From Phorcus lineatus (Eukaryota; Mollusca; Gastropoda; Trochida; Trochidae): a stretch of DNA of 64,000 nt. Within the stretch, counting starts at the first letter, position 1. Each line of letters begins with the position of its first letter. A program made the position numbers and the translations under genes. Below are positions 1 through 64,000 of this stretch, one piece after another. The notes beneath the pieces were generated by a model. It ran no database searches. It saw only the letters and a program-made list of their open reading frames with translations, and was not told where the DNA came from. The stretch spans positions 53,655,877-53,719,876 of the forward strand of contig OV121081.1 of assembly GCA_921293015.1 (NCBI GenBank), written 5' to 3'.

Positions 1-132
1 GACCCAATATGGCCAGTAAAGGTGAAAAGAAAATTGCCTCGGACCCCTCAAGGAACAACACTGTTTTATATAGATATATATATATAGAGTATAGCAATCA
101 TGTAGGTATACAAAGACATGTGGAGCACCTAC

Positions 133-225
133 CCCTCTGTTGGTGGTGGGGTGCCTGACCCTCATCTCGGGCTCCCTGTGGGGGGACGGGCCAGTGTCAG
201 GCGCACTCAGCGACACTGGTGTCGA
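133..225 (-). CDS. CSNK1G: CSNK1G coding exon 8 (post-kinase linker)
   Basis: A 93-bp exon, phase 0 at both ends. It codes for [20 protein letters not shown] followed by [11 protein letters not shown]. This aligns with the vertebrate linker beginning PTPVGAVQQDPAL. Acceptor CATAG and donor GTAGGT bound it. It is GC-rich compared with the surrounding intron. Confidence 0.85.
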
Positions 226-3200
226 CTATGAAGAAAGGGCAAGCATTCAAACGTAAACCAACACTTTGGCTAAAGCTCCTTAACAAGTCTATGTATGATC
301 TTTACTTATTAATAATTGCTTTACTTTCTTAATCGGACTACATTAAATTCATAGAATATATAAATAGATGAGTATTTGACAATCTGTGATGAGTTTGATA
401 AAAAAAACAAAGCAGCTTGACTGAAATCTGAAGGTAGAACGTGCATTATTTAAAAGCATGATACATGCAAATGAAAATATTCATAAGATTTAATAAGCAA
501 TTTAAAAATCGAGTTATCCAAGCAAATTTTCATTGCTGCTTTTTAAAAATAGAAAAAATAAGTAAGGTTGGTAAAAAGCATTTAAGAAAATCCTTCATAC
601 AATTGTCAAAGATATATCTAATATACTAATTAACTACAGCAAAAGATGCAAACTGTATTTAGAATGTTATTCAAATCATGAATATCAGGGTACAAAATTT
701 ACAAATATAATAATTAGATTACTCAAGACAGTATAGAAACAAAGCACTACTTCCTCATTACCATACCAAACCATTATCTAACTAACTGATCACTATCTTC
801 ATGAAGTTTCTCACATCAAATAATCTTCCTTTTAGTGAACATGCAATTCACATTTTAAACAAATCAGATCCAGGGCTGTTGACAATTTGTAGAAGCACAT
901 TAGCGACAGGTATATGAATATACAGTCTGCATAATCTGCTAAACTACAAAGATGAAAACGTGCTGCAAGATTACTTGAGATCTCACCACTTGGCGGCCGA
1001 CCCAGTCAAATTGCCAATCACAGTCATAGCTCATCTTGTCCATGAGATCTGTCAGTAGTTTTCGCAGGTAGTCGTAGTCGGGGGTCTCGAAGAAATCCAA
1101 CCGACGCACGTACCGCAGATACGTTGCTAGTTCATCTGAATAGACCACAAGTTTTCAACAAACATTTGCCAATAATTTAAGTAACCTAAAACTAGCTTAC
1201 CTTTTGCTTTATTTCATGCCCTCATCACTGAACATGACAATGATACTAAGTTATTCAACAGCAAAAGTTTCCAACAAACATTTGCCAAAAAACATAATAA
1301 CCTTAAGCTACTTATAATCTTACCACCTGAATATTTTTCATGCATTGATTACTGATTCATGAGTATGAAATACCAACAGGTCATCTGATATTGACCAAGG
1401 TGAGATCTATACTTGAAACTAGTGCATATCACATTTGATTTTAATGAGATCGACTGTCACTTGCAAATGTAAAACTTCAAGAAGTAAAGCACTCGGGAAT
1501 GGTCAAGTAATGACTAACTTTATAGGAAGATTTTGTGTTGTCACTTCAAAAGTCAATTCTGATATATATCACTGTTTATTTCTTTGAACTGTCATTGTTG
1601 CTTTAATCTGTTGAAATTACCTGGGAAATTTTCACACAAAACTTCAATAGGCGTAGCTCGTTTTGTGTCACCAATCTTCTGATACCTCTCTTTTAATGTG
1701 TCAGCTTTCAGTCCTTGCCATGGCAGACTGCCTCTCAAGAAGTACATGAACATGTGACCTAAAGCTTCTAAATCATCCCGCCGACTTTGCTCTGAAACAA
1801 TAAAGAAACTCACTTATAACCATTATTTTGTAAAACAAATTTCATCACGACTTGAGTTTACAGAGACATCTTGTGGAGCTTCTTTATCACCTTAACAGAA
1901 AACATAACTTTAATGTATCACAATATTAATTATATAATTGCATTCAGGAATTATCATAATAAGCTACTTACAAGTAGTAAGTAGCTGATATATTATGGAT
2001 AAAACAAGTTAGATCATATGACAGTACCAGATATACAGTTAAAGTGTTAACAGAAGACAGTCCATGGTATGAAAGAAGACAGTCCATGGTATGAAAGACT
2101 ATCAGGCTAGTGAAATCTTTTTGTTACTGGTTCAAAAGTCAACAACAAATATCAGAACAACTGCATGAAGGTGTAAATGAATGGCAAGCAGGAATGGCTT
2201 TGGGCTGGTACATTCAAATAGACATGTGAAATATTAAAGCTTTGCAAAAATCACTTAAATGGTGTAAATAGTAATATACTTAAAACCATCTACAAATGCT
2301 TCATCAAAACTGGCAATATAGTATGATAACAGGTAACCTTAAAATAGGATGATTTGAAGGAAAAGTATTATTAGTGTAGTTTGTGCAAATATGTAAATGG
2401 CTGTAACACTTTCTTAATTCCTTATGTACACGTCTTCAAACATTACCTTTTATACTGAACAAAGTAAGAACAGGATATTGGAACTTTATGATTGACCTTT
2501 TATCAGTTTGAAATCGAATTCAAGATCATTATCCAAAATTTCAAATTTTCATATATATATATATCTTTTAACTATTTTTGTCCAGTATAAATGGCTTTTT
2601 AAAGAGATAAAGATCTCACCTTTGCCTAGATGTGTGTTTATACTCATATATCTGGCGGTTCCTGTGAGACTCTTGTGTTCCCTGTAAGGTATATGCTTGT
2701 GGGTCTCAGGGTCTATGTACTCTTTGGCCAGACCGAAGTCTATGATGTGAATGATATGCTGTTTTTTGGTCGATTGTCTTCCGATCAGAAAGTTTTCTGG
2801 TTTAACATCTCGATAAATAAGGTGTTTTGAATGGACGTATTCCATTCGTGATATCTGTGAAACAGAAACAAAGATTTTCACATACATAAGTATATGAAAC
2901 ATCAGAAAAGCAGTATCTTCCCATAAGTTTCAAAATTGTTTTAACTAATTGCACTTAAATATATTGAAAACTTGAGCTATTATTCATCAAAAGATGAAAA
3001 GCTGGAAAAGATAAAGGAAATTACAGTTTAATTTGCTGCTGAAGCCACAACCAAATTCAAATCAATAAACACTAAAGGCTAAAATTTGAGTGGTGATATT
3101 TAACATTTAGAGATGTGTCTTACCAACTGAATTGCTATCATTAGCACAGTTTTGAGTGAAAACTTGCGATCACACAAGTCGAACAGATCTTCTAGACTGG

Positions 3201-6200
3201 GTCCCAGCAACTCCAAGACAAGGGCATTGTACTTGCCACATGGGCCGAAGTAGTACACCTGAGGAACTCCATCTGCAACACAAACAACCACTCTATTTAG
3301 TGATGAGTGTCTGGTGTCTAGTCTCTTGTTGGAAATGTAGTCTGAGATGAGTCTGAGCGTAGAGATGACATAAGTGCAATGATACATCAGTCTTGTTTTA
3401 TGAAACTAGTTTCAATACTTAGCCCATGACACCATGCATATATATATATGTTAATATCAAAGGGAGGTCACTCTGTTCTTGTTTCGTTTCATTCACCTTT
3501 TTGTTGCAAAGAAAAGTGAAATGAATAATCTGTTGTTAGATCGCCTAGATTATAGAGTAGAGATTAGTAGAATCCAGCATTATTAAAAGTGAAGGGTATT
3601 TAATTCATTGGATGTGTATTGTAAATCCAAGTAATTTTGTGTTTAGTTTTTAATCAGCTATTTGTAAAATGTTGTATCCTATCTGTGTATCTTTGCTGTC
3701 ACATTAAGATATGTCAATATTTCTATACACCAATTGACATCACTTACTGATATTAATAGTTTGCAACATCAAGGTTAGCGAATTGTGGTGTAACCTTGGA
3801 GAATGGCTGGAATTAATACTGTACTGCACAAACTAACAAATAGAGCATTGCAACTCAACAGTGTATCACAAAGCTCAACCCCTGATAGGTTTTGTACTCT
3901 GGGAGTCTTCATTCAAAGATGAAATCACTAATCAATGTCCCTTAAAATTACTGTCAACCTTATCATAGCACATATTGTTACAGGCCATAGAAACTGGGAA
4001 TGTGACAGAAACTTGATATGACAGCTCTAATCTGGTGTCCGATAAGGAAATCAAATCAACTTGTCATTGAGGGCATGTTGTCTCTTGTTTAACAGGAACT
4101 AGATTGGTCTGAGTTCAGCTAAACATGTTAAGTATAAAAGTGATCCTAACAAAAAAGCATATTTGCATCAATGTCCATGCAGCCTAGAAGATTATTAATA
4201 TCATTATCCTTGTACTACCCTATTCATGTTTCAGTAGTGCAAAGCAAAATGCTTATTTTAACAAATAAATATTTTTCACATATTTTGGGTTTCATGAAAA
4301 AGTGATCATCTTATTAATTTTTTAACTTTATCTTCAGTAAATAATAATAGCTTTGTGAACATCAAACAATGAACCCTTTCTTTACAAATAACTCTTGAAA
4401 TAACAGATGAAAAACAAATATTTTTCTCATATAAATTATCTGTTTCATCAGTGGCAAAGTTTCTCTTTCAGAATTAAATTTAATGCAATCTTAGGAGATA
4501 AAATAAGGAAACCGATAAAAGAATTTACTTCACAAATAATACTTGCAGTAGGCCCCAAACAAAAGAAATTGTGGACATTAACTGCAATGTGAAGGCCATG
4601 ATTACGTAATCTGATTTAGTGGTAATGTATGATATTTAGGCTGAGTTCGACAGTGTTTTTGTGTCTAATTCTCTGCAGACGAGGGCAGCTCCGGCTCGTC
4701 AGTGGCTGATCATCTGAGATATGTCAACACAGATTGAACAGGAGTCTGAGGGAACTAGCCCGCTCCCTCTCTCCTCCGAGTGCCGACTCTTTGTTCAACT
4801 GCAAACACGTCTCATACATTGTTGAACCAACAGAAACTGCAGGTGAAGGCAAAGTAAAACCAAGAGTCTTAGTCTCTGGCCAAGTCAAATTTGCCAAGGT
4901 TTTTTCTTCCTGCATCCCTGTGCTCTTGATATGAGAGCTATGTATAAACATGAATTGTGGGAGGAAATATTGGTGTTTGTTCAATGAAGGACAAACAAAG
5001 TGAAAAATGCTGAACTGTGTTGATCAACATATCATGTAACAGCAATGGCATGCTTCCACTAAGCACACTAAGATCATCGACTGAACTTCTGATGTAATAA
5101 CATACAAGTTGATTCTGGGGCAAAAGAGAACCTCTCATATTGACATGAGAATTTAATGTCTTTACTTTAAGGCTGACGTCAACTGAGGTTGTATGAAAAT
5201 ATTTACGTGATTCCAAATTAATCAAATCCATAACTATTGATAGTAGAATTATGCATGAATCAATATTCTCAAAGTTGCAACAGCAGCTTTTACCACAGAT
5301 TAGATTAGAGTAGATTGTAAAGTACAAATGTTTTCTAAAAAATCGTAATTGCCGTTGGTGAAAATGTCCCCGGCAAAGAGAAGATTCATACTAGTCTTCT
5401 ACTTCCAGGCTTGACAGCTCAATCAATACAATGTATCATTGATGTACTTCCACGTTTTGTTAGTGAAAAGTGCATTAAGGTTTTAAGTTCTGCCTATAGA
5501 TTGTGATGATGACTCTCCTGGTTCAATATACCATTCTAGCCATTTAAATGCAGAAATTATGACCATGTAAGTACTAAACTCCGCTTCAGCTTGTTGGCCA
5601 ATATGTTGTGAGACAGACAGATCTAATTAATCTGCGATCAAGAAACCTTCTGTAGCAAAGGAATTACTTCCATTTCGCTGCTCACTTATCTATTTCAAGT
5701 CCATTCCCTCATGAATACAGATACAATGTAAGAAACAAGTAATTTGAAATCGGTCTGCCATTATGTTAAGAGCTGCAATAAGAAAATTATAAAGATGGCT
5801 AAAGTTGCATGCAAGAGCTTTATTGGATTTGACCAACAAGGGGGATATATATGAAAGTGCAAAGACAATTCGTCTTAGAGAATTGAGCATCTAAAGAGTT
5901 AATTCTGATTCCAGTTTATTTCATCTTCTGGTATGCTCTACTAGGCTTGAAGCGAGTTTTAGACAATCAATACTTGGTAAGAAACCGTTTTAACAGGAGA
6001 GACAGTCATAAAGACAGGAAACCTATGGTCACTATTTCATCTTCAGCTGCTCCATTGGGAAACATTTGTCTGATCAGCGGAAAGAAGTTGCAAGCCATGA
6101 ACTGTAACTAGTATAACTGTTACATGAAAAGGTCTTCCAAATTTAGGAAAGTTGTCTGACTGAAGTCTCATAATTGAAATAATGCGAGTAGAAGCACTAA

Positions 6201-9200
6201 TTACAGAATATAGGTTGATTTGATTTACTTTGAGATCCTTTGATTAATATTGCCATTAGAGCTGTGATGATAAATCGTAGTATGAAGAATCATGATACTT
6301 AATCTGACTATATACGTATAATGATACGCTTTCTGTATTGTGATATGTATCGTTGACTTTAAAAAATTTTTATTTTTCCTAAAAATCAAGGGTCTTGTCA
6401 GAAGTTATACTTTTAAAATAGAAATCCATGAAAATAATGTGTTTCGTATCCTAATGAGATATCATGTTACCTAATGCATTAACGTAATGATTAATGACAC
6501 GCACATGACGTCATGTCTTTGAGGGTACAGACTCTTGTTAGAGTTGGCTCATAGTCAATATTTCATCCTGCTTTGAAAATACTATGATGATGTCCAATTA
6601 TAAGTAACTCTTTTTTGATAAAAATCGAGTTTATCTCATCTCGTACTGCACAAAATTGCATACAACAAGAAATATGTACACATTAACATATATAATATAA
6701 ACATTCTACCTCATTTGAAGAAATAAACTTGTAGTTGTCAAGAAAAGACAAATATACCCTATCATTATCTGTAATTTGAAGACTGATATGCAACTATAAG
6801 TTATTACCCCCTGTGGTCTGTTTCACAGTAAATGGGCTGGATATTGCACTCCCTCCTGGATTCCGCGGAGGAATATTAAACATTCTGCGGCAGATTTAAG
6901 TCAATTCTGCACCCAATTTTACCAAATTCTGCAACTTAAAACACTACAAAAGAAGCCTAAAAGATATAATACATCATTTTCTACACAATTCTTACACTTC
7001 TTTTTGAGCTGGGTGATATTGAATTGCTGTCAAAGGAAAAACTTGTGAATGTAACATCTTGAGTTGTGAAAAATATACTCTGTAACCAGTATTTTAGTTC
7101 GTTTTTGTGTAACCATACATAATTTTTCCATGTATTTGTTTGTTTAAAAAAAAAATAATTTCAACTTACAAAATGAGTTAATTCTGCGGCAGAAAATGAT
7201 GAATTCTGCAGACATTCTGCATAAAAATAACTTTACCGCGGACAATACCATTTTCTGCATTGGAAGCCTATTTCCGCGATTTTTCTGCAACCACTGAATT
7301 GCAGAATCCAGAGGGGACTGATATTGTAACCAATTTTGTAATGCCAATTTATCATCCAAGACTGTGTTCCAGCCTGTATTGATAACTTGATATCAGAACT
7401 CAGAAGACACACAGAGATTCTCCATATAGCAAAATAAACAGTTTGTATTGGCGAAATATTGCAATATACTGACTCAACTCTACCTCATAAGTAATATGCT
7501 TTTACGTTTACGAATGTATCAATTAGGATTTCAAACTATCACCATGGTAATTCTGTGAGTAAAGAATTACAACTTCCAGAACAAGCATTATGTAAGAGCA
7601 AGTATTAGGCAAGTATATAACATTAATATAGAGTCTAATGTACAGCAGCTTAGTTCGAGTGGACTAATACTGCGGCAGATGTCAGCAATGTTGTAGATAA
7701 GGAAGATCTGTAGCATTCTACATTCTGACACTGTTACCAGTAGGAAGTAAATCAATAAGGGATATTATAAAGGTCTTGATTGACCACAGAGATAATTGAC
7801 AATAAGGCTGGCGACTCACGAAGCAATGGCAGACAGACAGCAGTGCTCTCTGTGTAGATCACCAAGTTGGACTACCAGCACTTTTCATTGATTGAATGGC
7901 GTCAGTGTCAACATCAATCCAATTTTTTTATCAAGAATAACATGATGAGATAATTGAAGGGAGTAACAACCGCGAGGCTCAAGGGCCTAGGCAAGTTAAA
8001 CACCTGGGCCTCTCCTTAGTGCAATGTTAAAGAATAGGAGTTAAAGTTGCTTTGTGAAAGTACCACCAGGAGCTTAGGGAACTGATAAACAAAATCTTTG
8101 ATTGGCTGGTTTGACTCTAATTTAATATCATTGAAATCAAATCATTGATTCATTCCCTTGTCTTATATTTGGTTGTTCATTGTCCCTCATCTATGATCTG
8201 ACGGAATCATAGATATCTGTGTCCACATGACCTTAGAAGAGGAAATTACCCTGAAATGACAGCCAATCAGTTGGTAGGGCCGACCATTACTTCACCAATC
8301 TGTTTTCAGCTCTCTTGAGCACTTTAGTCTATCAGTAAAGATGTCTATCTCTGTATTTTTATCAATATTAATTCATATCAGCAAAGCATGCATATGTTTT
8401 GGGTATCATGTACTCCATGTCAAATCACTTTTCTTCTCTGGAACAATGGGCCCCTATACCTAAGAGATATCAACACAAGACAATCTTTCAAATCAGCCCA
8501 TAAGACATTTTTGTTCAGACAATCTCTCCCATAAACTTCTCTTCTTTTTAAGCACTGTTGTGCAATCATTGATTGGATAATAAGGCACTATAGAACTTCA
8601 TCATCATCATTATTATTATTCCTATGCAGATAAGCAATAGAGGGCTACACATTACTCAGAAAAGTGACTGATGTGTTACTTTCATAAATTTGAAAGCACG
8701 ATAGTGATAGGTGATAACATAACTTACTGTCGACATGGACCCCTATGGGATTCGGTCAAATCATAGATGAGTGACAAGTAAAAAAACCCCATAAGACTAG
8801 GTAGTGATTTGATTTTAATCAGATTGGAAGCTCCTGCTAACAAACTTTTCAATTTCCAAGCACTCAGAGAGTTCCCTTCAAATTTATCATAAGGTTACCA
8901 ATATAAGATCTGCAAATGAAATCTAGAAAACAATACCAGCATAAAATATTCAAATGATACTGAAAACTTGTTTCGATTCATGTAGCACAAATGTCAAATG
9001 ATGTACCTAAGGTCAAAAGCTAAACTTGTTTTTCCCTCTAGATACAAGAAGAAAATCAATATCCTATTATATACAAAGTGAACTGGCTACCTGATAGCAT
9101 TAGAGGAACCTACGGTAATAGAGGAGTTCATGCTCATAATTAACAACAGATACATTACTCTTGTCGAGACACACACCTCTTTGATTTCAGTAATACACTC

Positions 9201-12200
9201 AACTTCCTTAATTTGATTTAGAAGGTCAAATTAACAAAACAAATACCATTTTCAAACCTTGTTAAACCAATTTTACAATAACATCAGCCCATACCAAATG
9301 TGTTGTGTATTTTAAGTAAATATTTCTCAATCTAAAAATAGCTCTGATGAAAGTTAAACAGGTTTGCTACACAGGCTATTTTTCTAACCACTATAGATGC
9401 TATAAAGGTTTTTAAAAAAAGATATGTCCCTATAATACTACAATTTCAATTTTATAATGTGTCAAATAAATGATAAATGCCAAGCAGGTATTATTTTCCG
9501 TTTAATCAATTTTATAACATATTACCTTATAAATATATATGTATTTATAACATTTTGGGACTATGTATAAATCTATTTAAGGGTTAAGAACCTATGCCTG
9601 TTATTCCACAACAAATTTTCATATTATTTCATCCTACCCTTAAAGAAAGCGAATGGGGGAACCTGTTTAAATGATGATGATGTGAAACAGGCCTGTGGTA
9701 TCAAGGTGACAAGTGTGATCAAACAGGGATGCCAAACATCCTTGCTTGCTAGTGTTACATACAGGCTAGCTCCATCTAGATCTCCACAAGCAGACAATGG
9801 AACTAGTTACACAGACTGGTCCCAGTGGTGCTTTCTTCATACTGTCACTCTCCCTGTGATATAGAGCTATATATACTAGTGGGTAATATCATCCACAGTC
9901 TGCAGTTCTTAACATTTTACCCTAACCAAAACATACATGGAGAAGCAAGTCCAGACTTTGGATGAACACTGCTGTTTCCAGGAGGCTCCTTTAAACAATT
10001 TAATGAAAGTGTCATTTTTTAAAACATTTTTTTCCAGACACTTTGGGTCAGTCAAAACAGTTGGTAGCGAGCCCTGTAGACAGTTCTTCAATATCAGTTT
10101 TTTAAGGATTCAATAAACATTACAAAATGAATGGACTGGTGAACACTAAAGACACACTTTGAGAGTATTTGGAATCACATTTGCTAAACTCAATGTTATC
10201 ATTTTATCAAGAACTGACAGTTGCTGAAAAGCATCATATTGACGCAAATAAGTTCAGCACACTACTGAAGTGTTTAACCATATTTAAAGGCACAATCATT
10301 ATCTAAACCAATGACTGTTCTCAATTAGTCAAACATAATTTTCAAAACTTATCTAAAGGAAAGCGATGAAATTTGAATTGATGATGTTTGAAAGAATATA
10401 TTAACTGGCATTTATGTAATTGGTAAATTTGATTTCAGCTTTAGTATGTACATAAGGACGTTCTTTGATTTTCACAGAAAACTCTTAATTGCCATGTAAT
10501 TGGCAATTTTTGACAAATATTTATTTTGAATGGAAATCATCATAATTGGTATTTTGACAGGTTTGAAAGCCAAATAAATTAAAACTAAAGGATTAAAGTG
10601 CTTCCTGTTCATAACTGAATTGCTATATAAAATATATAAAATCTATTGAATTTATATATACACAGCATTTATTTAATAAAAAGGCATCTGTATGAGAGAA
10701 AAAGACATAACAATGCTACAACTACAGAAAGTGTGTGTGTGACAGGCATAACACATAAAGAGAATACACCTCTATCCACTGAAATAATTCCCAGCTGTTG
10801 TGTGAAATAACCAATGTAAGCTAAAGGTAAGATGTATTTCCAAAGATCATTAGATGACAGTGTAGAAGATCAGAAGCGAAGGACGGAGGAAGATTTGTCT
10901 ACCAACGAGCTACCTTAGATCAATACCTCGACTGTTTCGAGGCTATGGACAAAGGCAAGGTATGCAAAGTAAGAAAAGGCATTTTGCTTCAATGAACAAG
11001 AAATTGCATCGTGGTTTAATGTCTGCTTCACCCTTGTAGGATAAGCAACTGAAAGGTTATGACATATAACCTGAGAGGTAATCTATTCTCTATTGTTTCT
11101 GGATAAGCTATCCTCATATAAATGATCTTGAGCGTCATTGCATCTCAGGTATGACATCTTCAATACAAAGCTAAAGTGAGAACAGTTCACCTACCCTTGT
11201 AAGTAGTTTGATTGCTGTCACATAGAATTTGGTAATTTGAAAACATAATATGTGGTTTAATGTCTGCTTCACCCTTGTAGGATAAGCAACTGAAAGGTTA
11301 TGACATATAACCTGAGAGGTAATCTATTCTCTATTGTTTCTGGATAAGCTATCCTCATATAAATGATCTTGAGCGTCATTGCATCTCAGGTATGACATCT
11401 TCAATACAAAGCTAAAGTGAGAACAGTTCACCTACCCTTGTAAGTAGTTTGATTGCTGTCACATAGAATTTGGTAATTTGAAAACATAATATGTAGTTGG
11501 CCCCTTCAATCAAGGTGACCATTTTCAAACATCAAAAATGATTTACAAAAAACATTAAAATTAGCATCCATATCAATTTGTAGTAATGAACTCAAGTTTT
11601 AAAGTTACACTCCAGCAATGAAATAATGTCAGGGAATTTTGGCTGTTGGTTAATATTTCACACCCTGAAGTTAAAACCTCTAAAAGGCACAACACAGAAA
11701 AAACTTTTGAAGCACAGACATGTGGAACATGATATACCCCCGACTCTGTGATAGCGTGGTTATAATAATGCTGCATAACGATCAGGGACAATGAAATAAC
11801 ATATCCTAAGAAAGTCAAAGGGAACAATTTTCATTGGAAATGCAACAAACACAATATATTACAGAAATTTACATCAGAAAACTGTATTGATATTCTTAAC
11901 AACTTTTACACCAAACTCTTCTTATTCATGTTGAATAATGGTGAGGTTAAAACGCCACTATCAAGAGCATTTAACTTGTATCATAGCTGCTAGTATTGTT
12001 GCAGGGAGAAAGCCTGCAACATCATTGTGGCTATGCACTACGGCACCTTTTAATAAAGTGCAAAGATTAGACAAAATGAAGATCGTTAAAGTCGAGACTC
12101 AAAGCTTGGGACAGATTGCATGGAAACCAGCTCCAAGTCAATTTCTTAGAAAATATAAAAAATATCTACAGCAACAAAAGCCTTTGCATAGCTTTCAAAC

Positions 12201-15200
12201 ACTTTGTGTTGCATATACTGGGCTCAAAGTTATGCTGTGCTTGCATGTTTTAGATTGCAGAGCAGGTTGAAGGAAGCTTGTATGATTGTTGTCGGAGTGA
12301 TTGACAGGGAACATGGTGGCAGCATATGCATCCCCTGTAGTGGTGTTATCTGAACCATCTGTTCACAGGTCCTAGTGCTCCCTCCCTCCCTCTCTCCCAT
12401 CTGGCACCTGTTGCATGTCCTAACATGCAGCAACCTCACCTTCTCACCAGCATCGAACTACACTAGCTACCTTGTGTTCATACCATTCTTCACATACATA
12501 ATACACGTTGCTCATACTTATATATATATGCATACTTAAAATTTATTTTGAGTGTTTAAAGATTCATGTACACACTTGTCACCTTATGTTAGTTAACTCG
12601 ACAAATGGATGCTGTGTTAAGCAGTATTGATGTGGATACTTCGAAAATAATTTTTCTAAATGACTTTAAAAAATGCTATGCTCCAAAACAAAAATTAAGC
12701 TCTGATCCCAAAGAAACATTTTATTTTTTATTTAGCCTTTTTTTCATGCAAGATTAATTGACCAGTCGGACTAGAAACGTATCTTGCCTGTATGAAATGT
12801 GAATTGATAGATATAATATAAACGAGAAAAGAAGTGAAGAACAAGAACAAGAACCAGATGACATAATTTATGTGATAAATATTGATATGTTAGATCTTGT
12901 GAGGCTCATTAATACATATTTATCAAAATTAGACACCCTATCTGTCCAATAGTTTTGAGAGTTACTTAATTGCTGCAAAGACCATTTTTAAAGATAAACC
13001 TTATTGTGGAAAATTTTCCAGAATAAGTTAACTGATAACAAATGTTTGCTTAAATTGATGAAAAGCAAACTGAGTAAGATAGATATACAAGTCACGAAAT
13101 CAAAAGAAAACGACTCGTAAACAACAAATCCAAGTAAATTGTGACAAATCAAGGCTGCTTGTTAACGGTTACCATAGAAACCAACTAATACAAAAGGATA
13201 CATGTTGCAAACATAATAACAATTACTCGATGTCTTGATTCTTTCAATTCTTTTTCACAAAACTAACCAAATACAGAACTTAAAATAAAAACATCTATCG
13301 CAAAAAAATTAGACAAAGTAAAATTAAGGGAAAAAAAATGTTTTTAATTCAATGTGATTGAAACAAAAATTCTTTGTTGACATATATCAGAAATAGATAT
13401 GTCAGCGCAATGCTTCAAATTTTATATCAATAGTATCACGAAACTCAAACACATTTGGTTTATTTTAATTTTCAATTTATGAATTGCTCCTTAATGACGT
13501 AGAAGAAGTTCAAATTTATTTATGTGCTCTGGTCATTGAGATATCAATTAAAGAAGGCACATTAGAAAATATTAGAGCAAAATTTAAATGTAGGAAACTT
13601 ATTTCCAAGAGTTATGACTTTAAAATTTTAATGTATAAAAAAGTTATATTCAACACTAATGATGTCAGCACAGGAGTGTGAAAACTCTTCCCTGAATCCC
13701 TAAATCATGGACTTAGCTGTTTATCGCATCAAGTCACAGAACTTAGTCAAAGAATCAAGCAACTTTGGTAGTTTATCATTCAGCGAAAGAAATCACGTCA
13801 CTGACCTTCCATTGATATTTCAGGTCGGTCAAAGGTAAAATATTGTATGGCAATAACCTGGGACTGAGCACAAAGCATGACGTATCAATTTTCCAAAGGC
13901 ACTGAACCACCTTAAGAAAATACCAAATTTATAAACCGTGACAAAATATCTTCAACATTTCAATTTCATTTTGTTTTAAAAAAATAAAATGGGTTCAACT
14001 ATACTTAACTGAATCCAAGTCAGTGTACCGCTTGAAATAAAAGATATCAACTGATGAGCAATAGAGTAACTTGTTACAATAGCTCGCCTTACAATGTTAC
14101 ATCATACTGTAAAAAACACGGTAAATCGCCTTGCATATAAAATCATATCTAAGCATAAATTTGATGAATAATCAAACATAGATCGGTTTATCCTCACAGG
14201 ATGATATTGTCCTGGAGATAAAAACATATCCATATTTCACTTCCAGTGAATCATATATAAATCAGATATCACTTAGTGACTGATGAAGATGATTAAGATA
14301 ATATCAAATTATATGAGTTTTTAACTTACCGGGTACCTGTCATCTTAGTTAGTTGCATGTGATCCACAGTGATGCAGTGTTGCATCTAGAATTAAGTAAA
14401 TGTGGGCCAACTGGTCCATCACATTTCAAAAAGTGGGCCACCTTCTCAAACCAAATGGGCACACAATTTGACTAAAAAAGAACAAGTCATGTAACCGATA
14501 ACCCATCATGTAAACCATAGCTGAATATTGATCTAGGCCTAACACTCTAATGTTGGTTAAATAGTTTTTTCATCAAAACGTAACCAATCGTATTTTGAAA
14601 GCCATTTCTTTTGAAATTTATGTTCATATGACTGCTTCCTTTTTCTGTTAGAGTTTTTTTATTCAATAGCATATACACATTCCGTTTCAATGTCGCTATC
14701 CCTATCGCTTGATTCCGAAGGGTCATGATCGTCTGCATGCAAGTTTGACGACTGGGATTTTCAACAGAGACATCAGTTGTTTGTACTTGGTTATCAGTGT
14801 TTGTACTTGGACTACTTTCCTGTTGATTACAATTTCCCGACTCGCCAGAACTCTTTGAAAAGTAGTATGTTAACTTTCTTGCCTTTTTGGACATGTTGTT
14901 TTCATAAAGTGCATTCAACTTAGTTCGTATTGTAACCTTTTGACTTTAGAGCTTCGCCATATAGTCATGCCACGCTAATCACGAGATTTTACTGCTTATT
15001 TGGACCAATCAAATCGCTAGAAATATAGAATTGGTAAAGTCAGTTTCCAAAACGATTACTTCCGAGTGAATGACAACGAGTTTTCGGAGTGTTCTATAAT
15101 TAGATTTGAAAAACCAAGTTTCTTATTCAAGGTGCACACACGTATGTTTCAAATACTTCATTAAAAACATATTTGTTTGCGCTTAGAGATATTCAAATTG

Positions 15201-18200
15201 CGCCCAATCGTTGTATAATGCGTATCTGGTTGCCCACTACTTTTGATTTTTTGCACCAAATGTAAAATGCGTAAATACGCAAATACGCAGCCTAGATGCA
15301 ACACTGGTGATGCCCCCTTTCAAAACTTTTAATCCAACCTAATCATCTTATTGCCACTTTTACCAGAAACAACACATACCAAACATAAAATAAAAAGGTT
15401 TATATATTACACAGTCATCAAATATTATATTTAGCATCTACAGCCCCCAATATGCACTAAGTTCAAATTGTTTCCATGAAAACCAAGCAAAATGAAAAAG
15501 AATAACCAAAGTAGCAAAAGGCACCACCCAAGCACTAGATCTAAACACATACAAGGTTTAGTAAAATAATACTCATTAGATTTTTAGATATAGGCTGGAA
15601 AATTACCCTACCCCCATATGCACAAATTTCAAATTGTTTCCACTGTAACCAGAAAAATATTTAAAAATTGAGTAGCAAAAGGCACCACTCAATCACTAAA
15701 TCTAACCACATAACAAGTGTCGAAAAAAAATGTTGAAAGTTTTTTGAGATATGGTCCGGCAACAAATGCATCCCCCCCATATGCGCTAAGTTCAAATTGT
15801 TTCCATGGAAACCAGAAAAAATAAAAATCAGAATAAGCAAAATAGCAAAAGGCACCACGCCACAACTAGACCTAACCACATACCCAGTTCTGTAAATAAA
15901 TATTGAATGGTTTTTGAGATATGGTCCGAAAAGCATTTCGGAATTTCGGAACCAAAGACGGAACTGAAAACATTGTTTCTCCTGCAAAGCTTTGCGGGGG
16001 ACATAATTCTCATTTTCACTGAGGGAAATCACTTTGATAATCAGTTGATTAACCTATTTCTATAACATCCATTTTGGTATGTTAACAAGAATATAAACAA
16101 GTCTCCTTTAAATGACAATTTTCATAATCAACAATTTGAGATATAACACATTTTAACAAATGTTTTTAATTACAAAGATCAAGAGTTCACATATGTAAAA
16201 AAAAAATTCATATTGAATAATAAATGATCTATTTATAGCTGACACAACAGCATTAGCTCAAGAACGTACGTCAAACACTCACTCAGTGTTTAATCATCAA
16301 CAGCAGTTCAATTCTTTGTTGAGGTAACTTGTCACACCCTTTCTTGATTACACCTCGGTCAAGTCTTTTCAGAGGATTTAACTAGGTCCCAGATAACCAG
16401 GTGTACTTTAGTGAATAATTGATTGATGAGAAATTCTAAATCTAACTAAAAATGTTGTAGATTGTTTTCCTTGTTTTATTAACATAAGCAAATATCAAGC
16501 ATGATTAATATTTATTTACCTTCATAAAATTCAATAGTTAATGTTAACTTCCTGACTCTTAAACTTTGCGGAAATAAATTAGTAGGGTCTCATTTTAGGA
16601 ACATAAAGATCTACTTCTTGTGGTTTGTCAATTCAACAGCAAGCTTCTAAACAAACTACCGGTATATGAAAGTCATTATAACCTGTAACAAAAATCCAAT
16701 TGCCAAAATTTCAATTTAGAATATCCAATATTATTTTACCAAGAATAAAACTAATCAAACCCTGTTTAGTTTTCATGTAAACAAACCTATCAGTTCTAAA
16801 TAAAGACAATATCACTAGGCAATACAAGCTAGCAATGATGTCTCTCCAAAACATGGATCTGTATTGATCAATAAAGCTCTTCTAAAATTATCTTGGGTCT
16901 TGAATATCTGTGTGGCAAGTTATAAATGTCACATGTCTCTTTCCAGCATAAACTAGTTGAATCCCCTTGATACTGATTCAATATCCACCATATCAGCTCT
17001 AGTCTTGCTCTTAGACCTGTGTCAAACTGGATCCATTTAAGTTAACAAAACATACTTTGAACACGGATGTGTACAAACACTGGACTATCTGACAACTTGG
17101 TCAACACAAAGAACTTCTCTCCAAATACAATATTAGAGATGAAAGTATCTATCATCCAACTTGCTAGATTCTCAGAATGTGAGCAAACATTCAAAATGGA
17201 AGGCCAAGCAGTAAATCCAGGGTCAAATATGTTTTATGGAGGAAGGAACTGAAATACATATGATTACTACACAAACAATTATAAACCTAAACATTTTCGG
17301 ACCAATCTGACTTTTCTGGAATTGGCTCTAAAAAGGAGGCAAGGTTTCCCATGAGATAACATGGCTGGCAATCAGGGCTGTATGAAAGTGACTGAATGGG
17401 TATGTACTTCCTCCTATCAACAAGCAGATTATTGATAGGGCCTGTTAATCAAGACAGCATTAAAGCGAGTGGACCAGTGAGGATGTTATGGGCTACCATG
17501 GGATCATATTCACCAGCACTGGCAGCCCCCTGCCATGCTACATGGTGTACCAGCCAGCAATGAAGCCAGTGAACATCTTCATGTGGTCCAACCCACTAAG
17601 AACTGCACTCCCTTGGAAAATCAATAAAGGCCTTCACAGAAGATTATCCTGCCCATCTGATGTGTGTGATACTGCAAGATGTAGGCCAGGTGCTGTTTCT
17701 TAACCACTCAACACCATTCACAAACCCAGACTATCTCTTCAACAACTTTACATGAATTTCTCACATCATGTCTACATGTGGTGTTGAGCTGCCACTCATG
17801 TTTCATGCAGTGGTCCAGAGTTCAAAGATTTTCCATTCCTCGTCTTGCCTACATGTATATTAACATAAAGCTAGCAGATCCATAACGGTCCACTTGGCAC
17901 CACTGCTCCCAGGGGGAACCAGTGCAGTACTTCATAGCAATGTGGATAGTTGGACATAAGTGCAAGCAGTAGATTGCAAATAGACCTTTAAAGCAGACAT
18001 ATGCAGGCCACTCACCTTGCTTGATGAATTGAAAATCAAGGTTTAATAGCACCAAAATTGGGCCAAACGCAACCATTACACTCCTTCTGCGCGTTTAAAA
18101 TGATCACACTATAGGGTTTATATTATGTGAAAGGAAACCAAGATGATAGGTTTCATTGTTAATTGTATTTTGAATAAACTCCAATAAAACAACTTCATGA

Positions 18201-21200
18201 AAATATTTTGCAAAAGTTGAAATTTAACTGGACCTGAATTCTAGTATATTTACAAATTTATGAACAAATAAGAGCAGTTCAAGAAGGAAATACACAATTT
18301 AATCTCCACAACTTATCTTACTTCCTTTTGCAATTCAATAGTACACCTTGACCCACAATCTTTTCTCAACTCAAGACTTAACTTATCAAACAAAGGTACT
18401 GCTATCACCTGCTCACCAGGACGGTTAACCTACTTAAACAGTAAATGATATCTGTCATCACTTTACAATGCATACTAAAGCATAAAAACATGATTTAAAT
18501 TTAGCAGTATATCATAAAATGCCTATCTATCTAATCACAAAGTAACTGATGCTATAACAACTACTGTTCATCCATCAGAATGTTTTCTCAATACTCCTGA
18601 CGAAACATAACAAACAAAAGTTTGCAGTTGATGTGAAGCCCTGAATGACAGTTGCACAATTACACAAGTATTGTACTCCCCCTATTTAAACCTCTCTTGA
18701 CAAACAATGACACTGTTGATACAGATACCAATCCTCTCCACTCCATATTATATTTATAACATTCAGCCTGGTGTTGGATTCAGAAGGTTCACTTACATGC
18801 TTGACTGAACCAACTTACTACCCCAACCTTCAAAACGATTGTTCAACATACTAAATATAATCTACCTATCAAAACAATCCACACAAACATGCCATATTTA
18901 CTCAAAATAGTATATGCTGCAGACTTTCCCTTTCACCTTGAGAATAATGTTTGCAAAACCCATTTTCTGGATATAAATTGTAAAAGGTAGACAATGGTTT
19001 CAACATAAACTTGCTACACCTCCCAGATCCAGCAATATTTCCTGCTTTAACAGCTATGCTATTTTTGACATGCTTTCACAAAGACTTGCACGACTTCATT
19101 ATACATGGTCTTTGTGTTTGAACTACATATCAAACAATGCTTCACAACTCCAGACCTGCTAAATGAGGCCTTTTTGCAGCAGGAGAACTTGAGTAACACT
19201 TCAGAAGACCAAAAATCAATTTCTGAACTCATCATAGAAATAATCATTCCATATAACATAGATATTGATTGTTGGAAGACAGGAAACAATGCACATTGCC
19301 TGTAAAGGATATAATTCCACGACATGATTTATAATGATCTCCTGTTATGATGAGGCATACGAACTCCGAATCAGTAACTCAGTTAGTTACATGAGTGAGT
19401 AATATGCTTTTCAGACTGAAAGGACAATGTGGAATTGATCTGTAGATACCTGAACTACATTGTTTTCTGTAATTATGTGTGTGTGGGGAGGAACAGCACC
19501 TTCCTTTGCTCACTACTTAAAACAATTTGCCAAGGTAATTATTGATAGCTGTCCTGTGAACCCCTAGGAGCCTGTCTCTGTCTGTTTGCCTCTCTCCTGT
19601 GGCAGACTGACAGATAGGCAGTGTTTTGTATGTAGTCACCAACTAACTTGAGAATGTTTAGTATTGTTGTAGCAACGCTTCGTCTGTGTGACACAGCTAG
19701 ACCATTGCTAGCAGTTGAGGAAGGAGATTAAGATGGAGGTTGTTAATAAAACAGTCATCAGTTATCAAAACAAAAAAACACAAAATAAATTTGATACTAA
19801 ATTTATGTGGTGAATATTTCTTTTTAATCATTCCATCAGATAGGAAAGAGAGGACTTTGACTTGAGGATTGTTATGATTGAGAAGCATTCATCCATGAGA
19901 TGTTAACTCTCTGGTTGATTAATGTTTACTTGTCACAAGACAAGGGTATTTATTGTTCCAACTTTAAAACATTCCCATTAACATTTGAAGTAAACGCCAT
20001 ACATTTTAGGAAATAATTGTAAACAGTTTAAAGATAAATGATCAATGGGTGAGCATTAGTTGCTCAAGGGCAGGTGACATGTTCAAAATCTCCACAGCAA
20101 AAGATACTTTGCTATTAAAAGAATTAGTTCCTTTGCAATAAAATAAGGCAAAGATAAAATGATGTCCAAATAACAACCTACAATCAATTATCAAAGTTCA
20201 TGCTTCAAGAAGATTGTTTTCATTAATCAGGGCTCCTGATAATTATTTGGACTCAGGGTTATTTCACTCCTCTAAATAAAAATTGAGGAGTAAAATTATC
20301 ACATGGCAAAAAACTAGGAGTATTTCAAGGTTTATCGTTTTAAGATCCTCATTCCAAGTTAGCATCTTTATCGATGTTAGTCGTTGATTATATTTTCCAC
20401 ACGTGTAAATAAACGAGTGATTTCTCTTTGACGCAATATAAAATCGGTAATCTTTGTTTTCATACAGGTTGGCATCAAGTTGACTACTATTCGAGATGTA
20501 AAGATCAGACATGTAGAAATAAATTTTATTTAAATTTTACAAGTCACGATTACTCCTGTAAACAAATACCTGGCTCGTATTTTGGGAAAGTTTTGCTTTT
20601 CTGTCATTCATTGATTTCATTATTAATGCGCATATATGAATTACCTGTGCGTATTTTACGCAGATACGCATCCTATCTGAAGCCCTGATTAATATGATAA
20701 AGTAAAGTTAATAGTTTATATTTAGAATGAGAATGTTAGTATATAGCCATACTTGTGATTTATAATTTGGTCTAGACAATGAATAATCTCTGATAACATC
20801 AGAAACAGTAATTACAGAACAATGATGTCATGCCTTCCATCTCCTGATGTATGATGACGACAATTCAAACAAGGAAAACATAAAGAAAGAGTAACATAAA
20901 CAACATAATACACTAAACAAAACTCACAAAGAAAATTTGCCATGATAAAATAAGGACTATTAACTGAACTAAGCTCCTTAACCTGAATCTCAGGAGGATG
21001 ATACTTGAATGCTTTATTTACACAAATTATATTCGGAAATGTTTTCAAAGTTTTTGTATTTATAGAATGGTTGTGTCCTGTTTCCTGAAATGTTTCCTTG
21101 TCAAAGTGTCTGATTCATTCACAAAGACAGCCAAGTAAAACTAAACTAGTTATAATACATAACTAGAAGAGATTTCTCACAACAACATGGTGCATTCAAT

Positions 21201-24200
21201 GCTCAATAATTACTCTTGTATTCATCTAAACTAACATGCGATTTCTTGGGATTCCAGCTATTACTACGGGAGAAAAAGCTAGTAAATCAGTGGATTTACA
21301 TAACCATCCTATCTGTCAGCTAACAGTCAGCTCATGTTTTTATTGCTACTTTATTACTTTAGAGGCCATACAAAAAAAGTAAGCAATGACAAAAACCTGA
21401 ATAATTTACCAGGTTACAAAAAAGAGAGCAAAATTAATGCTTTCATTATATTTGAGAATAAATCCTCGTAACAACTGAACTCAAACGATTCAACAAATTA
21501 TAATTACTTCCTACATGAGTATTCAGGGAAATTTTAACCAATTGTCATTGACAAGATGAACTATTCTGAAAAAAAGCCTCATAAAAACACAATGAAAGGA
21601 TAGCTAATAAAATCTGTCTTTGATGATTTTATAACAAGGTAACTTAAAAAGGTTTAATCTGATGCAGGTATAACCATAGGGCCTAAGATTTTCAAAGAAA
21701 ATATTGGAACACAACAGACAGCAATCATCTCATCTTAATATCATTTAAGGATACTGCTGTGGATATTTCCTTTCCTTAACAATAAATAAATTCATAGGTT
21801 AAGAGTAAATTGTGAATATTCTGAAGTTGCAACCTGTTGATGATCCTTTAGATTAAAGACATGCAAATGAAGTGAAACGCTACATCTCAACTTGCAATGT
21901 GTATTATTCAAAATTTACGGGGGGGGGGGGGGGAATGGAGAAATATTGCAAAAAGGGGGATATATCTTCTTTCGTCTTTGACATTTTACATATCAATAGG
22001 TTTTGTTTTTAAAATCCTTAATAACTTGAAAGAGAACTGTAACTTAAGTTTCGGTAGACTTCAACTGGGGAATATATATATCAGATATAAATATATATAC
22101 ACACACACACACACACATAAATATATATATATAATTATTGGATCTTGTGATGGGTACTAAATCTTGGCAAAGCTTCTTAGACGACAATCTGACCTTTGCT
22201 TTTGAACATAACGATGAAATTAGATTAGACTGCTTTTAGCCAAATTGATGCATCCCAGTAAAAACTGCTTAGGACTTATAGTGTTGTAGCTTGCAAAATT
22301 AAACTAAAAATTCCTGTAATCCTTACAGGGGCAATCACAGAGTTTGGATTTTGGAATAAGGAAAGATATATTTAGATATTAATACAAAGAGACTGCAGAA
22401 TATGCCTCAAACTTCTTCAAAGTGTTGCACAATTGTCTAACATAATGAGGGTCTGACATTTTTTAATGAACAACATTCACCTGATTACCACTTATTATTC
22501 CAATAGATTTTTAGACTCCTTTAATGAGCCTTGAACTAAGAAAACAACAACACTGAGTTAGTCTCAACTGGTGCAGCATTAAGATTAAATTTTCAAAACC
22601 AACAAACTGTTTCTTTGCTTAGTGCAAATCTGTTGCTGTAACCTTGAAAAGAGCTATAAGATCACAAAAAGTGGCAACATTTGGCAGATAACAGTAACGG
22701 GATATAGTACCAAAATTTAAATAAAATCCATCAGATTCGTCTAAAGATACTGTTATAACCTTGCCGCGACCTTTAAAAATACCGGAAGATACCCACTATT
22801 ACTGAAATTATTAATCCCTCACAGATTTATAATACATTATATTTTGTTATTCAAGTTGACAAGTTTAAAAACCTTTGCTTTACTCTAATATCAATTTCAT
22901 CTAACATACATTTTAATCAATGCATGATATCCAAATCTTTAATATCCAATTCAAAGAAATTATCCCTGTACCTTAGTTGTATCAATTGTTATCTTTGTTA
23001 AGTGTGGTCAAAGTAGTGAAAAGGCCTTCAAAGTTAGGGTGCATGGTATTATCAACATATTGGTATATTGCAATAGTGGAACAACATGTTAGACAATTTG
23101 CAAAGTTAGCAAATATCTCAACACCTATCGATACCTAAGCAATACGCTTTTTCTATATCGTAACATTGTCATAAGGAGCAATACCAATCCTTACTACAAC
23201 TCTCTGAAATGGAAAAGGCACTGGATGTCTTAGAAAGCACCTGTTAGTCTCAATACATATTGAAGACTCTGATCAACACGATTTTTATATCCTTGAAAAA
23301 AATAGTAATACAGTTGAAGATTTTCATTGATAGTAAATGATGACACAACTTTGATGTTTCAGACACCTATTAGCATAAAAGATGTTGTCTTGACGAGAAA
23401 ACCATTACAAACAAAATGCAACTTAACAGTATTTCCACACATACAAAAAAATGGGTAAGATATACTTAATTTGAATGATAAAAACTAACTACAACTTGAT
23501 CAATGTCAGAATGTGTACCTCAAGTCAACTTGCATGGATGAATAAATTTTTACTTTAAAGATATTAATCAAAACAAGTAAACTACAAAATGACATACGTC
23601 ATACGCACAGACAAATTGACAGACACACAAAAAAGCCATTACTATGATAACTATGTCTCATAACTTGGGGCATAAAGTTCATTTTGATACATTTGTGAAC
23701 ATGTGACCAAATTTCATATTAATGCATTAGTTAAGAAAAGGTTGCAACAACAAATATCACCATGAGATATAAAATTTTTTGGCAAATCATGAGAAACAGT
23801 CATGCATCAAAATGGGAAATCATTTAAACTGAAAATGGCGCAATTGTTATTTTAAGCTGAAACTGGCAAATTGATGGCAATGCAAAAAATCTCCAAGTAA
23901 GAGTTAAACAAAAAGTAATGAACCCCCAAGTACAAGTACCTAATTCTCTCAATGAAGTGTCAAGTATTTCATTGTGAACAAATATTCCGAATGCCTGCTC
24001 AAAGCATGAAATAATGGAAAATAATTTGACAGCTCTTCAAAATACAAGTTCCACATATGTGAAGGCAAACTTATGACAACATAAAGGACATTCGTACCTA
24101 GTGACTGTAAAACTGTAAAATGGAAAAAGAGAAATCTCATGATACTATAAATTTTCTTAAACATGTTGCATCAGCTGTCAAAATTGCCTGGAGACTATCA

Positions 24201-25641
24201 AGGAGTAAAGTAAACCTAATCAATTTATAGATATTGTTACATTTGAAATTAAACAGCTGACAACAGTCTTTCTAAAATGTATTTTCATTACAGTTGTGAC
24301 AATATATCTCAGTATCAAGTATCTTGATTCTTTATCTGACAATACATGTATCAAGATACGATCTCTGTACTCTGATATGAAACGTAAATTGATTATTTTG
24401 CATAAAATTCAAGGTCTGTCAAATGATTTTGTATTGTGACATGTATCGTATTGTTATGAGATATTGTGATACGAATTGTATTAAGAAATGTATGTATCAT
24501 CACAACTCTAATTTACATACATCTATTACTCATCTTATGTTTGTATTATGTGAAATTGTGTGTCATACCTGCTTGTCCAAGTTGTTTGTAGAACCTGTAT
24601 TCCAGATGCAACTGAGGTGCCCTTGATTTCATAGGTTCCTGAAAGTAATTAGTAAAAATATAGGAAGAGTGCAAGTGAATTCTTAAATACACATATACTT
24701 AACAAATATTAAATACTACCGGGGTAAGTGACACAGAACAAAGAAGATGGATTAGATATTGACCTAAGAAAACATTTTTTGAGTCTAGGTCATATATACA
24801 TTCTTAGTATCCATTTTCTTGAAAGCCAAGTGAATTAACACTATTTCTTTTCTAATTCATGTCACAACATCCATATCAATTTCTTTAAACGTTTTTGGAA
24901 AAGTTATTGGAACATTAATGGAACCTAAACATATATCTTTGTAATGCCATCACAATTTGTTTCTGATTGTTATCTCCGATGCTTTTACATATGTTTTTTT
25001 TTTAATACAAATACTGCTTTCCTTTCTAGACAGTTTAACATAAACATTTTAATTGTCAAAGATGAATTAAAAATATCCATATGAAACTATTATTTTGTAC
25101 CGCTTGTCAAAAACTTTTGTGACAGCTACTTCTGAAAAGAAAATGGTTATCACTTAGGAAACACAGAAGTTTATACAAATGATGATGAATTTGTTCGCTT
25201 ATATTTCAGTTGTCAGTTCATAAATGCTTACCAATTTGATTGCGACATGCTCGTTGTTGTACAGATTCTTTCCTGAAATAAAAATAAGAAAATGATCACA
25301 TCTTTGATTCAACAGCAACCCCATGATTCATATTCATGACAGGGGACTTCATAATAATTTCCATTATGATCATTGATGATTGTTTACTGTCACCATGATC
25401 AAAATATGAAAGTTTAAGCTTTACAGAAATGCTATATCTTAAAGTGTGGAGGCTCACCCAGACGCAGTTCCCCGAAGTTCCCACATCCTATCTTCTTTCC
25501 AACTCGAAAATTTGGCCCAACCATGAGCACACCCGAGTTGCTAGCAGCACTTTGCCGGTTTGTACTGTGCATGCTTCTGGCACTAGATTTCCTTCGAGTT
25601 TGTTCGTCAGTTTTTTCGTAATCTCTTTTTGGTGTACTCAT
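133..25641 (-). CDS. CSNK1G: Casein kinase I gamma, eight coding exons, 3' end outside window
   Basis: Serine/threonine kinase of the CK1 gamma class, a membrane-anchored kinase in Wnt/LRP6 and membrane-traffic signalling (family knowledge). Coding exons on the minus strand, in order: 25458-25641, 25232-25272, 24569-24638, 3124-3272, 2620-2854, 1621-1791, 987-1135, 133-225. All have GT-AG borders and compatible phases, giving 364 residues. The glycine loop [11 protein letters not shown] lies near residues 52-62, the VAIK lysine at 74, the YRDVKPEN catalytic loop with Asp164, and DFG at Asp187. The CK1-specific ARYMSINTH replaces APE. It differs from vertebrate CSNK1G1-3 mainly in the N-terminal tail. 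The start is the ATG after TAAAAATCCCC-type leader; a longer in-frame reading begins only with GTG. The C-terminal palmitoylated Cys tail expected for the family must lie left of position 133. Intron 3 is 21.3 kb. Confidence 0.96.
987..1135 (-). CDS. CSNK1G: CSNK1G coding exon 7 (end of kinase domain)
   Basis: Codes for [20 protein letters not shown] through FDWVGRQV, where vertebrates have [20 protein letters not shown]. It ends in phase 0 before GTGAG. Confidence 0.95.
1621..1791 (-). CDS. CSNK1G: CSNK1G coding exon 6
   Basis: Codes for [20 protein letters not shown] through ENFP, the conserved CK1 C-lobe. Acceptor TTTCAG, donor GTAAT. Phases fit exons 5 and 7. Confidence 0.96.
2620..2854 (-). 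CDS. CSNK1G: CSNK1G coding exon 5 (catalytic and DFG loops)
   Basis: Codes for [20 protein letters not shown] through SINTHLGK, with [18 protein letters not shown] and the SIN motif. Acceptor TTTCACAG, donor GTGAG. Confidence 0.96.
3124..3272 (-). CDS. CSNK1G: CSNK1G coding exon 4
   Basis: Codes for [20 protein letters not shown] through [12 protein letters not shown] (residues 99-148). The first codon is split with exon 3, and the exon ends in phase 0 before GTAAG. Confidence 0.96.
6257..6480 (+). mobile_element. MITE-like dispersed repeat, copy 1
   Basis: Starts ATTAGAGCTGTGATGATA and carries GTGATATGTATCG-type words. The same words occur on the opposite strand at 24288-24513. Boundaries are approximate and no target duplication was found. 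Confidence 0.4.
6847..7320. mobile_element. hAT-like MITE with 6-bp target duplication ATATTG
   Basis: Imperfect inverted ends CACTCCCTCCTGGATTC and, from the right, CAGTCCCCTCTGGATTC. ATATTG lies immediately outside both (6841-6846 and 7321-7326). The interior repeats ATTCTGC many times in both halves, as transposase-binding subterminal repeats do. It has no coding capacity. The 6-bp duplication and CA-starting ends match the elements at 14375 and 20228. Assignment to hAT is inference. Confidence 0.7.
8432..8620 (+). mobile_element. LINE 3' tail remnant (L2/CR1-like)
   Basis: A short reading resembling the LINE end '[14 protein letters not shown]' is followed by a 3' region ending in a GCACTATAGAACTTCATCAT-type tail and (ATT)n repeat to 8620. 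That is the usual 3' form of L2/CR1-type elements and their SINEs. Only the end is present, so it is a dead 5'-truncated copy. Confidence 0.5.
11011..11492. repeat. Exact 241-bp tandem duplication (two copies)
   Basis: Copy 1 is 11011-11251 and copy 2 is 11252-11492. The copies look identical by eye, starting GTGGTTTAATGTCTGCTTCA and ending AAAACATAATAT. No coding content. The identity implies a recent duplication, or an assembly duplication. Confidence 0.92.
14375..15306. mobile_element. hAT-like element with 6-bp target duplication GTGATG
   Basis: Inverted ends CAGTGTTGCATCTAG and, from the right, CAGTGTTGCATCTAGG are flanked by GTGATG (14369-14374 and 15307-15312). The 932-bp body holds one short minus-strand frame. 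Its right end (repeated ATACGCA before the terminus) resembles the right end of the 20228 element, so they are relatives. It is probably an internally deleted copy. Confidence 0.75.
14547..14894 (-). pseudogene. Fragment of a transposase-like N-terminus inside the 14375 element
   Basis: A 115-codon frame starting [21 protein letters not shown] short basic/aromatic start followed by a Ser-rich stretch is typical of hAT-type transposase N-termini (for example M-K-R-x-T-x-x-x-F-F). No zinc finger, RNase-H-like core or hAT dimerisation region follows, so it cannot be a complete transposase. Family assignment rests on the N-terminal pattern and its position between the inverted repeats. Confidence 0.4.
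15440..15945. repeat. Three diverged tandem copies, period about 165 bp
   Basis: TTCAAATTGTTTCCA recurs at 15462, 15628 and 15791, each followed by AGCAAAAGGCACCAC and an AACCACATA word. Copies 2 and 3 also share GAGATATGGTCCG. Minus-strand open frames here are by-products of the repeat. Confidence 0.8.
20228..20687. mobile_element. hAT-like MITE with 6-bp target duplication ATTAAT
   Basis: Inverted ends CAGGGCTCCTGAT and, from the right, CAGGGCTTCAGAT are flanked by ATTAAT (20222-20227 and 20688-20693). It is 460 bp and non-coding. The right subterminal TACGCAGATACGCATCC resembles the 14375 element. Confidence 0.72.
21919..21933. repeat. Poly-G run (15 G)
   Basis: Uninterrupted run of 15 G; length is likely polymorphic and prone to sequencing error. 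Confidence 0.95.
22071..22134. repeat. AT/AC microsatellite
   Basis: (AT)n, then about nine AC units, then (AT)n again. Confidence 0.95.
24288..24513 (-). mobile_element. MITE-like dispersed repeat, copy 2
   Basis: Inverted ends TTACAGTTGTGAC and, from the right, TTAGAGTTGTGATGATAC. The interior is made of GATAC/GTATC words, related to 6257-6480 in reverse. It lies just right of the CSNK1G exon 4 to exon 3 intron's upstream end. Confidence 0.45.
24569..24638 (-). CDS. CSNK1G: CSNK1G coding exon 3 (70 bp)
   Basis: Codes for [20 protein letters not shown] and GQA (residues 76-98). This is the substrate-proximal lobe of CK1 gamma, nearly identical to vertebrate proteins except GQA for GSG. Acceptor TTTCAG, donor GTATG. 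It is followed by the 21.3-kb intron. Confidence 0.95.
25232..25272 (-). CDS. CSNK1G: CSNK1G coding exon 2 (41-bp micro-exon with VAIK lysine)
   Basis: A 41-bp exon too short to stand out as an open frame. It codes for [13 protein letters not shown] (residues 63-75), including catalytic Lys74. Acceptor TTTCAG and donor GTAAGC are clear, and the phase fits exons 1 and 3. Confidence 0.95.
25458..25641 (-). CDS. CSNK1G: CSNK1G coding exon 1 (Ser/Arg-rich tail and glycine loop)
   Basis: Codes for residues 1-61 plus one base. It starts [10 protein letters not shown], has a Ser/Arg-rich tail, then [20 protein letters not shown], which matches CK1 gamma almost residue for residue. The donor is G|GTGAG at 25457. 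Confidence 0.95.
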
Positions 25642-25696
25642 GGGGATTTTTGTGTAGTTAGCCACTCTAAATGTATACTAAGAAGAAGGTATCCAC
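25642..25696 (-). other. CSNK1G 5' UTR part of exon 1 with acceptor
   Basis: Upstream of the ATG the minus strand reads ATTTTATTTCAG|GTGG, a good acceptor at 25697-25698. This implies at least one more non-coding 5' exon toward 25.7-26.4 kb. I could not fix its donor. Confidence 0.5.
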
Positions 25697-26149
25697 CTGA
25701 AATAAAATCTGGGATTGATCTCAAAGTGGCGATCTAGTCTACCAGGGCTGCCAAGCCCCATCTAATGGGCCTTCCTGGTTCTTCGTCGTTGCTCCCTGAA
25801 TAATCAACCATATCTGCTAAGTAATATAGGTGTAGAAGATCCCATTTCTTGTAATCATTTCAACCAGAATGAATAATTAGATCAACAAATTAATATATTC
25901 CTCGGTGATAGATCTTGTTTTCTTGACTCAAAGCCTCAGATGGGGAACTATAACATTCGATTCTATCAAATTCATGCGCGACGTCCTTTCCGTTCAACTG
26001 GACTTATATTAACATAGTTTGATTGAAATAAACAAGAAAACAGACCGAAAAACAACATTTACGAAAACCCGTGTCTTTCATATTTAATTTTCATTAAATT
26101 TGTTCAGGGTTTAATTTTGATATCGGAGGAATTTACAGGAAGTGGTACT

Positions 26150-26408
26150 AAAACTTATCCGGTTGCGTGCGCATGGAGGGTTTCCCCGTTACCAGGAGCA
26201 AAAGTCCTTTATCATTAGCAACGAATGGTCAAACGTCATTACACTCTTTTGCATTATATAGGTCAATTGAAATAAATCCCTTACTAATATCAGTATTATG
26301 ATTACGACTAAGAATGATAAGGTATTTTGACTGTAAATGACAGGTCGATGTTGTCAGCTGATTATGGGCATCTGACGTCATTTCCGTATCAACAACCAGC
26401 AAGCATGG
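26150..26408. promoter_or_regulatory. CSNK1G promoter, probably the left half of an ancestral CSNK1G/CEP120 bidirectional promoter
   Basis: GC-richer than its surroundings. It contains an NRF1-like TGCGTGCGCATGG (26163-26175), an RFX X-box-like GTTACC-N3-AGCAAA (26188-26202), an AGCAAC half site (26217-26222), a perfect CRE TGACGTCA (26373-26380) and an ETS-type ATTTCCG (26380-26386). These are typical of TATA-less animal housekeeping and ciliary promoters. The sites are seen; their use is inferred. No transcription start was identified. The stretch 25697-26149 shows nothing else I can name. Confidence 0.5.
26394..26408. repeat. Left target-site word of the giant element
   Basis: AACCAGCAAGCATGG, identical and in the same orientation at 54684-54698. 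The inner part AGCAAGCAT (26398-26406) is the 9-bp duplication if the element begins GG. Confidence 0.75.
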
Positions 26409-26520
26409 TCCACGCTAAATAGTATCCGCTCAGCGAGCATTCTTAAAATGGTCAGTTATCGACTTGTATGAACTTGCGGTCTTGCCTTGCCTCATTGTCA
26501 AAGCGCGTTTGTGGTGCGCT
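26407..26520 (+). repeat. Left terminal inverted repeat
   Basis: Pairs with 54574-54687 with a few small indels and roughly 85% identity by eye. The inner block TATCCGCTCAGCGAGCATT (26423-26441) reappears, reverse-complemented with one change, in the satellite monomers. Confidence 0.8.
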
Positions 26521-27079
26521 GGAGACGATTCAGGCCGACAATTCATATGTGTAACTATAATGCACACCAATTTAAATTATACGAATGTTTTATATATATA
26601 CGCTTTGATACGAGATAATTAATCTAAGTTTAATTTTACGACGTGTATATGCCTCAATATGTTTATTTATTTCAAATAAAATATATGTTTGGTTTTGTTT
26701 GGTTTTATTCATAACACCAAGAGACTCTATGTAAAAATCTCATTTAATTGATGTAGATATAGCAAGTCGCCAATTGATCCCACAAGTTATGTATCGAATG
26801 ATCATACTAAAACGTGCCCAATAAATGGAAGTTTTTAAAACGAAAATTTATGCAGGTCTATACACGTCCTCGATTAAAGCAATACATATATTTTGTAAAA
26901 AAAAACCCGTTGGTTTACTATTAATTTGATACTTATAATGTGACAGCTAGTGTTCAAATAGTGAAGAGATTAAAGATTAGTCTAATGCTACCGTATTTTA
27001 AATTGGAGTTTCTCATTAATTATATATCTGAACAAAATGTAACTTCACCTGCACCTCTCACTTTCAACTCCCCTCTTTT
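26521..27079. other. AT-rich spacer between left terminal repeat and left arm
   Basis: No gene, inverted partner or recognisable repeat; the corresponding right spacer (54243-54573) is not obviously homologous. Confidence 0.6.
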
Positions 27080-27876
27080 ACTTCTCTTTACTAGCGCGTA
27101 CCATTTATATAGAAAATGCTTCTATTATCAAACCTATATATAAGTTTGGAGGATAGAATTACATTTAAGTAGATACTAGATATACTATTATTTGAGATTT
27201 AATTAATAAGGAGAAGCGCAGTAAAATATGCTCGCTGAACGGATAGCCAGTTGCAGATTGGCCTTAGTATTATAGGAAATGAACTTCGAGGGCGGGTCAC
27301 TTTACTAGCGCATAACATTGTTATAGAAGATGCTACTATTATTAAACCTATAAATACGTTAAGAGAACATAATTACCTTTCATAAGATACTACATACACT
27401 ATTATTTGAGATTTTATTAATAACGAGCAACGATGTAAACAAAATGCTCGCTGAACGGATATCCACTCGAAAATTGGCCACAGTGTTATAGGAAATGAAC
27501 TTTGAGGGCGGGTCACTTTACTAGCTCGTACCATTTATATAGAAGAGGCTACTACTATCAAACCTTTATATACCTTAAGAGGATAGAATTACCTTTCATT
27601 AGATACTAGATATACTATCATTTGAGATTTAATTACTAAGAAGCAGCGAAGTAAAAAATGCTCGCTGAATGGACAGCCAGACGCACATTGGATTAAGTGT
27701 TATAAGAAATGAACTTCGAGGGCGGGTCACTTTACTAGCTCGTAACATTTTTATAGAAGATGCTACTATTAACAAATCTATATAAACGTTAAGAGGATAG
27801 AACAACCTCTCATTAGATACTAGAAATAATATTATATGAGATTTAGTTAATGAGGAGCAACGATGTAAACAAATGC

Positions 27877-29700
27877 ACGCTGAATGTATATCCAGTCGCT
27901 GATTGGCAATAGTGATGTAGCATATGGACTTGGAGGGCGGGTCACTTTACTAGCGCTTACCATTTATATAAAAGATGCTACTATTATCAAACCTATATAT
28001 ATGTTTAGAGGATAGAATTACCGTTCATTAGATACTACACATACTATTATTTGACATTTAATTACTAAGGAGAAGCGAAGTAAATAATGCTCGCTGAATG
28101 GATAGCCAGTCGAAAATTGGCCTCAGCGTAAAAGCAAATGAACTCGAAGGTGGGTCACTTTACTAGCGCGTGACATTTATATAGAAGATGCTTCCATTAT
28201 CAACTCGTCATATACGTTTAGAGGATAGAATAACCTTTCATTACATACTATATATATTATCATTTGAGATTTGATTGATAACTAGCAGTGATATACAAAA
28301 ATGCTCGCTGAACGGATATCCACACCAAAATTGGCCATAGTGTCATAGGAAATGGACTTCGAGGGCGGGTCACTTTACTAGCGCGTAACATTTCCATAGA
28401 AGATGCTACTATTACCAAATCTACATATACGTTCAGAGGGTTAAAATTACGTTTTATTATATACTAGATATACTATCATTTGAGATTTAATTACTAAGGA
28501 GCAACGATGTAAACAAATGCTCGCTGAATGGATTGCCAGTCGCTGATTGGCCATCGTGATGTAGCATATGGACTTGGAGGGCGGGTCACTTTACTAGCGC
28601 GTACCATTTATATAGAAGATGCTACTGTTATCAAACCTATATATATGTTTAGAGGATAGAATTACCTTTATGTAGATACTACATATACTATTATTTGAGA
28701 TTTAAATACTAAGTAGCAGCGCAGTAAAATATGTTCGCTGAGCGGATAGCCAGTAGCAAATTGGCCATAGTGTTATAGGAAATGAACTTGGAGGGCGGGT
28801 CACTTTACTAGCGTGTAGTATTTTAATAGAAGATGCAACTATTATTAAACCTACATATCCGTTAAGACGATAGAATAACTTTTCATTAGGTACTAGAAAT
28901 ACTATTATATGAGATTTAATTGATGAGGAGCAACGATGTTAACAAATGCTCGCTGAATGGATAGCCAGTCGCTGATTGGCAATAGTGATGTAGCATATGG
29001 ACTTGGAGGGCGGGTCACTTTACTAGCGCTTACCATTTATATAAAAGATGCTACTATTATCAAACCTATAAATATGTTTAGAGGATAGAATTACCTTTAT
29101 GTAGATACTACACATACTATTATTTGACATTAAATTACTAAGGAGAAGCTCGCTGAATGGATAGCCAGTCGAAAATTGGCCTCAGCGTTAAAGCAAATGA
29201 ACTCGAAGGTGGGTCACTTTACTAGCGCGTGACATTTATATAGAAGATGCTTCCATTATCAACTCGTCATATACGTTTAGAGGATAGAATAACCTTTCAT
29301 TACATACTATATATATTATCATTTGAGATTTGATTGATAACTAGCAGTGATATACAAAAATGCTCGCTGAACGGATATCCACACCAAAATTGGCCATTGT
29401 GTCATAGGAAATGGACTTGGAGGGCTGGTCACTTTACTAGCGCGTAACATTTTCATAGAAGATGCTACTATTACCAAATCTACATATACGTTCAGAGGGT
29501 AGAATTACGTTTTATTAGATACTAGATATACTATCATTTGAGATTTAATTACTAAGGAGCAACGATGTAAACAAATGCTCGCTGAATGGATAGCCAGTCG
29601 CAGATTGGCATCAGTGTTGCAGCAAACGGACTCCAAGGTGGGTGTATTCACTAGCGCGTTCTATTTATATAGAATATGCTACTATTATCAAACCTATATA
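27877..29700 (+). repeat. Older higher-order duplication in outer left arm, about 1.06 kb
   Basis: Five-monomer blocks repeat: the variants at 28090, 28304 and 28520 recur at 29149, 29363 and 29578 with matching private changes (for example TTCCATTATCAACTCGTCAT). Confidence 0.7.
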
Positions 29701-30866
29701 TACGTGACGAGGATAGAATAACCTTTCATCAGATACTAGATTTACTAATATTTGAGATTTAATTAATAAGGAGCAGCGAAGTAAATAATGCTCACTGAAT
29801 GGATAGCCAGTAGAAAATTGGCCTCAGTGTTTGACAAATGAACTCCATGGTGGGTTTACTTCACTAGCGTTTTATTAGATAAAATTATATAGAAGATTCT
29901 ACTATATAAAACTTATATAAAAGTTAAGAAGATAGAATAACCTTTCATTAGATACTAGGAATGCTATTATTTGAGATTTATATACTAAGTTGCAACGATG
30001 TAAACAAATGCTCGCTGAACGGATAGCCAGTTGTAGATTGGCCTTAGTGTTGTAGCAAATGAACTTGGAGGGAGGGTCACTTTACTAGCGCGTAACATTT
30101 ACATAAAAGATGCTACTATTATCAAACTTATATATACGTTAAGGGGATAGAATGACCTTTTATTAAATGCTAATTACATTATTTTATGAGATTCCATTAC
30201 TAAGATACAGCGATGTAAAAAATGCTCGCTGAATGGATAGCCAGTTGCAGATTGGCCTTAGAGTTGTAGCAAATGGACTTGGAGGGAGGGTCTCTTTACT
30301 AGCGCGTAACATTTACATAAAATATGCTACTATTATCAAACTTATATAAACGTTTAGAGGATAGAATTACCTTTCATTAGATACTAGGAATGCTATTATT
30401 TGAGATTTATATACTAAGTTGCAACGATGTAAACAAATGCTCGCTGAATGGATAGCCAGTCGCAGATTGGCCTTACTGTTGTAGCAAATGGACTTGGAGG
30501 GGGGTCTCTTCACTAGCGCGTAACAATTATATAGAAGATTCTACTATATAAAACTTATATAAAAGTTAAGAAGATAAAATAACCTTTCATTAGATACTAG
30601 GAATGCTATTATTTGAGATTTATATACTAAGTTGCAACGATGTAAACAAATGCTCGCTGAACGGATAGCCAGTTGTAGATTGGCCTTAGTGTTGTAGCAA
30701 ATGAACTTGGAGGGAGGGTCACTTTACTAGCGCGTAACATTTACATAAAAGATGCTACTATTATCAAACTTATATATACGTTAAGGGGATAGAATGACCT
30801 TTTATTAAATGCTAATTACATTATTTTATGAGATTCCGTTACTAAGATACAGCGATGTAATAAATA

Positions 30867-33800
30867 CTCGCTGAACGGATAGCCAGTTGCAGATTGGCCT
30901 TAGAGTTGTAGCAAATGGACTTGGAGGGAGGGTCACTTTACTAGCGCGTAACATTTACATAAAAGATGCTACTATTATCAAACTTATATAAACGTTTAGA
31001 GGATAGAATTACCTTTCATTAGATACTAGGAATGCTATTATTTGAGATTTATATACTAAGTTGCAACGATGTAAACAAATGCTCGCTGAACGGATAGCCA
31101 GTCGCAGATTGGCCTTAGTGTTGTAGCAAATGAACTTGGAGGGAGGGTCTCTTTACTAGCGCGTAACAATTATAAAGAAGATGCTACTATATAAAACTTA
31201 TATAAAAGTTAAGAAGATAGAATAACCTTTCATTAGATACTAGGAATGCTATTATTTGAGATGTATATACTAAGTTGCAACGATGTAAACAAATGCTCGC
31301 TGAACGGATAGCCAGTTGCAGATTGGCCTTAGTGTTGTAGCAAATGAACTTGGAGGGAGGGTCACTTTACTAGCGCGTAACATTTACATAAAAGATGCTA
31401 CTAATATCAAACTTATATATACGTTAAGGGGATAGAATGACCTTTTATTTAATGCTAATTACATTATTTTATGAGATTCCGTTACTAAGATACAGCGATG
31501 TAATAAATACTCGCTGAACGGATAGCCAGTTGCAGATTGGCCTTAGAGTTGTAGCAAATGGACTTGGAGGGAGGGTCACTTTACTAGCGCGTAACATTTA
31601 CATAAAAGATGCTACTATTATCAAACTTATATAAACGTTTAGAGGATAGAATTACCTTTCATTAGATACTAGGAATGTTATTATTTGAGATTTATATACT
31701 AAGTTGCAACGATGTAAACATATGCTCGCTGAATGGATAGCCAGTCGCAGATTGGCCTTAGTGTTGTAGCAAATGAACTTGGAGGGAGGGTCACTTTACT
31801 AGCGCGTAACAATTGTAAAGAAGATGCTACTATATAAAACTTATATAAAAGTTAAGAAGATAGAATAACCTTTCATTAGATACTAGGAATACTATTATTT
31901 GAGATGTATATACTAAGTTGCAACGATGTAAACAAATGCTCGCTGAACGGATAGCCAGTTGCAGATTGGCCTTAGTGTTGTAGCAAATGAACTTGGAGGG
32001 AGGGTCACTTTACTAGCGCGTAACAATTATAAAGAAGATGCTACTATATAAAACTTATATAAAAGTTAAGAAGATAGAATAACCTTTCATTAGATACTAG
32101 AAATACTATTATTTGAGAATTATATACTAAGTTGCAACGATGTAAACAAATGCTCGCTGAACGGATAGCCAGTTGCAGATTGGCCTTAGTGTTGTAGCAA
32201 ATGAACTTGGAGGGAGGGTCAATTTACTAGCGCGTAACATTTACATAAAAGATGCTACTATTATCAAACTTATATAAACGTTTAGAGGATAGAATTACCT
32301 TTCATTAGATACTAGGAATGTTATTATTTGAGATTTATATACTAAGTTGCAACGATGTAAACAAATGCTCGCTGAATGGATAGCCAGTTGCAGATTGGCC
32401 TTAGTGTTGTAGCAAATGAACTTGGAGGGAGGGTCAATTTACTAGCGCGTAACATTTACATAAAAGATGCTACTATTATCAAACTTATATAAACGTTTAG
32501 AGGATAGAATTACCTTTCATTAGATACTAGGAATGTTATTATTTGAGATTTATATACTAAGTTGCAACGATGTAAACAAATGCTCGCTGAATGGATAGCC
32601 AGTTGCAGATTGGCCTTAGTGTTGTAGCAAATGAACTTGGAGGGAGGGCCACTTTACTAGCGCGTAACATTTACATAAAAGATGCTACTATTATCATATT
32701 TAAATATACGTTAAGAGGATAAAATGACATTTTATTAGATGCTAATTACATTATTTTATGAGATTCCATTACTAAGATACAGCGATGTAAAAAATGCTCG
32801 CTGAACGGATAGCCAGTTGCAGATTGGCCTTAGAGTTGTAGCAAATGGACTTGGAGGGAGGGTCACTTTACTAGCGCGTAACATTTACATAAAAGATGCT
32901 ACTATTATCAAACTTATATAAACGTTTAGAGGATAGAATTACCTTTCATTAGATACTAGGAATGCTATTATTTGAGATTTATATACTAAGTTGCAACGAT
33001 GTAAACAAATGCTCGCTGAACGGATAGCCAGTCGCAGATTGGCCTTAGTGTTGTAGCAAATGAACTTGGAGGGAGGGTCTCTTTACTAGCGCGTAACAAT
33101 TATAAAGAAGATGCTACTATATAAAACTTATATAAAAGTTAAGAAGATAGAATAACCTTTCATTAGATACTAGGAATGCTATTATTTGAGATGTATATAC
33201 TAAGTTGCAACGATGTAAACAAATGCTCGCTGAACGGATAGCCAGTTGCAGATTGGCCTTAGTGTTGTAGCAAATGAACTTGGAGGGAGGGTCACTTTAC
33301 TAGCGCGTAACATTTACATAAAAGATGCTACTAATATCAAACTTATATATACGTTAAGGGGATAGAATGACCTTTTATTTAATGCTAATTACATTATTTT
33401 ATGAGATTCCGTTACTAAGATACAGCGATGTAATAAATACTCGCTGAACGGATAGCCAGTTGCAGATTGGCCTTAGAGTTGTAGCAAATGGACTTGGAGG
33501 GAGGGTCACTTTACTAGCGCGTAACATTTACATAAAAGATGCTACTATTATCAAACTTATATAAACGTTTAGAGGATAGAATTACCTTTCATTAGATACT
33601 AGGAATGTTATTATTTGAGATTTATATACTAAGTTGCAACGATGTAAACATATGCTCGCTGAATGGATAGCCAGTCGCAGATTGGCCTTAGTGTTGTAGC
33701 AAATGAACTTGGAGGGAGGGTCACTTTACTAGCGCGTAACAATTATAAAGAAGATGCTACTATATAAAACTTATATAAAAGTTAAGAAGATAGAATAACC

Positions 33801-35587
33801 TTTCATTAGATACTAGGAATACTATTATTTGAGATGTATATACTAAGTTGCAACGATGTAAACAAATGCTCGCTGAACGGATAGCCAGTTGCAGATTGGC
33901 CATAGTGTTGTAGCAAATGAACTTGGAGGGAGGGTCACTTTACTAGCGCGTAACAATTATAAAGAAGATGCTACTATATAAAACTTATATAAAAGTTAAG
34001 AAGATAGAATAACCTTTCATTAGATACTAGAAATACTATTATTTGAGAATTATATACTAAGTTGCAACGATGTAAACAAATGCTCGCTGAACGGATAGCC
34101 AGTTGCAGATTGGCCTTAGTGTTGTAGCAAATGAACTTGGAGGGAGGGTCAATTTACTAGCGCGTAACATTTACATAAAAGATGCTACTATTATCAAACT
34201 TATATAAACGTTTAGAGGATAGAATTACCTTTCATTAGATACTAGGAATGTTATTATTTGAGATTTATATACTAAGTTGCAACGATGTAAACAAATGCTC
34301 GCTGAATGGATAGCCAGTTGCAGATTGGCCTTAGTGTTGTAGCAAATGAACTTGGAGGGAGGGTCAATTTACTAGCGCGTAACATTTACATAAAAGATGC
34401 TACTATTATCAAACTTATATAAACGTTTAGAGGATAGAATTACCTTTCATTAGATACTAGGAATGTTATTATTTGAGATTTATATACTAAGTTGCAACGA
34501 TGTAAACAAATGCTCGCTGAATGGATAGCCAGTTGCAGATTGGCCTTAGTGTTGTAGCAAATGAACTTGGAGGGAGGGTCACTTTACTAGCGCGTAACAT
34601 TTACATAAAAGATGCTACTATTATCATATTTAAATATACGTTAAGGGGATAAAATGACATTTTATTAGATGCTAATTACATTATTTTATGAGATTCCATT
34701 ACTAAGATACAGCGATGTAAAAAATGCTCGCTGAACGGATAGCCAGTTGCAGATTGGCCTTAGAGTTGTAGCAAATGGACTTGGAGGGAGGGTCACTTTA
34801 CTAGCGCGTAACATTTACATAAAAGATGCTACTATTATCAAACTTATATAAACGTTTAGAGGATAGAATTACCTTTCATTAGATACTAGGAATGCTATTA
34901 TTTGAGATTTATATACTAAGTTGCAACGATGTAAACAAATGCTCGCTGAACGGATAGCCAGTCGCAGATTGGCCTTAGTGTTGTAGCAAATGAACTTGGA
35001 GGGAGGGTCTCTTTACTAGCGCGTAACAATTATAAAGAAGATGCTACTATATAAAACTTATATAAAAGTTAAGAAGATAGAACAACCTTTCATTAGATAC
35101 TAGGAATGCTATTATTTGAGATGTATATACTAAGTTGCAACGATGTAAACAAATGCTCGCTGAACGGATAGCCAGTTGCAGATTGGCCTTAGTGTTGTAG
35201 CAAATGAACTTGGAGGGAGGGTCACTTTACTAGCGCGTAACATTTACATAAAAGATGCTACTAATATCAAACTTATATATACGTTAAGGGGATAGAATGA
35301 CCTTTTATTTAATGCTAATTACATTATTTTATGAGATTCCGTTACTAAGATACAGCGATGTAATAAATACTCGCTGAACGGATAGCCAGTTGCAGATTGG
35401 CCTTAGAGTTGTAGCAAATGAACTTGGAGGGAGGGTCACTTTACTAGCGCGTAACATTTACATAAAAGATGCTACTATTATCAAACTTATATAAACGTTT
35501 AGAGGATAGAATTACCTTTCATTAGATACTAATTAGACTATTTTATGAGATTCCATTACTAAGATACAGCGATGTAAAAAATGCTCA
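30867..35587 (+). repeat. Higher-order repeat in left arm, nine monomers = 1930 bp
   Basis: 30867-32796 and 32797-34726 are nearly identical, and a third partial copy runs 34727-35587. Landmark monomer variants recur at exactly 1930 bp (33227-31297, 35157-33227). Block amplification is therefore recent. Confidence 0.85.
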
Positions 35588-35936
35588 TAATTAATAACTA
35601 AAGAACACGCACCTTTTGATCACCTGTCTTATTATGTCTTTTGTCTACACATTTGCTACTTTCAAATAATATCTCACTATTCTAACCTTATTTTAAATAT
35701 ACTTAATATTTCCTAAAAACCCATATTCTAACTTACTTTTAATCTCACTACATAACAATATCACTTTTCATTGTGGCGTCACGTCATATACAATGTTTTG
35801 ACGTCACAGTTCGCCTACGACATTGCGTTCTATGTGAAGGTGGCGGGTAAACCGCATATGCTCGGATGTCGATTTTGGTAATTTCATTTGATTTCGGGAC
35901 TTCGGTAATAAACAGAATATCATATTCGTACCGTGG
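35588..35936. other. Start of the unique centre of the giant element
   Basis: AT-rich, then two CRE-like TGACGTCAC/CGTCACGTCAT words near 35777-35808. No gene seen. Confidence 0.5.
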
Positions 35937-36002
35937 CCATGACATACTATGTTTACGACACTAATATTTAGGCATTCGTTTCGTAAACATAGTATGTCAT
36001 GG
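35937..36002. repeat. Perfect 22-bp inverted repeat (hairpin)
   Basis: Arms 35937-35958 and 35981-36002 (CCATGACATACTATGTTTAC and GA) are exact reverse complements around a 22-nt loop. Pairing extends four more bases outward past one mismatch. Confidence 0.92.
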
Positions 36003-36109
36003 ACACTCACATAATATCCTCTATATAATGACATATACACCGACTTGATCGAAATATGTTCGGTGAAGAGGAACTTCTTTTGTCACAGATAAACCTGAAA
36101 CCATTCTGT

Positions 36110-36425
36110 CCCACACATGGAAGCACATACCAAAGATGCACACCATGGACTACCAGATACAAGCACCAGATATGCACACATGGGTCATCAGAAGCACCCA
36201 AGATTCACACATGGGCCACCTGTAATACCAAAGATGCACACATACGACCGCAAGTAACAATCACCCAATATGAACACATTGAATTATCAAAGCACCAAAG
36301 ATGGACACATTGGACAAATACAAGCACCCTAGATACACACATGTCACCATTGGGAGCAAGAAGCACACATGGCACCACAGGTCACACGCATCTAAGATGC
36401 ACACATGGGCCACCTGTAATTTACT
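36110..36425. repeat. Degenerate minisatellite
   Basis: Repeated ACACATGGGCCACC, AAGATGCACACA and AAGCACC words; ACATGGGCCACCTGTAAT occurs twice. The long open frame over it is a repeat by-product rich in His/Thr, not a gene. 36426-36785 beyond it holds nothing recognisable. Confidence 0.75.
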
Positions 36426-36794
36426 ATTTAAAAAATGGTGCCACGTTTGCCAACATTAATTATTAAAGGTAGATCCAAATTTTGAATGATCCCACATTTG
36501 ACTAGGGTACGACAACATTTTCTTTATCCGCGCAACAGAAAAGTGAATTGAATTAACGGGTATATATTCTTAAACTTGTATTGTAAATTCTTAGTACTTC
36601 ATGTCTTCTGAACGAGGACATCAACACCATTAAAACGGGTTTGAAACTGTTAACCAAAATTAATGGTTTAGTGTGATTTTTTAATAAATGTTTTGCCAAA
36701 CACACAATTTTCAGAGAACCTTTATTCCAATTTCTAAAATCTTTATTTTCAGTTTAATCTAGATTGACATCTAGACCCCATTTCATGCTTAACT

Positions 36795-37655
36795 CAATCT
36801 CATTGAAATGAAATCTACATGCTCCACAACATCACGCCTGTAGATCTCATCAGTCTCCGTTAAGTGAGCCGTCAGGTTTGCCTCTGACATATTTCAAATC
36901 AGCCAATCAGCGAATTCGCCCCGTACGCTTTTCAGATCTCGGAAACCGCAAACTTCCGAATGTTTTCCGAATGTCAAACTGGCTAAATACCCGAATTAAT
37001 GTATTTTATGTACATTCAATTTACCCTAGCTTGGTTTGTTGTACAAACAAGCCAAATCGAAGCTATGGAGTTATCTTTCGCAAGGCAAAATCTGCATTCC
37101 TCAACGTTATCCTTAAGTAGACCGTATCAATCCAAATGCTTATTTTGGAAGCAGTTACGTTGAAGAAACGTTTCGTCTTTTAGCTTGTTGTAATCGTTGA
37201 ATAATTTTACATTTCGTAAAACAAATTAATCATAAACATCCTGAGAAACACAAACAACGAAAGCATGTACAAATACCAATACTAAGTTTCTTGATAATTA
37301 TATAATAATCATATGCTACGTATATATGCCAATGAGATTGACCCTTGTTTCGTCAAAGAGTGAAATGTTATAACTAAATCTGCTGTGTTATATGATATTT
37401 ATAGACATATGCAAATGACTTCAACTTGACCACTGTAAAATGGAAAATTTATAAGAGTTTTAACTTCAACGTCTGCTACTTGTATCTTCTTTGAAGGCTA
37501 CCAAGAGACGCGCATTGTGATTGCTTGAAGGTATCTGCGGCAAGCCAATGAGATTTTGAGGTCAAACTGAGTCTAAGGTTAACCTGACGGCTTGAGTAAG
37601 GGAGCCTAGTGAGATCTATAGTCTGCGTAACGTAGATTTTATTTTAATGAGATTG
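36795..37655. mobile_element. Mutator-like MITE, 9-bp target duplication TGCTTAACT
   Basis: Inverted ends CAATCTCATT...AATGAGATTG with homology of about 90 bp (including ATCTAC and GCCGTCAGGTT blocks) are flanked by TGCTTAACT at 36786-36794 and 37656-37664. It is 861 bp with no convincing coding frame. The 9-bp duplication and long ends fit Mutator-like elements; the superfamily is inferred. Confidence 0.75.
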
Positions 37656-37700
37656 TGCTTAACTGTTCCGATAATCTATCTTTCTAAAACAATTAAAGTT

Positions 37701-39493
37701 TCACCAGTAAGATACTCTTATATCATCAGTATAAAATAAGTACAAAATATCAAAAACCTCTTGACAAATGAATACTTTCGAACGTTCAATTCCTGTAAGT
37801 TTGCAATTCAACAACAGAGAGAGAAAAAAGAAAAGATTTGAAGCACATGTCTCTATGACGCCACCTATTTTGTCAAAATAATGAGATTGAGTTTTAGAAA
37901 TATTTTTAACTAGATACTGTAGAACAAAAATATATATTACTATTGTGCTGTATCCAGCACGGAACCTACCTTGAGACTCAGTTGTCTTATCACAAAAACT
38001 TGCCAACATCTTGTTAAGTATAAATGTTAAAGGTTGCCAACAATATTACGTTATTCCTCAATAATGATTAACGTATGTTTCTTGCCTTTCTTGTTGAGTG
38101 GTAAGGCTAGTATCCTAGGCCATTTAATGGGGAATTTCCTGTTGTTCAAAACAGTATTTAACTTAACATGCAAAAATGGTATGAGTTTGGATTTACCACA
38201 TTTTATCATTTCTGTAGGTCTTGCATAATGACCTTGCGCTTTGACGTCTATCAGATTATTAATGGCATAAATTACTTCATTTTGTTTCATCTCACAGTTC
38301 ACGGTATTGTTTATGGTCTCATCATTTTCACAGGCACAACAGATAAATATATCACACTCTGCTAGAAATGAACATTCTTCTCTAACATGGCTTTGGTCAA
38401 TATTGTTATGACTTATGTTCATAACGTTTTGATAGTGATCGACTCTATGATTCTCTGTGATTTAAAGTTGCTGATGTATCAATTACCAGACGTTTAATTT
38501 GGTACAAAAACGGGTTTTTTTTAATTTGATGACATCAGATCAATAACAATTTTCTCGTAATTGCTGAATTTGGTGTGACATTGTCGACGAAATGAGTTAG
38601 TTAGATTTTTTAAATTCTGTCAATATGTACCTCAAAGTTATATTCTAAAACAATCTCATTAGGGAAAGTTCTATATTCAACATCATAGCTAGCGCTCGTG
38701 AAAAGTTTCCAAAACGTTGCTTGTTACATTAATCTGCAGATGACATTATACATACTACCGCATAAACCACATCATTGATATTTTCATAGAGGTCACTTTT
38801 GTTCTTAATTCCATATGCTTCAAGAGAAGTATTTGAACTTTCGATTAAGACTGATTTTTCGGTTACTTCTTCAATCTATACATTGCCAACGACTGCACAA
38901 TCTTGACATTCGATTAACATTAAGGATCTATTTCATATTAAAGTTTTTTTGTCAGGTTGAACAGTGTTTGCAGATATAAGAACCGTAAACATCTAAAGTA
39001 ATTATATCGATACATTTTTGTAAAAGGTAATTCACATCCAAATTTCATAGTCGAAAAGGTTTTGCTGTGACAGCAATATTTGATAAGAAGAGATGGGTGT
39101 CAACATTTACTGACATCTACTCATTACTGAAAATAAAGAAACATGAAAGAAAACCTTTAGTTAGTGCAACCCCAATGAGCACAAATAGTTACCCGGAAAC
39201 GTCTCTTTTATTGAACAGGACGCTGAGGTTCCATTTTGTTCTGATAATGCAATTGTCAGAAGAGTTTTGAAATTTGGAAGCCCCTAATGTTCTCAGATTG
39301 CCTACATTACATAGACAGAATTAAAGAAGTGGTTATGTTGCAAAACCTTCTGCCAGGTGTATATGTTGTTGTCGTTGTGAATGATGTAATCGTTTTGGTT
39401 TCCTGTCTGTACATTAAGGTCCATCAAAAAAATAAATCGAATATATATTAAGGGTCTGTTTCTGATACCCTCACAAATCGTCATTTCCGTCAA
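37701..39493 (-). pseudogene. Decayed LINE (endonuclease and reverse transcriptase fragments)
   Basis: Read on the minus strand. 39302-39493 holds LMDLNVQTGNQNDYI, like the GDFNARTGN motif of LINE apurinic endonucleases. 38051-38422 holds NEVIYAINNLIDVKAQGHY and FPIKWPRILALPLNKKG, like the fingers region of LINE reverse transcriptase. 37701-38009 holds ESQGRFRAGYSTIVIYIF, like the QAGFRxGxST motif. Fragments are in the right order but in different frames with stops between, and the YxDD core and 3' end are not seen. It lies in the centre of the giant element. Plus-strand frames opposite it are shadows. Confidence 0.7.
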
Positions 39494-39864
39494 GTTAACA
39501 CTAAAGTAAGCCCTGTTCTATGGACTTAAGGGTATGGCTGCCTCAATGTACATGTATTACATTTGTACATCTGACTTAAAAGAAATTTTGAATCTTACAG
39601 ATGGATATCGTTACAGATTCTTTTGTAAGCAAGACATCGTTACTTCCGAAAATTAAGAAAAAAACATAGTTCTGTTTATTATTATATACAAGTAAAAGTA
39701 CAATAACTGAGCAAAAAAGGAATAGGTTATTAATTTATCTCTAAGTTGAGAATACTTACACTGTGGTTCAAATACACCTTGGTACCTAAGAAGTAGTCCA
39801 GAAACGTTCTATTAATACACCAACTTCTTAATGCATTTGAAGAATTTCCGCTTGGGTACTGATT

Positions 39865-40708
39865 CACGGTTTAACATTTTGAGTACACAGTAACAATTTT
39901 TGTTCTTTTACGGTACGTATGCTTCTATATATTAAAACGCATTATACTTCATTTTATAGGTAATTGAATTATCTTTCATTTGAGTATAAAAACAAGGTGG
40001 TACAAACATTCCTTGACGCTCTAAGAAGATGGTATTCAAACAAGAATAACCCAACTCAAATAGTTGGTACACAGTTGCGCTTTTTGTAATATTACGGTAT
40101 GACCGCCTCTATGTAATATAACGTATTATACCTCATTGGATAGGTCATTAAATTGTCTTTCATTTGAGTATGGGTACAAGGTGGTACAAATATTCCTTGA
40201 TACTCTCAGAAGTTGTTGTTTAACATTTTGGGTAAATCTTAACGCTTATTGTGATATTACGGTATGACCGCCTCTATGTATAATAACGCAGTATACCTCA
40301 TTGGATAGGTAATTAAAATATCTTTGATTTGAGTATGGGTACAAGGTGGTACAAATATTCCTTGATACTCTCAGAAGTTGTTGTTTATCATTTTGGGTAC
40401 ATAATAACGCATATTGTGGCTTTACGGTATGACCGCCTCTATGTATAATAACGCAGTAAGCTCATTGGATAGGTAATTGAAATATCTTTGATTTGAGTAT
40501 GGGTACAAGGTGGTACAAATATTCCTTGATACTCTCAGAAATTATTGTTTAACATTTTGGGTAAATCTTAACGCTTATTGTGATATTACGGTATGACCGC
40601 CTCTATGTATAATAACGCAGTATACCTCATTGGATAGGTAATTGAAATATCTTTGATTTGAGTATGGGTACAAGGTGGTACAAATATTCCTTGATACTCT
40701 CAGAAGTT
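39865..40708 (+). repeat. Tandem array, period about 165 bp, about five copies
   Basis: TTACGGTATGACCGCCTCTA recurs at about 40092, 40257, 40422 and 40586, with a diverged copy from about 39907. The word CAAGGTGGTACAAATATTCC marks each unit. The array stops abruptly where the right satellite arm begins. Confidence 0.9.
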
Positions 40709-43700
40709 GTTTGCTACAACTCTAAGGCCAATCTGCGACTGGCTATCCGTTCAGCGAGCATTTTTTACATCGCTGTATCTTAGTAATAAATTCTCATAGA
40801 ATAGTGTAATTAGTATCTAATGAAAGGTAATTCTATCCTCTAAACGTATATATAAGTTTCATAATAGTAGAATCTTTTATGTAAATGTTACGCGCTAGTA
40901 AAGTGACCCTCCCTCCAAGTTCATTTGCTACAACACTAAGGCCAATCTGCAACTGGCTATCCGTTCAGCGAGCATTTCTTACATCGCTGTATCTTAGTAA
41001 TAGATTCTCATAAAATAGTTTAATTAGTATCTAATGAAAGGTAATTTTATCTTCTAAACGTTTATATAAGTTCGATAATATCAGCTTCTTTTATGTAAAT
41101 GTTACGCGCTAGTAAAGTGACCCTCCCTCCAAGTTCATTTGCTACAACTCTAAGGCCAATCTGCGACTGGCTATCCGTTCAGCGAGCATTTCTTACATCG
41201 CTGTATCTTAGTAATAGATTCTCATAAAATAGTTTAATTAGTATCTAATGAAAGGTAATTCTATCTTCTAAACGTTTATATAAGTTTGATAATATCAGCT
41301 TCTTTTATGTAAATGTTACGCGCTAGTAAAGTGACCCTCCCTCCAAGTTCATTTGCTACAACTCTAAGGCCAATCTGCGACTGGCTATCCGTTCAGCGAG
41401 CATTTCTTACATCGCTGTATCTTAGTAATAGATTCTCATAAAATAGTGTAATTAGTATCTAATAAAAGGTTATTCTATCCCCTTAACGTATATATAAGTT
41501 TGATAATAGTAGCATATTTTATGTAAATGTTACGCGCTAGTAAAGTGACCCTCCCTCCAAGTTCATTTGCTACTACACTAAGGCCAATCTGCAACTGTCT
41601 ATCCGTTCAGCGAGCATTTCTTACATCGCTGTATCTTAGTAATGGAATCTCATAAAATAGTGTAATTAGTATCTAATGAAAGGTAATTCTATCCTCTAAA
41701 CGTTTATATAAGTTTGATAATAGTAGCATATTCTATGTAAATGTTACGCGCTAGTAAAGTGACCCTCCCTCCAAGTTCATTTGCTACAACACTAAGGCCA
41801 ATCTGCGACTGGCTATCCGTTCAGCGAGCATTTCTTACATCGCTGTATCTTAGTAATAGATTCTCATAAAATAGTTTAATTAGTATCTAATGAAAGGTAA
41901 TTCTATCTTCTAAACGTTTATATAAGTTTGATAATATCAGCTTCTTTTATGTAAATGTTACGCGCTAGTAAAGTGACCCTCCCTCCAAGTTCATTTGCTA
42001 CAACTCTAAGGCCAATCTGCGACTGGCTATCCGTTCAGCGAGCATTTCTTACATCGCTGTATCTTAGTAATAGATTCTCATAAAATAGTGTAATTAGTAT
42101 CTAATAAAAGGTAATTCTATCCCCTTAACGTATATGTAAGTTTGATAATAGTAGCATATTTTATGTAAATGTTACGCGCTAGTAAAGTGACCCTCCCTCC
42201 AAGTTCATTTGCTACTACACTAAGGCCAATCTGCAACTGGCTATCCGTTCAGCGAGCATTTCTTACATCGCTGTATCTTAGTAATGGAATTTCATAAAAT
42301 AGTCTAATTAGTATCTAATGAAAGGTAATTCTATCCTCTAAACGTATATGTAAGTTTGATAATAGTAGCATCTTTTATGTAAATGTTTCGCGCTGGTAAA
42401 GTGACCCTCCCTCCAAGTTCATTTGCTACAACACTAAGGCCAATCTGCAACTGGCTATCCGTTCAGCGAGCATTTCTTACATCGCTGTATCTTAGTAATA
42501 GATTCTCATAAAATAGTGTAATTAGTATCTAATGAAAGGTAATTCTATCTTCTAAACGTTTATATAAGTTTGATAATAGTAGCATATTCTATATAATTGT
42601 TACGCGCTAGTGAAGAGACCCCCCTCCAAGTCCATTTGCTACAACAGTAAGGCCAATCTGCGACTGGCTATCCATTCAGCGAGCATTTGTTTACATCGTT
42701 GCAACTTAGTATATAAATCTCAAATAATAGCATTCCTAGTATCTAATGAAAGGTAATTCTATCCTCTAAACGTTTATATAAGTTTGATAATAGTAGCATA
42801 TTTTATGTAAATGTTACGCGCTAGTAAAGTGACCCTCCCTCCAAGTTCATTTGCTACAACACTAAGGCCAATCTGCGACTGGCTATCCGTTCAGCGAGCA
42901 TTTCTTACATCGCTGTATCTTAGTAATAGATTCTCATAAAATAGTGTAATTAGTATCTAATGAAAGGTAATTCTATCTTCTAAACGTTTATATAAGTTTG
43001 ATAATAGTAGCATCTTTTATGTAAATGTTACGCGCTGGTAAAGTGACCCTCCCTCCAAGTTCATTTGCTACAACTCTAAGGCCAATCTGCGACTGGCTAT
43101 CCGTTCAGCGAGCATTTTTTACATCGCTGTTTCTTAGTAATAGAATCTCATAAAATAATGTAATTAGTATCTAATAAAAGGTAATTCTATCCCCTTAACG
43201 TATATAAGTTTGATAATAGTAGCATATTTTATGTAAATGTTACGCGCTAGTAAAGTGACCCTCCCTCCAAGTTCATTTGCTACAACACTAAGGCCAATCT
43301 GCGACTGGCTATCCGTTCAGCGAGCATTTCTTACATCGCTGTATCTTAGTAATAGATTCTCATAAAATAGTGTAATTAGTATCTAATGAAAGGTAATTCT
43401 ATCTTCTAAACGTTTATATAAGTTCGATAATATTAGCTTCTTTTATGTAAATGTTACGCGCTAGTAAAGTGACCCTCCCTCCAAGTTCATTTGCTACAAC
43501 TCTAAGGCTAATCTGCGACTGGCTATCCGTTCAGCGAGCATTTTTACATCGCTGTATCTTAGTAATGGAATCTCATAAAATAATGTAATTAGTATCTAAT
43601 AAAAGGTAATTCTATCCCCTTAACGTATATAAGTTTGATAATATTAGCTTCTTTTATGTAAATGTTACGCGCTAGTAAAGTGACCCTCCCTCCAAGTTCA

Positions 43701-46359
43701 TTTGCTACTACACTAAGGCCAATCTGCGACTGGCTATCCGTTCAGCGAGCATTTCTTACATCGCTGTATCTTAGTAATGGAATCTCATAAAATAGTGTAA
43801 TTAGTATCTAATGAAAGGTAATTCTATCCTCTAAACGTTTATATAAGTTTGATAATATTAGCTTCTTTTATGTAAATGTTACGCGCTAGTAAAGTGACCC
43901 TCCCTCCAAGTTCATTTGCTACAACACTAAGGCCAATCTGCGACTGGCTATCCGTTCAGCGAGCATTTCTTACATCGCTGTATCTTAGTAATAGATTCTC
44001 ATAAAATAGTTTAATTAGTATCTAATGAAAGGTAATTCTATCTTCTAAACGTTTATATAAGTTTGATAATATTAGCTTCTTTTATGTAAATGTTACGCGC
44101 TGGTAAAGTGACCCTCCCTCCAAGTTCATTTGCTACAACACTAAGGCCAATCTGCGACTGGCTATCCGTTCAGCGAGCATTTCTTACATCGCTGTATCTT
44201 AGTAATAGATTCTCATAAAATAGTTTAATTAGTATCTAATGAAAGGTAATTCTATCTTCTAAACGTTTATATAAGTTTGATAATATCAGCTTCTTTTATG
44301 TAAATGTTACGCGCTAGTAAAGTGACCCTCCCTCCAAGTTCATTTGCTACAACTCTAAGGCCAATCTGCGACTGGCTATCCGTTCAGCGAGCATTTCTTA
44401 CATCGCTGTATCTTAGTAATAGATTCTCATAAAATAGTGTAATTAGTATCTAATAAAAGGTTATTCTATCCCCTTAACGTATATATAAGTTTGATAATAG
44501 TAGCATATTTTATGTAAATGTTACGCGCTAGTAAAGTGACCCTCCCTCCAAGTTCATTTGCTACTACACTAAGGCCAATCTGCAACTGTCTATCCGTTCA
44601 GCGAGCATTTCTTACATCGCTGTATCTTAGTAATGGAATCTCATAAAATAGTGTAATTAGTATCTAATGAAAGGTAATTCTATCCTCTAAACGTTTATAT
44701 AAGTTTGATAATAGTAACATATTCTATGTAAATGTTACGCGCTAGTAAAGTGACCCTCCCTCCAAGTTCATTTGCTACAACACTAAGGCCAATCTGCGAC
44801 TGGCTATCCGTTCAGCGAGCATTTCTTACATCGCTGTATCTTAGTAATGGAATCTCATAAAATAATGTAATTAGCATCTAATAAAAGGTTATTCTATCCC
44901 CTTAACGTATATATAAGTTTGATAATATCAGCTTCTTTTATGTAAATGTTACGCGCTAGTAAAGTGACCCTCCCTCCAAGTTCATTTGCTACAACTCTAA
45001 GGCCAATCTGCGACTGGCTATCCGTTCAGCGAGCATTTCTTACATCGCTGTATCTTAGTAATAGATTCTCATAAAATAGTGTAATTAGTATCTAATAAAA
45101 GGTAATTCTATCCCCTTAACGTATATGTAAGTTTGATAATAGTAGCATATTTTATGTAAATGTTACGCGCTAGTAAAGTGACCCTCCCTCCAAGTTCATT
45201 TGCTACTACACTAAGGCCAATCTGCAACTGGCTATCCGTTCAGCGAGCATTTCTTACATCGCTGTATCTTAGTAATGGAATTTCATAAAATAGTCTAATT
45301 AGTATCTAATGAAAGGTAATTCTATCCTCTAAACGTATATGTAAGTTTGATAATAGTAGCATCTTTTATGTAAATGTTTCGCGCTGGTAAAGTGACCCTC
45401 CCTCCAAGTTCATTTGCTACAACACTAAGGCCAATCTGCAACTGGCTATCCGTTCAGCGAGCATTTCTTACATCGCTGTATCTTAGTAATAGATTCTCAT
45501 AAAATAGTGTAATTAGTATCTAATGAAAGGTAATTCTATCTTCTAAACGTTTATATAAGTTTGATAATAGTAGCATATTCTATGTAAATGTTACGCGCTA
45601 GTAAAGTGACCCTCCCTCCAAGTTCATTTGCTACAACACTAAGGCCAATCTGCGACTGGCTATCCGTTCAGCGAGCATTTCTTACATCGCTGTATCTTAG
45701 TAATAGATTCTCATAAAATAGTTTAATTAGTATCTAATGAAAGGTAATTCTATCTTCTAAACGTTTATATAAGTTTGATAATAGTAGCATCTTTTATGTA
45801 AATGTTACGCGCTAGTAAAGTGACCCTCCCTCCAAGTTCATTTGCTACTACACTAAGGCCAATCTGCAACTGTCTATCCGTTCAGCGAGCATTTCTTACA
45901 TCGCTGTATCTTAGTAATGGAATCTCATAAAATAATGTAATTAGCATCTAATAAAAGGTAATTCTATCCTCTAAACGTATATGTAAGTTTGATAATAGTA
46001 GCATCTTTTATGTAAATGTTTCGCGCTGGTAAAGTGACCCTCCCTCCAAGTTCATTTGCTACAACACTAAGGCCAATCTGCAACTGGCTATCCGTTCAGC
46101 GAGCATTTCTTACATCGCTGTATCTTAGTAATAGATTCTCATAAAATAGTGTAATTAGTATCTAATGAAAGGTAATTCTATCTTCTAAACGTTTATATAA
46201 GTTTGATAATAGTAGCATATTCTATGTAAATGTTACGCGCTAGTAAAGTGACCCTCCCTCCAAGTTCATTTGCTACAACACTAAGGCCAATCTGCGACTG
46301 GCTATCCGTTCAGCGAGCATTTCTTACATCGCTGTATCTTAGTAATAGATTCTCATAAA
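40709..46359 (-). repeat. Right satellite arm, part 1: about 27 monomers inverted to the left arm
   Basis: CAGCGAGC recurs about every 214 bp (40752, 40966, 41180 ... 46097, 46311). Reverse complement of the left-arm monomer throughout, with CGCGCTAGTAAAGTGACCCT and GGCCAATCTGC. Highly homogeneous. A 14-monomer, 2991-bp period links 41180-42590 with 44171-45580, with patchy differences that look like gene conversion. Confidence 0.95.
42588..42829 (-). repeat. Left-arm-type tract inside the right arm (242 bp, matches 30294-30535)
   Basis: Carries CGTTGCAACTTAGTATATAA and CATTCCTAGTATC, variants otherwise confined to the left arm. Its reverse complement equals 30294-30535 base for base by eye, including the private AGTGAAGAGACCCCCCTCC segment. 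Confidence 0.85.
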
Positions 46360-46585
46360 TACAATTTTACAACTTAAAATTCTTTATACGAGAACCAGTG
46401 CTCAAACAAATAATGACGGTTAGTCAGAAGTGTTGCGCTGCGCTTGACACGGGAACGTGCACGCGCTAAGCGGATATACGTCATCTCATGACGTAATTTT
46501 GGCGAGCCTCTGCAAGTGACGCTTCTATCGAGCACTTCACTTTCGGACTTTCAGGCGTTAGGACGCAACAAAATTGGGATTTATA
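46360..46585 (+). repeat. Ngaro A1 repeat
   Basis: Begins TACAATTTTACAACTTAAAA, ends GGGATTTATA; same as A2 at 52958-53183. Confidence 0.93.
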
Positions 46586-47027
46586 GGAAGTCATTTTACA
46601 TGTAAGTACACAATAATTTTGTTTGTGTATGTGAAGTTGTTGATTATTAACTATAACATTATAGTTATCAGTATTTATGTGATAAATACGTCTGCAGTTG
46701 TCGCACTTCGTATATTATTGTAAATTTTCATAAAAATGTACGTTTATGTTACATAATTCCTATTTCGGACAACTATTGGCATTGATACTTCATAATTGTG
46801 TTGTATCATAATACTCTATGCAGCAATAATTTCATAGAGTTGACTGTTTATATCCATATTTTGATAAAAACCTCGGCAGCGTGCCACTTTGTATAGGTTG
46901 ACAACTTACTTTCTTCATAAACGTGTTCGTTAATGTAATATAAGGGCTATATTGGAAGAATACGTACGCATTAGTAATTTCAAATTTGCAATTTTCTTCT
47001 TACTTGCTTTACCTTACTGTGTCAATA

Positions 47028-47669
47028 ATGTATACGCCTGTTCCTAGACACAGAATGCCCTATTGTGAACAGGTTGTAATTTTGGGCCATTCCTTTGTAA
47101 AGAGACTAGAGCAGGACATCGGCTTCGGTTCCGGTAGGCTACATTATCAGTTTTCCTTTTGGGACAGAAGCGTTAACTTTTTCGGAATTGGCGGGCTCAC
47201 GTTGAAGAAACTTAAGAGCGATTTGATTAACAAATTTGACTATGACATGGCCAGGTTAAACCCCGAAATTTTAGTGGTACAGTTAGGGGGGAATGATTTG
47301 TGTTGTGCGAATGCTGACCCGGTGAAGATCGCTGGCGAGTTCGTAGATTTCTTTTTTCAAATGAAGCAAAAATATAACATTGTCAAACTGGCTGTCTGTG
47401 AAGAATTTCCCAGGTTTACGTCTAGGGCATCAGCTAGCGGGTATGAAGGGAAAAGGCGGCAATTCAATCAATATCTAAAGGTAATGTTGCCGGAGCAGGG
47501 AATGATTTTCTGGGAGCATAAAAAGATGTCCAATTCATCCCTTTCTCTCTTCAGCCCCGATGGTGTACATTTGTCGCAGGATGGTACTTACAAGTTTTAC
47601 CGCAGTTTGCGGGGGTGTATTGTCAATGTTTCTGACTTGCCCAGATGTGAGCTCCCTGCTGGTTGTTGA
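47028..47669 (+). CDS. SGNH/GDSL-type hydrolase domain of the Ngaro element
   Basis: 213 codons from the first ATG. Block I VVILGHSFVKRL, block III VVQLGGNDLCC and block V FSPDGVHLSQDG mark the SGNH hydrolase fold, with the Ser in GHS and the Asp-x-x-His in DGVH. Such hydrolases are known passengers of some Ngaro, DIRS and CR1 retroelements, where an esterase role is suspected but unproven. Here it lies upstream of the gag-like region, with about 0.85 kb between. Confidence 0.8.
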   Translation: MYTPVPRHRMPYCEQVVILGHSFVKRLEQDIGFGSGRLHYQFSFWDRSVNFFGIGGLTLKKLKSDLINKFDYDMARLNPEILVVQLGGNDLCCANADPVKIAGEFVDFFFQMKQKYNIVKLAVCEEFPRFTSRASASGYEGKRRQFNQYLKVMLPEQGMIFWEHKKMSNSSLSLFSPDGVHLSQDGTYKFYRSLRGCIVNVSDLPRCELPAGC

Positions 47670-48347
47670 TATGCGGCACTCACGCTACCATATAATGTCC
47701 GCATTTATGTTTACCAAGTTACTAATTCATTCATGTCAGTACGTCACCAGCAGTCCTGGTATTAACTTCTGAAGGTTGACATATATTTACATACTATTAT
47801 CAGAATATCAGTTAAAACGTAATCTAATGTGCAGTATAAACTCGTGAACATGTATGATATGTTATTGTCGGGCGTGCTTGATATCTTGCCCGGTAAGTTC
47901 GCTTGCACATTGATCGTTCCTATTTGGGTAGCGTAATTCATGTTATTGCCATTATTATGCTGTGTAATGTAAATCCCGTCGTTACAGTTCTCCCACATAG
48001 TGTTCGATATCATTTACGTGTGTTGCTATCTACGGTATAGTATTTGGTGGATGACATTTGTGGATCGAGGCGGCGTCTTTAACATGTGATTAACTTGCGA
48101 TAGCATGTCTGATGCCAATGTTGCCTTGTGATTTATTATCCCATCAGTATTTGATACGTTCGTTCCTATAGTGGTTGAGTAAAAATATGTGGGTACTATC
48201 TTAGGTATAGTATGTGCGGGTATTGTAATTCATGGCGGCTTTATAACATGTCTTGTAATTCCCACTACTACTTTTGGGCCATGTTCCCATAATTCATCAA
48301 CTTAGGTTTTAACATCTGCTTTATTATGGGGTGAACGTTAGGACCAT

Positions 48348-48491
48348 TACTATATATAGCATTGTGTCAAAGCTACGTTGATGTTTAAAATGTGTAGAGA
48401 ATCGTTTCTTTACTGTGATTACTATATATAGCATTGTGTCAAAGCTACGTTGATGTTTAAAATGTGTAGAGAATCGTTTCTTTCCTGTGAT
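48348..48491 (+). repeat. 70-bp tandem duplication in the Ngaro leader
   Basis: ATTACTATATATAGCATTGT and the following ~50 bases occur twice in a row just upstream of the gag-like start. Confidence 0.9.
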
Positions 48492-48516
48492 TTATCATTA
48501 CTAGTTCAACTTTGAC

Positions 48517-49503
48517 ATGCCCCGTCAATCACGGAGCAAGAAACGGGTGTCAGTGGGCCCCGAGGTGGTGTTCAACGAAGCCGATGTGGCAGCAGTGACA
48601 GATAGCACGCCAGGTCCTTCCAACAAGAGACCCAGGCGGCAGCGGACTCCGAGTACATCGCTCGAAGGGTTCATCACAGCTCCTCTCGGCAGGGTGTCAC
48701 AACCGGAAGTTGCGGAAGTTCAACAGGTCGCAGCCGCCAACTTTGTGGACGACGGTGAGGCAATTATTAACCCCTTTGCCGTACAAAGTCCCGTCACTTT
48801 CTCTTTGAGCAATCATGACTTGCAACAATTTAAATCGGGTTCAATTCCGTTAGGTACCGGGGTTTCAGATAAAATGAAATCCAAAATATGGGATAGAGAT
48901 TATGTAGAAATGTCCACTCTGTTAGGCGACGATTGTAAATCTCAAAAGTTGTTGATTACTGTGCAGGGTCAATCTATTTGTTTGCCGGGCCCTACAAAAA
49001 GTGTAGCTCTGTCAATGGAAAGATGGCTGACCGCCTTCCATATTTATATGGCCATATATGTGCATAAATACCCAGGAGAGACACAGGCTATGCTGAAGTA
49101 TATCAGCATTATCAGAGATCTAAATCAAAAAGGGGGAAACTGGCATTCATACGATGTCAATTTTAGAACGTTGCGGGTTAGCAACAATTTGCATTGGGAT
49201 ACGGTACATTGGGAGCTGTGGTTTCAATCTGTAACTTTCGGGAAAGGTTCTTTTCGTCCCAACATCGGACAGCCGAATTTCCCTAGAAATAAGGCATCAG
49301 CAAAACAATCACTCCCAAGAGGTTTCTGTTTTAAATTCCACAAGGGTTTCCAATGTTTTGACCCACAATCGTGCAAGTTCAGTCACGCATGTCCCAATTG
49401 TGGAAGCAACCACAGTGCAATCAAATGTAGTCATAAAGGCAAAGACCTCTTTCCCTCTCATAACGGAACAAAAACGTCTCCCTACCCCAATAAACGCAGA
49501 TAG
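48517..49503 (+). CDS. Ngaro gag-like protein region
   Basis: 328 codons. A basic, disordered N-terminus (MPRQSRSKKR) is followed by a central helical part with an LNxKGGNW-type region and a C-terminal Cys/His cluster (GFCFKFHKGFQCF...CKFSHACPNCGS). That is the zinc-knuckle-like arrangement seen in DIRS/Ngaro first open frames. The RT region overlaps its end, a layout common in the family. Confidence 0.8.
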   Translation: MPRQSRSKKRVSVGPEVVFNEADVAAVTDSTPGPSNKRPRRQRTPSTSLEGFITAPLGRVSQPEVAEVQQVAAANFVDDGEAIINPFAVQSPVTFSLSNHDLQQFKSGSIPLGTGVSDKMKSKIWDRDYVEMSTLLGDDCKSQKLLITVQGQSICLPGPTKSVALSMERWLTAFHIYMAIYVHKYPGETQAMLKYISIIRDLNQKGGNWHSYDVNFRTLRVSNNLHWDTVHWELWFQSVTFGKGSFRPNIGQPNFPRNKASAKQSLPRGFCFKFHKGFQCFDPQSCKFSHACPNCGSNHSAIKCSHKGKDLFPSHNGTKTSPYPNKRR

Positions 49504-51058
49504 ATTGGAATATTGGCTAGATGGTTACGATCCCCAGTTATCTGCCTACCTAGTTCAGGGCTTTAGGCAGGGTTTTAAATTAGACTATGTTGGGGGGCCG
49601 TTAATCTCTTCGGAATCTATTCTCCAAAGTGCCAAAAACGACCCCCGGGCCGTTCAGGCAAAACTGAATAAAGAATTGTTAGCTGGTAGGATAGCAGGGC
49701 CTTTTAAACACGCCCCCTTACAAAATCTTCACTTATCTCCATTGGGGCTTTGTCCTAAGAAGGTTCCAGGCCAGTACAGAATGATTCATAACTTGTCCTA
49801 CCCGGCCGGAAGTTCAGTTAATGACGGCATACCTCAATTCGCCAGCCGGGTACAATATACCTCTTTAGATGAGGCCATGGATATTATCGTAAAATTAGGC
49901 ATGGGGTGTCAATTGGCAAAAACAGATATACAATCAGCGTTTAGAATTCTGCCCATCCATCCTGATGATTACCATCTGCTGGGATTTAAGTGGAAAGGGG
50001 AATTTTACTATGACAGGTGCCTGCCGATGGGGGGTTCTTCCTCGTGTCAAATATTCGAGAAATTCAGTTCGGCCATGAATTGGATCGCTGCTCAGAAACT
50101 AGGTATTGAGAATATGCTTCATATTTTAGATGATTTCCTTATAATTGCAAGGGATGGGGAAAACTGCCATATACAACTGAATTCATTTTTAGAATTGTGC
50201 AACGATATCGGGGTACCGATGGCGAAGGATAAGACATACGGTCCGTCGACATGTTTACAATTCCTAGGCATAGAACTAGATAGCTTGGCAATGGAGGCGC
50301 GTCTTCCTAGGGATAAGTTGTGTAAGGCACGGGAGAGTGTCCTCGCGGTATACAAGAAACGGAAAGTCAAACTTGGTACGCTGCAATCTCTACTAGGTTT
50401 CTTAAACTTTACCTGTAAGGTAATTGTGCCAGGCAGAGCATTTTTGCGTAGGTTGTTTAATTTGACTTGCGGGGTGTTGAAGTCCCATCATAGAATACGG
50501 TTAAACAGAGAAGCAAGAGCTGACTTGAGGTTATGGTTGAATTTCATAAGCAAACATAATGGAAAATCTATACTGCAAAAACGAATGTGGCAATCGAACA
50601 CCTCCCTCCATCTGTTTACCGATGCAGCGGCATCAACCGGGTTTGGCTTGGTATTCAAATCTAAGTGGTCTTTTGGCATTTGGCCGGAGAATTGGAAATC
50701 CTTTAACATCACTCTCTTAGAACTTTTCCCGATCATGTTGGCCGTAAATCTTTGGTGTGCGGAATTGAAGGATAGGTGCATCGTATTTCACACGGACAAT
50801 ATGGCCTTAACGTATATCATTAACAAGCAATCATCAAAAGATCCCATGATTATGTCAGTCATTAGGGCTTTGGTTTTAACTTGTATGGAATACAATATCC
50901 TGTTCAGAGCAGAACATATTCCGGGTCGTTTCAATACTTCAGCGGATCTGCTTTCTCGGTTACAGATCGCAAAATTCCTAGCCCAGGCAGCCTGGGCAGA
51001 CAAGTCCAAAACACAAATTCCTCCATCCCTTCTTCCAGACAACTTTCAGTTCACGTAG
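49504..51058 (+). CDS. Ngaro reverse transcriptase and RNase H region
   Basis: RT motifs in order: YRMIHNLSYPAG, KTDIQSAFRILPIHPDDY, CLPMGGSSSCQIFEKFS, ILDDFLIIA (LDDF in place of YxDD, usual in this group) and FLGIELDS. RNase H follows with LFTDAAASTGFG, LELFPIMLAV, HTDNMA and HIPGRFNTSADLLSR. The open frame extends upstream to about 49358 over the end of the gag-like frame; the start is not defined from sequence. Confidence 0.88.
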
Positions 51059-51936
51059 GCACGTTATTGGGGGCAGCACTCAGTGTTAACAGTCAGTCCA
51101 CTTATGGTAGAGCATGGGAACTATTTGTTGAGTTCTGTAGAGCGTGTTTAAAGAAAGAACCTGGGTTACCGATAGCAGCAGCCGATTGGTCACTTTTCGT
51201 TGCATACATGTTTCATAGGGGTTTATCCCCAGCATCAATGAAAACATATATATCTGCCCTCGGTTACATACACAAAATCCGCGGTATGAATGATCAGTCA
51301 AATACTTTTGTCGTTCAAAAATTGTTGCAAGGAGCTAGCCGTTTGCAAGGTCGTATCGAAAATAGATTGCCCATCACCGAGGAAATTTTGGTTAGGATGA
51401 TAACAGCGATAGGCTTGATCATTAGTAAACCGTTCGAGCAGATTTTGTTTAGGACAATGTTTTTAACAGCTTTTCATGGGTTTTTCCGTATTGGTGAGCT
51501 TACGGTGCAGAGTCAGGGATCGGTATCTTCTTTGCATGTGCAAGATGTATCATTCTCCGATAACGCAGCGCACATCAACATTTCCAAGTTCAAGCACAAT
51601 TCGTCTAATTCAACAAAAGTGGTTATTTTGGAACGCTCGAATGATCAAATTTGCCCGGTTACAGCGCTAGGAGAATACCTAAAGGTAAGGTCTCTGACAA
51701 CGGGGCCGCTTTTTTGTGACCGAAACTTTGGGCCCATCTTGAGATCAAAATTCAATAAGACCTTAACTAATGTTCTCAGATTCATCCATCTGGATTCCTC
51801 ACGTTACAAGGGACATAGCTTTAGAATAGGCGCGGCTAGTTCGGCTGCTCGGAAGGGGTGGTCTGACGCTAAAATTAGGCAAAGGGGGCGCTGGAATTCC
51901 GATGCCTTTAAATCATACATACGGGGGCAGTTGTAA
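51056..51936 (+). CDS. Ngaro tyrosine recombinase region
   Basis: Catalytic core visible: FHGFFRIGEL (first Arg), a Lys in the ISKFKH strand, GHSFRIGAASSAARKG (His-x-x-Arg), a GRWNSDAF helix and the terminal SYIRG tyrosine. N-terminal SAM-like core region at 51060-51360. It replaces the integrase of LTR elements and explains the absence of a target duplication. Its frame overlaps the end of the RT-RNase H frame, as is usual in the family. Confidence 0.88.
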
Positions 51937-52702
51937 CGTTTCAATCAAAATGCTGCTATCGGTACGCCAACACACCAGTCATAAATAAGGGGATCAGTTC
52001 GTTACTTATTGTAGAGAAAGATGGTTTCAATTATTTTTCGCATGTGCAAAAATGGCTGAAATTCCATCGTTACTTGCTGTTCCATGAGTGCTTATTCGCA
52101 TGTGCAATAAGAGTTCGTGGTTTACAGCGTTGGTCGTAGGATCATTAGCATTGTTATATTCGTGTTTAGGATCAATAATAGTATTGTAAAAAGGGCCGAG
52201 GGTAAGCTATCTCCACCCTCGCGGAAAATTGTGAATATGTTAAGACAATTTCCTTTCTTTGTTATTGTATTTAAATTAGTTGTTCTATTTAAGATATATA
52301 ATGTATATGGTTTCCAAGATTGGGACAACCTTTCTGCTGTGTGCTAATGTTTTCAGGCCACAGCTGCGAATCTCCAGGAATTGAACTGAATTTACGCACG
52401 GCCGTGCGCGTACAGACTCTGGCAGCATTCGTGGAAGTTTGTGGACTTTGATTTGTGGGGAAATGGTGCTTAATGCAGCGGGCGAACATACCCTTCACAG
52501 GCTTGTCAGGCCATTTTAACCCGCATCTTAATTATTATTAAACAGCCCATGTAGGTGAAGTTCTTGTTATGTATAACAGGTCATTGCGTTGTAAAATATA
52601 GTTGTTGATCAAATGTTTATGAGGAGGTTGGCTCGAGTTTAACTATTCCACGTATTACCGAAGGCTATCGTCGGGTGGGGTATAGTGTTCCACTATTTGG
52701 CG

Positions 52703-52957
52703 CTAATTTACCCTCACCTTTGGGGAATAAATTTGGCAAATTACTTATTTTAAAATGTTCAAGTTCAAATTGGTAAATATTATGATATTTACTCATATTA
52801 TGGATTATTATAAGTACCGCTCCAGGGCGGTATTCATACCATATATTTGTTAATAAACTTGTCCGCTTTATGCGGGACTTTACAACAAGTTTCTCTTGAC
52901 TTTTCTTCCCCAAATAGAACTAGACAGCCTCAGGTAATTCTCGGGTTTGAGGATAAA
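52703..52957 (+). repeat. Ngaro B1 repeat
   Basis: Begins CTAATTTACCCTCACC, ends TTTGAGGATAAA; same as B2. It joins A2 directly. Confidence 0.93.
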
Positions 52958-53183
52958 TACAATTTTACAACTTAAAATTCTTTATACGAGAACCAGTGCT
53001 CAAACAAATAATGACGGTTAGTCAGAAGTGTTGCGCTGCGCTTGACACGGGAACGTGCACGCGCTAAGCGGATATACGTCATCTCATGACGTAATTTTGG
53101 CGAGCCTCTGCAAGTGACGCTTCTATCGAGCACTTCACTTTCGGACTTTCAGGCGTTAGGACGCAACAAAATTGGGATTTATA
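52958..53183 (+). repeat. Ngaro A2 repeat
   Basis: Second copy of A, directly after B1. The B1/A2 junction GGATAAATACAAT preserves the form of a circularised element's joint. Confidence 0.93.
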
Positions 53184-53252
53184 CCTCCACCTCCCCAGCC
53201 TCCTCCTCTTAGGATAAAAATGTAATGTGTGTATCTACATAAATGTCGCTGC

Positions 53253-53507
53253 CTAATTTACCCTCACCTTTGGGGAATAAATTTGGCAAATTACTTATTT
53301 TAAAATGTTCAAGTTCAAATTGGTAAATATTATGATATTTACTCATATTATGGATTATTATAAGTACCGCTCCAGGGCGGTATTCATACCATATATTTGT
53401 TAATAAACTTGTCCGCTTTATGCGGGACTTTACAACAAGTTTCTCTTGACTTTTCTTCCCCAAATAGAACTAGACAGCCTCAGGTAATTCTCGGGTTTGA
53501 GGATAAA
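53253..53507 (+). repeat. Ngaro B2 repeat (element right end)
   Basis: Second copy of B; the satellite resumes at 53508. Confidence 0.93.
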
Positions 53508-54242
53508 ATAGTTTAATTAGTATCTAATGAAAGGTAATTCTATCTTCTAAACGTTTATATAAGTTTGATAATAGTAGCATCTTTTATGTAAATGTTACGC
53601 GCTAGTAAAGTGACCCTCCCTCCAAGTTCATTTGCTACTACACTAAGGCCAATCTGCAACTGTCTATCCGTTCAGCGAGCATTTCTTACATCGCTGTATC
53701 TTAGTAATGGAATCTCATAAAATAATGTAATTAGCATCTAATAAAAGGTTATTCTATCCCCTTAACGTATATATAAGTTTGATAATAGTAGCATCTTTTA
53801 TGTAAATGTTACGCGCTAGTAAAGTGACCCTCCCTCCAAGTTCATTTGCTACAACACTAAGGCCAATCTGCAACTGGCTATCCGTTCAGCGAGCATTTCT
53901 TACATCGCCGTATCTTAGTAATGAAATCTCATAAAATAGTGTAATTAGTATCTAATGAAAGGTAATTCTATCCTCTAAACGTATATATAAGTTTGATAAT
54001 AGTAGCATCTTTTATGTAAATGTTACGCGCTAGTAAAGTGACCCTCCCTCCAAGTTCATTTGCTACAACACTAAGGCCAATCTGCAACTGGCTATCCGTT
54101 CAGCGAGCATTTCTTACATCGCTGTTTCTTGGTATTAGAATCTCAAAAATAGTGTAATTAGTATCTAATGAAAGGTAATTCTATCCTCTAAACGTTTAAT
54201 ATAAGTTTGATAATTGTAGCATCTTTTATGTAAATGTTACGT
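53508..54242 (-). repeat. Right satellite arm, part 2: about 3.5 monomers after the Ngaro insertion
   Basis: Resumes with ATAGTTTAATTAGTATC at the exact monomer position interrupted at 46359. CAGCGAGC at 53673, 53887 and 54101. The outer end breaks off mid-monomer at AAATGTTACG. Confidence 0.93.
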
Positions 54243-54573
54243 TTTCAATTACGGTAGAGTTTGATTGTACTCTTTTCACAATTTCAAAACTAGCTGCCAA
54301 TTTAGGTCTCAAATTAAATGTAATCCTTCGGGTTTTTTAGTTTTTTTTACAAATATGTGATTCTTTAATAACTAATAATATTGGAGGTACGAATAAAATT
54401 CACCCTCGAAATTTATTTGCTAGAGATTTTATCAGATCATTGAATTGGCTATTTCTACACGAGTTGATAAAATCGCACAATAAACATATACTTGATGAGA
54501 AATAATTTTAAATGTGAATGCATGTACACGCCGTTTATTTTAACTTCGTTTCAATTTTGTCGTATATAAACCT
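54243..54573. other. Right spacer between arm and terminal repeat
   Basis: AT-rich. Around 54387-54509 a short open stretch weakly recalls the segment before RNase H in DIRS/Ngaro elements, possibly a fossil scrap of an older one. Otherwise nothing recognised. Confidence 0.35.
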
Positions 54574-54687
54574 TCGTATCACAAATGCGCTTTTACAAGA
54601 AGGTACGGATAGACCGCAAGTCCATACAAGTCGATAACAGACCACATTTTGAATGCTCGCTGAGCGGTTAGTATTTAGCGTGAAACC
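54574..54687 (-). repeat. Right terminal inverted repeat
   Basis: Reverse complement matches 26407-26520, including CCGCTCAGCGAGCATTC and TTATCGACTTGTATG. It now forms the sequence immediately upstream of CEP120. Confidence 0.8.
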
Positions 54688-54698
54688 AGCAAGCATGG
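54684..54698. repeat. Right target-site word of the giant element
   Basis: AACCAGCAAGCATGG, matching 26394-26408. It continues into CEP120 leader as AAGCATGGCGG, a YY1-like promoter word, suggesting the empty site was in a start-proximal promoter. Confidence 0.75.
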
Positions 54699-54771
54699 CG
54701 GATGTTTTCGAAATTTATGACAACTAAAAAGTGTTATATGAATGTGATTTCAAGACAAGCTTTCTGTTATA
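54684..54771 (+). promoter_or_regulatory. CEP120 leader with YY1-like word and upstream short frame
   Basis: Host sequence resumes here after the giant element. AAGCATGGCGG (54691-54701) resembles a YY1 site. An ATG at 54695 opens a 10-codon upstream frame (MADVFEIYDN) ending at 54727, 44 bases before the CEP120 start. Whether it is transcribed now depends on where the start lies relative to the insertion. Confidence 0.4.
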
Positions 54772-54817
54772 ATGACGGGGAAAGAGCGATTTCTTGTTGT
54801 GATATCAGTTTTAGAAG
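54772..54817 (+). CDS. CEP120: CEP120 coding exon 1
   Basis: 46 bp coding for [15 protein letters not shown] plus one base. The ATG has A at -3. Donor G|GTAAAA. Matches human LLIVVSILEG in the first C2 strand. Confidence 0.9.
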
Positions 54818-57800
54818 GTAAAATGTTTGTGATTTTGTTCACCAAGGTGCTGTGATTTGTAGCTTATCAAAAAACGCACCTGCGAGTACTTGTCTGATCT
54901 CGTTTCTGAGAGCAGCGCTATGACACATTGTCATTGAAAGCAAAACTTTTCCTTGAATAATCTCATTTATACACACACGCACATATATATTGTGAAATTT
55001 AGAATGTCTTGTTTCAAATTATGAAAAAACCACCCTTTTACAGACATTTGTAGTTTTCATGTAAACATTCCCTAAATGATTGTCCCATACAAAATGGTTT
55101 GCTTTTGAAAACTTAGTAAAACCGACACATTAGGATGATAAACTATTGTATTTTACCAAACCATCATCTTTAATATCCAAACATTTTCGGCAACAACAAT
55201 AACAAAGATAGGTTACAGCTTTCATGCAAGTGAGTTAAGTGATAATTGGAATATATATAACAATATATTTGCAAGAATGACTTGTTTAAATTTTGAATTG
55301 AATTTTGATTTTCTTGCACTTTCAAATATTTTCAATTTCATGGCATTCCTTTTATCCAAATAAAACTATTGTATTTTGACAGCTTGGTCAACATGATCCT
55401 GTTAAAAAAAGTTGCTTATGCAGGTCAATAAGAGTTTATTCTTAAACAGAATATCATCACTTAAAAAAGAAAGAAATAGTTTGTAAATGTCCAGATGTAA
55501 CCGTTTGCTGTGTTTAGAATTATTCTCAGTGTCATTCATAATGACACATTCTGGTTTAAACAAATAGTAAAAGGAATACTGACCAAAATGCAGGCCAGCC
55601 TGACAATTGTTTATCTGTCAAAGGTTATTTTAATGCAACCTTACTTCTGACACTGAATTCCAAGCAACAATAGCCTTTTTCTTTTCTGAATCAATACTAT
55701 CTGTTATGATGTAAGCAAAACAATCCTGAAATAATCTTAAACCTTGCATATCCACAACTTATCTTTATTTAATGAAATAGATTAAGAAATACTAAAACAC
55801 TGGATCACTGTTTATTGATCTATGTGAAATAGGTCGCAAGTTTCCAAAGAGGGCACGCCACAAGATCATTGCAGAAGCTCGGTTTGATGGAGAATTACTT
55901 GCCACAGATCCTGTAGATCACACAGAAAATCCTGATTTTACTCAAGAACTAGCATGGGAGCTGGACAAGAAGGCACTTCAACAACACCGGCTGCAGAGGA
56001 CATCTATTAAGATCCAGTGTTATGCATATGACACTCAGAGCACTTTGAAAGAAGCAATTGGTTATGTGATTCTTGACCTGAGAGCAGCTACAACAAATAA
56101 ACAGGTATATCTATTTCTCTAGCATAATCTCCCTATTGAGACTACTCAAGTCAGTTTCAGGTAACCACTGTAAAAAGAGGGCCATATTTATCAGTTCTTT
56201 CAAAAACCTCTAGCAGCATCCTGTCTCAGGGTAAGACGTCTAGCTTACGCTCCACTCTTCTTACTCTCGGTGTAAACACAGGTATAAACACAGGTATAAA
56301 CTTCGCACTGTGCCCTATGATTCAGCCAATCATATACTTTTATTGCGATGTTTGCAATTAAATTAAAGCCAACAAAAGAGAGCCTCTCAAACTGCTGTTG
56401 CTTTTGCTCTTCCGCAAATTTTTGTGATTCTATTTAGTTTATTGCAGTAAATAAAAAATAATTCCCATGAAATGATATTCGCAATTCATTAAAATCTTGC
56501 AATAAACTTTAGATGATTCAGTTTTGATGGATCGATTTGATTTTCAAAGGGATGGGCGCTGCCATATGAAATTGACGACATACCTTTCAAGTCATTGGTT
56601 GACTATTTTTAGAAAGTTTGTAGGTCATAGGTCACGGCGCGAAGTTTATACCTGGTTTTATACTCAGGATTAGAATAGTGGAGTGTAAGCTATACGTCTT
56701 ACCCTGAGACAGGATGCTCTAGCAGAGAAACTTTGCAGCAGGCTTATCATCCTTGTTTCTACAGTCAAGTACTGTCTTACATATCCCACTGCATTCTTTC
56801 ATGTATTGTTCAGGTCTTGGAATTCCAGTCTTATCATCTGTTACAGAAACTCTATAAATGCTCAACTTGAAATGTTCAGCTCTTTTTGGGAGAAAATGTT
56901 GTTATGCCTCCCCATAACTTATTATAGTTTTATCAGTCTTACTTTTGCACATGCAAGGGAAATCATACAGTGGCTCATATTTGTTATTCAATACTCATTC
57001 ACTTAGCAAAATATTGCTCCCTCCTGAAATGACCAATTTATCATGTCACATATCACCCAGTTCTCAACATTCATTGGTGAATTACCTCTCTATATTGAAC
57101 ATTAGGTTTCTTGTATTTCCCTCAATTCATCCTAGGTCATAAATTCAACATTATGTTAATGCCAATGCCTGACAGTGTTTTGGTGACGTTTGTTCATTTC
57201 TAAACATGATTTTCTAAAGTTTACCATTGAATTTGATATCAGGTTGCAAAATGGCATCAGATTCTTCACTCCAAGTACCACAAGTCAAAGCCAGAGATGC
57301 GTCTTGCACTATACCTGGATGATGACAAAAGCTCCTCAACAGGGCTGTTGCCAGGTATTAGCCCTGTCAGGATGATAGGTAGGTTTCCCATAGCAACTCC
57401 TTTGTGGTGACACCATCAGATGCGGTTTCAAATTTAATCTTTTTGACTTTGACCTTTATGCAGTGAGTATTTTCTGACAAACCTTAATCTTGGCCAGAAC
57501 ATTGATAGGTTTCTGATTCTTAACTGTCATTCATGTGAATAGAGCACATGAGATAAAAGTTTGTTTTACCTACAGAACACTTTGGTTTTTGAATGATAAT
57601 ATCTTGAGCATTTGGTTGACCACACATATCTTGTTCTATAGTTATGTGGTGCTAGTTTACATTCTCAATCAGGAGCATATGTTTTATGGGTACTAGGATC
57701 AAATATTTATTTCAAGATCCAGGGATTATTCTAACTAGTCTATGAGTCAGAGTCTCTGTGTTTTTTATCAACTTTTAGTACTATTTGTGTTATCCAATTA

Positions 57801-60800
57801 AAGTGTTGTGGCTATAATAAATCATCCACTACATACAAGATCTGTTAAAAAATTTCTATTGATATTTTTTATCGTTGTGAAACTACACAGTCACTTTTAA
57901 GTTTGAAATGCCAAGTTATAAAGTTTACACCTGTCTCTGACTCATATCCAATAATTATTGTTTGTTATTTTGGAAGCCTATGTAACCTTATGATTGATAC
58001 ATGACATTAACTGATGGCTCTCCATAGATCAAGTCGATATGGTGAAAGGCCTGGAGCCTCACACATTGAAACCAGCGCTGAACGAGGAAGAGGGATACTA
58101 CCAGATCGGACCTGCCAAGAAGCACACTGAGCAGTTTGTCCTGTCTGTCACAATTGCCTATGCTTCTAACTTAGCTCAGGTTTGTGTCCATTATTTTCTT
58201 ACATTTGTGACAATTTTATGCAATTTTCTACTTTATTTCTACATCAACTTTATGGTACAGATTTAGTTGCTTCAGCTCTCGTTGTAGTTTTAGTTTGACT
58301 TGCCTTTACTGCGATAATGTTACAGTTTCTTATCCTGATACAAGATACTCTTTGAATATTGATGAATGGAAGTAATCTCATCTTGCTTAACTTCTGCATA
58401 CAAATATTCTGACTACATGGCACTTCAATAACTGTCTTCTTGCTTTGACAAAAATCTCTTCACCTCTTCTCTAATCTACTCAAATCTACTCAACCTACAA
58501 ACATAACCTCACCTCAGTGTATAGAAATTACTCTTTCTGATCTCATCTATCTGCCGACCTGGCTCAAGTGCATTCACTACAGATAACCATGACTGAACTA
58601 GACTTAAAGGGATTTCCTCATTTGGGTGCCATCTTCACACAAATCATCCTGTCTCATCTCTTCTCGACGCAATAATTACCTTGATTAAACTCAACTCGTA
58701 CTACCAATCATCTTGTCTCTGGTGTCCTTCTGTCTGGTGTCCTTGACCTGATGAAGGGAAACATAGGTCTCCTGATACGTAACTGATAAAATCTCATTCA
58801 CTATGCCATAGTTATGTGTCTCAGTAAGATATGACCCTTCATTTGTCTGGGCTCAAGTCATAGCACCTTACCTCCCAGAGTTGTCTCATTACAAATTGCC
58901 CCAAGTCACCTTGACCCAACTCAACTCACTGCAAATCACCTTGTCTGAACTCAACTAGAAGCATATCACCTCCTCATGTCATCTTAACACAAGCATCATC
59001 TCATCTCCTCACTCCTCAGGATCAGTATTTAGGAAATATTGCTTAGTCAACACTGGCCAGCAAGGCTGCTGGTTTCAATAGTTTACAAGCCCTCCTCAAA
59101 CTTTAACAGCCTGCATAGTTTACTGACACATAGGATATCGAAAATCACACAAGCCAGATGGCATCTTTTGGACCTGGCTTCATCTTTAGTTATCCAGCAA
59201 TTATTGGCTAACCATCAGAAACTGTACAACACCTATTCTCAACTAAAATCACAACAAATCCCCTTATATGAATCTAAACACAAGTCATTCAATGTCATGA
59301 CCTCTCTCACGACTTGTGTACAGTTGTATAAAAATTTCCTATTTATAGCTGATCCCCAGCACATTGAGGTTGCCTGCTGGCAGTGGAGGCTATTTCTTCT
59401 ACTTCTCTCTACTGGGCAACGATGTCACCAATGAGAGCTTCACCGATCTCATCAATCCCAACTTCCCTGCAGAACGAGCCTCAGTCAGACTGCGGAGCAG
59501 TGTGGACGCGCTGAGAGTCTTCTTCTCAAGTCAACCAGGCATACAGGTGGGAGCAGCAAAATATACCTTGAACTCTGAATATAGTTGAAAGTTATTTTGA
59601 TCAAAGTAATGGAGACTAGTCTATTTCTTGACTTTGGCTTTCACCACCAACCAATGAGAATTTCACAAAATGTACTGCTGCCCTTTCTAGAATTAAGTTG
59701 GGAAATAATCTTTTGTGCACAATTATGTCAGATTGGCAATTTTGTGTTGGATATATATCCATTGAAGATAACTGTAGCATTATAAGAGACATTAAAATCT
59801 TTACGCTATCTACATAGGTTAGTTTCTCTGATAAAGGATTCAAGATACTTTCTATTCAAAGGCTAATCTTGACCTAAAAAATGCTTTTTACCAGTGTGGT
59901 ATTGATCAATATCATGAAGAAAAGAATCAAAGGAAGCACATTTCAACAATTATATTTGTTACCATGAAAATGTGAAATTGTATACTAGCGTTAAGACCTG
60001 ACCTGTTTGCTACTGTTTTTGCAACCAAGCAACCAGTCCATGATGGGTCTTACACTTCTCTAGTAAAATGTTCTCTACTATCAATTTTGTGTGTTTCGCA
60101 TCTCTTGCAATGTGCAGATCCACCTGTGTTGTGGAGACCAGTCTCTGGGCAGCTGTGAGGTCACTCTCACCTCTCTTCTGAAGAAGGGAAGTATGGAGAT
60201 CTACATGAAACCAGTGAGCCAGGATGGAGCTTATCAGGTATCTTTGTTGTGCAACAATTACAGTTGGGCTATTTAAATACAAAACGTGAACTCAGGGACA
60301 GGCTTTCATTACTTGTTGTGACCAAACTGCACTAGAACTAAGGTTATTTTGTTGATTGTAATAAGTTCCAATCTTCTTTAGGAAAAAATAAACAAAATGA
60401 TTAAAGAAGGTGAGAAAGAGTGTCTTTAATAGATAATATAAACTTCACAAGGACAGGCTTTTAATTTGGCTGCAAAATTTATCAGTGAGTCTTGACATTA
60501 ATTACATGACTGCTTATAATTTAAACCTTCAGACGACGAATATTGCACCAGTGATCAAGCCAGGCTGCAGGATTACGGGATTGATGCTTAGTATTTGAAT
60601 TTAGAATAATATTAGAATATTAGAATTTTGACACCAAAATCACCTGTTTGCGCCCCTAGGCCGCATTGAATTTATTAAACTCTGAAATCAGTTTTGTGAT
60701 TGTCTTTAAATAAAACTGTTAACTAGAAATAAGAAAACTCAATTCATCAAAACGATCGAAACAATGTTAACTAAATCTGGAAGTTTATCATTTATCATTC

Positions 60801-63800
60801 ACAATGTCATGGTTATTTCCATCAATTGAAGAAGCTGAATGTTTTTCGAATGTTATCAAAGCTATCACTGAAGTGAGTTCTGCATTCTCTGTAAGGAGTA
60901 AATCTGGTAGTTTTGATATCCATTGGGAATATTTACGATCTTCAAAAGTTTTATCAAAGTATTCAACTTTTTCAAAGATTGGGATATTCTTATATTTGAC
61001 ATTTTATTTGGATTTTAATGGCCACATGGCGAGCACATGTCAACAATCAGTCAATCATGGTGGGGAAAAATGGGTCTTATGTCAAAATTATAAAGTAAAT
61101 AGTTTAACAAAAAAAAACAATTTGTGTTTATAATAACAATATAGAAATAAATATTGATGAAGATTGATAAAACATTTCTCAGATATTTTTAAGATAAAGC
61201 TAGAAGGAATTTGTATTTTGTAGTTCCTTATGATAGAATGTTCTAAAAGAACTTTGAGGCTTGAGAAATGAACTAATTTAGCAGGTTATCTAAAAGAGCT
61301 TTGCATGTCTGATCATTATACAAATTTTGTAAAATAAAACAAGACGGTTCTAATTTTAACTTTTAAAAAATTGAACTGCCTTAGAAGTAGATTCGGGGCC
61401 GTCATAATTATCCAGATGCCCCGTCATTTTTTAATGTATATATTTTGTGTCCATGGTTTATCAGAAATAAGACAAAAACCCTGATGAGGAATTAAGAATA
61501 ATTTTATGTTATTTCTTAAATATTTCAACAGTAATCTAGCTGATTAGGAGAAACAAGAGGTATATTAGTAAGTAGAATATTCCCTATCATGTACATAACA
61601 TAAGTGTTGATAGAAATGGAATCTTTGTTGTATTTTCAGTTGATCCCTCCCAATAAGACAAAGCAGCAGATGCCGCCTATGGCCTCAGACCTTACACCTT
61701 CAGTAGGAGTCTCTATTGTCTTGAGGAAAGAAGATATGGTAAGTTTATAATTCCTTCATTAATATCTTTTTCAGAGATGTTATCTATCTGTGCAGTGTCT
61801 TTTATTTATTTTAGGTCATCACACCTCAAAGTGTAAAGACTCGTGTAAACTTAGGCACTAGAGCATGCTTTTTCGGATAAAATTGGTCATTTTTAGACAA
61901 ATGAGGACATCGGCACTCACTTCAGTTTTCTATTGATACATTTAATACTAATAATTGTTTACAATTGACCAGCAATCAACATTTAATAAGTGAAGACGGC
62001 TGAAATCAGTTTAAAGATATAAAAAATCTATGGTTAGCTGTACAAAAAATGGACAGTTGAAAACGGCTGAGCTAGTGAAAATTTCAGGTTTTGAATTTAC
62101 TTTAAAAGCACTAGTGCACGCTTTTACATTTTAAATTGGCTATTTTAAGGTTTAAGAGGACTTATGCATTCACCTAAGCTTTCTATAAATGCAAAGAAAC
62201 ACTTAAAATTCTATACAATCAACAATGTAAAATTCTATGCAATCAACAATGTAAAAGTTTAGACAGCCGCTGTCGGCTTGGACATATAAAAAATCTATGG
62301 TCAGCTGTGCACAAAACAAATAAATTATGGACAGTTGAACATGGCTGAACTAGTATTATGTGCAGCTATTGAATTTACCTAAACTCTGAACTGAGAACAA
62401 AGAATGAAATATGTTTTATGAAAGCAATGTTGTAAATAAACCGATTTAATAACACAGCATTAGCATTGTTATTAGATTGACCAAAGCGGCTGCCGTTTCC
62501 GCTTTTCTGGTTATAAGCAAAATTTTAATATTTCCAATATCGTAGTTTATGCGGATTTAAAGTTACGTTGCATTAAATACTTCCGGCCTTTAAAAATCAA
62601 CTTTACTACCTGAATACGTAAGTATTTGTTAAAGAACTTACGAGGTAGATTACGTGAGTGAGGATCGTGAGTAATATCGAGTGACATGCAGTATCTGTGC
62701 ATTCGTTGTGTCTAAAATTTAAGTCTGAACTGGGAACAAAGTATGAAATATTGATTACATTAACAATCTTGTAACTTGACCGACTTCATAAACATAGTAT
62801 TTGCATTATTATTGCACTGACCAAAGCCACTAGTTTGCAAGGTAAGTTACCTGGGTGCAAATCATAAGAGGAATTGAGACATATGCATTATCTGCATTCA
62901 AGTTAATCGCGATAACCTGTACCTTTTTTCAAGGTCAACACAACTACAGTATATAATGGGAGATTTTGCAGAGCAGTCAATTATGGTGACCTTTACCTCA
63001 CATTTCATTTACAAGGAAATATAGAATTTTTTTCAAACTTAACCAATCAATATCAAGTATACAGAGATACCATGCATGTTTGATATTCAAATTGGAAGTG
63101 CAGTACATTATCGAAATACATAATGTTTCTGAGCTTTTGCTTACACTTTCATCAGCTGATGTGTGGGGGCATACAAAAGATGGATAAGAATTCATACAAT
63201 AATGCTTAACAAAGAAATAATTTTATCAGTTATTGGTAAACTCAATTACAGAATATTTCATGCAATGAGGATGTCGAAGATGCATTAAAAAATTACTTCA
63301 TAAACAACAGGAGATACTGGGTGGGGGTATGCAAGTCACAAACATACAAGTTTATTATTTGTAGGCTCTTCCAATCTAATGTCAGAACTTACCCAAAATT
63401 TTCTCAGACGTCAACTGTGGTTTTGGTTGACATGACTTTGCAATGTCTTATATACACATAGCAGTCAGTGAATTAGTACCTGAACATTTTAGAAATGATT
63501 GCAGTTAGACTTGTTAAACAATTTGAATCTCAAAAGTCACAGTTAATAATCTAAAAAGTTTGCACATTTGTTTCAAATGGACTTTTTCGAGCTGGTCTTC
63601 AATTTCAGGCAACAACAACACCAGTAAAAGATCAAGTAGGGGGTGCTGGAATAACAAATGTTGGTGCGTCTCCTGTGTTAAAAACTCCAGCAAAGCAACC
63701 CGTCACCCCGCCAAGGGAGATAACTCTGCAAGAGAAATCTCACAAACCAGAGAAGCAGCAGCAACAGCAACCAAAGCCTAAAGCTACAAGTAATGAAGAG

Positions 63801-63879
63801 GAGGACTATACAGAGTCATTTGAGGACGCAGACACTAATGGGAACGTCAGTGATCTGGCGGAGGAGCGCAAGTCTGCAG
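54772..63879 (+). CDS. CEP120: Centrosomal protein of 120 kDa, eight coding exons, 3' end outside window
   Basis: Daughter-centriole protein needed for centriole assembly and ciliogenesis (family knowledge). Coding exons: 54772-54817, 55833-56104, 57243-57378, 58028-58179, 59349-59546, 60118-60237, 61640-61738, 63609-63879. Borders are GT-AG and phases agree, giving 431 codons plus one base. The protein begins [20 protein letters not shown]. The N-terminal C2 domain (C2A) spans about residues 5-135 ([33 protein letters not shown]). The next C2-like region includes [37 protein letters not shown] and [12 protein letters not shown], all close to human CEP120. After residue 342 follows an acidic, Gln/Lys-rich linker. 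The third C2 domain and coiled coil must lie right of the window. Confidence 0.95.
55833..56104 (+). CDS. CEP120: CEP120 coding exon 2
   Basis: Codes for [20 protein letters not shown] through [11 protein letters not shown], the bulk of C2A. Acceptor AAATAG, donor GTATAT. Confidence 0.95.
56217..56716. mobile_element. Mutator-like MITE in CEP120 intron 2, 9-bp target duplication CTCTAGCAG
   Basis: Ends CATCCTGTCTCAGGGTAAGA and its inverted copy, with about 110 bp of inverted homology extending through a GGTATAAACTTCGC block. Exact 9-bp flanks CTCTAGCAG at 56208-56216 and 56717-56725. 500 bp, non-coding. Confidence 0.88.
57243..57378 (+). CDS. CEP120: CEP120 coding exon 3
   Basis: Codes for [20 protein letters not shown] through SPVRMI. 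Aligns with human APKWYQLLSNKYTKFKSE. Acceptor ATCAG, donor GTAGGT. Confidence 0.92.
58028..58179 (+). CDS. CEP120: CEP120 coding exon 4
   Basis: Codes for [12 protein letters not shown] through [15 protein letters not shown] with the conserved [12 protein letters not shown]. Acceptor CATAG, donor GTTTGT. Confidence 0.94.
58440..59030. repeat. Degenerate CT/CA-rich minisatellite in CEP120 intron 4
   Basis: Loose repeats of AACTCAACTC, CAAATCACCTTGTC and CATCTC words; no clean period. Confidence 0.5.
59349..59546 (+). CDS. CEP120: CEP120 coding exon 5
   Basis: Codes for [20 protein letters not shown] through FFSSQPGIQ, with [10 protein letters not shown] and DLINPNF. Acceptor TTATAG, donor GTGGGA. 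Phase 0 at both ends. Confidence 0.95.
60118..60237 (+). CDS. CEP120: CEP120 coding exon 6
   Basis: Codes for [20 protein letters not shown] through DGAYQ, nearly identical to human at the start. Acceptor GTGCAG, donor GTATCT. Confidence 0.95.
61640..61738 (+). CDS. CEP120: CEP120 coding exon 7
   Basis: Codes for [20 protein letters not shown] and [13 protein letters not shown]; human has [20 protein letters not shown]. Acceptor TTTCAG, donor GTAAGT. Confidence 0.92.
62010..62833. repeat. Diverged local duplications in CEP120 intron 7
   Basis: AAAAAATCTATGGT...GCTGT and GGACAGTTGAA...GGCTGA recur about 270 bp apart. TCTGAACTG-GAACAAAG...GACCAAAGC recurs about 340 bp apart (62384 and 62724). 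Non-coding. Confidence 0.6.
63609..63879 (+). CDS. CEP120: CEP120 coding exon 8 (linker)
   Basis: Codes for [20 protein letters not shown], a Gln/Lys stretch ([12 protein letters not shown]) and an acidic part ([12 protein letters not shown]). Acceptor TTTCAG; the donor GTCAGT at 63880 is weaker and is chosen because the frame stops at 63926. Confidence 0.8.
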
Positions 63880-64000
63880 GTCAGTCAGAGTATCTCTTCA
63901 TTCATTCTGCACCTTCAATAAGCTGATTTCCTTCACAGCAACTGCATCATGTTTATTATCTAACTGCAACATTTTCTTATATTATGGCTTTTACTTAAGC

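Follow-up and report, generated by a model that had tools for sequence, protein, structure and literature searches.

A candidate foldback-like transposon with inverted satellite arms between CSNK1G and CEP120 in Phorcus lineatus

The window analyzed here, a 64-kb stretch of Phorcus lineatus DNA taken as a whole, contains the head-to-head genes CSNK1G and CEP120, and the ~28-kb stretch between these two divergently read genes has the appearance of a single mobile element that inserted there, with long tandem arrays as its mirror-image arms (Table 1). The host site is an intergenic region of ~840 bp, in which the element sits 73 bp ahead of the inferred CEP120 start codon. Exactly two copies of the 14-mer ACCAGCAAGCATGG exist in the window; they lie on the + strand, start at 26395 and 54685, and therefore define an element of 28,276 bp. 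The first-pass annotation had reported the same host word in direct orientation just outside both ends of a segment spanning 26407-54687; the word was indeed found there as an exact match and the segment was confirmed, while its boundaries were corrected to 26409-54684 by the 14-mer. Since an A precedes the 14-mer on both sides, a 15-bp duplication is possible; with the duplication taken as 14 bp, the ends of the element read TYCACGC without gaps. The chance of an exact 14-mer at the boundaries, with offsets of +/-2 bp allowed, was calculated as ~5 x 4^-14 = 2e-8.

A step in CpG observed/expected ratio (0.397 and 0.372 in the flanks, 0.82-1.58 inside the element) was considered as an independent sign of the boundaries and of youth and was dropped, since the best change-points, 25463 and 54916, miss the 14-mers. 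These change-points fall where the gene bodies of CSNK1G and CEP120 begin, and gene-body methylation therefore accounts for the step.

Table 1. Positions of the features of the locus within the window
Feature	Position	Strand	Basis or remark
Left 14-bp flanking word (target-site duplication)	26395..26408	+	exact match to 54685-54698; no third occurrence in window
Left terminal domain	26409..27085	+	inverted repeat of 54242-54684; outer 103 bp 84.5%, inner blocks 71%
Box A, left end	26423..26444	-	20/22 in common with monomer; 0/300 shuffles reach score
Left satellite arm, ~214-bp monomer, ~39.7 copies	27086..35586	+	TRF 39.7; outer part older, 9-monomer (~1,930 bp) higher-order repeat inside
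Centre	35587..39868	.	no Pfam family reaches cut-off in any of its 13 ORFs (at least 60 aa)
~165-bp repeat array	39869..40709	+	adjoins right arm directly
Right satellite arm, inner part, ~26.4 copies	40710..46359	-	TRF; 14-monomer (~2,991 bp) higher-order repeat
243-bp left-arm-type tract in right arm	42587..42829	-	exact to 30294-30536
Nested Ngaro-type retrotransposon, foreign to original unit	46360..53505	+	boundaries within about 5 bp; split direct repeats, junctions, Pfam domains
Outer part of right satellite arm, ~3.5 copies (TRF from 53503)	about 53506..54241	-	TRF
Right terminal domain	54242..54684	-	same end comparisons as left domain
Box A, right end	54652..54671	+	18/20 in common with monomer; 0/300 shuffles reach score
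Right 14-bp flanking word	54685..54698	+	pair of left word

The outermost sequences of the element, 26411-26513 and 54682-54580, matched in inverted orientation with an E value of 1e-25 (BLAST), and an ungapped comparison gave 91 identical positions of 110 (~83% over the outer 110 bp). The local score of end against end was 128, and none of 300 shuffles exceeded 27. Because the homology runs on inward in two blocks of 102 and 134 columns, the inverted terminal domain extends to ~0.68 kb on the left and ~0.44 kb on the right; the ends are thus inverted as initially described, and longer than the 113 bp originally assigned to them. Given that the terminal domains are just 71-84% identical, they had either diverged before insertion or the insertion is old.

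The left and right arrays (8.5 and 6.4 kb) consist of one monomer in opposite orientation. In the first description, opposed arrays of this monomer surrounded a unique centre; the arrays were as described, while the middle is not entirely unique, since the 165-bp-repeat array lies between the 4.3-kb centre and the right arm and a degenerate minisatellite is present at about 36127-36406. The arms amplify separately from each other: their higher-order repeats differ, in that the inner left arm has a mean identity of 0.979 at lag 9 and the right arm one of 0.970 at lag 14, and there are exact duplications of 948 bp within the left arm and 674 bp within the right. The outer left monomers have a mean identity of 0.811, and part of the left array is, given this ~19% divergence, old. 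Within the 243-bp tract, 150-bp windows were 97-100% identical to the left arm and 87-92% identical to the remaining right arm. A search of the window against Rfam at the gathering threshold gave no match, so the arrays showed no ribozyme of a known family.

The right array is interrupted by a young insert of ~7.1 kb, a retrotransposon of Ngaro type. It has split direct repeats that are identical (231/231 and 255/255, BLAST), a reverse transcriptase (RVT_1, E 4.3e-10) and a GDSL lipase (E 6.3e-9) in Pfam, together with a tyrosine recombinase match (Phage_integrase, E 6.5e-6) whose 26.5 bits lie just below the Pfam cut-off of 27.1. Removal of the insert leaves 21,130 bp, in agreement with the ~21 kb first estimated for the unit before this insertion.

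Coding capacity was searched with Pfam in all 13 centre ORFs, stop to stop, and in ORFs of at least 45 aa in the terminal domains (5 of 6 on the left and 3 of 4 on the right, the two omitted lying mostly in the flanks). No transposase family was found in these ORFs of the centre or terminal domains, a search that a gene of short split exons could escape, and the earlier statement that the element is without a recognisable transposase was borne out to this extent. None of the 13 centre ORFs, each of at least 60 aa, gave a MULE transposase above the cut-off, a result that leaves room for a source in trans. The sub-threshold matches were to DUF5317 (E 0.07), TEP1_N (E 0.03), Peptidase_M43 (E 0.019) and GILT (E 0.22). 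Kinship of the 165-bp repeat with the monomer was unsupported (34 of 300 shuffles reached the score), as was similarity between centre and monomer (55 of 60). Judged by eye, a LINE reverse transcriptase relic may lie on the - strand at 37701-38461 (ORFs 38051-38461 and 37701-38045); no supporting match to it was found in Pfam or, for ORF 38051-38461, in PDB sequences.

The ends and the arms have a ~20-bp word in common, box A, which lies 13-14 bp inside each end and recurs in 39 monomers on the left and 30 on the right. The word is near-palindromic (CCGCTCAGCGAGCATT), and its 9-bp core GCTCGCTGA is present at 64 sites of the window, where base composition predicts 0.13, with every site inside the element (32 in the left array, 30 in the right array and one per end). 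The 18-bp windows of box A are among the 12 best-kept of the left-arm monomer, alongside a second box, GGGTCACTTTACTAGCGC, that is absent from the element ends; exact box A 9-mers occur 31-36 times in the left array, where the median for consensus 9-mers is 20. The orientation of box A in the ends is opposite to that in the arms, which a simple spread of end sequence leaves unexplained. The monomer profile gave no significant match outside the arrays, the best being 26445-26423 (E 0.12), with 54652-54671 at E 3.3 and a host site ranking third. The monomer-like words of the inner terminal domains were borderline: their score against the all-monomer consensus was reached by 245 of 300 shuffles on the left and 46 of 300 on the right, and against the outer-left consensus, chosen afterwards, by 1 of 61 and 0 of 104 host windows.

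The first-pass view of one inserted unit of foldback-like layout is supported by the 14-mer on both flanks, together with inverted terminal domains, arrays of one monomer in opposed orientation and the word common to ends and monomers. We consider it probable that this is a non-autonomous foldback-like DNA transposon, known from a single locus, that inserted as one unit between CSNK1G and CEP120; the length of the duplication counts against this, being 14 bp as compared to 7-11 bp in known foldback-type hosts. A transposase supplied in trans would recognise the terminal domain, probably via box A, and each monomer may offer an extra weak binding site, such that each arm would form a long array of secondary sites, by analogy with the footprinted Galileo. 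Unequal exchange or replication slippage inside each arm would lengthen it, and pairing of the inverted arms, by folding back or with a sister or homologue, could occasionally copy sequence from one arm to the other. The centre would be passenger DNA.

The arrays may have lengthened once the element had inserted. A small foldback-like element, with terminal domains and few monomers, could have inserted and its arms reached kilobases in place by unequal exchange, a course of events to which we give a considerable chance, somewhat short of even. The recent exact duplications inside the arms and their higher-order structure, which is not mirror-image, are consistent with such growth, as is the fact that the inverted repeats of complete Tetris copies do not exceed 1,735 bp, while its long TIR-220 arrays, with as many as 66 copies, are considered to have expanded within Tetris itself (PMC4079207). 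Against it, the divergence of the outer left monomers marks part of the left array as old. It is rather unlikely that the element is a giant foldback whose kilobase-long arms are working transposase-binding arrays and which was mobilised whole, at ~21 kb, by an animal transposase with a 14-bp stagger. To our knowledge, no eukaryotic superfamily of inverted-repeat transposons has a stagger as long as 14 bp, and such a duplication would argue for a transposase not yet described. Movement at full size would contradict the idea, put forward in the Tetris paper, that transposition is disrupted by long arrays, and would give satellite arrays a direct route into gene-rich DNA.

We regard as improbable a composite in which a pair of foldback-like elements, one on the left and one on the right, carried along the host or transposon DNA that separated them. 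The lack of transposase coding similarity in the centre ORFs searched, the unrelated repeats of the centre and the divergence of the terminal domains would suit a composite, and Drosophila has large foldback-flanked units, on which the literature searched yielded no paper. However, there is one terminal domain per side, and self-comparison (BLAST, E up to 1e-5) gave the outer pair alone, with no inner copies flanking the centre. It is very improbable that no transposition took place and that this is an old palindromic satellite locus with a 14-mer arising by chance or as part of a repeat; a single visible locus would fit, but the exact 14-mer lies directly at both boundaries (~2e-8 by chance), and terminal domains and box A tie the ends to the arms. 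Helitrons and Helentrons are without target-site duplication or terminal inverted repeats and end in CTRR, whereas the present element has inverted ends, a flanking 14-bp duplication and a right end reading ...GCGTGAA. An element of that type, such as those of oysters and Drosophila with their satellite-like arrays, is hardly credible here, even though such elements often bear these arrays (PMC12628747).

The two satellite arms, with their datable nested insertion and exact inter-arm tract, make concerted evolution between inverted arrays directly testable, and the position in a head-to-head promoter may bear on the expression of filled versus empty alleles. Searches with three patterns in viral contigs and two in prokaryotic genome contigs gave 0 loci and are uninformative for animal genomes.

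Among known systems, the long inverted repeats containing tandem repeats agree with the foldback-like class, while the 14-bp duplication departs from the about 7-10 bp of its known families and from the 8-11 bp given for the Mutator superfamily (MULE) in PMC6446971. Casposons of archaea have target-site duplications of 14-15 bp with inverted ends (PMC6977970), a range that includes the present one; in contrast, they are archaeal, lack satellite arms and use a Cas1-type integrase, which was not among the Pfam matches of the ORFs searched. Tm1, a Mutator/Foldback element of root-knot nematodes, is described in PMC3169594 as ~1 kb long with 14-bp repeats, duplications of 8-10 bp (mostly 9 bp) and a Phantom-like transposase in some copies, and the ends within one copy differ, as they do here. 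Galileo, of the P superfamily in Drosophila, similarly has long foldback-like inverted repeats (0.5-1.2 kb) with internal tandem repeats, which contain extra transposase-binding (THAP) sites; its P-type transposase is known (PMC3688188), whereas none was found in the searched ORFs of the present element. The first-pass statement that no described family with this layout was known to its author was not supported, since Tetris of Drosophila virilis (PMC4079207) already shows it: a terminal flanking domain, ~220-bp tandem repeats that form long arrays, an inner domain and a middle with no ORF. In Tetris a 37-bp stretch is common to flanking domain and repeat, the counterpart of the ~20-bp word here, and complete copies have duplications of 8-10 bp. 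No second foldback element with arms of such length was found in the open-licence literature searched. The layout itself is therefore already described, and the present element differs from Tetris in its kilobase-long arms with intact flanks and in its 14-bp duplication.

The 64-kb window contains exactly two copies of the word ACCAGCAAGCATGG, each on the + strand, and they enclose 28,276 bp whose outermost parts are inverted copies of each other (84.5% over 103 bp, E 1e-25 by BLAST; 91/110 positions when aligned ungapped), with an end-to-end local score of 128 against a maximum of 27 in 300 shuffles. Inward of these outer ends, the terminal domains (the inverted end regions) have two further blocks of homology at 71% each. 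The first-pass annotation had described inverted ends, a direct host word outside both and opposed arrays of a ~214-bp monomer; all of these are present, and the element is a genuine foldback-like insertion with clear boundaries. The two arms are separated by a 4.3-kb centre and an array of 165-bp repeats adjoining the right arm; with this array, and a degenerate minisatellite at about 36127-36406 in the centre, the description "unique" holds only in part. This array (39869-40709, about five repeats) ends exactly where the right satellite arm starts, and the relation of its repeat to the 214-bp monomer was not significant.

Coordinates of the element's main parts and of the neighbouring genes
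Feature	Position	Strand	Detail
CSNK1G gene	2549-25677	-	
Left flanking word ACCAGCAAGCATGG	26395-26408	+	Exact word search of window
Left array, ~214-bp monomer	27086-35586		39.7 copies
Right array, ~214-bp monomer	40710-46359 and 53503-54241		26.4 and 3.5 copies; opposed to left
Ngaro-type retrotransposon, very young	46360-53505		~7.1 kb; inside right satellite arm
Right flanking word ACCAGCAAGCATGG	54685-54698	+	Exact word search of window
CEP120 gene	54772-56122	+	Head-to-head with CSNK1G around element

The Ngaro-type insert is recent, since its split direct repeats (231 bp and 255 bp) are identical within each pair; its ORFs match reverse transcriptase, a GDSL-lipase-like protein (46944-47669) and, just below the Pfam cut-off, a tyrosine recombinase. 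It also contains a 72-bp tandem duplication (48346-48492). Subtracting the insert leaves a unit of ~21,130 bp, in agreement with the ~21 kb first estimated. As had also been noted, a transposase was not recognisable: no Pfam cut-off was reached by any of the 13 ORFs of at least 60 aa in the centre, or by any of the eight searched (of 10) terminal-domain ORFs of at least 45 aa, and we therefore assumed that transposase is supplied in trans. At 37701-38461 (-) in the centre, ORF pieces look, by eye, like remnants of a degraded LINE reverse transcriptase, with no database match in support.

Ends and monomers have in common a ~20-bp near-palindromic word, box A. The end words TATCCGCTCAGCGAGCATTCTT (left) and CTAACCGCTCAGCGAGCATT (right) begin 14 and 13 bp in from their ends, and match the monomer at 20/22 and 18/20 positions respectively, scores that none of 300 shuffles equalled. 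Allowing up to 4 mismatches in 14, the left array has 39 sites and the right array 30, at a spacing of 200-220 bp; because this spacing is unbroken, every array unit has the word, which itself set the monomer phasing. The exact 9-mer GCTCGCTGA was found 64 times (32 in the left array, 30 in the right, one per end) and nowhere else in the window, against 0.13 expected from window composition. Its orientation in each end is opposite to that in the adjacent arm, and in the left-arm monomer it falls within one of the two most conserved stretches, by 9-mer counts too. Further inward, ATAGCAAGTCGCCAATTG (left inner domain) matches the outer-left consensus at 16/18, a score equalled by 1 of 61 host windows from outside the element, and CCCTCGAAATTTATTTGCTA (right inner domain) at 17/20, equalled by 0 of 104. 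This apparent likeness to the monomer is borderline, because against the all-monomer consensus 245/300 (left) and 46/300 (right) shuffles reached the score. A monomer profile search of the window with arrays masked, where terminal domains made up 1,120 of 49,106 unmasked bases, gave no significant match: left box A (E 5.4) and the right inner site (E 6.1) led, followed lower by a host site (E 12) and, well down, right box A (E 51). With a dimer profile the top places went to the two box-A sites (E 0.12 and 3.3), ahead of a host site at E 8 and of the right inner site at E 13.

Alignment of 66 whole monomers (38 left, 28 right) gave mean identities of 0.811 for the outer 13 left monomers, 0.916 for the inner left and 0.947 for the main right, with 0.89 between left-mid and right-main monomers; judged by sequence, the outer 13 are old. 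In the inner left arm the higher-order repeat spans 9 monomers (identity 0.979 at lag 9), in the right arm 14 monomers (0.970 at lag 14 versus 0.937-0.961 at other lags tested); stretches of 948 bp (left) and 674 bp (right) are also exactly duplicated within their arm, and the arms therefore amplify individually. Nonetheless, 243 bp of the right arm (42587-42829) are identical to 30294-30536 in the left, while the best right-arm match of that stretch drops to 87-92%, and 14 of 290 windows are closer to the opposite arm than to their own, mostly by 1-3%. These similarities point to sequence having been copied from one inverted arm to the other, with the left arm as the simplest donor; this could have happened by fold-back pairing, or alternatively by exchange with a sister or homologue.

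Left of the element, - strand ORFs match casein kinase I gamma in its first exon (E 8.3e-12) and in another exon (6.5e-28), and to its right 55796-56122 matches CEP120 (E 5.4e-38). These genes and their introns mark the DNA as animal. Start codons inferred by eye at 25641 (-) and 54772 (+) are separated from the flanking words by 753 and 73 bp, which places the element within a ~840-bp head-to-head intergenic region; human CEP120 and CSNK1G3 are presumably likewise divergent neighbours. Both gene bodies are strongly CpG-depleted, and the element is CpG-rich relative to both flanks. The CpG step was rejected as evidence of boundaries or youth: the step coincides with the beginnings of the two genes (25463 and 54916), and the contrast was therefore attributed to gene-body methylation. 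The CSNK1G region also holds a 241-bp tandem duplication, 99% identical (11011-11498), and three diverged copies of a ~170-bp repeat (15444-15932); in the CEP120 region an 80-bp inverted pair, 85% identical (56210-56289/56644-56722), is possibly a small inverted-repeat element.

The first-pass annotation knew of no described family with this layout, a view overturned by Tetris, which is built in the same way (PMC4079207): a flanking domain is followed by ~220-bp tandem repeats in arrays of up to 66 copies, an inner domain and an ORF-free middle, with a 37-bp stretch common to flanking domain and repeat. Its authors propose that the repeats supply additional binding sites for the transposase, and that transposition may be disrupted when the arrays are longer. 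In Galileo, binding sites are located in such terminal tandem repeats (PMC3688188). Target duplications are 8-10 bp for Tetris, mostly 9 bp for Tm1, which has composite ends (PMC3169594), and 8-11 bp for Mutator-like elements (PMC6446971). A 14-bp duplication is on record for casposases (PMC6977970), as here, but no Cas1-like ORF was seen among the element ORFs searched. A literature search for duplications of 13-15 bp otherwise brought up mainly papers on retroelements and bacteria, plus a single mention of 13 bp in one Galileo paper (PMC2775673). The element thus has a Tetris-like plan at a bigger scale, with an unusual flanking duplication of 14 bp.
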